Source: a bacterium
Lineage (GTDB): Bacteria; SZUA-79; Acidulodesulfobacterales; Acidulodesulfobacteraceae
Direction of reading: 5' to 3'
Assembly (NCBI GenBank): GCA_021795355.1
Contig: JAJYPL010000008.1
Coordinates: 1 to 46,138 of the forward strand
Length of the DNA stretch: 46,138 nucleotides
The position numbers and the translations under genes were made by a program. Below the pieces are notes generated by a model. The model had not been told where the DNA came from. It made no database searches and was given only the letters and a program-made list of their open reading frames with translations. Shown piece by piece: positions 1 to 46,138 of the stretch (its first letter is position 1; each line of letters begins with the position of its first letter).

Positions 1-13
1 ATTATAATGGTGC

Positions 14-2182
14 ATGATTAGAGTATGGAAAACCACTTTAAAACTGAGAATGATTATCGGTTTTATGGTAATATTAATTTTTGCGGTATTGCTTATATTC
101 AGGGCATTCGACGTCCAGATAATAGAGGGGGACAGATTAAGCAAACTTGCAGATGCGCAATTTCAGGCAAGCGTATATTTTATGCCTGAACGGGGCAATA
201 TTTATTCGGCTGACGGCGGCATACTTGCCGCAAGCGTAAATATTCCGGGAGTCGCCGTCGATCCATTAATGGTGAAAGATAAACTTAAAAGCGCAGAGAA
301 ACTTTCTAAGGCAACAGGTTTAAAATATGAAAAAATAATTAAAGTATTGACGAAGAATCTTCAATTTGCATGGATAAAAAGGAGGGTTTCAGCCGAAACG
401 GCAAAAAAAGTCGAGAAGCTCGGAATAGAAGGCGTAATTATAGTTAAACAGCCTGTCAGGTATTATCCTAACGGAACGCTTCTTGCACATACGCTTGGAT
501 TTGTAGGAATAAACGACAACGGTTTATCAGGCATAGAGTATAAATATAATAAGTATTTAAAAGGCAATAAGCGGGCTTTAAAGGTTCTCCAGGACGGTTT
601 AGGGCAGTATATATTTATAAGAGGTTTCGGGCTTAAAAAGGCTACGCACGGAGATAATATTTATTTAACGATTAATAAACAGCTTCAATTTATTACGCAG
701 TACTATTTAGATAAGGAGGCAAAAGCCGCCGATTCAAAAGGAGCTTTTGCTATATTAATGGATCCAAATACGGGAGCTATTCTTGCTATGGCGGATTATC
801 CTTCTTTTAACCCGAATTATTACTGGAAATATTCTGCGAGGTACTGGCGAAACAGGGCTGTTACCGACGATTTCGAGCCCGGTTCTACGATGAAGCCTTT
901 TATAATATCCGGAGCAATGCAGGACGGAATAATAAAACCCGATACGGTAATAAACGGGTATCACGGTTCATATTATATAGACGGCATAAAAGTTCACGAC
1001 GTCGAAAACTGGTTCGGCAAGCTTACTATAAATCAATTAATAGAATATTCCTGCAACGTATGCGCCTGCCAGGTCGGCATGAAGATGGGCAAGCAGAGGG
1101 TCTGGTACTGGCTGAAAAGATGGGGATTTTTGTCAATGCCTCATGCAGGCTTGCTTGGAGAAAACGCCGGAATAGACAGGAACGTAAGCCGCTGGTCGGA
1201 AGTCGGTCCATGCGAGGAGGCTTTCGGACAGGGTGCGGCTATAAACGGACTTCAGGAAATAACGGCTCTTTCGGCAATTGCAAACGGCGGTTATTTATTG
1301 AAGCCTTATGTTATTAAAAAAATAGTCAACCCTTACGGCAAGGTTATATTCAGGGCAAAACCCCATGAAATAAGAAGGGTTATAAATTCTAAAACCGATA
1401 AAGAAATTAAATATATGATGCGTTTAGTCGTAAAAGGGGGAACGGGGCAGTATGCAAAATTAATAGATTTTAGGGTTTCAGGCAAAACGGGAACGGGACA
1501 GGTTGACAATCCTAAAACCGGAACATATTTTAAAAACAAATATACCGCTTCATTTATGGCTTTCGTTCCCTATAAACACCCTGTTCTTGCAATGCTCGTG
1601 GTACAGCAGGAGCCTGCTAAAATAAGTTATTACGGCGGAGCAGTCAGCGCGCCGGTAGTCCGCGGCGTATTTAAAACCGCTTTGAATATATTAAACGTTT
1701 ATCCGGGCGGCAAAGCATATAAAGAACAGTTAAAAGCCGGAAACGGGTTTCATAACGAAAAGAAATTAAAGGAAAATTTAGAAAATAAAAGTTTTAAACA
1801 TGAAAAGTATCCGGCAAAGCATTCAGGAAACTATTCGGGAAAAATGCCCGATTTAAAAGGCGATACGATTTACGAAGCATTAAACGCTTTAAGCCGGTTC
1901 GGGAGGCTTTCCGTAAAAATATGGGGAAGCGGATATTTATATTATCAGAGCATTAAGCCGGGAACATATGCCGCCGCAGGCAGCGGAGCAAACTCTGTAA
2001 CTTTAAAATTCAAACCCGAAGACTATTACGGCTATGCCCCTTTGCAAAAGACGGAGAAAAAAAGCAAAAAGGCAAAATCTAATATAAAAACCTTATCGAA
2101 ATCAGTTGCAAAATCTAAAAAGAAAAATTTAACGGCATCTCCGGCTTTAAAAGAAAAAGGAAAAGAAAAAGTTAAAAAATAA
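14..2182 (+). CDS. ftsI: Septal peptidoglycan transpeptidase FtsI (class B PBP) with C-terminal PASTA domain
   Basis: Cross-links peptidoglycan at the division septum, in the inner membrane facing the periplasm. One N-terminal membrane segment (about residues 12-30) is followed by the PBP dimerisation domain (about 50-200) and a transpeptidase domain with the catalytic SxxK motif at S291-K294, an SCN motif (YSCNVC) and KTGTG. After the transpeptidase comes a PASTA-like segment (MPDLKGDTIYEALNAL onward) and then a lysine/serine-rich tail of about 40 residues. At 722 aa it is longer than enterobacterial FtsI because of the PASTA domain and tail, a layout shared with many delta-proteobacterial and SpoVD-type proteins. 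An in-frame TAA at 5-7 fixes ATG 14 as the first possible start. ftsL is expected just upstream, outside the window; murE follows after 5 bp. Confidence 0.93.
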   Translation: MIRVWKTTLKLRMIIGFMVILIFAVLLIFRAFDVQIIEGDRLSKLADAQFQASVYFMPERGNIYSADGGILAASVNIPGVAVDPLMVKDKLKSAEKLSKATGLKYEKIIKVLTKNLQFAWIKRRVSAETAKKVEKLGIEGVIIVKQPVRYYPNGTLLAHTLGFVGINDNGLSGIEYKYNKYLKGNKRALKVLQDGLGQYIFIRGFGLKKATHGDNIYLTINKQLQFITQYYLDKEAKAADSKGAFAILMDPNTGAILAMADYPSFNPNYYWKYSARYWRNRAVTDDFEPGSTMKPFIISGAMQDGIIKPDTVINGYHGSYYIDGIKVHDVENWFGKLTINQLIEYSCNVCACQVGMKMGKQRVWYWLKRWGFLSMPHAGLLGENAGIDRNVSRWSEVGPCEEAFGQGAAINGLQEITALSAIANGGYLLKPYVIKKIVNPYGKVIFRAKPHEIRRVINSKTDKEIKYMMRLVVKGGTGQYAKLIDFRVSGKTGTGQVDNPKTGTYFKNKYTASFMAFVPYKHPVLAMLVVQQEPAKISYYGGAVSAPVVRGVFKTALNILNVYPGGKAYKEQLKAGNGFHNEKKLKENLENKSFKHEKYPAKHSGNYSGKMPDLKGDTIYEALNALSRFGRLSVKIWGSGYLYYQSIKPGTYAAAGSGANSVTLKFKPEDYYGYAPLQKTEKKSKKAKSNIKTLSKSVAKSKKKNLTASPALKEKGKEKVKK

Positions 2183-2187
2183 ATTTT

Positions 2188-3831
2188 ATGAATATCGAAA
2201 ATATTATAAAAAACAACAATTTTGTAGAATACGTCAACGGCGGAACCGATACGGATATTTTATGCATATCCAACGATTCCAGAAAAATTAAGAACGGATG
2301 TCTTTTTGCCGCGAGAAAAGGCGTTGACGTTAATTCAAACGCCTTCGTCGAAGAAGCAATATCTAAAGGCGCCGCGGCGGTATTGACCGACGATGCGGAA
2401 ACGGCGGGAAAACTTAAAAACGAAAAAAATATTACGGTAATTTTCGCTAATGATGCTCTTAAGGCATATGCGGTGATGTCTAAAAATTTTTTCGGCAATC
2501 CAGGCAATAAATTAAAGCTGATAGGGGTTACCGGAACAAACGGAAAAACCACGACGACGTTTCTTATAAAATCTATTTTAAACGCCGCCGGAAACAAAAC
2601 CGGTTTGATCGGCACTATAGATTATGAAATCGGAGAAGGCAAAAAAGAATCTAAAAATACCACCCCCGATGTTTACGAACTTAACGAAATGTTTTCCGAA
2701 ACCGTACGGTCGGGCGGCTCTGCATGCGTTATGGAAGTTTCTTCCCACAGCTTAGACCAGGGAAGGGTTTACGGAATACCGTTCGACGCCGCCGTTTTTA
2801 CTAATTTAACGCGGGATCATTTAGATTACCATAGAGACATGCAATCCTATTACGAAGCAAAAAAGAAACTTTTTTCCGAAGTATTGGCGGAGAGTTCCAA
2901 AACTAAAAAATATGCCGTTATAAACGGCGACGATCCTTATGGTAAAAAACTTACCGAAGAGCTTAAAACGCTGTTTGCCCTCAAATCCATAAATAACGTC
3001 GGTATTATTACATACGGATTAAGCTCCGAATCCGACGTTTCCGCCGAGAACATAAATTACTTCAGAGACGGATTGAAGTTCGACGCCGCGATAAAAGGCC
3101 GGGACGAAAAAGTTCTAAAAAATATACGTTCATCCCTTATAGGCTCTTATAACCTTTATAATATATTAGCTTCCATTGCCGTCGGTTATGCTCTTTCCGT
3201 ACCGGACGAATTTATAATTTCCGGCATAGAATCTCTTTTAAACGTCCCCGGAAGAGTCGAAAAAGTCGATACCGGCGTTCCGTCTTCTCCTTTAGTATGT
3301 ATAGATTATGCGCATACCGACGACGCCGTAAAAAGAGTTCTTTCCGCTTTAAAAGATATCTGCAAAGGGAAACTGATAAGCGTTTTCGGATGCGGCGGCG
3401 ACAGAGACAAAGGGAAAAGGCCGCTTATGGGCAGACATTCGACGGATATCGCCGATATAAGCATAATAACGTCGGACAATCCCAGAAGCGAAGAGCCGTC
3501 GGCTATTATCGAAGAAATAATATCCGGCGTCAAGAATGCATTATATATCGACAAAAAAGACGGAGACGCTTTAATTAATTTCAAAAAGTCTGCCGAGCCG
3601 GAAAGACATGCTTATACGGTAGAAGAAGACAGGGCGGAAGCGATAAAATTAGCTCTTTCTATAGCGGGAGCGGACGATACGGTCGTTATTGCAGGCAAAG
3701 GGCATGAAGATTATATGATAGTAAAAGACGTCAAGTTTCATTTCAGCGATAAAGAGGAAGTATTGAAATATTATAAAACCGGAACTAAAATTTGTGACGG
3801 GGACAGAATTGAATTCTGTCCCCATATTTGA
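2188..3831 (+). CDS. murE: UDP-MurNAc-L-Ala-D-Glu:meso-DAP ligase
   Basis: Cytoplasmic ATP-dependent ligase that adds the third stem-peptide residue. The Mur ligase P-loop GTNGKTT is at residues 116-122. The DNPR signature (430-433) is the known marker of meso-diaminopimelate specificity. GKGHEDY lies near the end of the third domain. At 547 aa it is longer than the usual 480-500. The last 13 or so residues (ending GDRIEFCPHI) are not family sequence: they are a translation of the dispersed palindromic repeat at 3799-3823, which runs into the stop codon. The repeat therefore seems to have replaced the native 3' end and the murE-murF junction. The enzyme is probably active, since the extra tail lies beyond the conserved C-terminal domain. 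Confidence 0.95.
   Translation: MNIENIIKNNNFVEYVNGGTDTDILCISNDSRKIKNGCLFAARKGVDVNSNAFVEEAISKGAAAVLTDDAETAGKLKNEKNITVIFANDALKAYAVMSKNFFGNPGNKLKLIGVTGTNGKTTTTFLIKSILNAAGNKTGLIGTIDYEIGEGKKESKNTTPDVYELNEMFSETVRSGGSACVMEVSSHSLDQGRVYGIPFDAAVFTNLTRDHLDYHRDMQSYYEAKKKLFSEVLAESSKTKKYAVINGDDPYGKKLTEELKTLFALKSINNVGIITYGLSSESDVSAENINYFRDGLKFDAAIKGRDEKVLKNIRSSLIGSYNLYNILASIAVGYALSVPDEFIISGIESLLNVPGRVEKVDTGVPSSPLVCIDYAHTDDAVKRVLSALKDICKGKLISVFGCGGDRDKGKRPLMGRHSTDIADISIITSDNPRSEEPSAIIEEIISGVKNALYIDKKDGDALINFKKSAEPERHAYTVEEDRAEAIKLALSIAGADDTVVIAGKGHEDYMIVKDVKFHFSDKEEVLKYYKTGTKICDGDRIEFCPHI
3799..3823 (+). repeat. Family A palindromic repeat, copy 1 (inside murE 3' end)
   Basis: Perfect 25-bp palindrome with arms GGGGACAGAATT and AATTCTGTCCCC around a single central G. 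The upstream flank TTTGTGAC matches other copies. It lies wholly inside the murE reading frame and encodes its last residues. It is the only full copy seen within a coding region. Confidence 0.93.
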
Positions 3832-3836
3832 TAAAA

Positions 3837-5372
3837 ATGAAAATAAATTACAACTTAACTTTAGACGAAATTTTAAGCGCAGCGGACGGCAAATTAATCA
3901 TTGCCGGCGACGGAACGGGTCCGCTGGTTTTTAACGAAATTTTTACGGATTCGAGGGAGGATTTCGGCAGAAATGCAATTTTTATAGCGTTAAAGGGCAA
4001 GAATTTTAACGGAGAAGACTTCGTCGAAGCCGTTTTTAAAAAAGGCGGCTATTGCGCTTTGGTTTCCTGGGATTTTTTAGAAAACAACGACATATCTAAA
4101 TACGGCGATAAAATTATTATCGCAGCCGCAGACCCCGTGTCTTCATTGGGAGATATTGCAAAATTATATTTAAGTAAATTTAATTTAAATAAAAAAATCG
4201 CCTTAACGGGTTCCTGCGGAAAAACTACTACGAAAGAGATGGTTTATGCGATTTTTTCTGCGGTTTTCGGCGCAGAAAAAATTCTTAAAAACGATTATAA
4301 CTATAATAACTTAATAGGAGTTCCAAAGACTATTTTCCGGCTTGACGGCAGGGTCGAATATCTTATTCTTGAAATAGGAACCAACAAAAAAGGGGAGATA
4401 AAAAGGCTTTCCGAAATTATATCGCCGGAAATCGGAGCTATTACGAATATCGGCAAAGCGCATCTTGAAGAATTTAAAGACACCGAAGGCGTATTCATGG
4501 AAAAATCGGAACTTGCCCGCAGTCTTAATGAATCAGGCCTCCTCGTTCTCAATGCTGACGATTCAATAACGCCCGCAAGATATAAAGATAAAATAAAAGA
4601 AGGAGTAAATATCGTTTCATTCGGTTTTGGAAAAATAAACGCCAAAAATGCTCAAAACGCTCAAGATTTTAAAAATGGTCAAGATGCCGAAAACGGCGGC
4701 GTTCCGGATGTTTTATGCGAAAGCGCTATTTTAAACGAAAAAACAGGAAAAACGACCTTAAACGTTTTCTATAACGGAAAAAAATACGTTATAGAAGTTA
4801 ATTTCAGCGGAAAGCATTTAATTTACGATTTTTTATGCGCTTTTTCCATTGCTTCGGCATGCGGTATCGCTCCCGAAGCCTACATTAATTCTGATGCTTT
4901 TAAAAATTTTAATATTCCGCGCGGAAGAATGGAGATAATCCGTATAGCCGATAATACCGGCGAATGGACTTTGATTGACGACGCATATAATTCCAACCCG
5001 GATTCCCTTAAAGCCGCGCTGGATTTTATAAGAACCGATTATTCCGAAAGCAAAAAAATATTAGTTCTCGGAGACATGCTGGAACTCGGCGGTTCCGCTC
5101 CGGAAGAGCATGTAAAAGCAGGGCGCGAAATCAGCGGCTTAGCCGATTATATTTTTTACAAAGGAGATTATTCCGATTTTGTAACGAAAGGCTTGGAAGA
5201 AAAAAATTTTTCCGGAAAATTTTTTTTAATAAAAGACGATGAAACTTTCAAAAACGATTTTAAAAAATTAGACAAAAATAACGCCGTAGTACTTCTTAAA
5301 GGTTCGAGAGGCATGAAACTCGAAGAGTATTTCAAAGAAGAAACGGGTAAAACGAATAAATCTATATGCTGA
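3837..5372 (+). CDS. murF: UDP-MurNAc-tripeptide:D-Ala-D-Ala ligase
   Basis: Adds D-Ala-D-Ala to complete the UDP-MurNAc-pentapeptide in the cytoplasm. The Mur ligase P-loop GSCGKTTTKEM lies near residue 125, ALKG(K)NFNGEDF in the N-terminal domain, and NSNPDSLKAALDF plus LGDMLELG in the C-terminal domain. About 511 aa, slightly long for the family. The excess is partly an Asn/Gln/Asp-rich insert (NAQNAQDFKNGQDAENGG) near residue 275. ATG 3837 is preferred over an in-frame TTG at 3828 that overlaps the murE stop. Neither has a clear Shine-Dalgarno sequence, because the murE-murF junction is occupied by the palindromic repeat, so translation may depend on coupling to murE. The 3' end overlaps mraY by 7 bp. 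Confidence 0.93.
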   Translation: MKINYNLTLDEILSAADGKLIIAGDGTGPLVFNEIFTDSREDFGRNAIFIALKGKNFNGEDFVEAVFKKGGYCALVSWDFLENNDISKYGDKIIIAAADPVSSLGDIAKLYLSKFNLNKKIALTGSCGKTTTKEMVYAIFSAVFGAEKILKNDYNYNNLIGVPKTIFRLDGRVEYLILEIGTNKKGEIKRLSEIISPEIGAITNIGKAHLEEFKDTEGVFMEKSELARSLNESGLLVLNADDSITPARYKDKIKEGVNIVSFGFGKINAKNAQNAQDFKNGQDAENGGVPDVLCESAILNEKTGKTTLNVFYNGKKYVIEVNFSGKHLIYDFLCAFSIASACGIAPEAYINSDAFKNFNIPRGRMEIIRIADNTGEWTLIDDAYNSNPDSLKAALDFIRTDYSESKKILVLGDMLELGGSAPEEHVKAGREISGLADYIFYKGDYSDFVTKGLEEKNFSGKFFLIKDDETFKNDFKKLDKNNAVVLLKGSRGMKLEEYFKEETGKTNKSIC

Positions 5373-6421
5373 GCTTAAATGCGGATTTTTTAAAATATAT
5401 TACGTTCAGGTCTTCATACGCCATTATACTGTCGCTGATATTATCGATAGCGCTCGGTAAAATATTTATTAAAGGATTAAAAAAAATGAAGATAGGGCAG
5501 GTTGTCAGGGAAGACGGTCCAAAATCGCATATTAGCGGCAAAAAAGACGTTCCGACCATGGGCGGACTTTTAATTTTATTCAGCGTCATAGTTCCTGTTT
5601 TATTGCTTGCCAAACTTAACAACCTTTATCTTTACATGGGCATTTTAACGCTCTTGTCGTTTGCTTTGATAGGATTTGCCGACGATTTTTTAAAAATCAG
5701 GGGACATTCTTCAAAGGGGCTTAGAGGCAAATATAAATTTTCTATCCAAACTTTAATAGCAGTATGCGTTTCGGCTGCCCTTTATTTTCACGACGAATCT
5801 CTCGGAACGGTAATAATTCCTTTTGTTAAGAACTATTATTTAAATTTCGGCGTTTATTTTATAATTTTTTCGGCATTTATAATAGTCGGTTCTTCCAACG
5901 CCGTTAATTTAACCGACGGTCTCGACGGTTTGGCTATAGGGGTTTTTGCTATAGCCATAGCGGGATACCTTATATTTTCCTATGCGGCGTCTAATTACAA
6001 ATTTGCGGACTATCTGCACATACCTTATATAAAAAACATAGGAGAAGTCGTAATATTATGCGCTTCTTTATTCGGCGCTTCCATCGGCTTTTTATGGTTC
6101 AATTCCTATCCTGCTTCGGTTTTTATGGGGGATACGGGTTCGATACCTTTGGGCGCTATACTCGGCTACGTCGCAATAGTTTCAAGGCAGGAGATCCTGC
6201 TTGTTATAATAGGATTCGTATTCGTAATCGAGGCTTTAAGCGTTATATTTCAGGTCGGCTCTTACAAACTTAGAAAAAAAAGGATATTCAAAATGGCGCC
6301 GATCCATCATCATTTTGAAATCGAAGGCGTTCCTGAATCTAAAATAGTCATAAGGCTGTGGATAGTTTCCCTGATATTGACGATATTTGCTTTATCTACT
6401 CTTAAATTGAGGATTTTTTAA
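5366..6421 (+). CDS. mraY: Phospho-MurNAc-pentapeptide transferase (lipid I synthase)
   Basis: Polytopic inner-membrane enzyme transferring phospho-MurNAc-pentapeptide to undecaprenyl phosphate. The family signatures are all present: the GPKSHISGKKDVPTMGG loop, the D106-D107 pair (FADDFLKIR), NAVNLTDGLDG at residues 178-188, and the HHH motif at 314-316 (APIHHHFE). At 351 aa with about ten hydrophobic segments it is of normal size. ATG 5366 overlaps the murF stop (ATGCTGA), indicating translational coupling. murD begins on the base after the stop. Confidence 0.96.
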   Translation: MLSLNADFLKYITFRSSYAIILSLILSIALGKIFIKGLKKMKIGQVVREDGPKSHISGKKDVPTMGGLLILFSVIVPVLLLAKLNNLYLYMGILTLLSFALIGFADDFLKIRGHSSKGLRGKYKFSIQTLIAVCVSAALYFHDESLGTVIIPFVKNYYLNFGVYFIIFSAFIIVGSSNAVNLTDGLDGLAIGVFAIAIAGYLIFSYAASNYKFADYLHIPYIKNIGEVVILCASLFGASIGFLWFNSYPASVFMGDTGSIPLGAILGYVAIVSRQEILLVIIGFVFVIEALSVIFQVGSYKLRKKRIFKMAPIHHHFEIEGVPESKIVIRLWIVSLILTIFALSTLKLRIF

Positions 6422-7849
6422 ATGCCGGATTTAATTTTGGGTTTCGGTAAAACAGGTTCTGCCGTTTACGGATATATTAAGGGCAAAAACGGTTTCGCAA
6501 AAAGCGGAAAGCTCTTAATATACGACGATACCGCCGAAAATGCGGGCGGTTTTGACGTTCAAGACGATAACGTTATGTTTTTTAATAAGCGGAACGAAGA
6601 AATACTTTTCGGCAGATATTTTAAAGATATAGAACGATGCGTCGTAAGCCCCGGAATACCGAGAAACCATCAGGTTATTTTAAAATTAAAAAGGGCAAAT
6701 ATTCCTGTTTTAAGCGAAATAGAATTTGCGTATAATAATCTGCAAAAAAAGAAAAATGCAAAAATTATAGCTATTACCGGAACAAACGGCAAGACTACCT
6801 CGGTTACCCTATGTAAAGGCGCGATAGAAGCGGCGGGTCTAAGCGGAAAAACTTTCGTAGGAGGCAATCTCGGCGTTCCTTTTATATCGGGCATAGACGA
6901 TTACGAAGATTTTATTTTAGAGGTATCCAGTTTCCAGCTTGAATGGATTTACGATTTTAAACCCGATATCGCCGTACTTCTTAACGTAGAAGACGATCAT
7001 TTAGACAGATATCTTAATTTCGACGAATACAGGCTTACTAAATATAAAATGTTTAAAAATCTTAAATATAACGACGTTGCCGTATTAAATCAGGGCGACT
7101 ATAATTCGTCGGTATTAAAAGGCGTTGCCGGTTCAAATGCGGTTTTATACGGATTCGAAGAAGATAAATGCGACGTTTTTTACAAAGACGGCTTTATTAA
7201 TCTGCGGCTTAAAGATTTACTCGGATTTAACGCCGAAATTTCGTTAAAAGACGCTGCGGATAAAAGAAAATTCGTCATAGAAGACATGATGGCGGCCGCC
7301 TGTTCTTTAGCGCTGTACGGAATTTCTCCCGACGTTATTAAAAAAGCTTTTGACGGCTACAGGCTTTTAAGGCACAGGGTTGAATGCATCGGCAGTATAG
7401 ATAGCGTATATTTCTACGACGATTCAAAGGCTACTAATCCCGCGGCGGTCGTAAGCGCGCTTAACTCATTCGGCGCTTTAAGCGAAGGCGGCGTTAAAAC
7501 GGATATAGTCCTTATTCTGGGCGGGAAAGACAAGGGTTTTAATTACGAGAGCATCGTCGAACCGGTAAAAAGAAGCGTAAAAGCATGCGTTTTAATGGGC
7601 GAAACTAAAGAAATCCTCGAAAAAACGCTGAAAGGACGCGTAGAATATATGCTTGCCGGCGACATGGAAGACGCAGTCGTTAAATCTTTTAATTATTTAA
7701 AAGACACCGTTAAAAGCGGCGGTTCGGGCACGGTTCTTCTGTCTCCGGCATCTTCGAGTTTCGATATGTTTAAAGATTACGCGGATAGAGGGGACGTATT
7801 TAAAAAATGTTTCGAGAAATTAAAAAATAGTTTTTATGAAAAATTATGA
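6422..7849 (+). CDS. murD: UDP-MurNAc-L-alanine:D-glutamate ligase
   Basis: Cytoplasmic Mur ligase adding D-Glu to UDP-MurNAc-L-Ala. The P-loop GTNGKTT occupies residues 120-126. Other Mur signatures are the LEVSSFQLEW segment, NVEDDHLDRY, YDDSKATNP and the C-terminal SPASSSFDMF motif typical of MurD. At 475 aa it is slightly longer than E. coli MurD (438). It starts directly after the mraY stop and its own stop overlaps ftsW by 4 bp. Confidence 0.95.
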   Translation: MPDLILGFGKTGSAVYGYIKGKNGFAKSGKLLIYDDTAENAGGFDVQDDNVMFFNKRNEEILFGRYFKDIERCVVSPGIPRNHQVILKLKRANIPVLSEIEFAYNNLQKKKNAKIIAITGTNGKTTSVTLCKGAIEAAGLSGKTFVGGNLGVPFISGIDDYEDFILEVSSFQLEWIYDFKPDIAVLLNVEDDHLDRYLNFDEYRLTKYKMFKNLKYNDVAVLNQGDYNSSVLKGVAGSNAVLYGFEEDKCDVFYKDGFINLRLKDLLGFNAEISLKDAADKRKFVIEDMMAAACSLALYGISPDVIKKAFDGYRLLRHRVECIGSIDSVYFYDDSKATNPAAVVSALNSFGALSEGGVKTDIVLILGGKDKGFNYESIVEPVKRSVKACVLMGETKEILEKTLKGRVEYMLAGDMEDAVVKSFNYLKDTVKSGGSGTVLLSPASSSFDMFKDYADRGDVFKKCFEKLKNSFYEKL

Positions 7850-8976
7850 TTAACTACGGAAAAATTTTTATAAGAAAATACGATACTGCGCTGTTTCTTG
7901 CGGCTTTGCTGTTAATATCGCTCGGCTTAGTTATGGTTTATTCGACAAGCGCGATGATTTCTATAGTTCAGTACGGCGTAAGCTATCACTTTATTTTAAG
8001 GCAGGGAATATACGTCGCATTGTCGGGATTAGTCGTATGGTTTTTAATGCGCAACGACTATCATATGCTTAAATCTTTTTATCAAATCATTTTATTCGTA
8101 ATAATAGTTTTAATGCTTTTAGTATTCGTTCCGCATATAGGAATAGATGCCGGAGGTTCAAGGAGATGGATAAATTTAAGGTTTTTCAGCATACAGCCGT
8201 CCGAATTTTTAAAAATTTTTTTCATAGTTTATTTAGCTAATTTTTTGGAAAAGAGAAAGGATACGCTCGATAAAAATCCGTATTCGTTTATTTTTATAGG
8301 TCCTTTTATATTTTTGGGTTTTTTAGATTTGCTGCTCTTAAAAGAACCCGATTTCGGAACAAGTTCGATCATGTTTTTTATAACTTTTATAATGCTTTTT
8401 GCAGGCGGCGTATCCATATTTTATCTGTTAGCGGTTGCCGCGCTCGGCGGAACCGCCGCATATTTTTTAATATTTACCGTGGCGTATAGGAGAGACAGGG
8501 TGCTTGCATTTCTTCATCCTTTTCACGATAAAACCGGCATAGGCTTTCAGATAATACAGTCTATGTACGCTTTTGCCCGGGGCGGATTATACGGAGTAGG
8601 ACTCGGAAACGGAAAAGAAAAACTTTTTTTTCTTCCGACGCCTTATTCGGATTTTATATTTTCCAGCGTAGGCGAGGAGCTGGGGTTTATAGGCGTAGCC
8701 GCGTTTATACTGCTTTATCTTATTCTTGCATACAGGGGATTAAAAGTAGCGATAAATGCGCCCGACCTTTTCGGGACATATCTTGCATACGGCATTACGT
8801 GCCTGATTGCTCTGAGCGCATTTATAAATATCGGCGTGGTTCTCGGCGCTCTGCCTACGAAAGGCCTTGCGCTTCCGTTTATCAGCTACGGAGGCAGTTC
8901 GATGTTTGCCACGTGCATCGGCATAGGAATTTTGCTCAATATATCTTCTCAGAGCATTAAGGGGAAAAATATTTGA
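7846..8976 (+). CDS. ftsW: Septal SEDS glycosyltransferase FtsW
   Basis: Polytopic SEDS protein that polymerises lipid II at the septum together with FtsI. SEDS hallmarks are the Ser/Arg-rich GGSRRWINL segment followed by QPSEFLKIF, the KEPDFGTS motif, the GxGxGN loop (GVGLGNGKEKLFFLPTPYSDFIF) and the C-terminal PFISYGGSS. At 376 aa it has normal length and about ten membrane segments. ATGA overlap with murD. It is assigned FtsW rather than RodA by its position between murD and murG and because a second SEDS gene lies in the mre cluster at 26718. Confidence 0.94.
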   Translation: MINYGKIFIRKYDTALFLAALLLISLGLVMVYSTSAMISIVQYGVSYHFILRQGIYVALSGLVVWFLMRNDYHMLKSFYQIILFVIIVLMLLVFVPHIGIDAGGSRRWINLRFFSIQPSEFLKIFFIVYLANFLEKRKDTLDKNPYSFIFIGPFIFLGFLDLLLLKEPDFGTSSIMFFITFIMLFAGGVSIFYLLAVAALGGTAAYFLIFTVAYRRDRVLAFLHPFHDKTGIGFQIIQSMYAFARGGLYGVGLGNGKEKLFFLPTPYSDFIFSSVGEELGFIGVAAFILLYLILAYRGLKVAINAPDLFGTYLAYGITCLIALSAFINIGVVLGALPTKGLALPFISYGGSSMFATCIGIGILLNISSQSIKGKNI

Positions 8977-10091
8977 TGAATATAGTAATTGCCGGCGGAG
9001 GAACCGGAGGGCATATGTTTCCGGGAATTGCGGTTTACGAAAAATTAAAAGCGTTAGACGAAAAAGCGGATATTTATTTTATCGGAACGGAGAGAGGAAT
9101 AGAAAATAAGGTTAAAGACGTTTACGGCTTCAGGCTGTTGACGATAAACGTTACGGGATTTTCGGGGAAAAATTTTATGAATAAATTAAAATCTTTAAAA
9201 AACGCCTTTTATGCGGCAAAAGACGTGAATGCCGTTTATAAAAGAGTTAAACCCGATTACGTATTAGGGCTTGGAGGTTATATATCTTTGGTTCCCCTAA
9301 TCGTCGCAAGGTTAAGGAGAATAAACTGCGGCGTTATGGAGCAGAACGTCGAACCGGGGCTTTCCAATAAAATTCTTGCCCTTCTTGGAATAACCGTATT
9401 TGCTTCCTTCGAAGAAACCAAGCGGCGCATTCGTTCCGGGACGGTTATTACGACCGGCAATCCGGTAAGGGAAAAAATATTTAATTATGCCGTTTCGGAA
9501 TCGAAAAAAGAAAAAGACTTTGCCGGGCATAAAAATTTAAAAATATTCGTTTTCGGCGGTTCTCAGGGCGCCTCGTCCGTAAATAAGGCTGTTTTAAAGA
9601 TGTTATCCGAAATGGACGATAATTTATCCCGCAATATCGTCGTATATCATCAGACCGGTTCACGCGATGCAGAAACGGCAGAGGATTTTTATAAAAATAA
9701 TTTAAAAACCGGCGGTTATGAAGTTTTCCCCTTTACGGACAATATAGAGGATTATTACGGGTTAAGCGATATAGTTATATCGAGGGCAGGAGCGGGAACG
9801 CTGTCCGAGCTGGTTTTGTTAAGAAAGCCGGCTATTTTAATACCGTATCCGCATGCGGCGGGCAATCATCAGGAGAAAAACGCTCTTGCGTTTTCCGAGA
9901 GCGGATGTTTCGAAGTCGTAAAAGACGACGAAAATCTTTCTAATGAATTATTACAAAAAATTTCTAAAATATTTTATAATAGAGATTTGTTAAAATCTAT
10001 GTATAATAATTTAAAAAAAATAGAAGTAAAAGATTCTGCCGCTGAAATAGCAGACATAATATTAAATAAAGATAAAGGAGAGAAATTATGA
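8976..10091 (+). CDS. murG: Lipid II synthase, UDP-GlcNAc transferase MurG
   Basis: Peripheral inner-membrane GT28 glycosyltransferase that adds GlcNAc to lipid I. It has the N-terminal GGGTGGHMFPG loop, the GLGGYISLVP and MEQNVEPGLSNK motifs, FGGSQGASSVN for the second Rossmann domain, and ISRAGAGTLSEL followed by PYPHAAGNHQEKNA for UDP-GlcNAc binding. About 371 aa. ATG 8976, which overlaps the ftsW stop, is preferred over the in-frame TTG at 8973; GGGGAA about 11 bases upstream is a plausible ribosome-binding site. Confidence 0.95.
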   Translation: MNIVIAGGGTGGHMFPGIAVYEKLKALDEKADIYFIGTERGIENKVKDVYGFRLLTINVTGFSGKNFMNKLKSLKNAFYAAKDVNAVYKRVKPDYVLGLGGYISLVPLIVARLRRINCGVMEQNVEPGLSNKILALLGITVFASFEETKRRIRSGTVITTGNPVREKIFNYAVSESKKEKDFAGHKNLKIFVFGGSQGASSVNKAVLKMLSEMDDNLSRNIVVYHQTGSRDAETAEDFYKNNLKTGGYEVFPFTDNIEDYYGLSDIVISRAGAGTLSELVLLRKPAILIPYPHAAGNHQEKNALAFSESGCFEVVKDDENLSNELLQKISKIFYNRDLLKSMYNNLKKIEVKDSAAEIADIILNKDKGEKL

Positions 10092-11512
10092 AAAACGGCG
10101 TCAAAAAGATTCATTTAATCGGTATCGGGGGTTCCGGCATGAGCGGTATAGCCGAAGTTCTTATAAATCTTGGTTATTCCGTTACCGGTTCGGACATAGA
10201 GTACAGCCAGACGATAGAAAAAATCGAATCTATAGGCGGCAAAGTTTTCATAGGACATAATCCGGAAAATATAAAAGATTCCGAAGTAGTAGTATATTCG
10301 ACCGCAATTTCCGAAGCCAACCCCGAACTTAACGAAGCTAAAAACAGAAAACTAACGGTTTTAAGAAGAGCGGAAATGCTTTCGGAGCTTCTCTCCCTAA
10401 AAAAAGGAATCGCTATAGCCGGTTCTCACGGCAAAACTACCACCACTTCGATGATATCGTCTATACTAGGGGAAGCGGGATCCGACCCTACTTTCGTCGT
10501 CGGAGGCAAAATTTTCGGACTGGGTATGCATTCTAAAGTAGGCAAAGGCGAATATATGGTCGTCGAAGCCGACGAAAGCGACGGTTCGTTTTTAAAATTA
10601 AAACCGGATTATTGCGTCGTCACCAATATAGATTACGAGCATTTATGCCATTACGGCAATATAGAAAATTTAAAGCAGTCTTTCGCCGACTTTATAAACA
10701 ATATTCCATTTTTCGGATTTGCGGTTCTATGCTCCGATAATCCTTTGTTAAGTTCTTTATTTCCCGTTATAAATAAAAAATATTTCACTTACGGCATAGA
10801 GCAGAAAGCAGATTATTACGCTCTGAATATATCTTTAGAGAAAAACGCCTCTTCTTTCGATGCATATTCCGGCGATAAAATGATAGGCAAATTCAAGCTG
10901 TCCGTTCCGGGAATACATAATGTATTAAACGCTCTTTCGGCGATAGCCGCGACTAAAGAGCTCGGCATAAAAACCGAATTTATAGCTAAAGCACTCGAAA
11001 GTTTTCACGGTGTGGAAAGAAGGTTCCAGATAAAAAAATCTAACGAAAGACTTATAGTCGTGGACGATTACGCCCATCATCCGGTAGAGATTGCCGCTAC
11101 GCTTAAAGCCGCAAAAAACTGGAACAGGCAGATAGTCGCCGTTTTTCAGCCGCACAGATATTCCAGAATGAAAGACCTTATGGACGATTTCGTAAATTCT
11201 TTAAAAATTGCCGACTCGGTTATAATAACGGACGTTTATTCTGCGGGAGAGATTGCGATAGAAGGTATTTCGTCTATGGCGCTTTCCGAGAAAATGAGGA
11301 ATAACGGATATAAAAACGTATTTTACGTTCCGAACAGAAAAGATATTAAGTCTAATTTGAAAAATATGCTGAAAGGCGGAGAGATGGTAATATTCCTCGG
11401 AGCCGGCGATATAACTAAAACTTGCGACGAATTCGTCCACAGCAGGCTTAACAAAAAAAGAAGTTTGAAACCTATAGGCGGCGGCAATTTAATAGAACGT
11501 ATTAATTATTGA
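10088..11512 (+). CDS. murC: UDP-MurNAc:L-alanine ligase
   Basis: First Mur ligase of the stem peptide pathway, cytoplasmic. It has the N-terminal UDP-binding GIGGSGMSGIAEVL, the P-loop GSHGKTTTT near residues 112-120, EADESDGSF, and the C-terminal VDDYAHHPVEI plus FQPHRYSR motifs. At 474 aa it is of typical length. An AAAGGAG Shine-Dalgarno precedes the ATG, which overlaps the murG stop. murB starts 1 bp after the murC stop. Confidence 0.96.
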   Translation: MKNGVKKIHLIGIGGSGMSGIAEVLINLGYSVTGSDIEYSQTIEKIESIGGKVFIGHNPENIKDSEVVVYSTAISEANPELNEAKNRKLTVLRRAEMLSELLSLKKGIAIAGSHGKTTTTSMISSILGEAGSDPTFVVGGKIFGLGMHSKVGKGEYMVVEADESDGSFLKLKPDYCVVTNIDYEHLCHYGNIENLKQSFADFINNIPFFGFAVLCSDNPLLSSLFPVINKKYFTYGIEQKADYYALNISLEKNASSFDAYSGDKMIGKFKLSVPGIHNVLNALSAIAATKELGIKTEFIAKALESFHGVERRFQIKKSNERLIVVDDYAHHPVEIAATLKAAKNWNRQIVAVFQPHRYSRMKDLMDDFVNSLKIADSVIITDVYSAGEIAIEGISSMALSEKMRNNGYKNVFYVPNRKDIKSNLKNMLKGGEMVIFLGAGDITKTCDEFVHSRLNKKRSLKPIGGGNLIERINY

Positions 11513-11513
11513 T

Positions 11514-12473
11514 ATGAAGGGCGCAAAATCAAAAGAAGATTTATTAAAAAAGTTAAAAGAACGCGGCATCGATTTTATGGAAAATCAGGATATGTCGTCC
11601 TATTCCTCTATTAAAACGGGAGGGAAGGCGGATTTAATATTGTTTCCAAGAAACGAAGCCGAACTGGGTTTAATAATAAAACTGACTGAAGGCGTAATAT
11701 CGGAATGCTTCCGTTACGTCGTAGGCGGAGGGACGAATACGCTTTTTAAGAAAGAAAGGATATGCGTTCCGGTTATATCTTTTAAAAAATTCGATTCTTC
11801 CGTTTCGGACGCATCGGAAAATTACGGAAGTCATGAAAATGAGAAATGCGGTGAAAAAGTTATGAGGTTCGGCGCAGGAATTAATTTATCGAAAATTTTA
11901 AACTACTCTATGAGACATAACTTAAGCGGATGCGAGTTTTTTTACGGAATCCCCGGCACTCTCGGCGGAGCCGTAAAAATGAATGCCGGTTCCAAAGAAA
12001 GTTCCGTCGGCAATATCGTAGAGGCTATAGATATATTCGATTCAAACGGCTCTAAACGCACCGTGCAAAAAAAAGACATGAATTTTTCATACCGCAGTTT
12101 AAATATTAAAGGCATTAAAGATAACTATTGCATCACGTCGGTTTATCTTAAACTTAAGGAATCGTCTAAAGCCGAAATAGCCGAAAATATTAAAATTTTT
12201 AAAGAAAGAAAATCAGGACAGCCGCTTGGAGAATTTTCTCTCGGCTGTATTTTTAAAAATCCGGAAGGTTTTTCAGCCGGAAAGCTTATAGAGGAGATGG
12301 GATTTAAGGGCGTTTCTTTCGGCGGAGCTTCCGTTTCCCGAAAACATGCAAATTTTATAATCAATAAAGGCGGCGCAAAACCTTCCGACATTATATTTTT
12401 AATAGACAATATAAGGGAAAAAGCATTGGAAAGCAAAGGGATAAAATTAGATACGGAAATAAAGATAGTGTGA
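11514..12473 (+). CDS. murB: UDP-N-acetylenolpyruvoylglucosamine reductase
   Basis: FAD- and NADPH-dependent reduction of enolpyruvyl-UDP-GlcNAc to UDP-MurNAc in the cytoplasm. FAD-binding features are SSIKTGGKADL, VVGGGTNTLF and YGIPGTLGGAVKMNAGS, followed by SYRSLNIK. The proton-donor motif, normally G-S-x-F-K-N-P, reads GCIFKNP here, so the catalytic serine (Ser229 in E. coli numbering) is replaced by cysteine. The protein ends with the FKGVSFGGASVSRKHANFIIN segment and lacks the extra C-terminal domain of E. coli MurB (type II-like). 319 aa. A cysteine could also donate a proton, so loss of activity is not implied. Confidence 0.94.
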   Translation: MKGAKSKEDLLKKLKERGIDFMENQDMSSYSSIKTGGKADLILFPRNEAELGLIIKLTEGVISECFRYVVGGGTNTLFKKERICVPVISFKKFDSSVSDASENYGSHENEKCGEKVMRFGAGINLSKILNYSMRHNLSGCEFFYGIPGTLGGAVKMNAGSKESSVGNIVEAIDIFDSNGSKRTVQKKDMNFSYRSLNIKGIKDNYCITSVYLKLKESSKAEIAENIKIFKERKSGQPLGEFSLGCIFKNPEGFSAGKLIEEMGFKGVSFGGASVSRKHANFIINKGGAKPSDIIFLIDNIREKALESKGIKLDTEIKIV

Positions 12474-12479
12474 GGAAAT

Positions 12480-13415
12480 ATGCGGGAAAAATTGAAAAAT
12501 TTGAGGATAGGGGTTTTGGCGGGAGGCAGGTCTGAGGAGAGGGATATCTCTATTAAAACCGGTAACGCCGTCTTCAATGCCTTAAAATCCGGCGGATATA
12601 ATGTTCTGCTGTTTGATTTGGACGAAAATTTTACGGCTAATTTAAAAAATATAGACATCTGTTTTATCGCTCTGCACGGAACTTACGGAGAGGACGGCAG
12701 GGTTCAGGGAGCGCTCGAAATACTCGGCGTCCCCTATACCGGTTCAGGCGTTCTTGCAAGCGCGCTGGCGATGGACAAGGTTAAATCGAAAGCATTGTTT
12801 AATTTTTACGGTTTAAAAACGCCTCCCGGAATCGTAATCGGGAAGGGAAAGGACGAAAATGCGGTAAAGGAAATATCGAAAAATTTAGAGCCGCCTTATT
12901 TCGTCAAACCGAACGCTTCCGGTTCGAGCATAGGATGCTCGATAGTCGAGAGCGGCGGGTCGGCCGGGGATTTAAAAACTGCGTTAAATAATGCTTTTAA
13001 TTATGACGATGAAATATTGGTAGAAAAATATATAAAAGGAAGAGAAATTCAGTTTGCATGGGCTTTCGGCAAGGCTCTAGGGTGCGTCGAGGTTAAGCCT
13101 AAAGATTGTTTTTATTCATATACGGCTAAATATACAAAAGGAAAGACGGAGTATTTAATAAACCCGTCTTTAACGGAAAAAGAATATAAAGCATGCGAGT
13201 CTGCCGCCGTCAAAGCCAACGAAATTATCGGATGCAGAGGGGTTACAAGGGCGGATATTATTCTTTCGGATGACGGCACCGCATACGTTCTTGAACTCAA
13301 TACTCTTCCCGGAATGACGGAACTCAGCTTAGTCCCCATGATAGCGGAAAGCAAAGGTATGAGTTTTATTGAGTTAATAGAAAATATAATAGAAGATGCG
13401 GTTGCAAAAAAATAA
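12480..13415 (+). CDS. ddl: D-alanine-D-alanine ligase
   Basis: ATP-grasp ligase that makes the D-Ala-D-Ala dipeptide used by MurF. Motifs are LAGGRSEERDISIKTG at the N-terminus, FIALHGTYGEDG, YTGSGVLASALAMDK, KPNASGSSIGC for ATP binding and the metal-binding VLELNTLPGMT near the C-terminus. 311 aa, of the usual length. TGAGGAAAT just upstream gives a ribosome-binding site 6 bp after the murB stop. The 3' end overlaps the ftsQ start by 20 bp. Confidence 0.95.
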   Translation: MREKLKNLRIGVLAGGRSEERDISIKTGNAVFNALKSGGYNVLLFDLDENFTANLKNIDICFIALHGTYGEDGRVQGALEILGVPYTGSGVLASALAMDKVKSKALFNFYGLKTPPGIVIGKGKDENAVKEISKNLEPPYFVKPNASGSSIGCSIVESGGSAGDLKTALNNAFNYDDEILVEKYIKGREIQFAWAFGKALGCVEVKPKDCFYSYTAKYTKGKTEYLINPSLTEKEYKACESAAVKANEIIGCRGVTRADIILSDDGTAYVLELNTLPGMTELSLVPMIAESKGMSFIELIENIIEDAVAKK

Positions 13416-14268
13416 AAATAATATAAGACGTAAAAAAAACTTAATAAATAAAAACGGTAACGGTAGTTTTGGAAAATATTTTATTAAATCGCTTTATGTT
13501 TTTGCGGCTCTTATAATAATATTTGCGGCCGGATATTCAGGGTATAAATCTTACGACTATTTTTTTTTAAATAAAAAAGTTTTTAAATTAAAAAAAATAG
13601 AAATTATAGGAAAGAACATTACCGGCAAAGAAAAAAATAAAATAATCGCGCAGTCCGGATTATTTAAAAACGAAAATTTAATAAATATAAATTTAAAAAA
13701 ACTGTCGAGGTTGGCGGCTTCTTACAGATGGGTCAAGAACGTAACGGTTTACAGGAAGTTTCCGGACGCTATAGTAATAGTTATAAAAAAAAGGAAAATT
13801 TTTGCCATGATAGTTTATAAAAATAATTTATACTATGTTTCTAAAACGGGTTACATAATAGGAAAAGCGGGAGTCCGTTCAGGTTACGGATACCCCGTTA
13901 TTACCGGTTTGAATACGGGCGATTCCGGCGTTTATTTCAAAAAATTAAGAAAAGCTTTATCTTTTTTAAGAATTTCGGCGCATTCTATCCTTTCGGGACT
14001 TACCGGAGAAATCCACATAGAGAAGGATAACGGAATAGCGCTTTATACCCGCAAAGGATTATGCATTAAGTTTGGAATAGGCGGTTATAAAAATAAACTT
14101 AAAACGCTGAAAAAGCTTTTTTTAGAGATTAACGCGATTCATATTAAATATAAAAACTATATAAATTTGGAATATAAGAACGAAGCTGTTATAAAAGTGA
14201 ATAAAGGTTCGAGGGTTTTGCCGGCCGGCTATAAAGCCGAACATATTAACGGCGCTATATTTAAATAA
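13396..14268 (+). CDS. ftsQ: Cell division protein FtsQ (POTRA domain)
   Basis: Bitopic division protein linking early and late divisome components. It has a basic cytoplasmic N-terminus (about 30 residues), one membrane segment (about 32-52), then a POTRA domain beginning LKKIEIIGKNITGKEKNKI and running through VKNVTVYRKFPDAIVI, followed by the FtsQ/DivIB beta domain. 290 aa. Identification rests on the POTRA pattern plus the fixed position between ddl and ftsA, as sequence conservation in this family is low. Very lysine-rich and AT-rich. The start lies inside the end of ddl. Confidence 0.88.
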   Translation: MRLQKNKNNIRRKKNLINKNGNGSFGKYFIKSLYVFAALIIIFAAGYSGYKSYDYFFLNKKVFKLKKIEIIGKNITGKEKNKIIAQSGLFKNENLININLKKLSRLAASYRWVKNVTVYRKFPDAIVIVIKKRKIFAMIVYKNNLYYVSKTGYIIGKAGVRSGYGYPVITGLNTGDSGVYFKKLRKALSFLRISAHSILSGLTGEIHIEKDNGIALYTRKGLCIKFGIGGYKNKLKTLKKLFLEINAIHIKYKNYINLEYKNEAVIKVNKGSRVLPAGYKAEHINGAIFK

Positions 14269-14306
14269 TTAAGCCGGTTTCTATATATACATAACAGAGG
14301 TTGAGA

Positions 14307-15542
14307 TTGGAAAAGAACGATAACATTTTCGTGGGCTTAGATATCGGGACTACAAAAGTCTGCGCTATAGTCGCCGAAGCAAAAGGCGATTCTTTGGATA
14401 TCATAGGCGTAGGCAACAGCAGCTCGACCGGATTAAAAAACGGAGTAGTCGTAAATATCGAAAATACTGTAGATTCTATAGCCAAAGCCGTGGAGGATGC
14501 AGAATTAATGGCAGGCTATCAGATTCAATCCGCATCCGTCGGCATTGCGGGTTCGCATATCCGCGGTTTCAGCGGCAGGGGCATCGTAGCCGTCAAAAGC
14601 AGGGAAGTAGGACAGCAGGACGTAGAAAGGGTTTTGTCTGCGGCGAAAACTATATCCATACCTATCGACCATGAGGTTATACACGTAATTCCGCAGGGTT
14701 TTTCGGTGGACGACCAGGACGACATTAAAAATCCGGTCGGTATGAGCGGACTCAGGCTGGAAGCCACTGTCCATATAGTTACCGCTTCGAGCATAGCAGC
14801 GCAGAATATAGTTAAATGCGTCAATAAAGCCGGAATAGACGTTTCCGAAATCGTACTCGAACAGATAGCGTCAAGCGAAGCTGTGCTGACAGAAGACGAA
14901 AAAGAGCTTGGAGTGGCGCTTATCGATATAGGCGGCGGAACGACCGATATCGCAATTTTTAACGGCGGAAATATAATACATACTTTCGTAATCCCTAAAG
15001 GCGGACAGAGCGTTACGAGCGACGTATCTAAGGGAACTACGACTATACCTCAGGAAGCAGAAAAAATAAAGATAAGATTCGGAATAGCAAAAGAGTCTCT
15101 TGCCGGAAAAGACGAAATAATAGAAATTCCCGGGTTCGGCGGCAGACCGCCGAGACCTATATCGCGGCAGCTGCTCGGCAATATTATCGAACAGAGAATG
15201 GCGGAAATTTTTACGTGGATAAGGAAGAATATAGAGAAGAACGGTCTGGAAAGCAAGATTCTTTCCGGTTACGTTATTACGGGAGGCGCGGCGTTAATAG
15301 ACGGTTCGGCGGAACTTGCCGAAGAAATTTTTAACGCTCCGGTAAGAATAGGCTATCCTTTAAACGTCGGCGGTTTGACGGACGCCGTCAGCTCTCCGAT
15401 GTATTCCACCGCCGTTGGTCTCGTGAAATATGCTTATAAAAACGGCAAGCGCAACAAAAAATCTTTTTCATATAAAAAAGGGGATAGTTTTATAGACGAA
15501 ATAAAAAAATGGTTTTCCGATTTACTTGATTATTTTTTCTAA
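14307..15542 (+). CDS. ftsA: Cell division actin homologue FtsA
   Basis: Actin-fold ATPase that anchors FtsZ to the membrane. It has the N-terminal phosphate-1 loop GLDIGTTKVCAIVAE, the GIAGSHIRGFSGRGIV segment of the 1C subdomain, DIGGGTTDIAIF for phosphate-2, and YVITGGAALIDG for the adenosine site. It ends with an amphipathic membrane-targeting helix (DEIKKWFSDLLDYFF). There is no ATG near the N-terminus. TTG 14307 has AGAGG six bases upstream and is the preferred start; TTG 14301 overlaps no ribosome site and would add only two residues. About 411 aa. Confidence 0.95.
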   Translation: MEKNDNIFVGLDIGTTKVCAIVAEAKGDSLDIIGVGNSSSTGLKNGVVVNIENTVDSIAKAVEDAELMAGYQIQSASVGIAGSHIRGFSGRGIVAVKSREVGQQDVERVLSAAKTISIPIDHEVIHVIPQGFSVDDQDDIKNPVGMSGLRLEATVHIVTASSIAAQNIVKCVNKAGIDVSEIVLEQIASSEAVLTEDEKELGVALIDIGGGTTDIAIFNGGNIIHTFVIPKGGQSVTSDVSKGTTTIPQEAEKIKIRFGIAKESLAGKDEIIEIPGFGGRPPRPISRQLLGNIIEQRMAEIFTWIRKNIEKNGLESKILSGYVITGGAALIDGSAELAEEIFNAPVRIGYPLNVGGLTDAVSSPMYSTAVGLVKYAYKNGKRNKKSFSYKKGDSFIDEIKKWFSDLLDYFF

Positions 15543-15576
15543 ACTTTATTATTTTTTTTTACGATATATAATAGAT

Positions 15577-15608
15577 GCGGAGACAGAATTTAATTCTGGC
15601 ACTGCCGC
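15577..15608 (-). repeat. Family A palindromic repeat, copy 2 (ftsA-ftsZ gap)
   Basis: Degenerate copy in which GCGGAGACAGAATT is followed by T and AATTCTGGCACTGCCGC. The outer GCGG/CCGC and inner AGAATT/AATTCT pair, but the mid-arms do not. Read on the minus strand, the flank TTTTGCGGCAGTGCC matches copy 5 at 23673, so this looks like a hybrid of two arm types. A TATAAT-like box at 15567-15572 lies just before it, which would place the repeat in a short ftsZ leader if that box is used. Confidence 0.75.
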
Positions 15609-15629
15609 AAAATAGCGACGGAGGATATC

Positions 15630-16838
15630 ATGTTAGAATTTATCGAGAACAACGAATTGGCGGCAAAAATAAAAGTTATCGGAGTAGGCGGAGGCGGCGG
15701 AAACGCGGTTAACACCATGATTGCGGCAGGGCTTTCCGGAGCCGAGTTCATAGTCGCCAATACCGACGCTCAGGCGCTGAAAGCAAATTTATCCAATATA
15801 AAAATTCAGCTTGGAGAACAGGTGACCAGAGGACTCGGTGCAGGGGCTAATCCCGAAGTCGGCAGAAAATCTGCTATGGAAGACAGGGAGAAGATTAAAG
15901 AACTCCTTGAAGGTTCCGACATGGTTTTTATTACCGCGGGACTCGGAGGAGGCACCGGAACGGGCGCCGCGCCGATAATCGCCGAAATTGCAAAAGAAGT
16001 AGGGGCGCTGACCGTCGCCGTCGTTACAAAACCTTTTATTTTTGAAGGAAACAGAAGAATGAAACAGGCGGAAGAAGGATTGAGGGAATTAAGAAACACG
16101 GTCGATACCGTAATTACCATTCCTAATCAGAGGCTTCTTGCCGTCGCCGGTAAAAATACTTCCATGATAGACGCTTTTAAAAAAGTTGATGAGGTTCTTC
16201 TGCAGGCGGTTAAGGGCATATCCGATTTAATAAACGTTCACGGTCTTATAAACGTCGATTTTGCGGACGTCAAAACTATTATGTCCGAAATGGGCATGGC
16301 TCTTATGGGAACCGGAATAGCCCAAGGCGAAAACAGAGCATTGGAAGCCGCGCAAAAAGCCGTTTCCAGCCCTCTTTTAGAAGATATTAAGATAGAAGGC
16401 GCAAGGGGACTCCTCATAAATATCGCAGGCGGAAAAGACATGGGCATCGCCGAGGTAAGCGAAGCTGCCGAAAAGATTAAATCCGAAGCTCATCCTGACG
16501 CCAATATAATATTCGGAGCGGTTATAGACGACGAACTTGAAGATAGGATGATGATTACGGTTATAGCTACCGGTCTGGGCGGCGAAGCAAAACCTGTTTC
16601 TTTAGTATCCGTTCAAGGAGGAGCCGGTTCTCAGCAGATGCAGGGATTAAACCAGCCGGTTAAAGCGCCGTTTTCCGAAGGCGACAATACTCCGCCGGTT
16701 AAACCTGTTTCGGATACCGTCGTAAATATAAAAGAAACGCCTTCGTATATCGAAAGATTTTCCGATGCGGAAGAGGAAGTCAATTACGAGGACGACCAGT
16801 GGGATATTCCTACGTTTATGAGAAAGCAGGCGGATTAA
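15630..16838 (+). CDS. ftsZ: Cell division GTPase FtsZ
   Basis: Tubulin homologue that forms the cytokinetic Z ring. It has the N-terminal GVGGGGGNAVNTM, the GTP-binding signature GGGTGTG at residues 106-112, NRRMKQAEEG, and the T7 synergy loop NVDFADVKTIM. A variable linker follows, then the conserved C-terminal peptide DIPTFMRKQ that binds FtsA. 402 aa, of normal length. Strong Shine-Dalgarno GGAGG 7 bp upstream of ATG 15630. An 87-bp gap carrying a palindromic repeat separates it from ftsA. It is the last dcw gene here. Confidence 0.97.
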   Translation: MLEFIENNELAAKIKVIGVGGGGGNAVNTMIAAGLSGAEFIVANTDAQALKANLSNIKIQLGEQVTRGLGAGANPEVGRKSAMEDREKIKELLEGSDMVFITAGLGGGTGTGAAPIIAEIAKEVGALTVAVVTKPFIFEGNRRMKQAEEGLRELRNTVDTVITIPNQRLLAVAGKNTSMIDAFKKVDEVLLQAVKGISDLINVHGLINVDFADVKTIMSEMGMALMGTGIAQGENRALEAAQKAVSSPLLEDIKIEGARGLLINIAGGKDMGIAEVSEAAEKIKSEAHPDANIIFGAVIDDELEDRMMITVIATGLGGEAKPVSLVSVQGGAGSQQMQGLNQPVKAPFSEGDNTPPVKPVSDTVVNIKETPSYIERFSDAEEEVNYEDDQWDIPTFMRKQAD

Positions 16839-16848
16839 TTTAATTATT

Positions 16849-17241
16849 ATGCCAAACTCTAAGGGCGGTAAATCCGGCGGTTTTGCCGATTACGATATCA
16901 AGGCAAAAATCTGGCTTGAAAAAAACGGCGAACCGGTCTTCGGAATGGGAAGGTTTATGCTTTTAAAAAAAATAGAAACTTCGGGTTCGATATCTTCCGC
17001 GGCAAAAGAACTCGGATATTCTTATAAAAAAGCATGGAGTTTTATAAATCTTATGGAAAAGAGATTCGGATTCGAACTCGTCGATAAAAAAATAGGCGGA
17101 AGGTACGGCGGCGGTTCCGTTTTAACCGAACATGCAAAAAAAATAATGGCGGCATATGAAGAACTGCTTGAAAAGGAAAAAACGTTCTTAGACGATTATC
17201 ACGCGCAAACCCCGCATCTCTTGCAGCCTTCGAAACACTGA
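16849..17241 (+). CDS. ModE-like winged-helix transcriptional regulator (DNA-binding domain only)
   Basis: 130 aa. The central part (MGRFMLLKKIETSGSISSAA onward to SYKKAWSFINLMEKRF and GGRYGGGSVLTEHAKKIM) matches the LysR-like helix-turn-helix and wing of the ModE N-terminal domain. There is no room for the C-terminal molybdate-binding (TOBE/Mop) domains, so whether it senses molybdate or tungstate cannot be told; short ModE-like proteins also regulate other processes. It starts 10 bp after ftsZ and may be co-transcribed with it. Its last 43 bp overlap the end of the convergent radical SAM gene. Confidence 0.8.
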   Translation: MPNSKGGKSGGFADYDIKAKIWLEKNGEPVFGMGRFMLLKKIETSGSISSAAKELGYSYKKAWSFINLMEKRFGFELVDKKIGGRYGGGSVLTEHAKKIMAAYEELLEKEKTFLDDYHAQTPHLLQPSKH

Positions 17242-18950
17242 GGCGTAGTTTTAAGGTTAAGCGCTCTTTTATATTCTTCCAGCAGGTACTTTTTCGTGAC
17301 GCCCTGGTCTATTATATCCCACGGAAGAAGTTCGCCGGTGCCTATTTTCCTGATAAATCCGTCCATACGGTACCCCTTGTCTTCCGCCGCTTTTTTAATG
17401 CTTGTTTTATTAAGAAAAGAATGTATCAAAATATCCGTAGAAAGCCTTGAACCCCTTGCAAAAAAAGCCTCCGTGAACGCGGCGTTCAAAGAGTTTATAT
17501 TTACGACGAGATTAGGTATGCCTCTTAGACAGTCTGTAATGTAAGACGCTTTTTTCTTTAAAATTTTTAAGTCTTCAAAATTTTCCCACTGCAGCGGCGT
17601 CCATGCTTTAGGCACGAAAGGGCTGAACGAAGCGGTCAGTTTGCCTATTCTTTTGTTTGGCTTGGAAGCCGATATGAATTCTTTAAGGATGCCCTTTACA
17701 AGCATTACGGTATCGTCTAAATCGCCTATTTCTTCATAAGGCAGTCCGAATATAAAATATAGCTTTATTCCGGTTATTCCTCTTCTAACGATATCGCCGA
17801 CGGATGTTATTATATTTTCGTTGCTTAGAACTTTATTGAGCATTTTTTTCAGGCGTTCCGAGCCTGTTTCTATTCCGAGGGTTACCGTTTTTATACCGGA
17901 TTCTTTAATCATATCCAGATTGTTTTCGTCTAAGCAGTCGAATCTGACTGACGACAGGGAAAAATTTCTGCCGGAGTCCAAAGAAAAGCGCATAATTTTA
18001 CCTATATTTTTACCGTCCATAGTCCCGAATCCTACGAATCCGGCTTTTTCGTTTTCGCAGGTCGCCGATACCGCATCGTTAACGGCATCTATTTTAGACT
18101 CCCTTAAAGGCAGGTAAATAAATCCTGCGCTGCAAAATCTGCATCCCCTTTTGCATCCCCTTTCGATTTCTATCATATTTATATTGCTTAATTCCGAAAA
18201 TTCCGTAGTAATAACCGACGAAGAGAACGAAAGATTTTCGTCCGTCCAGCGCCTTGCGGCTCTTTTAGGAAAACCGTCCGCATTTTTAATTTCCTTTAAA
18301 ATATAGGGGTTTTTTGAATCGAAAATAAAATCGTATGCCGCCGGAACGTATATTCCTTTAATTCCGGCAGACGAATTTATAATTTCATATTTATCAGGTT
18401 TATTTTGGGATTTAATTTTTTCAAAAAAATCCGGAAAGATTGCCTCGGCTTCGCCTATAAACATAAGGTCGAAAAGCGGCGCAACCGGTTCGGGATTTAA
18501 AAAAGCGATAACTCCGCCCGCCATAATAAGCGGAAAACTTCCGTTTCTGTCTTTAGACAAAAACGGTATTTTTTCTGCAGATAAGATAGAAAGTATATTG
18601 GCGAAATCGTTTTCGTAGCTTAAAGAAAAAAATATAAAATCGTAATCTTTAAGCCTCCGCCTTGTTTCTATAGATATTACGCCCTTAGATAAATCGTCCT
18701 GCATAAAAGCTCTGTCGCAGGACATAAAGCCGGAGCGGTTTATCAGTTCGTACGCCCTTAAAAATCCTAAATTAGACATTGCTACGCCGTAGTAATTAGG
18801 GAAAACTATTACGGCTTTTAAATAAGCGTTTGCCCTGTTTAAATTTGCAAGCCTGTTCCGTTCGGACTTTAAGTAGATATCGTATAATCCGCCGATATCT
18901 CTATATGCCGGATTTCGCCGTGCCTGGTTATTAAATTTTGAGTTTTTCAT
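17199..18950 (-). CDS. B12-binding-type radical SAM protein (TIGR03960-like)
   Basis: 583 aa. The N-terminal part (about 40-190) resembles a cobalamin-binding domain without an obvious DxHxxG motif. The radical SAM core follows with the CxxxCxxC cluster at C266, C270 and C273 (RGCKRGCRFCSAG), then VTLGIETGSERLKKMLNK and FIFGLPYEE. The C-terminus ends in a second cysteine cluster (CFEGCKRCGVC). This order matches an uncharacterised radical SAM family often fused or adjacent to a TIGR03936-type partner that acts on tRNA or other substrates; no partner is visible here. It lies 54 bp downstream of the CbiX-like gene on the same strand, a likely two-gene operon. The reaction is unknown. Confidence 0.85.
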   Translation of the reverse strand: MKNSKFNNQARRNPAYRDIGGLYDIYLKSERNRLANLNRANAYLKAVIVFPNYYGVAMSNLGFLRAYELINRSGFMSCDRAFMQDDLSKGVISIETRRRLKDYDFIFFSLSYENDFANILSILSAEKIPFLSKDRNGSFPLIMAGGVIAFLNPEPVAPLFDLMFIGEAEAIFPDFFEKIKSQNKPDKYEIINSSAGIKGIYVPAAYDFIFDSKNPYILKEIKNADGFPKRAARRWTDENLSFSSSVITTEFSELSNINMIEIERGCKRGCRFCSAGFIYLPLRESKIDAVNDAVSATCENEKAGFVGFGTMDGKNIGKIMRFSLDSGRNFSLSSVRFDCLDENNLDMIKESGIKTVTLGIETGSERLKKMLNKVLSNENIITSVGDIVRRGITGIKLYFIFGLPYEEIGDLDDTVMLVKGILKEFISASKPNKRIGKLTASFSPFVPKAWTPLQWENFEDLKILKKKASYITDCLRGIPNLVVNINSLNAAFTEAFFARGSRLSTDILIHSFLNKTSIKKAAEDKGYRMDGFIRKIGTGELLPWDIIDQGVTKKYLLEEYKRALNLKTTPQCFEGCKRCGVCA

Positions 18951-19004
18951 AAAATAAGGCGGTAACTTCGTCCGAGCCTGTCGTATTTGCAGGCGTGATG
19001 AGAT

Positions 19005-19382
19005 TTATAGAGGTTTAACGGCGGCAATTTTTTCTGCGACAAGGTCGGCGATCCTTTCGTCCACTCCCAGATAATCGCCGAGTTTAAAGTTTATTTGAGG
19101 ATATTTTTCCTTATATTTTGAGACTATTTCGGGAATATCTCTTCTAACGTGGTTTCCCGAATATAAAAAATAAGGGATTATATATATAAAATCGAAACTT
19201 TCTTCGGCTAATTTTTCAAGCATGTCGTATATATTCGGTTCCGCAAATTCTAAATATGCGCATTCGACTTTAATATCGGCAAACGACAATTTAGACTTTA
19301 TTATATCGGTCATATTTCTTAGAATATCGTTTGCGTCGCTTCTTCTTGAGCCGTGGCCTAAAAGTACTATAGATTCTTTCAT
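19005..19382 (-). CDS. CbiX/SirB-type sirohydrochlorin chelatase
   Basis: 125-aa single-domain chelatase that inserts Co(II) or Fe(II) into sirohydrochlorin for cobalamin or siroheme. The N-terminal IVLLGHGSRRSDAN carries the catalytic histidine (H10). The second metal ligand lies in YFLYSGNHVRRDIPE, the usual spacing for small CbiX. The length matches the archaeal-type short CbiX rather than the two-domain CbiK/CbiX. Metal choice cannot be read from sequence. AAAGGT about 10 bp before the ATG serves as ribosome site. It is next to a B12-binding radical SAM gene, a suggestive but unproven link. Confidence 0.85.
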   Translation of the reverse strand: MKESIVLLGHGSRRSDANDILRNMTDIIKSKLSFADIKVECAYLEFAEPNIYDMLEKLAEESFDFIYIIPYFLYSGNHVRRDIPEIVSKYKEKYPQINFKLGDYLGVDERIADLVAEKIAAVKPL

Positions 19383-19398
19383 AGTTTTTTAACCTTTG

Positions 19399-19486
19399 GG
19401 AAAAGGTGTCAGATTAATTTTCCGCAAACAAATTCTACGCTAAGTAACTGTTTAATATCCGAAAAATAAAATCTGACGCCTTTTCC
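19399..19486 (-). repeat. Family B inverted repeat, copy 1 (88 bp)
   Basis: Imperfect inverted repeat. The left arm 19399-19421 (GGAAAAGGTGTCAGATT...) pairs with the right arm 19463-19486 (...AATCTGACGCCTTTTCC), with about 41 bases between. The arm sequence AAAAGG-N-GTC-N-GAT followed by a T-rich run and CCG recurs at 42449-42510. Located between divergent genes; no coding content. Confidence 0.8.
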
Positions 19487-19499
19487 TTTACATTTTGTG

Positions 19500-19528
19500 A
19501 CGGTACCGGAATTGAATTCTGGTACCGT
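19500..19528 (+). repeat. Family A palindromic repeat, copy 3
   Basis: Arms ACGGTACCGGAATT and AATTCTGGTACCGT around a central G, with one G-T wobble-type mismatch. The flank TTTTGTG upstream matches copy 1. It faces copy 4, forming a convergent pair. Confidence 0.92.
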
Positions 19529-19541
19529 AGTATTATATAAT
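19512..19541 (+). promoter_or_regulatory. Possible promoter for the ABC ATPase gene, using the repeat core as -35
   Basis: TTGAAT (19512-19517) from the centre of repeat copy 3, an 18-bp spacer, and a perfect TATAAT at 19536-19541. The -35 matches only 4 of 6 consensus bases. No other -35 is visible for this -10. Confidence 0.35.
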
Positions 19542-19569
19542 ATTATAAAATATTGCGCAATAATCAGAT

Positions 19570-19598
19570 ACGGGGACAGAATTCAATTCTGTCCCCGT
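19570..19598 (-). repeat. Family A palindromic repeat, copy 4
   Basis: Perfect 29-bp palindrome, ACGGGGACAGAATT, C, AATTCTGTCCCCGT. The 45 bases 19566-19610 are identical to 37074-37118 (copy 10). It is followed at once by the ribosome-binding site of the ABC gene. Confidence 0.95.
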
Positions 19599-19624
19599 CA
19601 CAACTTGGAAAAGGAGATAAAACA

Positions 19625-20446
19625 ATGCAGGAAAACGGCGGAACTGCCGCGGTTAAAGTCGAAAACTTAGTAAAAAAATATAAAGATATTACCGCGGTAA
19701 ACGATATATCCTTTACGGTAAACAGGGGAGATTTTTTTGCTTTTCTCGGACCTAACGGAGCGGGTAAGACTACGACTATAAAGATTTTATGCACGCTTAT
19801 ACTGCCTACGAGCGGCAATGCCTATATAAACGGTTACGATACCGCGAAGGATAAAAAAAACGTAAGAAAATCCATCGGCTTGGTGTTTCAGGATCCGACG
19901 CTCGATAACGACCTGAGCGCATATGAAAATCTCAGTTTCCATGCGAAATTATACGGAATGGAAAAAAAAGCGGCTAAAGAAAGGATAGATTATATATTAA
20001 ATTTTATCGATTTATACGAATACAGGGATAAGCCGGTCAAGCGGCTTTCGGGAGGAATGAAAAGACGGCTCGAAGTGGGACGCGGACTTCTTCATTCCCC
20101 TTCGGTTCTTTTTCTCGACGAGCCTACGGTAGGATTAGACATTCAAACAAGAATAAATATGTGGGATTTTATCGATAAATTAAGAATAAAAGAAAAAACC
20201 ACGGTATTTTTAACTACGCATTACATAGAAGAAGCCGAAAATTGCGATAAAATAGCTATTATAGACCATGGAAAAATAGTAGCGATAGACAGCCCTCAAG
20301 CCTTAAAAAAAATAGCGGAGTCAAAACACGGCGAAATCCCCACTCTTTCCGACGTTTTTTTATCTCTCGTCGGCAGGGAGATACGGGAAGAAAACGGCTC
20401 GGCTTTAGACACTATGAGACAGTTCGGCAGGGCGTTAAGACGATAG
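19625..20446 (+). CDS. ABC-2 type transporter ATP-binding protein (DrrA/CcmA-like), no permease adjacent
   Basis: 273-aa cytoplasmic ATPase subunit. It has the Walker A GPNGAGKTTTIK, Q-loop VFQDPTLDNDL, signature RLSGGMKRRLEVGRGL, Walker B VLFLDEPTVGLD and the H-loop TTHYIEEAENCD. The order and the IDHGKIVAIDSPQALK tail are typical of daunorubicin-resistance (DrrA) and ABC-2 export ATPases. ATG 19625 has a strong AAGGAGAT site 7-8 bp upstream; a longer frame from TTG 19553 would only translate the repeat. No membrane subunit follows: the next gene is an aldolase-like enzyme, so the partner is elsewhere or lost. Substrate unknown. Confidence 0.92.
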   Translation: MQENGGTAAVKVENLVKKYKDITAVNDISFTVNRGDFFAFLGPNGAGKTTTIKILCTLILPTSGNAYINGYDTAKDKKNVRKSIGLVFQDPTLDNDLSAYENLSFHAKLYGMEKKAAKERIDYILNFIDLYEYRDKPVKRLSGGMKRRLEVGRGLLHSPSVLFLDEPTVGLDIQTRINMWDFIDKLRIKEKTTVFLTTHYIEEAENCDKIAIIDHGKIVAIDSPQALKKIAESKHGEIPTLSDVFLSLVGREIREENGSALDTMRQFGRALRR

Positions 20447-20510
20447 TGGCATCGTTCAGCAGGCATCCTAAAAAATTTAATCCTTTACCGTCATATAAAA
20501 TAAAAACTAT

Positions 20511-21176
20511 ATGGAAAAAAAATATTCTAAGCTGATTGCCGAGTTAAGAAACGTATGCAATATAGCGTTCGGCAAAAATCTCGTCGATACGCACAGCGGC
20601 AATATAAGCGCCGGAACCGAAGACGGTATACTCATTACTAAAACAGGTAAAAGTCTTATAAATCTTAAACCGGACGATTTTACCGTAACGCAGTCGAAAA
20701 ATAATAATAAAAATAAAAAAAATTGCGCATCGTCGGAATTAGAAGTTCATAGATTCATACTTGACAGTTTTCCGGCGTCGTCAGTTTTTCACTGTCATCC
20801 GCTCAATGCTATTGCCCTTTCTTTGCTTGCGGATAAAACGGGTGCGGACGGAATATCGGGTGCAATTGCGGACGGCTCCATGAAAAAACTTTTTTCCGTA
20901 TATCCCGATATAAAAATAATTAAACCTTTGGATTTTGAATCCGCCTATTTCTTTCCCGAAATATACGTTTTTCCTTTAAAATTCATCGAAGATATAAAAA
21001 GCGGCAAATTCATGACTTTTAATATTAAAGCCGGCGATATATTTAAAGAAAACGGAATATTTATGGTAAAATCCCACGGTTCTTTTTCATGGGGGCGGAC
21101 CCCGATGGATGCGCTTAGATGGGCAATGACGCTTGAAGCGTCGTCGGAAATTATTTTAAAATTAACAAGAAAATAA
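20511..21176 (+). CDS. Class II aldolase/adducin family protein
   Basis: 221-aa cytoplasmic metal enzyme fold. It has NLVDTHSGNIS and GILITKTGKSL for substrate phosphate binding. SSELEVHRFIL carries the usual catalytic acid, HCHPLNAIAL the zinc histidine pair, and VKSHGSFSWG the third histidine. The family includes fuculose- and ribulose-phosphate aldolases/epimerases and methylthioribulose-1-phosphate dehydratase. The sequence alone does not choose between them, and no pathway partner lies nearby. 64 bp downstream of the ABC ATPase gene with no clear Shine-Dalgarno. Confidence 0.85.
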   Translation: MEKKYSKLIAELRNVCNIAFGKNLVDTHSGNISAGTEDGILITKTGKSLINLKPDDFTVTQSKNNNKNKKNCASSELEVHRFILDSFPASSVFHCHPLNAIALSLLADKTGADGISGAIADGSMKKLFSVYPDIKIIKPLDFESAYFFPEIYVFPLKFIEDIKSGKFMTFNIKAGDIFKENGIFMVKSHGSFSWGRTPMDALRWAMTLEASSEIILKLTRK

Positions 21177-21196
21177 AAAAAGGTCTCATATTAATC

Positions 21197-21223
21197 TTGC
21201 TAAAAAAATCAATATATTATAAT
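21197..21223 (+). promoter_or_regulatory. Possible mreB promoter
   Basis: TATAAT at 21218-21223 in a very AT-rich 90-bp gap upstream of mreB, with TTGCTA at 21197-21202. The spacing is only 15 bp, so the -35 is doubtful; the -10 is the more reliable part. Confidence 0.35.
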
Positions 21224-21251
21224 ATTTAATATATTTAAGATTTATAATTAG

Positions 21252-22304
<1,053 letters not shown>

Positions 22305-22309
22305 CCGTC

Positions 22310-23134
22310 GTGGGAAAGTTTACAAAAAAGTTAAAATTAAAAAAACATAAAGATGCCGTTGTTCTTCTGGCGGTTATATTAATATCTTCTGCGGTTTATT
22401 TATTTTCGGTTAAAGGAATAGGATTCGGAGGGGCTTTTTCGGATTTTATAGGAAATAAAGTATATTTAGTTTATGAAACGGTCGATTATCCTATAGCGGT
22501 TTCTGAAAAAATATATAAAAATTATATAGACCTTATTTCGGTTAAAAGAAATAATTTAAGGCTTAAAGAAGAATTAAAAAAATTAGAGTTTAAATATAAC
22601 CGCTACAGATATTACGCCATAGAAAACAGGGAGCTTAAATCGCTGCTTTTTTTAAAAAATTCTATAAGCAGGAAATCGGCAGCCGCAAAGATCATCCTTC
22701 ACGGTATAGAAGGCTGGTTTTACGGTTTATATATAAATAAAGGGACTAAAAACGGAATAACCGTCGGAGACGGCGTTATTTCTTACGACGGAGTCGTAGG
22801 CCGCGTTGTTTACGCGGGACGGGGAAGGTCTAAAGTTATTCCGATTACTAATCCTAAGTGCGTTTTTTCCGTTATAGACGCAAATACCGGAACTATGGGT
22901 ATAGCGAACGGCGCCGGCAACGGTTACCTTCAGATGAGATTTGTATTTAATTCAAAAAAGATAAATAAAGGCGATAAAATTTTAACGTCCGGATTAGGCG
23001 GCGTATTTACGTCGGGAATATATGTCGGCAAAGTAGTGTCCGTAATAAAAAAAAGTTACGATATATTTCAGCGCGTAACCGTAGCGCCTTATAAAAATTT
23101 ATTTAACGAAAAATATGTTCTCGTCGAAAAATAA
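22310..23134 (+). CDS. mreC: Rod-shape-determining protein MreC
   Basis: Bitopic periplasmic scaffold of the elongasome. It has a basic N-terminus, a membrane segment (about 17-33), a coiled-coil stretch (about 75-110, with repeated Lys/Glu/Leu) and then the two beta-barrel domains with the family motif VVSYDGVVGRVV-like (GVISYDGVVGRVVYAG) and LTSGLGGVFTSGIYVGKV. 274 aa. GTG start 5 bp after the mreB stop. Its 3' end overlaps mreD by 20 bp. Confidence 0.93.
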   Translation: MGKFTKKLKLKKHKDAVVLLAVILISSAVYLFSVKGIGFGGAFSDFIGNKVYLVYETVDYPIAVSEKIYKNYIDLISVKRNNLRLKEELKKLEFKYNRYRYYAIENRELKSLLFLKNSISRKSAAAKIILHGIEGWFYGLYINKGTKNGITVGDGVISYDGVVGRVVYAGRGRSKVIPITNPKCVFSVIDANTGTMGIANGAGNGYLQMRFVFNSKKINKGDKILTSGLGGVFTSGIYVGKVVSVIKKSYDIFQRVTVAPYKNLFNEKYVLVEK

Positions 23135-23666
23135 CAGCGTTTATAAGTATTTTTATATAGCATGCCTTTTTTTGCTTTTGATAATACTGCCGCTTATTTT
23201 TAGCAATAATTTTAATTTTAATTCAGGTTCTTTTTACGTATTTCCAAATTTTGCTTTAGCGGGATTAGTCTTTATATCGGCTTATTTAGACGTTTATTCC
23301 GGCTGGATTGCGGCATATATAATATTTTATATTTACGGTTCTATGACGCCGTTAAATCCGGCGGTTTTCGGTTTTTCGGGAACCCTGTCTTATGCGGCAT
23401 CTTATGTTATATGGCGCAGAATACCTTTTGAAAATGCGATAACGGAAATTTTAATAACTTTTGCCGTATCGTATATATTTTATTTAATTTTGTTTTTAAC
23501 GGTTTTTTACGGACTTAAAATAGACTTTATATACTGGAATTTTCTTTTCTCTTATGTTTTGCCGGTGTCTATTACTACCGCCTTGGTTTCTCCGGCTGTA
23601 TTTTACGTTTTTAAAAAAGCCGGCTTAGGGAATTTTTTAAATAAAAGAAAATTAATACAAATATGA
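23115..23666 (+). CDS. mreD: Rod-shape-determining membrane protein MreD
   Basis: 183-aa, strongly hydrophobic protein with five or six predicted membrane segments. It is assigned MreD by hydropathy, size and position directly after and overlapping mreC; conservation in the family is weak (AYLDVYSGWIAAYIIFY resembles the usual conserved loop). It partners MreC in the elongasome. The stop at 23664-23666 is followed within 7 bp by a palindromic repeat. Confidence 0.85.
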   Translation: MFSSKNNSVYKYFYIACLFLLLIILPLIFSNNFNFNSGSFYVFPNFALAGLVFISAYLDVYSGWIAAYIIFYIYGSMTPLNPAVFGFSGTLSYAASYVIWRRIPFENAITEILITFAVSYIFYLILFLTVFYGLKIDFIYWNFLFSYVLPVSITTALVSPAVFYVFKKAGLGNFLNKRKLIQI

Positions 23667-23672
23667 TTTGCG

Positions 23673-23701
23673 GCAGTGCCGGAATTGAATTCCGGCACTG
23701 C
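23673..23701 (+). repeat. Family A palindromic repeat, copy 5
   Basis: Perfect 29-bp palindrome, GCAGTGCCGGAATT, G, AATTCCGGCACTGC, immediately after mreD. The upstream flank ATTTGCG matches copy 2 and the fragment at 35431. It forms a convergent pair with copy 6, 19 bp away. Confidence 0.95.
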
Positions 23702-23720
23702 ATTTAAAGAAAAACTAACC

Positions 23721-23749
23721 GCTCTGCCGGAATTCAATTCCGGCAGAGC
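23721..23749 (-). repeat. Family A palindromic repeat, copy 6
   Basis: Perfect 29-bp palindrome, GCTCTGCCGGAATT, C, AATTCCGGCAGAGC. The preceding TAACC is the same edge seen at copies 7 and 9. It has a different arm sequence from copy 5, so the pair does not arise by simple inverted duplication. Confidence 0.95.
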
Positions 23750-23768
23750 TAACAATCGGTAAACGAAT

Positions 23769-24803
23769 ATGCTTGATTTTTTAAGAAGATTTTATGCGCA
23801 CACGGCGGGGAAAATTATAACTATTCTTGTCGGACTTTTATTTATAGTCGGTTTCAGCTTTCTTCCTTATATAATGGGCGCGGGCGGCGGAGTATCTCCG
23901 AGCGACGTAGCGGTAGTAGCGGGGAAAGGCATTTCTTTAAACGACTTAAACCGTTATTACGGAAAATTAGAAAACGAATACGAAAGGCTGTACGGAAATA
24001 AATTAACGCGAAAGGAATTGAGCACGCTTAACCTCACCGGTTCAGCCCTTTCATCCCTAATCGCGGACAAAGTTTTAGAATTAAAAGCTCCGGTATTCGG
24101 CATCGAAGTTTCAAACGGCTTCATAGCTAGGAACATAGCGTCGGCTCCCGCGTTTCAAAAAAACGGAAAATTTAGCGGCAAACTGTTTAAAGCCGACATG
24201 CTCGATAACCATATGACCCCTGCGGCTTTTGAAAAAAATTTTAAAAACGAAATTACAAGGGAATACATAAAAAGAGTCGTAGAAGAATCTTTCAGCGTAG
24301 TCGATACTCAGTTTATAAACGATTATAAAATAAAAAACAAGTCTGTTTCATTTAAAATCGCCGTATTTAAAACAAAAAACAAAGCAAATAAGTTTCTCAA
24401 GCGCGAAGTTTTATTCAACAAAGATTTTTCCGGCATTGCAAAAAAATACGGCGGCGGCATCGTTGCCGTTCCTCTTTTTACGGAAGCCGGAATAATAAAA
24501 TCTTTTTATTTCAAAAAATACCGCTTTAATATCGATATGCTGAAATCTATATTTTCTTTCGGCCGAAATAACGTCATAAACGAAGTATTTCCGGTTAAAT
24601 CGGGTTATGCCGTCATTAAAATACTGAAAGTATATTTTCCGAGATATGTTTCGGGGATGCTTTCTAAGGCGAACAATAAAGAAAGCGAAATGTACGCTTT
24701 TCAGAAAGAACAGGAATTTTTAGACTATTACGTAGATTATTTAGAATCTAAATCTAACGTTAAAATAAATAAAAATGCCTTATCGTCGTTTCATCCTTAT
24801 TGA
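23769..24803 (+). CDS. SurA/PpiD-like periplasmic chaperone with N-terminal anchor
   Basis: 344 aa. The N-terminus MLDFLRRFYAHTAGKIIT followed by a membrane segment (about 15-38) resembles PpiD anchors. Residues about 50-190 form a SurA-N-like helical domain (ISLNDLNRYYGKLENEYERL, LIADKVLELKAPVFGIEVSN). The parvulin-type PPIase part (about 195-300) is recognisable only by its SVSFKIAVF and FSGIAKKYGG pieces and may be catalytically inactive. Its position between mreD and mrdA suggests a link to elongasome or envelope protein folding, but that is inference. The gene is preceded by two palindromic repeats. Confidence 0.72.
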   Translation: MLDFLRRFYAHTAGKIITILVGLLFIVGFSFLPYIMGAGGGVSPSDVAVVAGKGISLNDLNRYYGKLENEYERLYGNKLTRKELSTLNLTGSALSSLIADKVLELKAPVFGIEVSNGFIARNIASAPAFQKNGKFSGKLFKADMLDNHMTPAAFEKNFKNEITREYIKRVVEESFSVVDTQFINDYKIKNKSVSFKIAVFKTKNKANKFLKREVLFNKDFSGIAKKYGGGIVAVPLFTEAGIIKSFYFKKYRFNIDMLKSIFSFGRNNVINEVFPVKSGYAVIKILKVYFPRYVSGMLSKANNKESEMYAFQKEQEFLDYYVDYLESKSNVKINKNALSSFHPY

Positions 24804-24818
24804 TAAATAATATGCCAT

Positions 24819-26714
24819 ATGTCGTCTTTATATAACGAAAACGGGGTATTTAAAGAACAAAAAAACAGGATTAATATTATAGCGGTTATCGTCACCATCC
24901 TGTTAATTATTTTATTGGCAAGGCTTTTTTTTCTTCAGGTTATAATGGGCGGATACTATTATAACCTGGCCCGCGATAATGCTACAAGAGTTATATATCT
25001 CGCGGCTCCAAGAGGGGATATATTGTCTTCGGACGGAAAAATCTTCGTTGACGACGAATCTTCTTTTAATATAGCGGTTACGCTGTCGAGGGTAAAAAAT
25101 ATAAGGTCGGAATTAAAATTTCTTGCAGCGCTGATGCATAAAAATTACCGGCATATTTTGAAAAAGGTAAAAAAAGAAGAGTTTCTTCCGCCTTACGAAC
25201 CGATTATCATTATGCGGAATATTTCCGTTAAACAGCTGTCGAGATTCGAAGTAAACAAACTTTTCCTTAAAGGTTTTTTCGTGGCCAAGATTCCTATAAG
25301 GCATTATCCGTACGTAAAAATGGGAGCCCAGATTTTCGGATACGTAGGTCCGGTGTCGTCCGTCCAGATGAAAGAAGCTAAGTATTCTTATCTTAATTCT
25401 TCCGATATTATCGGCGAAACCGGACTCGAATACTATTACCAGAAATATCTGCACGGAAAGGACGGGGAAAAAAGAATAGTCGTAAACTCGAAAGGCGAGC
25501 CTATAGGAAAGGTTATAGTAAAAAAACCGGAAATGGGCGCAAATTTATACACCACCCTTGATTTTTCCCTGCAAAAATTAGCTTATAAGCTGATGAAAAA
25601 AAGAGAAGGAGCGGTAATAGCCGTAAATCCCGAAAACGGTAAAATTCTTGCTATGGCGTCAACCCCGTCTTTTAACCCTTTTTATTTTTCCGAAGGCATC
25701 AGCGAAAAACACTGGAGTTCTATTATTAACAACGACGAACATCCGCTTCAAAACAAAGCTATTCAGAACGCAATCGCGCCGGGTTCGACTTTTAAAGCGG
25801 CGGCTTCTCTCGCCGCTCTTTCTCTTCATCTGATTACGCCCGGAGAAAAAATATATGCCGGACCGACTTTTAAATTGGGAAACGCGGTATTTTACAACTG
25901 GAATCCTTATCAGAATTCAAAAATCAACCTGTATAGGGCAATAGCCGAATCGGTCGATACCTATTACTATTCCATAGGAGTAAGGATAGGCATCGACCAG
26001 CTCGCTAAATATGCTTTCAAACTCGGACTGGGAAAGAAAACGGGAATTGACCTGCCGGGTGAAAATCCGGGTTTTATTCCCACCAAGCGTTTAGTTTACC
26101 AAAGATACCATAGGCACTGGTATAAAGGTTCTACGCTTTCGGCGATTATAGGCCAGAGTTACGACCTCGTAACCCCGATACAGCTTGTTATGGCTTACAG
26201 CGCAATAGCCAACGGGGGAAAACTTTACAGGCCTTACATACTTGAAAAAATAGTTTCGCAAAAAGGGAAAATATTAAAAGTAATGAAGCCGAAATTTATA
26301 AGAAATATAGATATAAAAAAGAAATATCTCGATGCGGTTAAAAAAGGCCTCTGCGAGGTGGTAAGCAAAAGCTACGGAACGGCAATAAACGCCAGAATAA
26401 GGGGGATAAAATTTTGCGGCAAAACCGGTACCGCTCAGGTTATATCGAAAACTTATTCTATTTACGATATTAAAAGCGTGCCGAGAAAATACAGAGACAA
26501 TGCATGGTTTGTCGGTTTTGCTCCGCTCAAACATCCCAAAATAGCCGTCGTGGTTTTAGATATGCATGCGAGATTTCTCGGAGCCAACGCGGCGGTTATA
26601 GCAAAAAAAATAGTAGAAAAATATTTGGAGCAGAAAGGATTATGGAAACCGTCCAAACATCGTAAAAAAAGCAAAAAAAGCAATATTCCGAGTTTTATAT
26701 ATACAAGCTTTTAA
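24819..26714 (+). CDS. mrdA: Elongation-specific transpeptidase PBP2
   Basis: Class B PBP that cross-links lateral-wall peptidoglycan with RodA. It has a short cytoplasmic tail, a membrane segment (about 18-38), a dimerisation domain starting RDNATRVIYLAAPRGDILSSDG (given in part), and a transpeptidase domain with S323-TF-K326 (APGSTFK), SVD (AESVDTYYYS) and KTGTAQV. 631 aa, typical. The AESVDTYYYS motif and the neighbouring rodA distinguish it from FtsI at the left end of the window. The tail after the catalytic domain is basic (KPSKHRKKSKKS). Confidence 0.95.
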   Translation: MSSLYNENGVFKEQKNRINIIAVIVTILLIILLARLFFLQVIMGGYYYNLARDNATRVIYLAAPRGDILSSDGKIFVDDESSFNIAVTLSRVKNIRSELKFLAALMHKNYRHILKKVKKEEFLPPYEPIIIMRNISVKQLSRFEVNKLFLKGFFVAKIPIRHYPYVKMGAQIFGYVGPVSSVQMKEAKYSYLNSSDIIGETGLEYYYQKYLHGKDGEKRIVVNSKGEPIGKVIVKKPEMGANLYTTLDFSLQKLAYKLMKKREGAVIAVNPENGKILAMASTPSFNPFYFSEGISEKHWSSIINNDEHPLQNKAIQNAIAPGSTFKAAASLAALSLHLITPGEKIYAGPTFKLGNAVFYNWNPYQNSKINLYRAIAESVDTYYYSIGVRIGIDQLAKYAFKLGLGKKTGIDLPGENPGFIPTKRLVYQRYHRHWYKGSTLSAIIGQSYDLVTPIQLVMAYSAIANGGKLYRPYILEKIVSQKGKILKVMKPKFIRNIDIKKKYLDAVKKGLCEVVSKSYGTAINARIRGIKFCGKTGTAQVISKTYSIYDIKSVPRKYRDNAWFVGFAPLKHPKIAVVVLDMHARFLGANAAVIAKKIVEKYLEQKGLWKPSKHRKKSKKSNIPSFIYTSF

Positions 26715-26717
26715 ATT

Positions 26718-27830
26718 ATGAAAATATTAAATAATAAATATACGCAGAATTTCGATTTTATAATACTTTTTACGGTAATTATAATTTTTTCCCTCGGCAT
26801 TATTAATCTTTACGGTTCTTTAAGCATACACAATAAAGATTTTTTCGATCCTTACGTCATAAAACAGATCGTATGGTTTATAGTGTCTATCCTGATAATG
26901 TCATTAATAATATCTATAGATTATAATACCCTTATAGAAGCGGCGTATTATATATACGGATTTATTTTAATATTTATAGTTATCGTGCTCGCAAAAGGAA
27001 GGATTACGCACGGGGCTTCGAGATGGATTTCTCTCGGCATGTTTTCGTTTCAGCCTTCCGAATTAATGAAAATAGCCCTGATATTCGCTCTCGTCAAATA
27101 TTTTACGACCTACGAAAACAAAAAAGGATACAACCTGCGGAGTCTCGCTATACCTTTTATTATAATATTGATACCGGTTTTGTTTATAGCTAAAGAGCCG
27201 GATTTGGGAACGTCCCTGATAGTATTGTTTATAGGGCTGATTATTATTTTTTTGGCGGGAATTAAAAGAAATTCCATGCTTATACTTGCCGGAATTATTC
27301 TTACAGCCGGTCCGGTTTTATGGTTCAGGCTTAAATCTTACCAGAAAAGCAGAATACTGATATTTCTGCATCCCGCAAAAGATTATCTCGGAGCCGGATA
27401 TAATATAATACAGTCGGAAATAGCCGTCGGCGCGGGAAAGCTTTTCGGCGACGGTTTCGGCAACGGCTCCCAGAGCACTTTGGATTTTTTGCCGGCAAAA
27501 CATACCGATTTTATTTTTTCGACGTATATGCAGCAGTTCGGTTTTATAGGCGGATTAGTTCTTATAATTCTCTATTTTATAGTTATAATAAGGGGATTTA
27601 AGATAGTTTACAGAGCCAAAAAACTTCAGGGTTTTTTACTCGGCGGCGGAGCGCTTGCCATTATAACTTTTCATGCTATAATAAATATGTTTATGACCGT
27701 CGGTCTTCTGCCCGTAGTGGGCGTTCCGCTTCCGTTTTTCAGCTACGGCGGCACGTCGCTCGTAGTAGATATGTCCGCAGTAGCCATACTCCTGAATATT
27801 TCCATGAGGAGGTATAAATTCCAGTCGTAA
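26718..27830 (+). CDS. rodA: Elongation SEDS glycosyltransferase RodA
   Basis: Polytopic SEDS lipid II polymerase of the elongasome. It shows GASRWISLGMFSFQPSELMKI, KEPDLGTSLIVL, GDGFGNGSQSTLDFLPAKHTDFIF and the C-terminal PLPFFSYGGTSLV. 370 aa with about ten hydrophobic segments. It begins 3 bp after mrdA, the usual PBP2-RodA pairing, which separates it from ftsW at 7846. Confidence 0.95.
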   Translation: MKILNNKYTQNFDFIILFTVIIIFSLGIINLYGSLSIHNKDFFDPYVIKQIVWFIVSILIMSLIISIDYNTLIEAAYYIYGFILIFIVIVLAKGRITHGASRWISLGMFSFQPSELMKIALIFALVKYFTTYENKKGYNLRSLAIPFIIILIPVLFIAKEPDLGTSLIVLFIGLIIIFLAGIKRNSMLILAGIILTAGPVLWFRLKSYQKSRILIFLHPAKDYLGAGYNIIQSEIAVGAGKLFGDGFGNGSQSTLDFLPAKHTDFIFSTYMQQFGFIGGLVLIILYFIVIIRGFKIVYRAKKLQGFLLGGGALAIITFHAIINMFMTVGLLPVVGVPLPFFSYGGTSLVVDMSAVAILLNISMRRYKFQS

Positions 27831-27848
27831 ATATATGGAATAGATAAA

Positions 27849-28346
27849 ATGAACGAATTTAAAAAAAATAACCCGTTTATTTTTGCGGCATCCTTTTTTT
27901 ACGCAGGTTTTTTTCCTTACGGACCGGGTACCGCCGGTTCCGTCGCCGCTTTTTTGCTCTATATATTTCTGCTTAGATTTTTAAACCCTTTTTATTATAT
28001 CGCCGTATGTATTATAATATTTATTTCGGGAGTTTACGTTTCTTCCAAAGCGTCGAAAATATCCGGATTAGACGATCCGTCTTTCGTAGTCATAGACGAA
28101 GTTCTGGGCTATCTTGCGGTTATGTCCGGTTTATTATGGATGCATTTCGATTTTTTTCATATTTTGATATACTCGTTACTGGGGCTTTTTCTTTTTCGCA
28201 TCTTCGACATATCGAAGCCGCTTTTTATAGGAACTATAGATAAAAAAATTAAAGGCGGGTTAGGTATTATGCTGGACGACATCGCCGCCGCCCTTTTTTC
28301 CGTAATAATTTTAAGAATTGCTATAGTAATAATAGCGGGCATCTAA
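27849..28346 (+). CDS. pgpA: Phosphatidylglycerophosphatase A
   Basis: Small integral membrane phosphatase that converts phosphatidylglycerol phosphate to phosphatidylglycerol. The family signature YGPGTAGSVAA is near residue 25 and the acidic VVIDEVLGYLAVM motif near residue 80, followed by DISKPLFIG and LGIMLDDIAAAL. 165 aa, with about four membrane segments. It starts 18 bp after rodA and its stop overlaps the cinA start by one base, so it is probably transcribed with both. Confidence 0.92.
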   Translation: MNEFKKNNPFIFAASFFYAGFFPYGPGTAGSVAAFLLYIFLLRFLNPFYYIAVCIIIFISGVYVSSKASKISGLDDPSFVVIDEVLGYLAVMSGLLWMHFDFFHILIYSLLGLFLFRIFDISKPLFIGTIDKKIKGGLGIMLDDIAAALFSVIILRIAIVIIAGI

Positions 28347-29611
28347 TGAAAGATATAAAAATACTAGTCATATCCGACGACGGAAATTTTGCTGCGGCGG
28401 GTGAAATAATAAAAGAGCTCTCAGACGTGCTTTCAATTTACGGACTCGGTTTCAAAGAAGCGGTAATTATGCCCGAAAGCCAGACTGTAAGCATATCTAA
28501 AGTCGTATCTTATATGACGTCGGAAGATTCTTTCGTAATAATATGCGGCGGCATAAAAGAAGGAAACGCTTTAACTTCCGAAATAATATGCTCCGTTTTA
28601 AAGCAAGAACGGGCGAGAAGCAAAGACGCCGCAGACTTGATGGCTTTAGTTTACGAATCGAACAAAAAATCTTTCGGCCCCTCCGCCGAAAAAGCATGTT
28701 ATTTTCCCGACCATTCTTTTATCGTGCCGAATCAAAATTCCGGCATATCCGGTTTTTATCTTACCGAACCCGTGTTCATAGCCGCATTTCCGTTAGAGCC
28801 CGATAATGCGGTTTATATGTTTAAAAATCACGTTCTAGGTAAAATGCTCGGAAAACTCGGCATAAACTATTTCGTCAAATTTAGGAAATATAAGCTGTTC
28901 GGTTTAAAAGAAAAAGAGTTTGAGGCGCTTTTTGCAAAATTAAAACAGGTTTCGGATGTTAATTTGACGTACGAATATTCATACGGGGAATTTATTATAT
29001 CCGCGGCGGTAAACGGCGTTTCCACTCAAAAACTTAATGAAAACATAAAGTTAATAGATGCAAAAACCGAGGGAATTTTTAAAAGATATCTTTACGGCTA
29101 CGACGAAGACGAGCTTGAAGTAGTGTGTTCATATCTGCTAAAGGAGAACGAAATCAAGATATCCGTGGCGGAATCCCTTACCGGAGGGCATATTTCCGAC
29201 AAGCTTACCGATCTGCCGGGCGCATCCTCTTATTTTCTTTACGGAGGCGTAGTATATTCAAATTTTGCGAAAACCGATATTCTGGGGGTAGATCCGGCTG
29301 TTATAGAAAAAGAAGGCGCCGTTTCCGAAGCATGCGCAGAGGAAATGGCCGAAAAAGTAAGGGAAAAAACAAAAGCGGATATAGGTATCGCCGTTACCGG
29401 CTTGGCAGGGCCGCAAACGGACGGCGGAAATTACCCTGTAGGAACGGTTTTTATAGCATTATCGAGCGATAAAATCAAAGAGTCCAGAAAATATATTTTT
29501 TCCGGTTCGCGCGCCGATATAAAGTCTTATACGACGAAAATGGCGCTATTCTGGATTTACAGACTTTTAAACGAAACAAGCGGCAGAAATAATGACAAAA
29601 ATTTAACTTGA
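28346..29611 (+). CDS. cinA: CinA-like protein with PncC-type nicotinamide-nucleotide amidase domain
   Basis: 421 aa. The C-terminal half (about 265-410) is an intact CinA/PncC domain with SVAESLTGGHISDKLTDLPGAS (given in part: AESLTGG, LTDLPGASSYF), GGVVYSNFAK, and VTGLAGPQTDGGNYPVGTVF. It hydrolyses nicotinamide mononucleotide to nicotinate mononucleotide in the NAD salvage cycle. The N-terminal half should be the COG1058 ADP-ribose pyrophosphatase domain, but the diagnostic TGGLGPTxDD stretch is replaced by CGGIKEGNALTSE and the start is divergent, so this domain looks degenerate. The order cinA-recA is conserved in many bacteria. Confidence 0.85.
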   Translation: MKDIKILVISDDGNFAAAGEIIKELSDVLSIYGLGFKEAVIMPESQTVSISKVVSYMTSEDSFVIICGGIKEGNALTSEIICSVLKQERARSKDAADLMALVYESNKKSFGPSAEKACYFPDHSFIVPNQNSGISGFYLTEPVFIAAFPLEPDNAVYMFKNHVLGKMLGKLGINYFVKFRKYKLFGLKEKEFEALFAKLKQVSDVNLTYEYSYGEFIISAAVNGVSTQKLNENIKLIDAKTEGIFKRYLYGYDEDELEVVCSYLLKENEIKISVAESLTGGHISDKLTDLPGASSYFLYGGVVYSNFAKTDILGVDPAVIEKEGAVSEACAEEMAEKVREKTKADIGIAVTGLAGPQTDGGNYPVGTVFIALSSDKIKESRKYIFSGSRADIKSYTTKMALFWIYRLLNETSGRNNDKNLT

Positions 29612-29636
29612 TAATCTTTCTTTTTTTTAATATATT
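29608..29636 (+). promoter_or_regulatory. Probable recA promoter
   Basis: TTGATA (29608-29613), a 17-bp spacer and TATATT (29631-29636), overlapping the last bases of cinA. Transcription would start near 29643, so the palindromic repeat at 29647-29674 would be in the recA leader. No convincing LexA box was seen. Confidence 0.6.
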
Positions 29637-29646
29637 ATATTTAACC

Positions 29647-29674
29647 GCGGGGACAGAATTCAATTCCGCCCCGC
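29647..29674 (-). repeat. Family A palindromic repeat, copy 7 (recA leader)
   Basis: GCGGGGACAGAATT, C, AATTCCGCCCCGC. The arms pair except for a one-base length difference and a mismatch next to the core. The flanks TTAACC and GCAACAAA are shared with copy 9. It lies between the recA promoter and ribosome site. Confidence 0.9.
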
Positions 29675-29698
29675 AACAAATAAGCGACAGGTGAAATT

Positions 29699-30751
29699 AT
29701 GGCAGTAAAATCAGGCGAAACTAAAGAAAACGTTAAAGAAAGCGCAAAAGACGCAGCTATCCATGAGCAAAAAATGAAAGCGCTGGACCTTGCAATGGCT
29801 CAGATAGAAAAGCAGTTCGGCGCGGGAGCCGTCATGGTTCTCGGCGGAAAGCCGCCCGCAGAAAATATACAGTCTATTCCGACCGGCTCTCTGTCGTTAG
29901 ATATTGCTCTCGGCATAGGCGGCATACCTAAAGGAAGGGTAATAGAAATATTCGGACCGGAATCGTCGGGAAAAACGACGCTTACGCTGCAAATAGTTGC
30001 ACAGGCTCAAAAACGCGGAGGCATAGCCGCCTTTATCGATGCGGAGCACGCCTTAGACTTGCAGTATGCAAAAAAAATAGGGGTCAATGTCGATCAGCTT
30101 GTGGTTTCTCAACCCGGCACGGGAGAAGAGGCTTTAGAAATAGCGGATTCGTTGGTAAGGTCCGGTTCTATCGACGTTTTGGTAATAGACTCCGTCGCCG
30201 CATTGGTGCCTAAAGCCGAAATAGAAGGCGAAATGGGGGACTCCCATATGGGACTGCAGGCAAGGCTTATGTCGCAGGCTTTAAGAAAACTTACGTCGGC
30301 TATCGCAAGGTCTAATACGTCGGTTATATTCATCAACCAGATAAGGATGAAAATAGGCGTTATGTTCGGTTCTCCCGAAACCACTACCGGCGGCAACGCT
30401 CTTAAGTTTTATGCATCCGTCCGTATAGATATAAGAAGAACAGGCTCTATAAAAAAAGGCGACGAAGTAGTCGGCTCCAGGACTAAAGCCAGGATAGTAA
30501 AAAATAAAGTAGCTCCTCCGTTTAAAGAAGCCGAGTTCGACATAGTTTACGACAGCGGAATATCTTTAGAAGGCGACATAGTGGATATAGGTTCGGAAAA
30601 CGGCATAATCGAAAAATCGGGAACTTGGTTCAGCTACGGCAAAGAAAGGCTTGGACAGGGAAGGGAAGCCGCAAAAGAAACCCTCAAAAACAACCCTGCA
30701 TTACGCGACGAAATACATTCTAAAATTTTAGAAAAATTTAATCTTAAATAA
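29699..30751 (+). CDS. recA: Recombinase RecA
   Basis: DNA-dependent ATPase for strand exchange and SOS induction. It has the Walker [12 protein letters not shown], the [22 protein letters not shown] region (in part), [15 protein letters not shown] for Walker B, the L2-type segment [21 protein letters not shown], and [14 protein letters not shown]. 350 aa. The N-terminal 30 residues are longer and more charged than in E. coli; ATG 29699 follows an AGGTGA site. pilT-like gene follows after 6 bp. recX lies one gene further on. Confidence 0.97.
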
Positions 30752-30757
30752 AAAAAA

Positions 30758-32035
30758 ATGGACGAAACGGTTTTACAGTCTAATGCCGCACAGGACGTTC
30801 AACAGGTTAAGCCCGGAGGACAGCCTTCTCTTTTAGAAACGATTTTAATGACGGCGGTCGGCAAAAAAGCATCGGATATTCACCTTAAAGTAAATTCTTA
30901 TCCTATTTTTAGAATAGACGGGGATATTTACAGACAGGAAAATTTCGGCGTTATGTCCAAAGAAGTCATAGAAAAAATAGCCGTAAGCATGATGGATAAG
31001 CATCAGCTTAAAGTTTTTCAGGAAAACAGGGACGTCGATCTAGCATACAGCCTGCGCAGCGTAGGAAGATTCAGGGTCAATATTTATTCGCAGCGGAATT
31101 CTTTAAGCATAGCAATGCGCTATATTCCCTTCGATATTCCTATTTTTGAATCGCTTAACCTGCCGAAAATCATAAAGTCTATAGCCCTTAAAGAAAGAGG
31201 ATTAATACTCGTTACCGGCATAACCGGCAGCGGAAAGTCCACGACCCTCGCTTCTATGATAGATTTTATAAACAGGAACAAGCCCGTAAACATAATAACC
31301 ATCGAGGACCCCATCGAATATCTTCATAAAGATATAAAAGCCGTAATAAACCAGCGGGAACTCGGAATGGACGTTTATTCTTTTTCGCACGGATTAAGAG
31401 AAGCCTTAAGGCAGGATCCCGACGTTATTTTAGTCGGCGAAATGAGGGACTTGGAAACTATAGAAACCGCTATAACTGCCGCCGAAACGGGACATCTCGT
31501 AATGAGCACCCTTCATACGCTCGATGCGCAGGAGACTATAAACAGAATTATAGCCGTTTTTCCGCCCTATCAGCAAAAACAGATAAGAATTCAGCTTGCT
31601 TCCGTTATTTCAGCCGTAATATCCCAGAGGCTTATTGCAAGGGCGGACAAAAAAGGACGCCTTCCGTCCGTCGAGATAATGATAGGAACGGAAACGATAA
31701 AAGAATGTATAGCAAACGAAGATAAAACTGCGAGTATCAGGGACTTCATAAAAAGCGGAAACATACAGTACGAGATGCAGACTTTCGATCAGTCGCTCTA
31801 TAATTTCTATAAACAGGGTTTAATAACATACGAAGATGCTCTTGCGGAGTCCACCTCGCCGAACGATCTTGCCCTGTTAATATCCGGAGTAAATGCTTCC
31901 GACGACGATATAAGCGCAGGGGTTAAAGCAGACTCCGCCGTGAGCGGCAAAACTTCCGGCGCCGCCGGAGCAAGCCCTTCGGGAACGGGAACTGCGGCGG
32001 CTTCAGGCGGTTCCGGTTCTTACTGGACCACGTAA
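30758..32035 (+). CDS. Type IV pilus retraction ATPase, PilT/PilU family
   Basis: Hexameric cytoplasmic secretion ATPase that powers pilus disassembly and twitching. It has an N-terminal PAS-like domain (LLETILMTAVGKKASDIHLK), Walker A GITGSGKSTT, the ASP and Walker B region IITIEDPIEYLH and DVILVGEMRDLET, and the His box TGHLVMSTLHT. The end of the core, EMQTFDQSLYNFYKQGLITYEDALAESTSPNDL (in part), resembles PilU more than PilT. A low-complexity Ala/Gly/Ser tail of about 45 residues follows. No other pilus genes lie nearby. Its place between recA and recX is unusual. Confidence 0.9.
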   Translation: MDETVLQSNAAQDVQQVKPGGQPSLLETILMTAVGKKASDIHLKVNSYPIFRIDGDIYRQENFGVMSKEVIEKIAVSMMDKHQLKVFQENRDVDLAYSLRSVGRFRVNIYSQRNSLSIAMRYIPFDIPIFESLNLPKIIKSIALKERGLILVTGITGSGKSTTLASMIDFINRNKPVNIITIEDPIEYLHKDIKAVINQRELGMDVYSFSHGLREALRQDPDVILVGEMRDLETIETAITAAETGHLVMSTLHTLDAQETINRIIAVFPPYQQKQIRIQLASVISAVISQRLIARADKKGRLPSVEIMIGTETIKECIANEDKTASIRDFIKSGNIQYEMQTFDQSLYNFYKQGLITYEDALAESTSPNDLALLISGVNASDDDISAGVKADSAVSGKTSGAAGASPSGTGTAAASGGSGSYWTT

Positions 32036-32061
32036 CCGCAGGTATGTTTATGCGCAAAATT

Positions 32062-32090
32062 TTGAAGTACAGCGCTATATAATATATTAT
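32062..32090 (+). promoter_or_regulatory. Possible recX promoter
   Basis: TTGAAG (32062-32067), a 17-bp spacer and TATTAT (32085-32090), in the 68-bp gap before recX. An overlapping TATAAT at 32078-32083 lacks a matching -35. Confidence 0.45.
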
Positions 32091-32103
32091 CGGAGCAGCC
32101 TCT

Positions 32104-32595
32104 TTGAAAATATCGCAGGAAAATATTTCTAAAAGAAAGTCGAAAACGCCGCTATCGGCGCAGGATTACTCTTTAAAGCTCGTATCCGCGAGGTCTTATT
32201 CCGAAAAACGGCTTGCCGAAAAATTAATCAAAAAAGGCTTTTCTACGGAAGATACCGGCAAAGCATTAAAGAAACTTAAAGAATACGGATACCTAAACGA
32301 CGAGGAATTTGCGGAAAGACTTATAGAAAACGGAAAAAAAAGACTTATCGGCAGAATAAAATTAAGCTATGAACTTTATAAAAAAGGAATAAACAAAAAT
32401 ATTATAGACAAGCTTATCGAAACGTTTTACACGGAAGACGAAGAACGTTCCGTTATGCTTAAAGCGGTGGACAAAAAGAAAGTTTCCCTGATAAAGTACA
32501 GGGAAAACGAACTGATATTCAAAAAGAAACTTTACGATTTTTTGCAGAGCAGAGGATTTTCCTCTAAAATAATAGAAGACTTAATTAAACAGTAG
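32104..32595 (+). CDS. recX: RecA regulatory protein RecX
   Basis: 163-aa helical protein that binds and restrains RecA filaments. It shows tandem three-helix repeats with family features AQDYSLKLVSARSYSEKRLAEKLIKKGFS (in part: ARSYSEKRLAEKL), LKEYGYLNDEEFAERLIE and LLSRGFSSKIIEDLI-like end (LQSRGFSSKIIEDL). No ATG is available near the N-terminus; TTG 32104 has GGAG eight bases upstream. The TAG stop overlaps the first base of repeat copy 8. Confidence 0.9.
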   Translation: MKISQENISKRKSKTPLSAQDYSLKLVSARSYSEKRLAEKLIKKGFSTEDTGKALKKLKEYGYLNDEEFAERLIENGKKRLIGRIKLSYELYKKGINKNIIDKLIETFYTEDEERSVMLKAVDKKKVSLIKYRENELIFKKKLYDFLQSRGFSSKIIEDLIKQ

Positions 32596-32617
32596 GGACG
32601 GAATTGAATTCCGTCCC
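32595..32617 (+). repeat. Family A palindromic repeat, copy 8
   Basis: Perfect 23-bp palindrome, GGGACGGAATT, G, AATTCCGTCCC, beginning on the last base of the recX stop codon. Convergent with copy 9, 13 bp away. Confidence 0.94.
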
Positions 32618-32630
32618 CTTGTATTTAACC

Positions 32631-32659
32631 GTGGGGGCAGAATTCAATTCTGTCCCCGC
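32631..32659 (-). repeat. Family A palindromic repeat, copy 9 (before alaS)
   Basis: GTGGGGGCAGAATT, C, AATTCTGTCCCCGC. The only two arm mismatches would both be G-U wobbles in RNA. It shares the flanks TTTAACCG and GCAACAAA with copy 7 at recA. Confidence 0.93.
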
Positions 32660-32673
32660 AACAAAAATGGAAT

Positions 32674-35379
32674 ATGATAAAATCAAACGAACTTAGGGGA
32701 ATATTCATTAAATTTTTTACGGAAAAAGGACATGCGCCTATTCCGAGTTCTTCTTTAATTCCTGCGGGCGACGACTCCATAATGTTTACGAATGCCGGAA
32801 TGGTCCAGTTTAAGGACTATTTTACGGGCGCTGCCCAGGCGCCCGTATCCCGCGCCGTAACCGTTCAAAAGTGCATGCGCGCAGGAGGCAAACATAACGA
32901 CCTCGAAAACGTCGGCAAAACTTCCCGCCATCACACTTTTTTTGAAATGCTCGGAAATTTTTCTTTCGGAGACTATTTTAAAAAAGATGCCGTTTTGTTT
33001 GCTTATGAATTTATAAAAGACGTCCTGGAACTCGACCTCGGCAAAATATACGTTACCGTAAACGATAAAGACGAAGACGGTTATAATATCTGGAAAAATA
33101 CCGTAGGTTTCGACGAAAACAAAATATACAGGCTCGGCGACGAAACGAATTTCTGGCAGATGGGAGAAACCGGTCCGTGCGGCTATTCAAGCGAAATATT
33201 TTACGATACCGGCTATTCCGAAGCGGGACATGCGGAGTGCGATATTAATTGCGATTGCGGCAGATATTTAGAAATATGGAATCTCGTTTTTATGGAATTC
33301 AACAGAGACAAAAAAGGAGACCTTTCAAAGTTGCCGCGTCCCTCGATAGACACGGGAATGGGGCTTGAGCGCATACTGCGAATTTTGCAGAACGTCCGGT
33401 CAAATTACGATACCGACGTTTTTACTCCTTATATAAAAGAGATAGACGCCGCTACCGGAAAACGATACAACGGCGGAGACGAAGCATACGATACCGCCGC
33501 AAGGGTTATCAGCGACCATATAAGGACGTCCGTTTTTTTATCCGCCGAATCCGTATTTCCGTCCAACGAAGGCAGAGGTTACGTATTCAGGAGAATTTTA
33601 AGAAGACTTATCAGGTATTCTTTAAAGCTCGGCATAAGTCTCGACAGCCTGAAATATCTCGGCAATATCGTCGTAATAATTATGGGCGGATTTTATCCCG
33701 AAGCCGCCGACGGTCTTTCGGTTTTCGAGAAAATAATCTCCGAAGAATACGAAAGGTTTAACGACACGGTAGGGCAGGGAATTAAACTTTTGGAAGAAAA
33801 AATTATAGAACTTAAAGATAAAAAGCAGAAGACGGTTCCCGGCGATTTCGTATTTAAATTATACGACGAAAAGGGTTTTCCTGTAGATATAGCAATAGAT
33901 ATGGCTGAAGAAAACGGTTTTTCGGTAGATTTAAAAACTTACGGCGAATTAATGGAACTTCAGAAAAAAGGTTCTAAGCAGAAAAAAGAAAAAAACGGAG
34001 TTCCCGAAACCGTGGAAGGCGTACCCAAATCGCTTTTTAAAGGATACGGTAATATAGAAAACGCCGTTTCCGCAGATATTACCGGTATATTCGACGAAGA
34101 CGGCAGACCTGCGGAAAATATAGAAGACGGCGGTTTTTATTATATATCCTCGGCTGTTACTCCTTTTTATCCCGAAGGAGGCGGTCAATCCGGCGACGGA
34201 GGAACCATAAAGTTTAATTACGGGAAATATTCGTTATCCGCCTCGGTTTCCGATACCTTTAAAACTAAAAACGGGGTTATTCTTCATTATGCCAGAATAT
34301 TTACCGAAAGCATGAAGGATGCGGAACAGAATCTCGGCGCCGCCTCCTCCGAAGAAATACTTGCTCCGCCGGTTTTTCCCGTTAAGGCAAGTTTTTCCGT
34401 CGATGCGGGATCGAGAAAAAAAACTGCGGCAAATCACAGCGCAGTTCATCTTCTTCAGGCTGCGCTAAGAGAGATACTCGGCAGCCGCGTAACCCAGCAG
34501 GGTTCGTTCGTCGATCCGGAAAGGCTCAGATTCGATTTTTCGTACGGCAAGCCTCTGACCGACGAAGAAATCAGGAAAACGGAAGTTTTAGTCAACGGCT
34601 ATATTTTTGCCGACCTTGAAGTAAAAACGCATGAACTTGACGTTCAAACCGCTTTAAACTCCGGCGCTCTTCACTTTTTCGACGAAAAATACGAAGATAC
34701 GGTAAGGGTGGTATCGATGGGGACGGCGTCAAAAGAATTCTGCGGAGGCACTCATGTTTCGAGAACCGGAGAAATAGGATTTTTTAAGATTACCGGCGAA
34801 TCTTCGGTAGCTTCCGGAATAAGGCGCATAGAAGCCGTTACCGGTTTTAATTATCTCGACTACCTGCACGTGGAAGAGGACAATATATTTAATATCGCCA
34901 AACTGCTTAATACTTCAAAATCCGAAGTTTACAACAGAATAATAAAACTGTATTACGACTATGAACTGCTTGACAAAACCAACGGGGAGCTCAGGTCGAA
35001 ACTCAACTCTTTCGAATCCGAACGCCTTATAAAATCTTTTAAAACGGGCACTGCGGGCGCCGCCGGATTTAAATATCTAATTTCAAAATTCGGCAGCGTT
35101 TCCGGCGAAGAATTAAAAGAGCTTGTAAATACACTAAGTTCAAGGCGCGATTTCCCTGAAGGCGATTCCGTCGTAGTTTTTATATCCAATATTAAAGACG
35201 AAAAGCTGATTTACGTCGTATCGGCAAAAGGCTCCATAGACGCATCCGCCGTTATAAAGCGCATTAATTCGGAAACCGGAGGAAAAGGCGGAGGCAAAAA
35301 AGATTTTTCTCAGGGCGGAACGCAGGACGTTTCAAAATTCGACGGAATAGAAAAAATCGTCGAGTCCGTATTGCTATGA
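32674..35379 (+). CDS. alaS: Alanyl-tRNA synthetase
   Basis: Charges tRNA-Ala. It has the class II catalytic domain at the N-terminus (MFTNAGMVQFKDYFTG, RAGGKHNDLENVG, RHHTFFEMLGNFSFGDYFK), the NEGRGYVFRRILRR tRNA-binding motif, the editing domain with the zinc/catalytic HxxxH (NHSAVHLLQAAL) and CGGTHVSRTGEIGFF, and a C-Ala domain ending GGKGGGKKDFSQGGTQD. At 901 aa it is slightly longer than E. coli AlaRS (876). ATG 32674 has only a weak GGAA upstream. Its stop overlaps the next start (ATGA), so the downstream lipoprotein gene is translationally coupled. Confidence 0.97.
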   Translation: MIKSNELRGIFIKFFTEKGHAPIPSSSLIPAGDDSIMFTNAGMVQFKDYFTGAAQAPVSRAVTVQKCMRAGGKHNDLENVGKTSRHHTFFEMLGNFSFGDYFKKDAVLFAYEFIKDVLELDLGKIYVTVNDKDEDGYNIWKNTVGFDENKIYRLGDETNFWQMGETGPCGYSSEIFYDTGYSEAGHAECDINCDCGRYLEIWNLVFMEFNRDKKGDLSKLPRPSIDTGMGLERILRILQNVRSNYDTDVFTPYIKEIDAATGKRYNGGDEAYDTAARVISDHIRTSVFLSAESVFPSNEGRGYVFRRILRRLIRYSLKLGISLDSLKYLGNIVVIIMGGFYPEAADGLSVFEKIISEEYERFNDTVGQGIKLLEEKIIELKDKKQKTVPGDFVFKLYDEKGFPVDIAIDMAEENGFSVDLKTYGELMELQKKGSKQKKEKNGVPETVEGVPKSLFKGYGNIENAVSADITGIFDEDGRPAENIEDGGFYYISSAVTPFYPEGGGQSGDGGTIKFNYGKYSLSASVSDTFKTKNGVILHYARIFTESMKDAEQNLGAASSEEILAPPVFPVKASFSVDAGSRKKTAANHSAVHLLQAALREILGSRVTQQGSFVDPERLRFDFSYGKPLTDEEIRKTEVLVNGYIFADLEVKTHELDVQTALNSGALHFFDEKYEDTVRVVSMGTASKEFCGGTHVSRTGEIGFFKITGESSVASGIRRIEAVTGFNYLDYLHVEEDNIFNIAKLLNTSKSEVYNRIIKLYYDYELLDKTNGELRSKLNSFESERLIKSFKTGTAGAAGFKYLISKFGSVSGEELKELVNTLSSRRDFPEGDSVVVFISNIKDEKLIYVVSAKGSIDASAVIKRINSETGGKGGGKKDFSQGGTQDVSKFDGIEKIVESVLL

Positions 35380-36335
35380 GCGCAGATAAGGTTAAGACGG
35401 CGCAGGAAGCGAATTCCGGCGAAAGTGTCAATTTTGCGGCAGTGCCGGAGCAGTCATTGCGGGCATATCTTTTATATATAAAAGACGGAAGCAATCTCTT
35501 TAAGAAAACTGCTGCAGTATCGTTGTCTGTTTCCCTGATATTTATATCTTTCTTTTTCAGCGGATGCGCGGTAAACGTAAAGACGCCTGTTCAGCCTTAT
35601 AGCGCCAAGCCCGCAGCATATAAAAGCAGAAAAGAAGTTCTGGCGGGACTTATTAAAAATTACGGAACGTTCGGCGGGTTATCCGGAAGACTGAGTTTTA
35701 AAGTATCGGACGGCGGTTTTTCTGTCGAGCAGGCGGGAATTTATAAATATATAGCCGGAAAGTATATAAGTTTTATGGTTTTAGATATGTACGGCGACGT
35801 TCTTTTCTACGCGAAAATAATTAAAACGAAAAACGGGACGGAAGCCGTCTTTTTAAATCCCAAAGACGGCAAAGTTAAAACGATAAACTTAGATAAAAAA
35901 TATAAGGTTAGAATTAACGATAACGGTAAAACGCAAAATTACCAAAGGCTGTTAAGGGTTTTTAAAATTTTGCTTTTTATCGATAAATTAAATAAAATAA
36001 AAAAGGCGCCGGTTTTTTATAACACCGAAAAAGGTTTCTTTTTTGCATACGGAGGAAAATGCGAGGGCGCAGATATGAAGGCGCAGGCTGCGCATAAGGC
36101 TTCGAACTGCGGCTTTTCGGGCTACTATATAAACGTTTCCAAAAAATACCTTATCCGTTCCGTAACTTCGGTCAAAAACGGAAAAAAAATAGAATCGGCA
36201 CGTTTTAAAGACTACGTTTTAAAAGGCTCCGGCGCTAATAAAAGCATGGTGCCTTTAAAAATATATGTTGACGATTATTTATATAATGTTAAAATGAATA
36301 TACGTCTTTCTAAAGGAAGCAAACTGCTTAACTAA
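35376..36335 (+). CDS. Outer-membrane lipoprotein, possibly LolB/DUF4292-like
   Basis: 319 aa. A hydrophobic segment (about 44-62) ends in a lipobox FFSGC with the lipidation cysteine at C64, so a long hydrophilic N-terminal region precedes it. If the start is instead TTG 35469 (LRAYLLYI...), the signal peptide is of normal size. The mature part (GTFGGLSGRLSFKVSDGGFSVEQ onward) is beta-rich, as in LolA/LolB-like lipoproteins that carry lipids or lipoproteins, but I cannot confirm that by motif. The upstream region holds a 19-bp fragment of the palindromic repeat (35431-35449), which may have lengthened the frame. bamD follows after 2 bp. Confidence 0.6.
   Translation: MSADKVKTAQEANSGESVNFAAVPEQSLRAYLLYIKDGSNLFKKTAAVSLSVSLIFISFFFSGCAVNVKTPVQPYSAKPAAYKSRKEVLAGLIKNYGTFGGLSGRLSFKVSDGGFSVEQAGIYKYIAGKYISFMVLDMYGDVLFYAKIIKTKNGTEAVFLNPKDGKVKTINLDKKYKVRINDNGKTQNYQRLLRVFKILLFIDKLNKIKKAPVFYNTEKGFFFAYGGKCEGADMKAQAAHKASNCGFSGYYINVSKKYLIRSVTSVKNGKKIESARFKDYVLKGSGANKSMVPLKIYVDDYLYNVKMNIRLSKGSKLLN
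35431..35449 (+). repeat. Fragment of family A repeat inside a coding region
   Basis: The 19 bases ATTTTGCGGCAGTGCCGGA match the flank and left arm of copies 2 and 5, but the core and right arm are missing. Lies in the doubtful N-terminal part of the lipoprotein gene. Confidence 0.6.
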
Positions 36336-36337
36336 TT

Positions 36338-37072
36338 ATGAAAAAACTGACATTATTAATATCTGTTATCGCGGTAACCTCCGCATTTTCCGTCATGCTT
36401 TCCGGATGCGGCAAAAACGTAAAGAAGAATATTTTGCCGCCGGACGTTTATTACGGCAAAGCCATGCACGATTCGCAAGTTAAGAATTACGGCGGCGCAG
36501 TGAAAAATTTTAAAGCCCTGATAGAAAATTATCCGGCTTACGGCAAAACCGAAATTGCGGAAATAAGGCTCGGCGACGTTTATTATCTTGAAGGAAAATA
36601 TATCGAATCAGCAGGCGCATATTTGGATTTCGTGCATCTGCATCCCCGCTCGAAATACGTTCCTTTCGCAATGTATTACGAAGCTATGTCTTATTTTAAA
36701 AGAAATTTAGCTGTCGGCAGAAATCAAGCCCCTCTTAAAAACGCAAAAAAGATTTTTGAAAAACTTATATCGAAATACCCTTATTCAAAATATTCAAAAA
36801 AATCTTTTAAGTATATTAAATTTATAAATATAAAACTTTCCGAAAACACCTTTTTTACCGGACTCTACTATTACAATGCAAGCATCTGGAAATCGGCGGC
36901 TTATATGTTTAAAACGGTATTAAAGCAGTATGGACGGGACGGCGTTCCTATTATACCTAAAACCCTTTATTATCTTTCGGCCTGTTATAAGAATCTCGGA
37001 AATAAAAAAATGGAAGCCCGCTACATGAATATGCTTAAAACAAAATATCCTAAAAGCAGGTATGCGGAATGA
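36338..37072 (+). CDS. bamD: Outer membrane assembly lipoprotein BamD
   Basis: 244-aa lipoprotein of the BAM complex that inserts beta-barrel proteins into the outer membrane. The signal peptide ends with lipobox LSGC (C24). Tetratricopeptide-type helices follow: VYYGKAMHDSQVKNYGGAVKNFKALIENYPAYG (in part), RLGDVYYLEGKYIESAGAYLDFVHLHPRS (in part), YYLSACYKNLGNKKMEARY at the end. Length, lipobox and repeated YP/HP turns fit BamD (YfiO). The C-terminal Cyc2-like barrel protein at 44703 is an expected client. The stop is closely followed by repeat copy 10. Confidence 0.88.
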   Translation: MKKLTLLISVIAVTSAFSVMLSGCGKNVKKNILPPDVYYGKAMHDSQVKNYGGAVKNFKALIENYPAYGKTEIAEIRLGDVYYLEGKYIESAGAYLDFVHLHPRSKYVPFAMYYEAMSYFKRNLAVGRNQAPLKNAKKIFEKLISKYPYSKYSKKSFKYIKFINIKLSENTFFTGLYYYNASIWKSAAYMFKTVLKQYGRDGVPIIPKTLYYLSACYKNLGNKKMEARYMNMLKTKYPKSRYAE

Positions 37073-37077
37073 TAGAT

Positions 37078-37106
37078 ACGGGGACAGAATTCAATTCTGT
37101 CCCCGT
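37078..37106 (-). repeat. Family A palindromic repeat, copy 10 (before infC promoter)
   Basis: Perfect 29-bp palindrome, ACGGGGACAGAATT, C, AATTCTGTCCCCGT. It lies in a 45-bp block (37074-37118) identical to 19566-19610. Confidence 0.95.
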
Positions 37107-37126
37107 CACAACTTGGAACATTAGTA

Positions 37127-37155
37127 TTGACACGGCGCTTAAATTATGCAATAAT
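37127..37155 (+). promoter_or_regulatory. infC operon promoter
   Basis: Perfect TTGACA (37127-37132), a 17-bp spacer, and AATAAT (37150-37155, five of six). Transcription would start near 37161, leaving a leader of about 30 bases before the infC start. The repeat copy 10 sits just upstream of the -35, not in the leader. Confidence 0.72.
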
Positions 37156-37193
37156 TTAATGCTAACGAAAAAAATAAAAAAGGAGAAATTAAT

Positions 37194-37790
37194 ATACAGA
37201 AAAATAACAGAACGCATATAAACGAAAGTATCAGGGCAAAAGAGGTAAGGGTTATCGACGAAAACGGCAGGCAGGCGGGCATAATGCCTTTATATGAAGC
37301 CGTTAAACTTGCCAAAGAAAAGCTTCTCGACCTCGTGGAAGTATCGGAAGAAGCCGTTCCTCCGGTATGCAGGATAATGGATTTCGGCAAGTTTAAATAC
37401 GAGCAGAACAAAAAAGCTCAGGAAGCCAAGAAGAAACAGGTCGTTATCCATTTAAAAGAAGTTAAATTCAGGCCTAATACCGACGAGCACGATTACAATT
37501 TTAAATTAAAAAACGCCCTTTCTTTTCTTAAAGACGGAAACAAAGTCAAACTTACGGTAACGTTTAAAGGCAGAGAGCTTGCCCATACGGAATTGGGAAT
37601 CAAGGTAATACTGAGGGTTATCGAAGATTTAAAGGAGTTCGGGGTTCCTGAGTTTCCTATTAAGCCCGACGTTAAAAGGACGTTCAGCACTGTTATAGTG
37701 CCGGTCAAGACGGCTAAAAAGACTGCCGAAAAAAACGTCGCTAAAAATGGAAAAACTAAAGAAACGAAAGAGGCGGAAAAAACGGTATAA
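37194..37790 (+). CDS. infC: Translation initiation factor IF-3 (non-AUG start)
   Basis: Binds the 30S subunit and checks the start codon. The N-terminal domain begins QKNNRTHINESIRAKEVRVI, which must be translated for a complete IF3, yet no ATG, GTG, TTG or CTG occurs in frame between the stop at 37152 and ATG 37284. The frame has ATA at 37194, eight bases after AGGAG (37181-37185), and ATT at 37188 only two bases after it; ATA is better placed. IF3 in enterobacteria starts with AUU and represses itself through that codon. C-domain motifs GPPVCRIMDFGKFKYEQ-like (PPVCRIMDFGKFKYEQ) and KLTVTFKGRE are present. A lysine-rich tail ends the protein. Confidence 0.9.
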   Translation: MQKNNRTHINESIRAKEVRVIDENGRQAGIMPLYEAVKLAKEKLLDLVEVSEEAVPPVCRIMDFGKFKYEQNKKAQEAKKKQVVIHLKEVKFRPNTDEHDYNFKLKNALSFLKDGNKVKLTVTFKGRELAHTELGIKVILRVIEDLKEFGVPEFPIKPDVKRTFSTVIVPVKTAKKTAEKNVAKNGKTKETKEAEKTV

Positions 37791-37802
37791 TAACAAGTTG
37801 TG

Positions 37803-37831
37803 ACGGTGCCGGAATTGAATTCCGGCACCGT
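37803..37831 (+). repeat. Family A palindromic repeat, copy 11 (infC-rpmI gap)
   Basis: Perfect 29-bp palindrome, ACGGTGCCGGAATT, G, AATTCCGGCACCGT. The preceding CAAGTTGTG is the reverse complement of the flank of copies 4 and 10. It lies between infC and rpmI in the probable operon transcript. Confidence 0.95.
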
Positions 37832-37868
37832 AATATAAAAATAAATTTAAAAAGGTGGATTTATTAAA

Positions 37869-38072
37869 ATGGCAAAGATAAAAATAAAAACTAAGAAAGG
37901 CGCAAAAAAAAGATTTAAAGTAACGGCTACCGGACTCGTCGTTCATCATAAAGCAAACAAGAGCCACATACTGACGTCTAAAAAACGCGGCAGGAAAAAC
38001 AGGCTTAAAAAATCGTCGGTAGTTAATTCGATGGACTCGCTTAACGTAAAAAGATTAATACCGTATCTGTAA
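37869..38072 (+). CDS. rpmI: 50S ribosomal protein L35
   Basis: 67 aa, highly basic. The family pattern KIKTKKGAKKRFKVTATG, HKANKSHILTSKKRGRKNRL and the end VKRLIPYL is clear. AAAGGTGG about 10 bases before the ATG. Follows infC and precedes rplT, the usual order. In other bacteria this pair is repressed by L20 binding its own mRNA. I see no clear L20-type leader here, though the repeat copy 11 lies upstream. Confidence 0.97.
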   Translation: MAKIKIKTKKGAKKRFKVTATGLVVHHKANKSHILTSKKRGRKNRLKKSSVVNSMDSLNVKRLIPYL

Positions 38073-38118
38073 AATTTATAATTTATAAATATAATAAGCT
38101 ATTATAAGGAGCAGTATA

Positions 38119-38469
38119 ATGCCGAGAGTAAAAAGAGGTATTTTAACTAAAAAAAGACACAAAAGAGTATTAAAAGCGGCCAAAGGATATTACGGCGCAA
38201 GAAGCAGGCTTTTTAAGTCCGCAAGCGAAGCCGTAAACAGAGGGCTTAACTATGCTTACAGAGACAGAAAAGTCAAAAAAAGAGAATTCAGGGGTATGTG
38301 GATAGTCAGGATAAACGCCGCATGCAGAGAAAACGGAATTTCCTATTCAAAATTTATTAATGCGCTTAATAAAAAAGGCATAGATTTAAACAGAAAGGTT
38401 TTATCCGAAATAGCTCTTTCCGATCCGTCGGCTTTCGCGGGCATAGTAAAAGACGCTATCGCGGCGTAA
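38119..38469 (+). CDS. rplT: 50S ribosomal protein L20
   Basis: 116 aa. It has PRVKRGILTKKRHKRVLKAAKGYYG at the start (in part), RDRKVKKREFRGMWIVRINAA and SYSKFINALNKKGIDLNRKVLSEIA (in part). An AAGGAG site precedes the ATG. It is an early 23S rRNA assembly protein and, in characterised operons, the repressor of rpmI-rplT translation. Many genomes have pheS-pheT next; here ihfA follows directly after 35 bp. Confidence 0.97.
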   Translation: MPRVKRGILTKKRHKRVLKAAKGYYGARSRLFKSASEAVNRGLNYAYRDRKVKKREFRGMWIVRINAACRENGISYSKFINALNKKGIDLNRKVLSEIALSDPSAFAGIVKDAIAA

Positions 38470-38504
38470 ATAATTAAAACGATTAATTCCGGAGTATATA
38501 GTTT

Positions 38505-38825
38505 ATGTCTTTAACAAGGGCAAATTTAACTTCAAAAGTGCGTTCCAAGGTTGGTTTGCCGACTGCGGAATGCGCCGCGTACGTCGATTCGTTCTTTGAA
38601 CTTATAAAATCCGAAATAGAAGAAGCCGGAACCATAAAGCTTAACGGTTTCGGCAATTTTACGATTAAAGAGAAAAAAGCGAGAAAAGGCAGAAATCCGC
38701 AGACCGGAGAAACTATTATTATAAGCGAAAGAAAGGTCGTAAAATTTAAGCCTTCCGTAGTTTTTAAATCGGAAGTTAATAAGAAATACAAAAATGCGGG
38801 TTCCGATAAACAGCGCTCAAGATGA
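38505..38825 (+). CDS. ihfA: Integration host factor subunit alpha
   Basis: 106-aa HU/IHF-family DNA-bending protein. It shows LTRANLTSKVRSKVGLPTAE, KLNGFGNFTIKEKKARKGRNP with the Pro-containing beta arm (RNPQTGETIIISERKVVKFKPS, in part). The GRNPQTGE tip and the context next to rplT and a MerR gene fit IHF alpha rather than HU. CCGGAG is the ribosome site. The last 32 bp overlap the next gene in another frame. Confidence 0.92.
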   Translation: MSLTRANLTSKVRSKVGLPTAECAAYVDSFFELIKSEIEEAGTIKLNGFGNFTIKEKKARKGRNPQTGETIIISERKVVKFKPSVVFKSEVNKKYKNAGSDKQRSR

Positions 38826-39219
38826 AAAATATTTTTACAAAATAGGCGAAGCCGCCAAAAAAATAGGCGTCGAACCGTTCGTTATCAGATACTGGGAAAC
38901 CGAATTTTCTTTTTTAAAGCCTTATAAATCAAAAAGCAGCCACAGGCTGTATTCCGGTTCGGATATCGAAAAGCTTCTCCTTATAAAAGACTATTTATAC
39001 GATAAAAAATTTACCGTAGAAGGCGCAAGAAAAGCTTTAAAACGCAAGTTATACGGCGGCGGGGAGAATGCAGCAGAAATTGCGGCTGAACGCGCCGGTG
39101 AAAACGGAGGCGTTTCAAATGCCGCAAACGGCGGGCAGGCTCACGAAAAGCTCGAATTGGTCCGTCATGAACTTAATTCGCTAAAAACATTCATTAAATC
39201 AAGAAAGACGGGATATTAA
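38794..39219 (+). CDS. MerR-family transcriptional regulator
   Basis: 141 aa. The N-terminal winged helix reads FYKIGEAAKKIGVEPFVIRYWETEF and SSHRLYSGSDIEKLLLIKDYLYDKKFTVEGARKAL (in part), typical of the small MerR regulators found next to ihfA in many delta-proteobacteria. The C-terminal part (Ala/Gly/Glu-rich, then a short coiled segment) has no ligand-binding cysteines, so metal sensing is unlikely. Overlaps ihfA by 32 bp. Target unknown. Confidence 0.9.
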   Translation: MRVPINSAQDEKYFYKIGEAAKKIGVEPFVIRYWETEFSFLKPYKSKSSHRLYSGSDIEKLLLIKDYLYDKKFTVEGARKALKRKLYGGGENAAEIAAERAGENGGVSNAANGGQAHEKLELVRHELNSLKTFIKSRKTGY

Positions 39220-39221
39220 AC

Positions 39222-40022
39222 TTGAATATACTCCTTTCCAACGACGACGGCGTTTATGCAACCGGCATAAACATACTGTACGAAGAATTAAAAAAGAAGC
39301 ACGACGTAACCATAGTAGCGCCCGACAGAGAAAGAAGCGCAAGCTCCCATTCCCTCACAATAGACAGACCCTTAAGAGTAAACGAAATCAAACCGAACAT
39401 ATTTTCGGTGGACGGCACGCCGACGGATGCGGTAAATATCGGAGTCCACTCCATAATGAAAACAAAGCCCGACCTCGTAATTTCCGGAATAAATTACGGA
39501 GGCAATATCTGCGACGACGTGATCTATTCCGGAACGGTATCCGCCGCCATGGAAGGAGCCGTTATGGGAATCAAATCTATCGCCGTTTCTTTAGTGGTTA
39601 ACAGGGGAGGGGGCTATCTTCCAAAAGACGCTTCTCTCGAAGAAGACCTCGAAACTTCTTTTTCCAAAGCTTCCGAGTTCGTTTCAAACCTTGCTTCAGT
39701 TTTCGATAAAACCGGCTTTTCCGAAAATACCCTCTTGAACGTAAATATTCCTCAGACTATAATAAAAAAAGAAAAGAACCCTTTTGAATACCGCATTACT
39801 AAACAGGGCAAACGATATTTCGAGGATTTCGTAGTCGAAAAAACCGATCCGAGGGGAAGAAAATATTACTGGATATGGGGTAAAAATATAACTTTCGAAG
39901 ATATAAAAGACAGCGACTACGAAGCGGTGCATAGCGGGCTTATTTCGGTCACGCCTATCCACCTTGACATGACTAATTACAAAGCTATAGAAAAATTAAA
40001 AAATATAGATTTTTCGATATGA
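39222..40022 (+). CDS. surE: 5'-nucleotidase SurE
   Basis: Metal-dependent nucleoside 5'-monophosphate phosphatase linked to stationary-phase survival. It has the N-terminal LLSNDDGVYATGI with the metal-binding DD pair, APDRERSASSHSLT, VDGTPTDAVNIGV and SGINYGGNICDDVIYSGTVSAAMEG (in part). 266 aa. The start is TTG 39222, 2 bp after the merR stop; no ATG occurs in the first residues. The end overlaps pcm by 4 bp. SurE-Pcm-sigma factor is the same order as in enterobacteria, without nlpD. Confidence 0.94.
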   Translation: MNILLSNDDGVYATGINILYEELKKKHDVTIVAPDRERSASSHSLTIDRPLRVNEIKPNIFSVDGTPTDAVNIGVHSIMKTKPDLVISGINYGGNICDDVIYSGTVSAAMEGAVMGIKSIAVSLVVNRGGGYLPKDASLEEDLETSFSKASEFVSNLASVFDKTGFSENTLLNVNIPQTIIKKEKNPFEYRITKQGKRYFEDFVVEKTDPRGRKYYWIWGKNITFEDIKDSDYEAVHSGLISVTPIHLDMTNYKAIEKLKNIDFSI

Positions 40023-40675
40023 ACGCAAAAATTCTAAACGGTCTGTCATCGAAGGGCATTGCATCATCCGGCGTTTTAGGCGCAATCGCGAAAATTCCCC
40101 GCGAATCTTTCGTAGCTCCGCCTTTCAGGCACTCCGATATGTGCTACGGAGAGTCGCCCCTGCCTATAGGGCATAACCAGACTATTTCCAGTATTTATAC
40201 CGTAGCTCTTATGACGCAGGCACTGTCCGTCGATAAAAGCCATAAAGTCTTGGAAATAGGCACCGGTTCCGGTTACCAGGCCGCCGTTCTTTCCCTTCTA
40301 TGCGGTTCCGTTTTTACGGTAGAACGCATAAGGGATTTATCCATGCAGGCAAGAACGGTTATAGAATCTTTAAACCTGCACAACATAATTTTTATAGTCG
40401 GTGACGGCTCCATCGGCTACGGCGAATATGCTCCTTACGACAGAATAATGATAACCGCCTGTTCCCCCGAAATCCCCGCTCCTTTGTTTGCCCAGCTTGC
40501 CGAAGGCGGCATTATGGTGGTGCCGGTAGAACAAAACGGCGCTCAGTCGATTTGCGTAATAGAAAAGAAAAACGGAACGATGGTTTCCAAAAATATAGCT
40601 CCTGCTAACTTCGTTAAATTAATAGGGAAAAACGGTTATGAAGCGCAAAAATCCAGCCAAAGATGCGGTTTCTGA
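40019..40675 (+). CDS. pcm: Protein-L-isoaspartate O-methyltransferase
   Basis: Repairs damaged aspartyl/asparaginyl residues using S-adenosylmethionine. It shows [32 protein letters not shown] (in part), the SAM motif [16 protein letters not shown], and [34 protein letters not shown] segment closes the catalytic core. 218 aa, of usual size. ATG 40019 overlaps the surE stop, and the 3' end overlaps the sigma factor gene by 38 bp. Confidence 0.95.
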
Positions 40676-41627
40676 AAAATCTTTAACCGTTATAGACGGC
40701 GCAGACGTTCAAGACGGTTATGTTGAAGAATACGGCAGAGTTTCCGATAATTCGTTTAGGTCCGAAGACAATAAAATTTCAAGCCAGTATCTTAAATACC
40801 TTAAAAAATATCCTCTGTTAACCAAAGAGCGGGAATACGAACTTGCTATTAAAGCCGGAGAGGGCGACGAAGAGGCGAGGGATTTAATGATAAAATCCAA
40901 TCTCGGACTCGTAATAAGCGTCGCGAAAAAATTTCTCGGAAGAGGGCTGTCTTTTGAAGATTTAATTATGGAAGGAAATTTAGGACTTATAAAAGCCGTA
41001 GAAAAATTTAAGCCTAAATCCGGTTTCAGGTTTTCCACTTACGCTATCTGGTGGATAAGGCAGACCATAGAGCGCGGAATATTAAACTCCGGCAGGGTGG
41101 TAAGGCTCCCTATCCACATATCCGAAAACGTTTATAAGTATTCGAGGGCGGTAAAAGAAATAACGTCCGAAATCCAAAGGACTCCCAACATGGGCGAAGT
41201 AGCCAAACGCATGGGAATTAAAGAATCGAAACTCGAAAAAATTATGAGTTTAGTAGGCAATATTTATTCTTTGGACGCCGTATATTCCGGAGGCGAAGAC
41301 GAAGAAAACCAGTCGAATGCTTTTTCTAATTTAATAAAAGCCGACGAAAGCCATGATTCCGCTTTCGACGAACTCGATAAAATAGAAACGCTTAATCTTT
41401 TAAACAGCTGGCTTTTAAGGCTTTCAAAACAGGAGCGGAGCGTCGTAATTTTAAGATACGGCATTAACTACGAAAAACCCCGCACGTTAAACGAAGTAGG
41501 ACGGATATTCGGGCTTACCAAAGAAAGAATAAGGCAGATAGAAGTAAAAGCCTTAAAAAAGCTCAGGCAGATGGCAGCCGACTCAGGTTTTGAAGGCGGC
41601 AAGCCGCCCGCCGAAGAAAAGGAATAA
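40638..41627 (+). CDS. rpoS: RpoS/RpoD-type sigma-70 factor (probable RpoS)
   Basis: 329 aa. It has region 1.2 ([23 protein letters not shown]), region 2 ([55 protein letters not shown], in part: [18 protein letters not shown]), region 3, and region 4 with [20 protein letters not shown]. There is no long region 1.1, so it is not the housekeeping RpoD. The order surE-pcm-sigma matches the enterobacterial rpoS locus, with nlpD missing. The symbol rpoS rests on context and length, not on a discriminating motif. It overlaps the end of pcm. Confidence 0.8.
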
Positions 41628-41629
41628 AA

Positions 41630-43303
41630 TTGAGTTCGTTTATAAGCAGATATAAATACGAAATTTATTTAACCGTAGTTTCCGTTTTTGCGCTTATAGT
41701 CCATATCCATCTCGCGTCAACCTTAAATCTCGGCAACGACGAAGCCCACTATTACGTCTGGTCTTTAAAGCCGTCCCTCGGCTATCTCGACGACGCGCCT
41801 ATGGCAGGGTGGGTTATATACCTTACGGACGCTCTTTTCGGCAAAAGCCAGCTTTCCGTCCGTCTCGGCTCTATCGTATTTTCTTTTTTCGACGGATTTT
41901 TAATTTACTATCTGACCTATATTTTATTCAAAAGCAGGCGCGCCGCTTTTTTCTCGTTTCTTTTTTACCTTTCCGCCATAATATTCGGCATGGTTCTTTC
42001 CGTCATGATGCTTCCCGATGCCCCTCTTTTATTCTTTACCCTGTTATTCTTCATATTTTTTTATAAAGCGGTGGAAAAAAAGGGAGAAATAAAGGGGTGG
42101 TTCTGGCTCCTCTCCGGCATCTTCCTCGGTTTCGCTTTCTTGAGCAAATACACCGCCGCTCTCATTCCGCCGGCGGCTCTTTTATATCTGCTTCTTTCCA
42201 AGCGGAACAGGCATTGCCTTAAAACTGCTTATCCTTATATGACCCTTGCCGCCGCTCTTTTAGTATTTTCGCCCGTAATATACTGGAATGCCGTCCATAA
42301 CTTTATATCTTTCAGGTTTCAGCTTTCGCACGGTTTTTCCCGTCCGACTCCCGGCTTGCCGCTTCTTTTAGCCGGCTGGCTCGGACAGGTTCTCGTCGTC
42401 ACCCCCTTTATATACATATTTCTCATCGGAGCGTTTATTTATGCTATTAAAAAGGGGTCGGATCTTTTTTATTTCCGAAACGAAAAGCAAAATTTATCAG
42501 ACCCCTTTTTTTCTTCCGAGCCGCTGCTGTTCTCCCTTTCTTTGTCTTTCCCTATCCTTTTATTTTTCGTACTTAACGGCTACTCGCACAGAATACTCGT
42601 CCACTGGCCTGATATCGGCTACCTTGCCGCATTCCCTATTATGGGCTATGCCGCCGATGCGCTTATCGAAGGCAAAAAAATAACCCGATATTACGTTTAT
42701 TTTGCCCTTTTTTTCGGTTTTTTTCTCTCATACGTACTTTACAACCAGATTTACTATAACTCGATACCCGTAGGCAAAATAATCCGCTATATCGACAAAG
42801 AAAAACGCATTAAAAAGGGCGGATTGTTTTCCGTAATACCGCACATTCCCGGCAAGCCTTCTACAGCCGATATAACGAACGATCTTTTCGGCTGGAAGCA
42901 TGCCGCAAAATATATAGGAATCGTTTATAAAGGCTATAAAACGGTCGACGCGCCGCTCTTTATCCTTACGCACCATTATGCTATCGCCGACGAACTCGTC
43001 TATTACGGCGGATACAAACCGGACGGCGATATTTACGATATATCCGGCTTCCTTAACCAGTACGATATCTGGCAGAACTTAAATAAAATCAACGGAAAAA
43101 ATGCCCTTTTCGTTATGGATGACAAATACATGGTTAATCCCGTAAAAACCTATTCTCCTTATTTCAAATCCGTAAAAAAAATCGGACGCCTCGACATCTA
43201 CTTAAAATTCAAGCCCGTCAGAACGTATTATCTGTATCTTATGAAAGATTTTAACGCCCCTAAAGCTATTAAACATTTAAAAGAAAGAAGCCGGATGTAC
43301 TAA
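41630..43303 (+). CDS. ArnT/PMT-like (GT83/39-type) membrane glycosyltransferase
   Basis: 557 aa, with about 11-12 membrane segments then a soluble periplasmic C-terminal part (about 370-557). The acidic N-terminal loop LGNDEAHYYVWSLKPSLGYLDDAPMAGW (in part) matches the catalytic Asp loop of lipid-phosphate-sugar transferases such as ArnT. Such enzymes add a sugar to lipid A or other surface lipids or glycans; which one is not visible. TTG 41630 with AAAAGGAA upstream is the start. Residues about 274-294, in a loop between helices, are encoded by an inverted repeat (42449-42510) inserted in frame. It closely follows the sigma factor gene. Confidence 0.82.
   Translation: MSSFISRYKYEIYLTVVSVFALIVHIHLASTLNLGNDEAHYYVWSLKPSLGYLDDAPMAGWVIYLTDALFGKSQLSVRLGSIVFSFFDGFLIYYLTYILFKSRRAAFFSFLFYLSAIIFGMVLSVMMLPDAPLLFFTLLFFIFFYKAVEKKGEIKGWFWLLSGIFLGFAFLSKYTAALIPPAALLYLLLSKRNRHCLKTAYPYMTLAAALLVFSPVIYWNAVHNFISFRFQLSHGFSRPTPGLPLLLAGWLGQVLVVTPFIYIFLIGAFIYAIKKGSDLFYFRNEKQNLSDPFFSSEPLLFSLSLSFPILLFFVLNGYSHRILVHWPDIGYLAAFPIMGYAADALIEGKKITRYYVYFALFFGFFLSYVLYNQIYYNSIPVGKIIRYIDKEKRIKKGGLFSVIPHIPGKPSTADITNDLFGWKHAAKYIGIVYKGYKTVDAPLFILTHHYAIADELVYYGGYKPDGDIYDISGFLNQYDIWQNLNKINGKNALFVMDDKYMVNPVKTYSPYFKSVKKIGRLDIYLKFKPVRTYYLYLMKDFNAPKAIKHLKERSRMY
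42449..42510 (+). repeat. Family B inverted repeat, copy 2 (62 bp, in frame in a coding region)
   Basis: Outer arms AAAAAGGGGTCGGAT (42449-42463) and ATCAGACCCCTTTTT (42496-42510) match at 14 of 15 positions. The following T-rich run and CCG, and the GCAAAATT before the right arm, also match copy 1 at 19399-19486 read on the opposite strand. Confidence 0.8.
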
Positions 43304-43334
43304 ATGGCGGTATTGGCAATTACATTTTTCCTTC

Positions 43335-43363
43335 TTGACAATTATATTTCGTAAATATATAAT
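43335..43363 (+). promoter_or_regulatory. Consensus sigma-70 promoter for apt
   Basis: TTGACA (43335-43340), exactly 17 bp, and TATAAT (43358-43363): both hexamers match the consensus perfectly. The transcript would begin near 43370, with a leader of about 68 bases. Confidence 0.8.
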
Positions 43364-43437
43364 TAACTGTCGTAAACAAGAAACAAGCAATAATCAGCAA
43401 GTAACAACTAAACGATACCGGAGATTAAACAAACTTA

Positions 43438-43956
43438 ATGGACTTAAAACAATTTATCCGTGAAATACCGGATTTTCCAAAAAAAGGAATTAATTTCAAA
43501 GATATTACGCCTCTGCTTGCCGACGCAAAAGCATTTGCTTACGCAATAGATTCTTTAACCGAATCATATATTTCCAAAAAAATAGATTACGTCGTCTGTA
43601 TAGAAGCAAGGGGATTCGTAGTAGGCGCTCCCATAGCCTACAGGCTCGGCGCAGGCGTCATAATGGTCAGAAAGCCCGGCAAACTTCCATATGAATGTTC
43701 GTCCTTAAGCTACGACCTCGAATACGGAAGCGCGACTCTTGAAATACACAAAGATGCGCTGAAAGCGGGCGACAGGGTAATTATCGCCGACGACGTCCTT
43801 GCAACCGGCGGAACGGCTCTCGCGACCATAGGACTTGCCGAAAGTTTCGGCGCCGAAGTTGCGGATACTTGTTTCCTTGCCGAACTTTCGTTTTTAAAAG
43901 GGGCGGATAAACTTAAACCTCATACTGTAAACTCTTTAATGAAGTTTGACTATTAA
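43438..43956 (+). CDS. apt: Adenine phosphoribosyltransferase
   Basis: Salvages adenine to AMP using PRPP, in the cytoplasm. It has the typical N-terminus MDLKQFIREIPDFPKKGINF and KDITPLL, EARGFVVGAPIAYRLG, VRKPGKLPYE, and the PRPP-binding VIIADDVLATGGTALAT. 172 aa. The nearest GGAG lies 14 bases before ATG 43438, further than usual, but the conserved N-terminus fixes the start. It has its own consensus promoter. Gap to the cytochrome gene is 33 bp. Confidence 0.96.
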   Translation: MDLKQFIREIPDFPKKGINFKDITPLLADAKAFAYAIDSLTESYISKKIDYVVCIEARGFVVGAPIAYRLGAGVIMVRKPGKLPYECSSLSYDLEYGSATLEIHKDALKAGDRVIIADDVLATGGTALATIGLAESFGAEVADTCFLAELSFLKGADKLKPHTVNSLMKFDY

Positions 43957-43989
43957 ATTATATAAATTTATTCTTTTAAGGGGGGTTTT

Positions 43990-44379
43990 ATGAAAAAAGG
44001 AATAACGGTAATATTTGTCGTTCTCGTCATAGTTCTCGGCTACGCTGCGGTTCGCGCAATAACCGCTCCGGTAAAATTATCAGCCGCTCAGCTCGGAAAT
44101 CAGCTTATTCATTCGCATAAAAAAGGCATAGACTGCTTAGCCTGCCACAAAATTGGAAAAAAAGGCGGAACCATCGGTCCCGACCTTTCCAAAGAAGGAC
44201 TTGCGAAACATTCTATTAATTGGCTTGAAGTTCAAATTGCGACTCCGTCCAAACATTTCAAATCCGGTTCTATGGTAAAAATCGGCGGAAAGTCTTATAT
44301 GGCTATTATGTCCGACCACAAGATGCTAAGCAAAAAAGAGCTGTTTGACCTTGCGTCTTATCTTGATTCGCTGAAATAA
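43990..44379 (+). CDS. Small monoheme c-type cytochrome
   Basis: 129 aa. An N-terminal hydrophobic segment (about 5-22) acts as signal or membrane anchor into the periplasm. One heme-binding CLACH lies at C49-C52-H53, followed by GTIGPDLSKEG, then YMAIMSDHKMLSKKELFDLASYLDSL, which is the terminal helix pattern of class I cytochromes; one of the methionines before it (about 85-101) is the likely axial ligand. AAGGGGGG lies just upstream of the ATG. It is followed by the Cyc2-like gene, making it a candidate periplasmic electron acceptor for it, though the gap contains separate promoters. Confidence 0.88.
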   Translation: MKKGITVIFVVLVIVLGYAAVRAITAPVKLSAAQLGNQLIHSHKKGIDCLACHKIGKKGGTIGPDLSKEGLAKHSINWLEVQIATPSKHFKSGSMVKIGGKSYMAIMSDHKMLSKKELFDLASYLDSLK

Positions 44380-44394
44380 AAAATAAAAAAACAC

Positions 44395-44422
44395 TTGACA
44401 TATGAAATTTTGATATTATAAT
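44395..44422 (+). promoter_or_regulatory. Promoter P1 for the Cyc2-like gene
   Basis: TTGACA (44395-44400), a 16-bp spacer, TATAAT (44417-44422); both hexamers are consensus. It gives a leader of about 275 bases. Confidence 0.65.
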
Positions 44423-44499
44423 TAATTATATAAATATATAACCGATATATATATGAGATATATAATGAAGTTAATAAGTCAAATTAGTCAAAAAAAATG

Positions 44500-44528
44500 T
44501 TGACAACAGCTAAGTTTAGATATATAAA
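44500..44528 (+). promoter_or_regulatory. Promoter P2 for the Cyc2-like gene
   Basis: TTGACA (44500-44505), a 17-bp spacer and TATAAA (44523-44528). It gives a leader of about 170 bases. The 323-bp gap 44380-44702 otherwise holds AT-rich sequence without a reading frame of note. Confidence 0.6.
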
Positions 44529-44575
44529 TATAGTAATAACTGAATAGAATAAAAAATTAACATATAAAAATCTTT

Positions 44576-44585
44576 TAAGGAGGTG
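44576..44585 (+). promoter_or_regulatory. Extended Shine-Dalgarno-like site in the Cyc2-like leader
   Basis: TAAGGAGGTG is complementary to ten bases of the usual 16S rRNA 3' end but is 117 bases before the real start. The nearest reading frame is a 12-codon GTG frame at 44583-44621 that begins inside the site. It could hold ribosomes ready or stabilise the mRNA. The gene's own site is GAGG at 44693-44696. Confidence 0.4.
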
Positions 44586-44702
44586 CAAAAGGGAGAAAGA
44601 TTTAAAAAAAATTTGAAGTAAGTATTTAGATAGTAAAACAAATGAAAAAAAGTTCTAATTTAACTATTTAATTTTAATTTAACTTTAAGAGAGAGGAAAG
44701 TT

Positions 44703-46136
44703 ATGAAAAAGTCATTAGCAGTAACACTCGTAGCTTTGTTCGTCTTGGCGTTATCATTCGCAATGGTTCCCAAGAAAGCAAACGCTATTCCGGCTTTCGC
44801 ACAAAAGTACCACTTTTCGTGCGCAGTTTGTCATACGGTTTTCCCAAACCTTAACCCGTTCGGAAGAGCATTCTGGAGAAACGGCTTCAGACTTCCGGGC
44901 ACAAACGGAACCCCTGCCGACGCAACTCAGATAACCAATGGATTAAGCTTACCGAATCCATGGCCGATTCCGATCGTGTTGGAAGCGCAGATCTATTATC
45001 AGCATATAACTAATGAAAATGTATCGACTAGGAAAGGATATAGCCAGTCAGATGCATTTGGCACTCTTGACGATATAGTTATAGGCGGCGCAGATAAATT
45101 ATATACGCCGTTTGTAAATTCATTATCATTTTATGTGAATTATTCAAGCGCAAACGGAGGTAGTCTTTCCGGTCCGGTTTGGGCATCCTTAAACGGACTT
45201 GGTGCAGGATTTGGTCTTCCGTCACATTTACTTAACTTAAAACTTGGTACCGTTACTACAGCAAGTCCATATTTTTACAGACAGCAGCCATTTAGCGGCG
45301 GATTTAAAATAGGTCCAACGATTAACGGTCAGGGATTAAATGTTGGTGCAGACGGTGAAAGTGGAGTTTTAATTCATAATGGAAATGCTGGTATCGCTCT
45401 TTACGGTACTCCAGGTTATCATTTATGGTATAAAGTAACAATGACGAATGATGCAGGTCCTAAAGCTAATACACCAGCCACTGGCAATTATGCACTAGGA
45501 GCTCCTAGCGGAGTTCAAAATTATGTAGGTCAAGCAACTAACGCCATGGAATATTCTTATCAGTTAAAAGAATACGCTCCAATTCCAATGGGACAGCTTG
45601 AATTCGGTTACTATGGTGCAAGCATTGCAGAACCGATAACTGTAAGCGGCAATACCTGGACTGACGGTATACAAGTCAACGGCGTTGATGTTGACCTTGC
45701 CAACGATGTCTATGAACTTGGCGTTACCTATATGGAACAGCATGATTCAAATCCATACGGTGGTATGTCATATGATGGACACCATACAAACGGATACAGC
45801 GATTTCGAAGCATATGGACGCTATTTATTCCCGACCTTATTAGGTCATGGAGTAATGCTTGTTGCTGACTATTCTACTTATTCATGGCAGCATAAGCAGA
45901 CTCAAGAGCTATATCAGCAAAGCCAAAATTCTGGAGTTGATACATGTAGTACAACTAATTTATATCAGAGCGGAAGCTATTTAGCTAATGGATGTTTTAA
46001 TGAAGGTATAAAAGATGCATTTGATGTTTTCGGCGATATAAACTTAGCTTATAATGCACATCTTTATGCAGGATACATCTTTACAAATAAGCAGGAAGAT
46101 GATATGTTCAGAACCGGTTTGTACTTTGCATTCTAA
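44703..46136 (+). CDS. Cyc2-like outer-membrane cytochrome c-porin fusion (candidate Fe(II) oxidase)
   Basis: 477 aa. The signal peptide ends ANA (residues 26-28). The mature N-terminus IPAFAQKYHFSCAVCHTVFP carries a single heme site, C40-C43-H44, followed by NLNPFGRAFWRNGFRLPG. This arrangement of AFA(R/Q), CxxCH and P-FGRAF is the hallmark of Cyc2. The rest (about 75-477) is alternating aromatic/hydrophobic strands and Gly/Asn-rich turns of a barrel, ending in the BAM-recognised LYFAF terminal Phe. Cys415 and Cys431 may form a loop disulfide. Length is close to Acidithiobacillus Cyc2 (about 485 aa). In known cases Cyc2 oxidises Fe(II) at the cell surface and passes electrons inward. Other single-heme porins cannot be excluded. 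Strong promoters and many GGT codons suggest high expression. Confidence 0.8.
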   Translation: MKKSLAVTLVALFVLALSFAMVPKKANAIPAFAQKYHFSCAVCHTVFPNLNPFGRAFWRNGFRLPGTNGTPADATQITNGLSLPNPWPIPIVLEAQIYYQHITNENVSTRKGYSQSDAFGTLDDIVIGGADKLYTPFVNSLSFYVNYSSANGGSLSGPVWASLNGLGAGFGLPSHLLNLKLGTVTTASPYFYRQQPFSGGFKIGPTINGQGLNVGADGESGVLIHNGNAGIALYGTPGYHLWYKVTMTNDAGPKANTPATGNYALGAPSGVQNYVGQATNAMEYSYQLKEYAPIPMGQLEFGYYGASIAEPITVSGNTWTDGIQVNGVDVDLANDVYELGVTYMEQHDSNPYGGMSYDGHHTNGYSDFEAYGRYLFPTLLGHGVMLVADYSTYSWQHKQTQELYQQSQNSGVDTCSTTNLYQSGSYLANGCFNEGIKDAFDVFGDINLAYNAHLYAGYIFTNKQEDDMFRTGLYFAF

Positions 46137-46138
46137 TC

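Follow-up and report, generated by a model that had tools for sequence, protein, structure and literature searches.

A dispersed REP-like palindromic repeat with covarying arms in a genus of Acidulodesulfobacteraceae

A palindromic repeat family seen in a 46,138-nt window from an uncultivated bacterium (the whole stretch of contig JAJYPL010000008.1 that was analysed) is mobile and non-autonomous, as follows from its variable copy number, from sites in relatives that lack the repeat and from a copy lying inside another repeat. It is very probably a mobile REP-like element. A more specific reading, to which we give an even chance, is that of a REP-like non-autonomous palindrome of ~45 bp that is moved in trans by a TIRYT-type Y1 enzyme and whose pairing is kept by folding-dependent copying. 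By this account the ~45-bp palindrome would be copied into intergenic sites. A TIRYT-type Y1 transposase (HUH, IS200-like; subclass 2.1) would recognise the single strand, folded into a hairpin with its TTGTG tag, and move it in trans; relatives appear to carry enzymes of this sort, mostly at loci with GGTGTCAG or GGGGACAG repeats nearby among those examined. Only well-folded units would be copied, so that arm pairing would persist, and template switching, or recombination of a copy with its neighbour, would help to keep it. REPs are small repeats whose spread is attributed to bacterial transposases. How REP-like repeats spread, and why they remain palindromes, is poorly understood, though such repeats are common. 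With 0–77 cores in genomes of one genus, empty sites, tandem stages and arm replacements, the family allows transposition, template switching and selection to be compared.

Structure of the unit and pairing of its arms

The unit is TTCCAAGTTGTG-ACGGGGACAGAATT-G-AATTCTGTCCCCGT-ATCT, ~45 bp, and consists of a 14-bp palindrome plus one centre base, with a TTGTG tag that stands unpaired on one side of the palindrome only and a right end of ATCT or ATTT. Exact cores (GAATT[G/C]AATTC) number 53 in the window's own assembly (G000; 1.31 Mb, 54 contigs, 66% complete), or 52 in the cross-genome count with CNGAATTSAATTCNG, and 50 were fetched for analysis. The consensus of these 50 copies, oriented by their flanks, is TTTGTG / ACGGGGACAGAATT G AATTCTGTCCCCGT / ATTTA. 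TTG is present in the foot of 43 of the 50; the conserved one-sided flank, which the first-pass annotation took to give direction, is thus real. The centre is G in 41 copies and C in 9, with orientation taken from the flanks alone and a search pattern that admitted G or C only. Reading of 23 model-found places, the three remaining exact cores among them, brought out more copies in which the centre is A or T or the core is slightly altered, and relatives carry GATTTSAAATC as a core variant. The core is therefore conserved without being invariant, and it is less fixed than had been claimed because the search pattern itself selected it. Since A and T centres occur too, a reading of the C-centre copies as inverted spacers is unsupported.

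Single-strand DNA folding gave z values of −6.4 to −8.3 for all four window copies tried, and Rfam had no match within the window at the gathering score. An intrinsic terminator was rejected, in line with the first-pass annotation: at least five T residues follow the hairpin on the 3′ side in 2 of 50 copies and on the other side in none.

Watson-Crick pairing was found in 37–50 of the 50 copies at pairs 1–14 and in 8 at pair 15, and 28 of the 50 genome copies are perfect over 14 pairs. Covariation was measured on an alignment of 39 regular copies, 11 of the 50 (the window copy at 29656 among them) having been dropped as irregular, tandem or of unclear orientation. In this alignment 97.6% of cells were paired, compared with 86.0% after shuffling, and the covariation score was 0.342, compared with 0.125 (neither reached in 500 shuffles); both sides had changed in 8 of 12 tested pairs, which 1 of 500 shuffles reached. 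The compensatory arm changes that had been described are thus real. The stronger proposal, that the hairpin and not the arm sequence is kept, agrees with these paired changes but needs qualifying, since the arms are not free to vary, 33 of 100 being identical to GGGGACAG, the commonest arm. Half-and-half copies with non-matching arms also occur (site S3 in G012 and site S4 in G021, among the sites compared below), so symmetry is usual, not absolute. Copying of perfect source units, template switching and selection on the hairpin may each account for it.

Copies in the window and at the same sites in relatives

GAATTSAATTC at ≤1 mismatch occurs 11 times in the window, compared with 2.05 expected (0 of 100 shuffles reach 11). 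The eleven copies said to share GAATT-(G/C)-AATTC therefore exist, ten of them with the exact core; the eleventh (15586) is T-centred. Exact cores are dense here (10 of 53, compared with 1.9 expected; P = 5.9e-6, in a window chosen after the repeats had been seen), and their neighbours include Mur ligases, ftsA/ftsZ, a SurA-like gene, recA, recX, alaS, a YfiO-like gene and infC. The first Mur ligase ORF (2188–3831) has copy 1 (3797..3825, plus strand; arms ACGGGGACAG / CTGTCCCCAT) at its 3′ end, running into the copy and stopping in the copy's flank, and copy 2 (15577..15605, minus strand), imperfect with half-and-half arms and a T centre on the plus strand, lies between ftsA and ftsZ. A small B′ element (19397..19490, no strand assigned) with inverted ends GGAAAAGGTGTCAGATTAATTTTCC and GGCGTCAG precedes copy 3 (19500..19528, plus; arms ACGGTACCGG / CTGGTACCGT) and copy 4 (19570..19598, minus; perfect at 14/14), the latter upstream of an ABC transporter ATPase gene. 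Copy 5 (23673..23701, plus; arms GCAGTGCCGG) and copy 6 (23721..23749, minus; arms GCTCTGCCGG) are both perfect and inverted to each other, copy 6 being upstream of the SurA-like gene. Copy 7 (29647..29675, minus) has shifted imperfect arms and lies directly upstream of the recA start codon; copies 8 (32592..32620, plus, orientation uncertain, TTGTG on neither side) and 9 (32631..32659, minus) lie between recX and alaS; copy 10 (37078..37106, minus; perfect) lies between the YfiO-like gene and infC; and copy 11 (37803..37831, plus; perfect; arms ACGGTGCCGG) lies between infC and a downstream gene read as rpmI. Units 4 and 10 are identical over 45 nt at unrelated sites. Although the arms are self-complementary as described, most are not free of mismatches: 14 perfect pairs were found in 5 of the 11 window copies (19579, 23682, 23730, 37087 and 37812). 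Two others (19509 and 32640) have G-T type mismatches only, matching the two G-U-type copies reported earlier, 3806 has a single C-A mismatch, and 15586, 29656 and 32601 pair worse than that.

The family is dispersed through the genome and not confined to the window. Beyond the 53 exact cores, a covariance model of the 39 copies matched at least 133 times (E ≤ 1, both strands), merged by hand to at least 71 places. All counts from the model are lower bounds, because no more than 150 candidates were scored in each genome; in the own genome these were the best 150 of 773 first-look candidates, and 2 of the 50 exact cores are missing from the 71 places. Head-to-tail arrays with a 37–38 bp period occur in G000 and G012, where TTCC, the constant start across arrays, is joined directly to a shortened right arm.

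Positions 18500–38400 of the window were compared across the genus (16 genomes, counting that of the window), with homologous stretches from 13 of the 15 others (all except G014 and G023). Six sites (S1–S6) were read, covering copies 3–11; copies 1 and 2 lie outside the comparison. Four genomes (G012, G016, G021 and G024) are ~90–93% identical to G000 in the best-matching pieces. Site S5 (copy 10) is without a copy in all four; S6 (copy 11) is without one in G012, G016 and G021 and has a decayed copy in G024; and copy 4, at S1, is absent from G024, G016 and G021, three genomes that also lack the B′ element at its site. S2, S3 and S4 have copies in most close relatives, in the same place, with other arms and in other numbers, up to four units in a row in G016. 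By manual sequence reading, the place of copy 7 at recA holds several units in G016 and G021 and one in G012. The distant genomes of the genus are mostly without copies at these sites, although G025 has one at S4, and palindromes with the GATTTSAAATC core occur at S4 in G020 and G022 and at S5 in G017. Both positions and arms thus differ between relatives, a comparison that the first-pass annotation had proposed. At a further locus (L029), a B′ element, ~82 bp apart from the insert, is interrupted by a copy and is ~41 nt longer than its relatives. No target duplication was seen; at the empty sites the ends are inexact. A B motif was found within 150 nt of 11 of the 50 copies, compared with 1.9% of random positions, but this null ignores the intergenic placement that both share and the loci were picked around copies; co-clustering with B′ elements was therefore not counted.

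Arm replacement at a fixed place was seen at S2, where the outer arms of copy 6 are GCTCTGCC in G000, GCTATACC in G016 and GCCGTGCC in G021, each with its complement opposite, and the flanks match across species. Relative to G000, copy 6 has two double changes in G016 and two in G021, all in the outer arms and all compensated, together with one unpaired change beside the centre in each (13/14 pairs); by manual count, the downstream flank has 1 change in G016 and 3 in G021 in ~60 nt. Copy 6 is less perfect in G024 (10/14) and G012 (11/14). In G021 the two S2 copies share one unusual asymmetric core, inverted in one relative to the other, and this suggests that one was copied from the other, as judged from sequence. 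It is conceivable, though we think it doubtful, that the family is a self-correcting mobile palindrome, in which arms would be rewritten as a unit at a fixed place with pairing kept as the heritable trait, by hairpin-templated repair or re-copying, and which would make up a third REP tag class without a dedicated adjacent transposase.

The same observations bear on an explanation by replication errors, in which hairpin template switching and recombination between neighbours would rewrite the arms and produce most of the arrays and paired arms, with little transposition and no selection for the hairpin. The shared asymmetric core of the two G021 copies at S2, the half-and-half arms at S3 in G012 and S4 in G021 and the runs of 3–4 units in G016 (manual reading) all fit it, and in the accessible text of PMC8794818 hairpins are reported to arise and to be maintained through template switching. 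By itself, however, it would yield no new copies at unrelated sites, such as copies 4, 10 and 11 and the insertion in the B′ element, and it leaves the shared TTGTG tag unexplained; we regard it as unlikely.

Genomic placement and copy number across genomes

By a simple ORF rule, 45 of the 50 copies lie between predicted ORFs in DNA that is 91% coding. As for the remaining five, an ORF extends at its 3′ end into the repeat in three cases, one copy is at an over-called start, and one is in a possibly spurious ORF of 80 aa close to the end of a contig. A host function, as a site for a DNA-binding protein or as an mRNA hairpin with a protective or attenuating effect on transcripts, would suit this mostly intergenic placement, the strong hairpins, the presence of some in the leaders of recA, alaS and infC, and the retention of a copy at S2, S3 and S4 in most close relatives. 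Yet S5 and S6 are empty even in close relatives, distant ones mostly lack a copy at all sites, orientation is unbiased with respect to co-directional neighbour genes (15 copies in the same direction, 19 opposite), there is no T-run, and the congener G015, 99% complete, has no exact core. Such a function is, in our judgement, a somewhat poorer prospect again than replication errors. That the copies derive from a larger autonomous insertion sequence of a non-Y1 kind, as its terminal repeats or as remnants, is most improbable, for although some copies are paired 1–2.5 kb apart, no transposase was recognised between the members of the nine such pairs examined (two being the same locus in two genomes; ORFs read by eye).

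The number of exact cores, counted with CNGAATTSAATTCNG, runs from 0 to 77 in the genus (16 genomes, with assemblies of differing completeness). The highest numbers are those of G016 (77), G012 (56), G000 (52), G024 (46) and G021 (44), followed by G020 (18), G017 and G018 (9 each), G025 (6), G026 (5), G013 and G019 (4 each), G023 (3), G014 and G022 (2 each) and G015 (0). Part of the G026 count may be foreign, since its contig C123 is 93% like G000 and stands beside G026's own, more distant copy of the region. The 14 genomes from other genera each contain at most one exact core. Counts of the alternative core CNGATTTSAAATCNG lie between 0 and 8 per genome; two genomes from a different genus have 7 and 5.

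An exact 29-mer was present in 24 stretches of named genomes, a search that possibly left out records near the window's genome; the carriers are metagenome-assembled genomes labelled only 'bacterium' and two labelled Desulfuromonadales. At E ≤ 0.001 the model matched the first of these two at least 11 times and the second at least 41 times, both strands counted. Among the matches listed, A-rich and T-rich flanks prevail and the TTGTG foot was not seen. With regard to a viral origin, the exact 25-mer was found in one IMG/VR contig.

Candidate transposase and likeness to known repeats

Y1_Tnp (PF01797) was found in 19 of 30 family genomes but not in the window's own assembly (66% complete) or in G024 (81% complete), which has 46 exact cores. 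Frames of 244–268 aa are present in G012, G013, G016, G019, G020 and G021 (Pfam was run on three), with the motifs NHVH or NHIH, LWESR and YIELNP; that of G021 is cut by a contig end, and the Y1 gene of G015 is broken. These motifs are given for Y1 subclass 2.1 in the portion of PMC6006769 available, whose authors tentatively regard the subclass as the same as the TIRYTs of PMC3733652. A C-terminal HTH-like domain is also reported for the subclass. In the three proteins tried, Y1_Tnp was the sole Pfam match at E ≤ 1 and no C-terminal HTH was found, so the assignment to subclass 2.1, in which length and motifs fit, is partial.

In the available text of PMC3733652, GGGGWSAS is a motif common to TIRYT ends. 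The commonest arm, GGGGACAG, fits it, and at least one arm fits strictly in 19 of the 50 copies (both arms in 14), and none in 31. Ten longer Y1 loci were examined, and six of them have repeats of the form GG[T/G]G[T/A]CAGATTTATT within the 1.8–3.3 kb fetched: GGTGTCAG or GGGGACAG stands before ATTTATT at L082–L086 and L088. GGCGTCAG, an end of the window's B′ element, occurs at L093, and L080, L081 and L092 are without any of the three. In characterised systems, according to the part of PMC8266576 consulted, the enzyme reads a single-stranded hairpin together with a tetranucleotide foot.

An IS200/RAYT transposase near the copies, which the first-pass annotation had raised, was not found. None of the 30 Y1_Tnp loci of the family has a palindrome copy beside it (best E 0.32), the 10–12 kb around the Y1 genes of G016 and G020 contain no copy apart from one weak match ~5 kb away, and no copy adjoins the five Y1_Tnp loci of the second Desulfuromonadales genome (G031), which has the same core palindrome; what remains is the indirect link through the motif. 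Presence of Y1 and copy number were weakly linked (one-sided P = 0.032; 12 genomes at least 86% complete, relatedness ignored), with G015 (broken gene) and G017 and G025 (IS200-type only) counted as lacking Y1. Because no copy lies beside any Y1 gene, the TIRYT-type enzyme is a mover that we infer, with a little less than even confidence.

Compared with the TIR repeats of TIRYTs (subclass 2.1), the family is alike in that its commonest arm fits GGGGWSAS, in being small, dispersed, sometimes self-complementary and found in dimers and clusters, as described in the accessible parts of PMC3733652 and PMC6006769, and in that Y1 proteins of TIRYT size exist in the host genus. It differs in its 14-bp palindrome with a one-base centre, in its unpaired TTGTG tag and in not lying next to any Y1 gene found, 6 of the 10 Y1 loci examined carrying instead another repeat with a related octamer; the likeness to TIRs is therefore half complete. 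Like GTAG- and CGTC-tagged REPs, it is a small palindrome between genes, bears an unpaired tag on one end only, has a high and variable copy number and forms tandem and inverted groups. Neither tag is present: GT[AG]G was found at the hairpin foot of 0 of 50 copies at either end, and CGTC (or TGTC/CCTC) in 0 of 50 within 5 nt at either foot, which places the family outside the canonical GTAG or CGTC REPs. In the wide sense it is REP-like, being small, mostly intergenic, present in many copies and tagged on one side. A text search of the open-access literature with 12-mers of the repeat returned no paper on bacterial repeats, as judged by titles and the starts of abstracts; as far as that literature was searched the sequence family is new, of a kind already known. 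The family also suggests that the octamer of TIRYT ends, GGGGWSAS, can be present in dispersed palindromes separate from the enzyme gene.

REPINs consist of two inverted REPs with a spacer and are non-autonomous. The unit described here is a single palindrome, unlike a REPIN, but it resembles REPINs and MITEs in being non-autonomous and in having empty sites in relatives, and the nearby B′ element has inverted ends ~80 bp apart.

Repeat copies in a Mur ligase gene and in other genomes

At window positions 3797–3831, the last residues of a Mur ligase are encoded, by read-through, by a repeat copy (about TGTELNSVPIF, as read by eye), and the stop codon is supplied by the flank of this copy. The same core palindrome was present in two Desulfuromonadales-labeled MAGs, G030 and G031 (loci L125–L150), where its flanks were A-rich/T-rich. 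A head-to-tail array of five units, 38 bp each, was found in a genome of the window's own genus (L270, G012 contig C30).

Other small repeats

A second small element, B′ (~82 bp; window 19397–19490), has inverted ends, AAAGGTGTCAGATT...TTTTCC, was also found at L018, L019, L020, L022, L029 and L030, and is missing from the window site in three close relatives. Repeats resembling AATAAAGG[T/G]G[T/A]CAGATTTATT were located near Y1 transposase genes of the genus, within the fetched stretches (L082–L086, L088).

infC start codon and an additional contig

Because the listed ATG ORF of infC (window 37200–37790) begins at position 23 of the IF3_N model, the start codon seems to be non-ATG, apparently ATT, which is preceded by GGAGAA.

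Contig C123 (locus L161) of the same-genus genome G026 was 93% identical to the window's own assembly; the homologous region of G026 itself sits on C80, with C123 being additional, and C123 is probably binning contamination.
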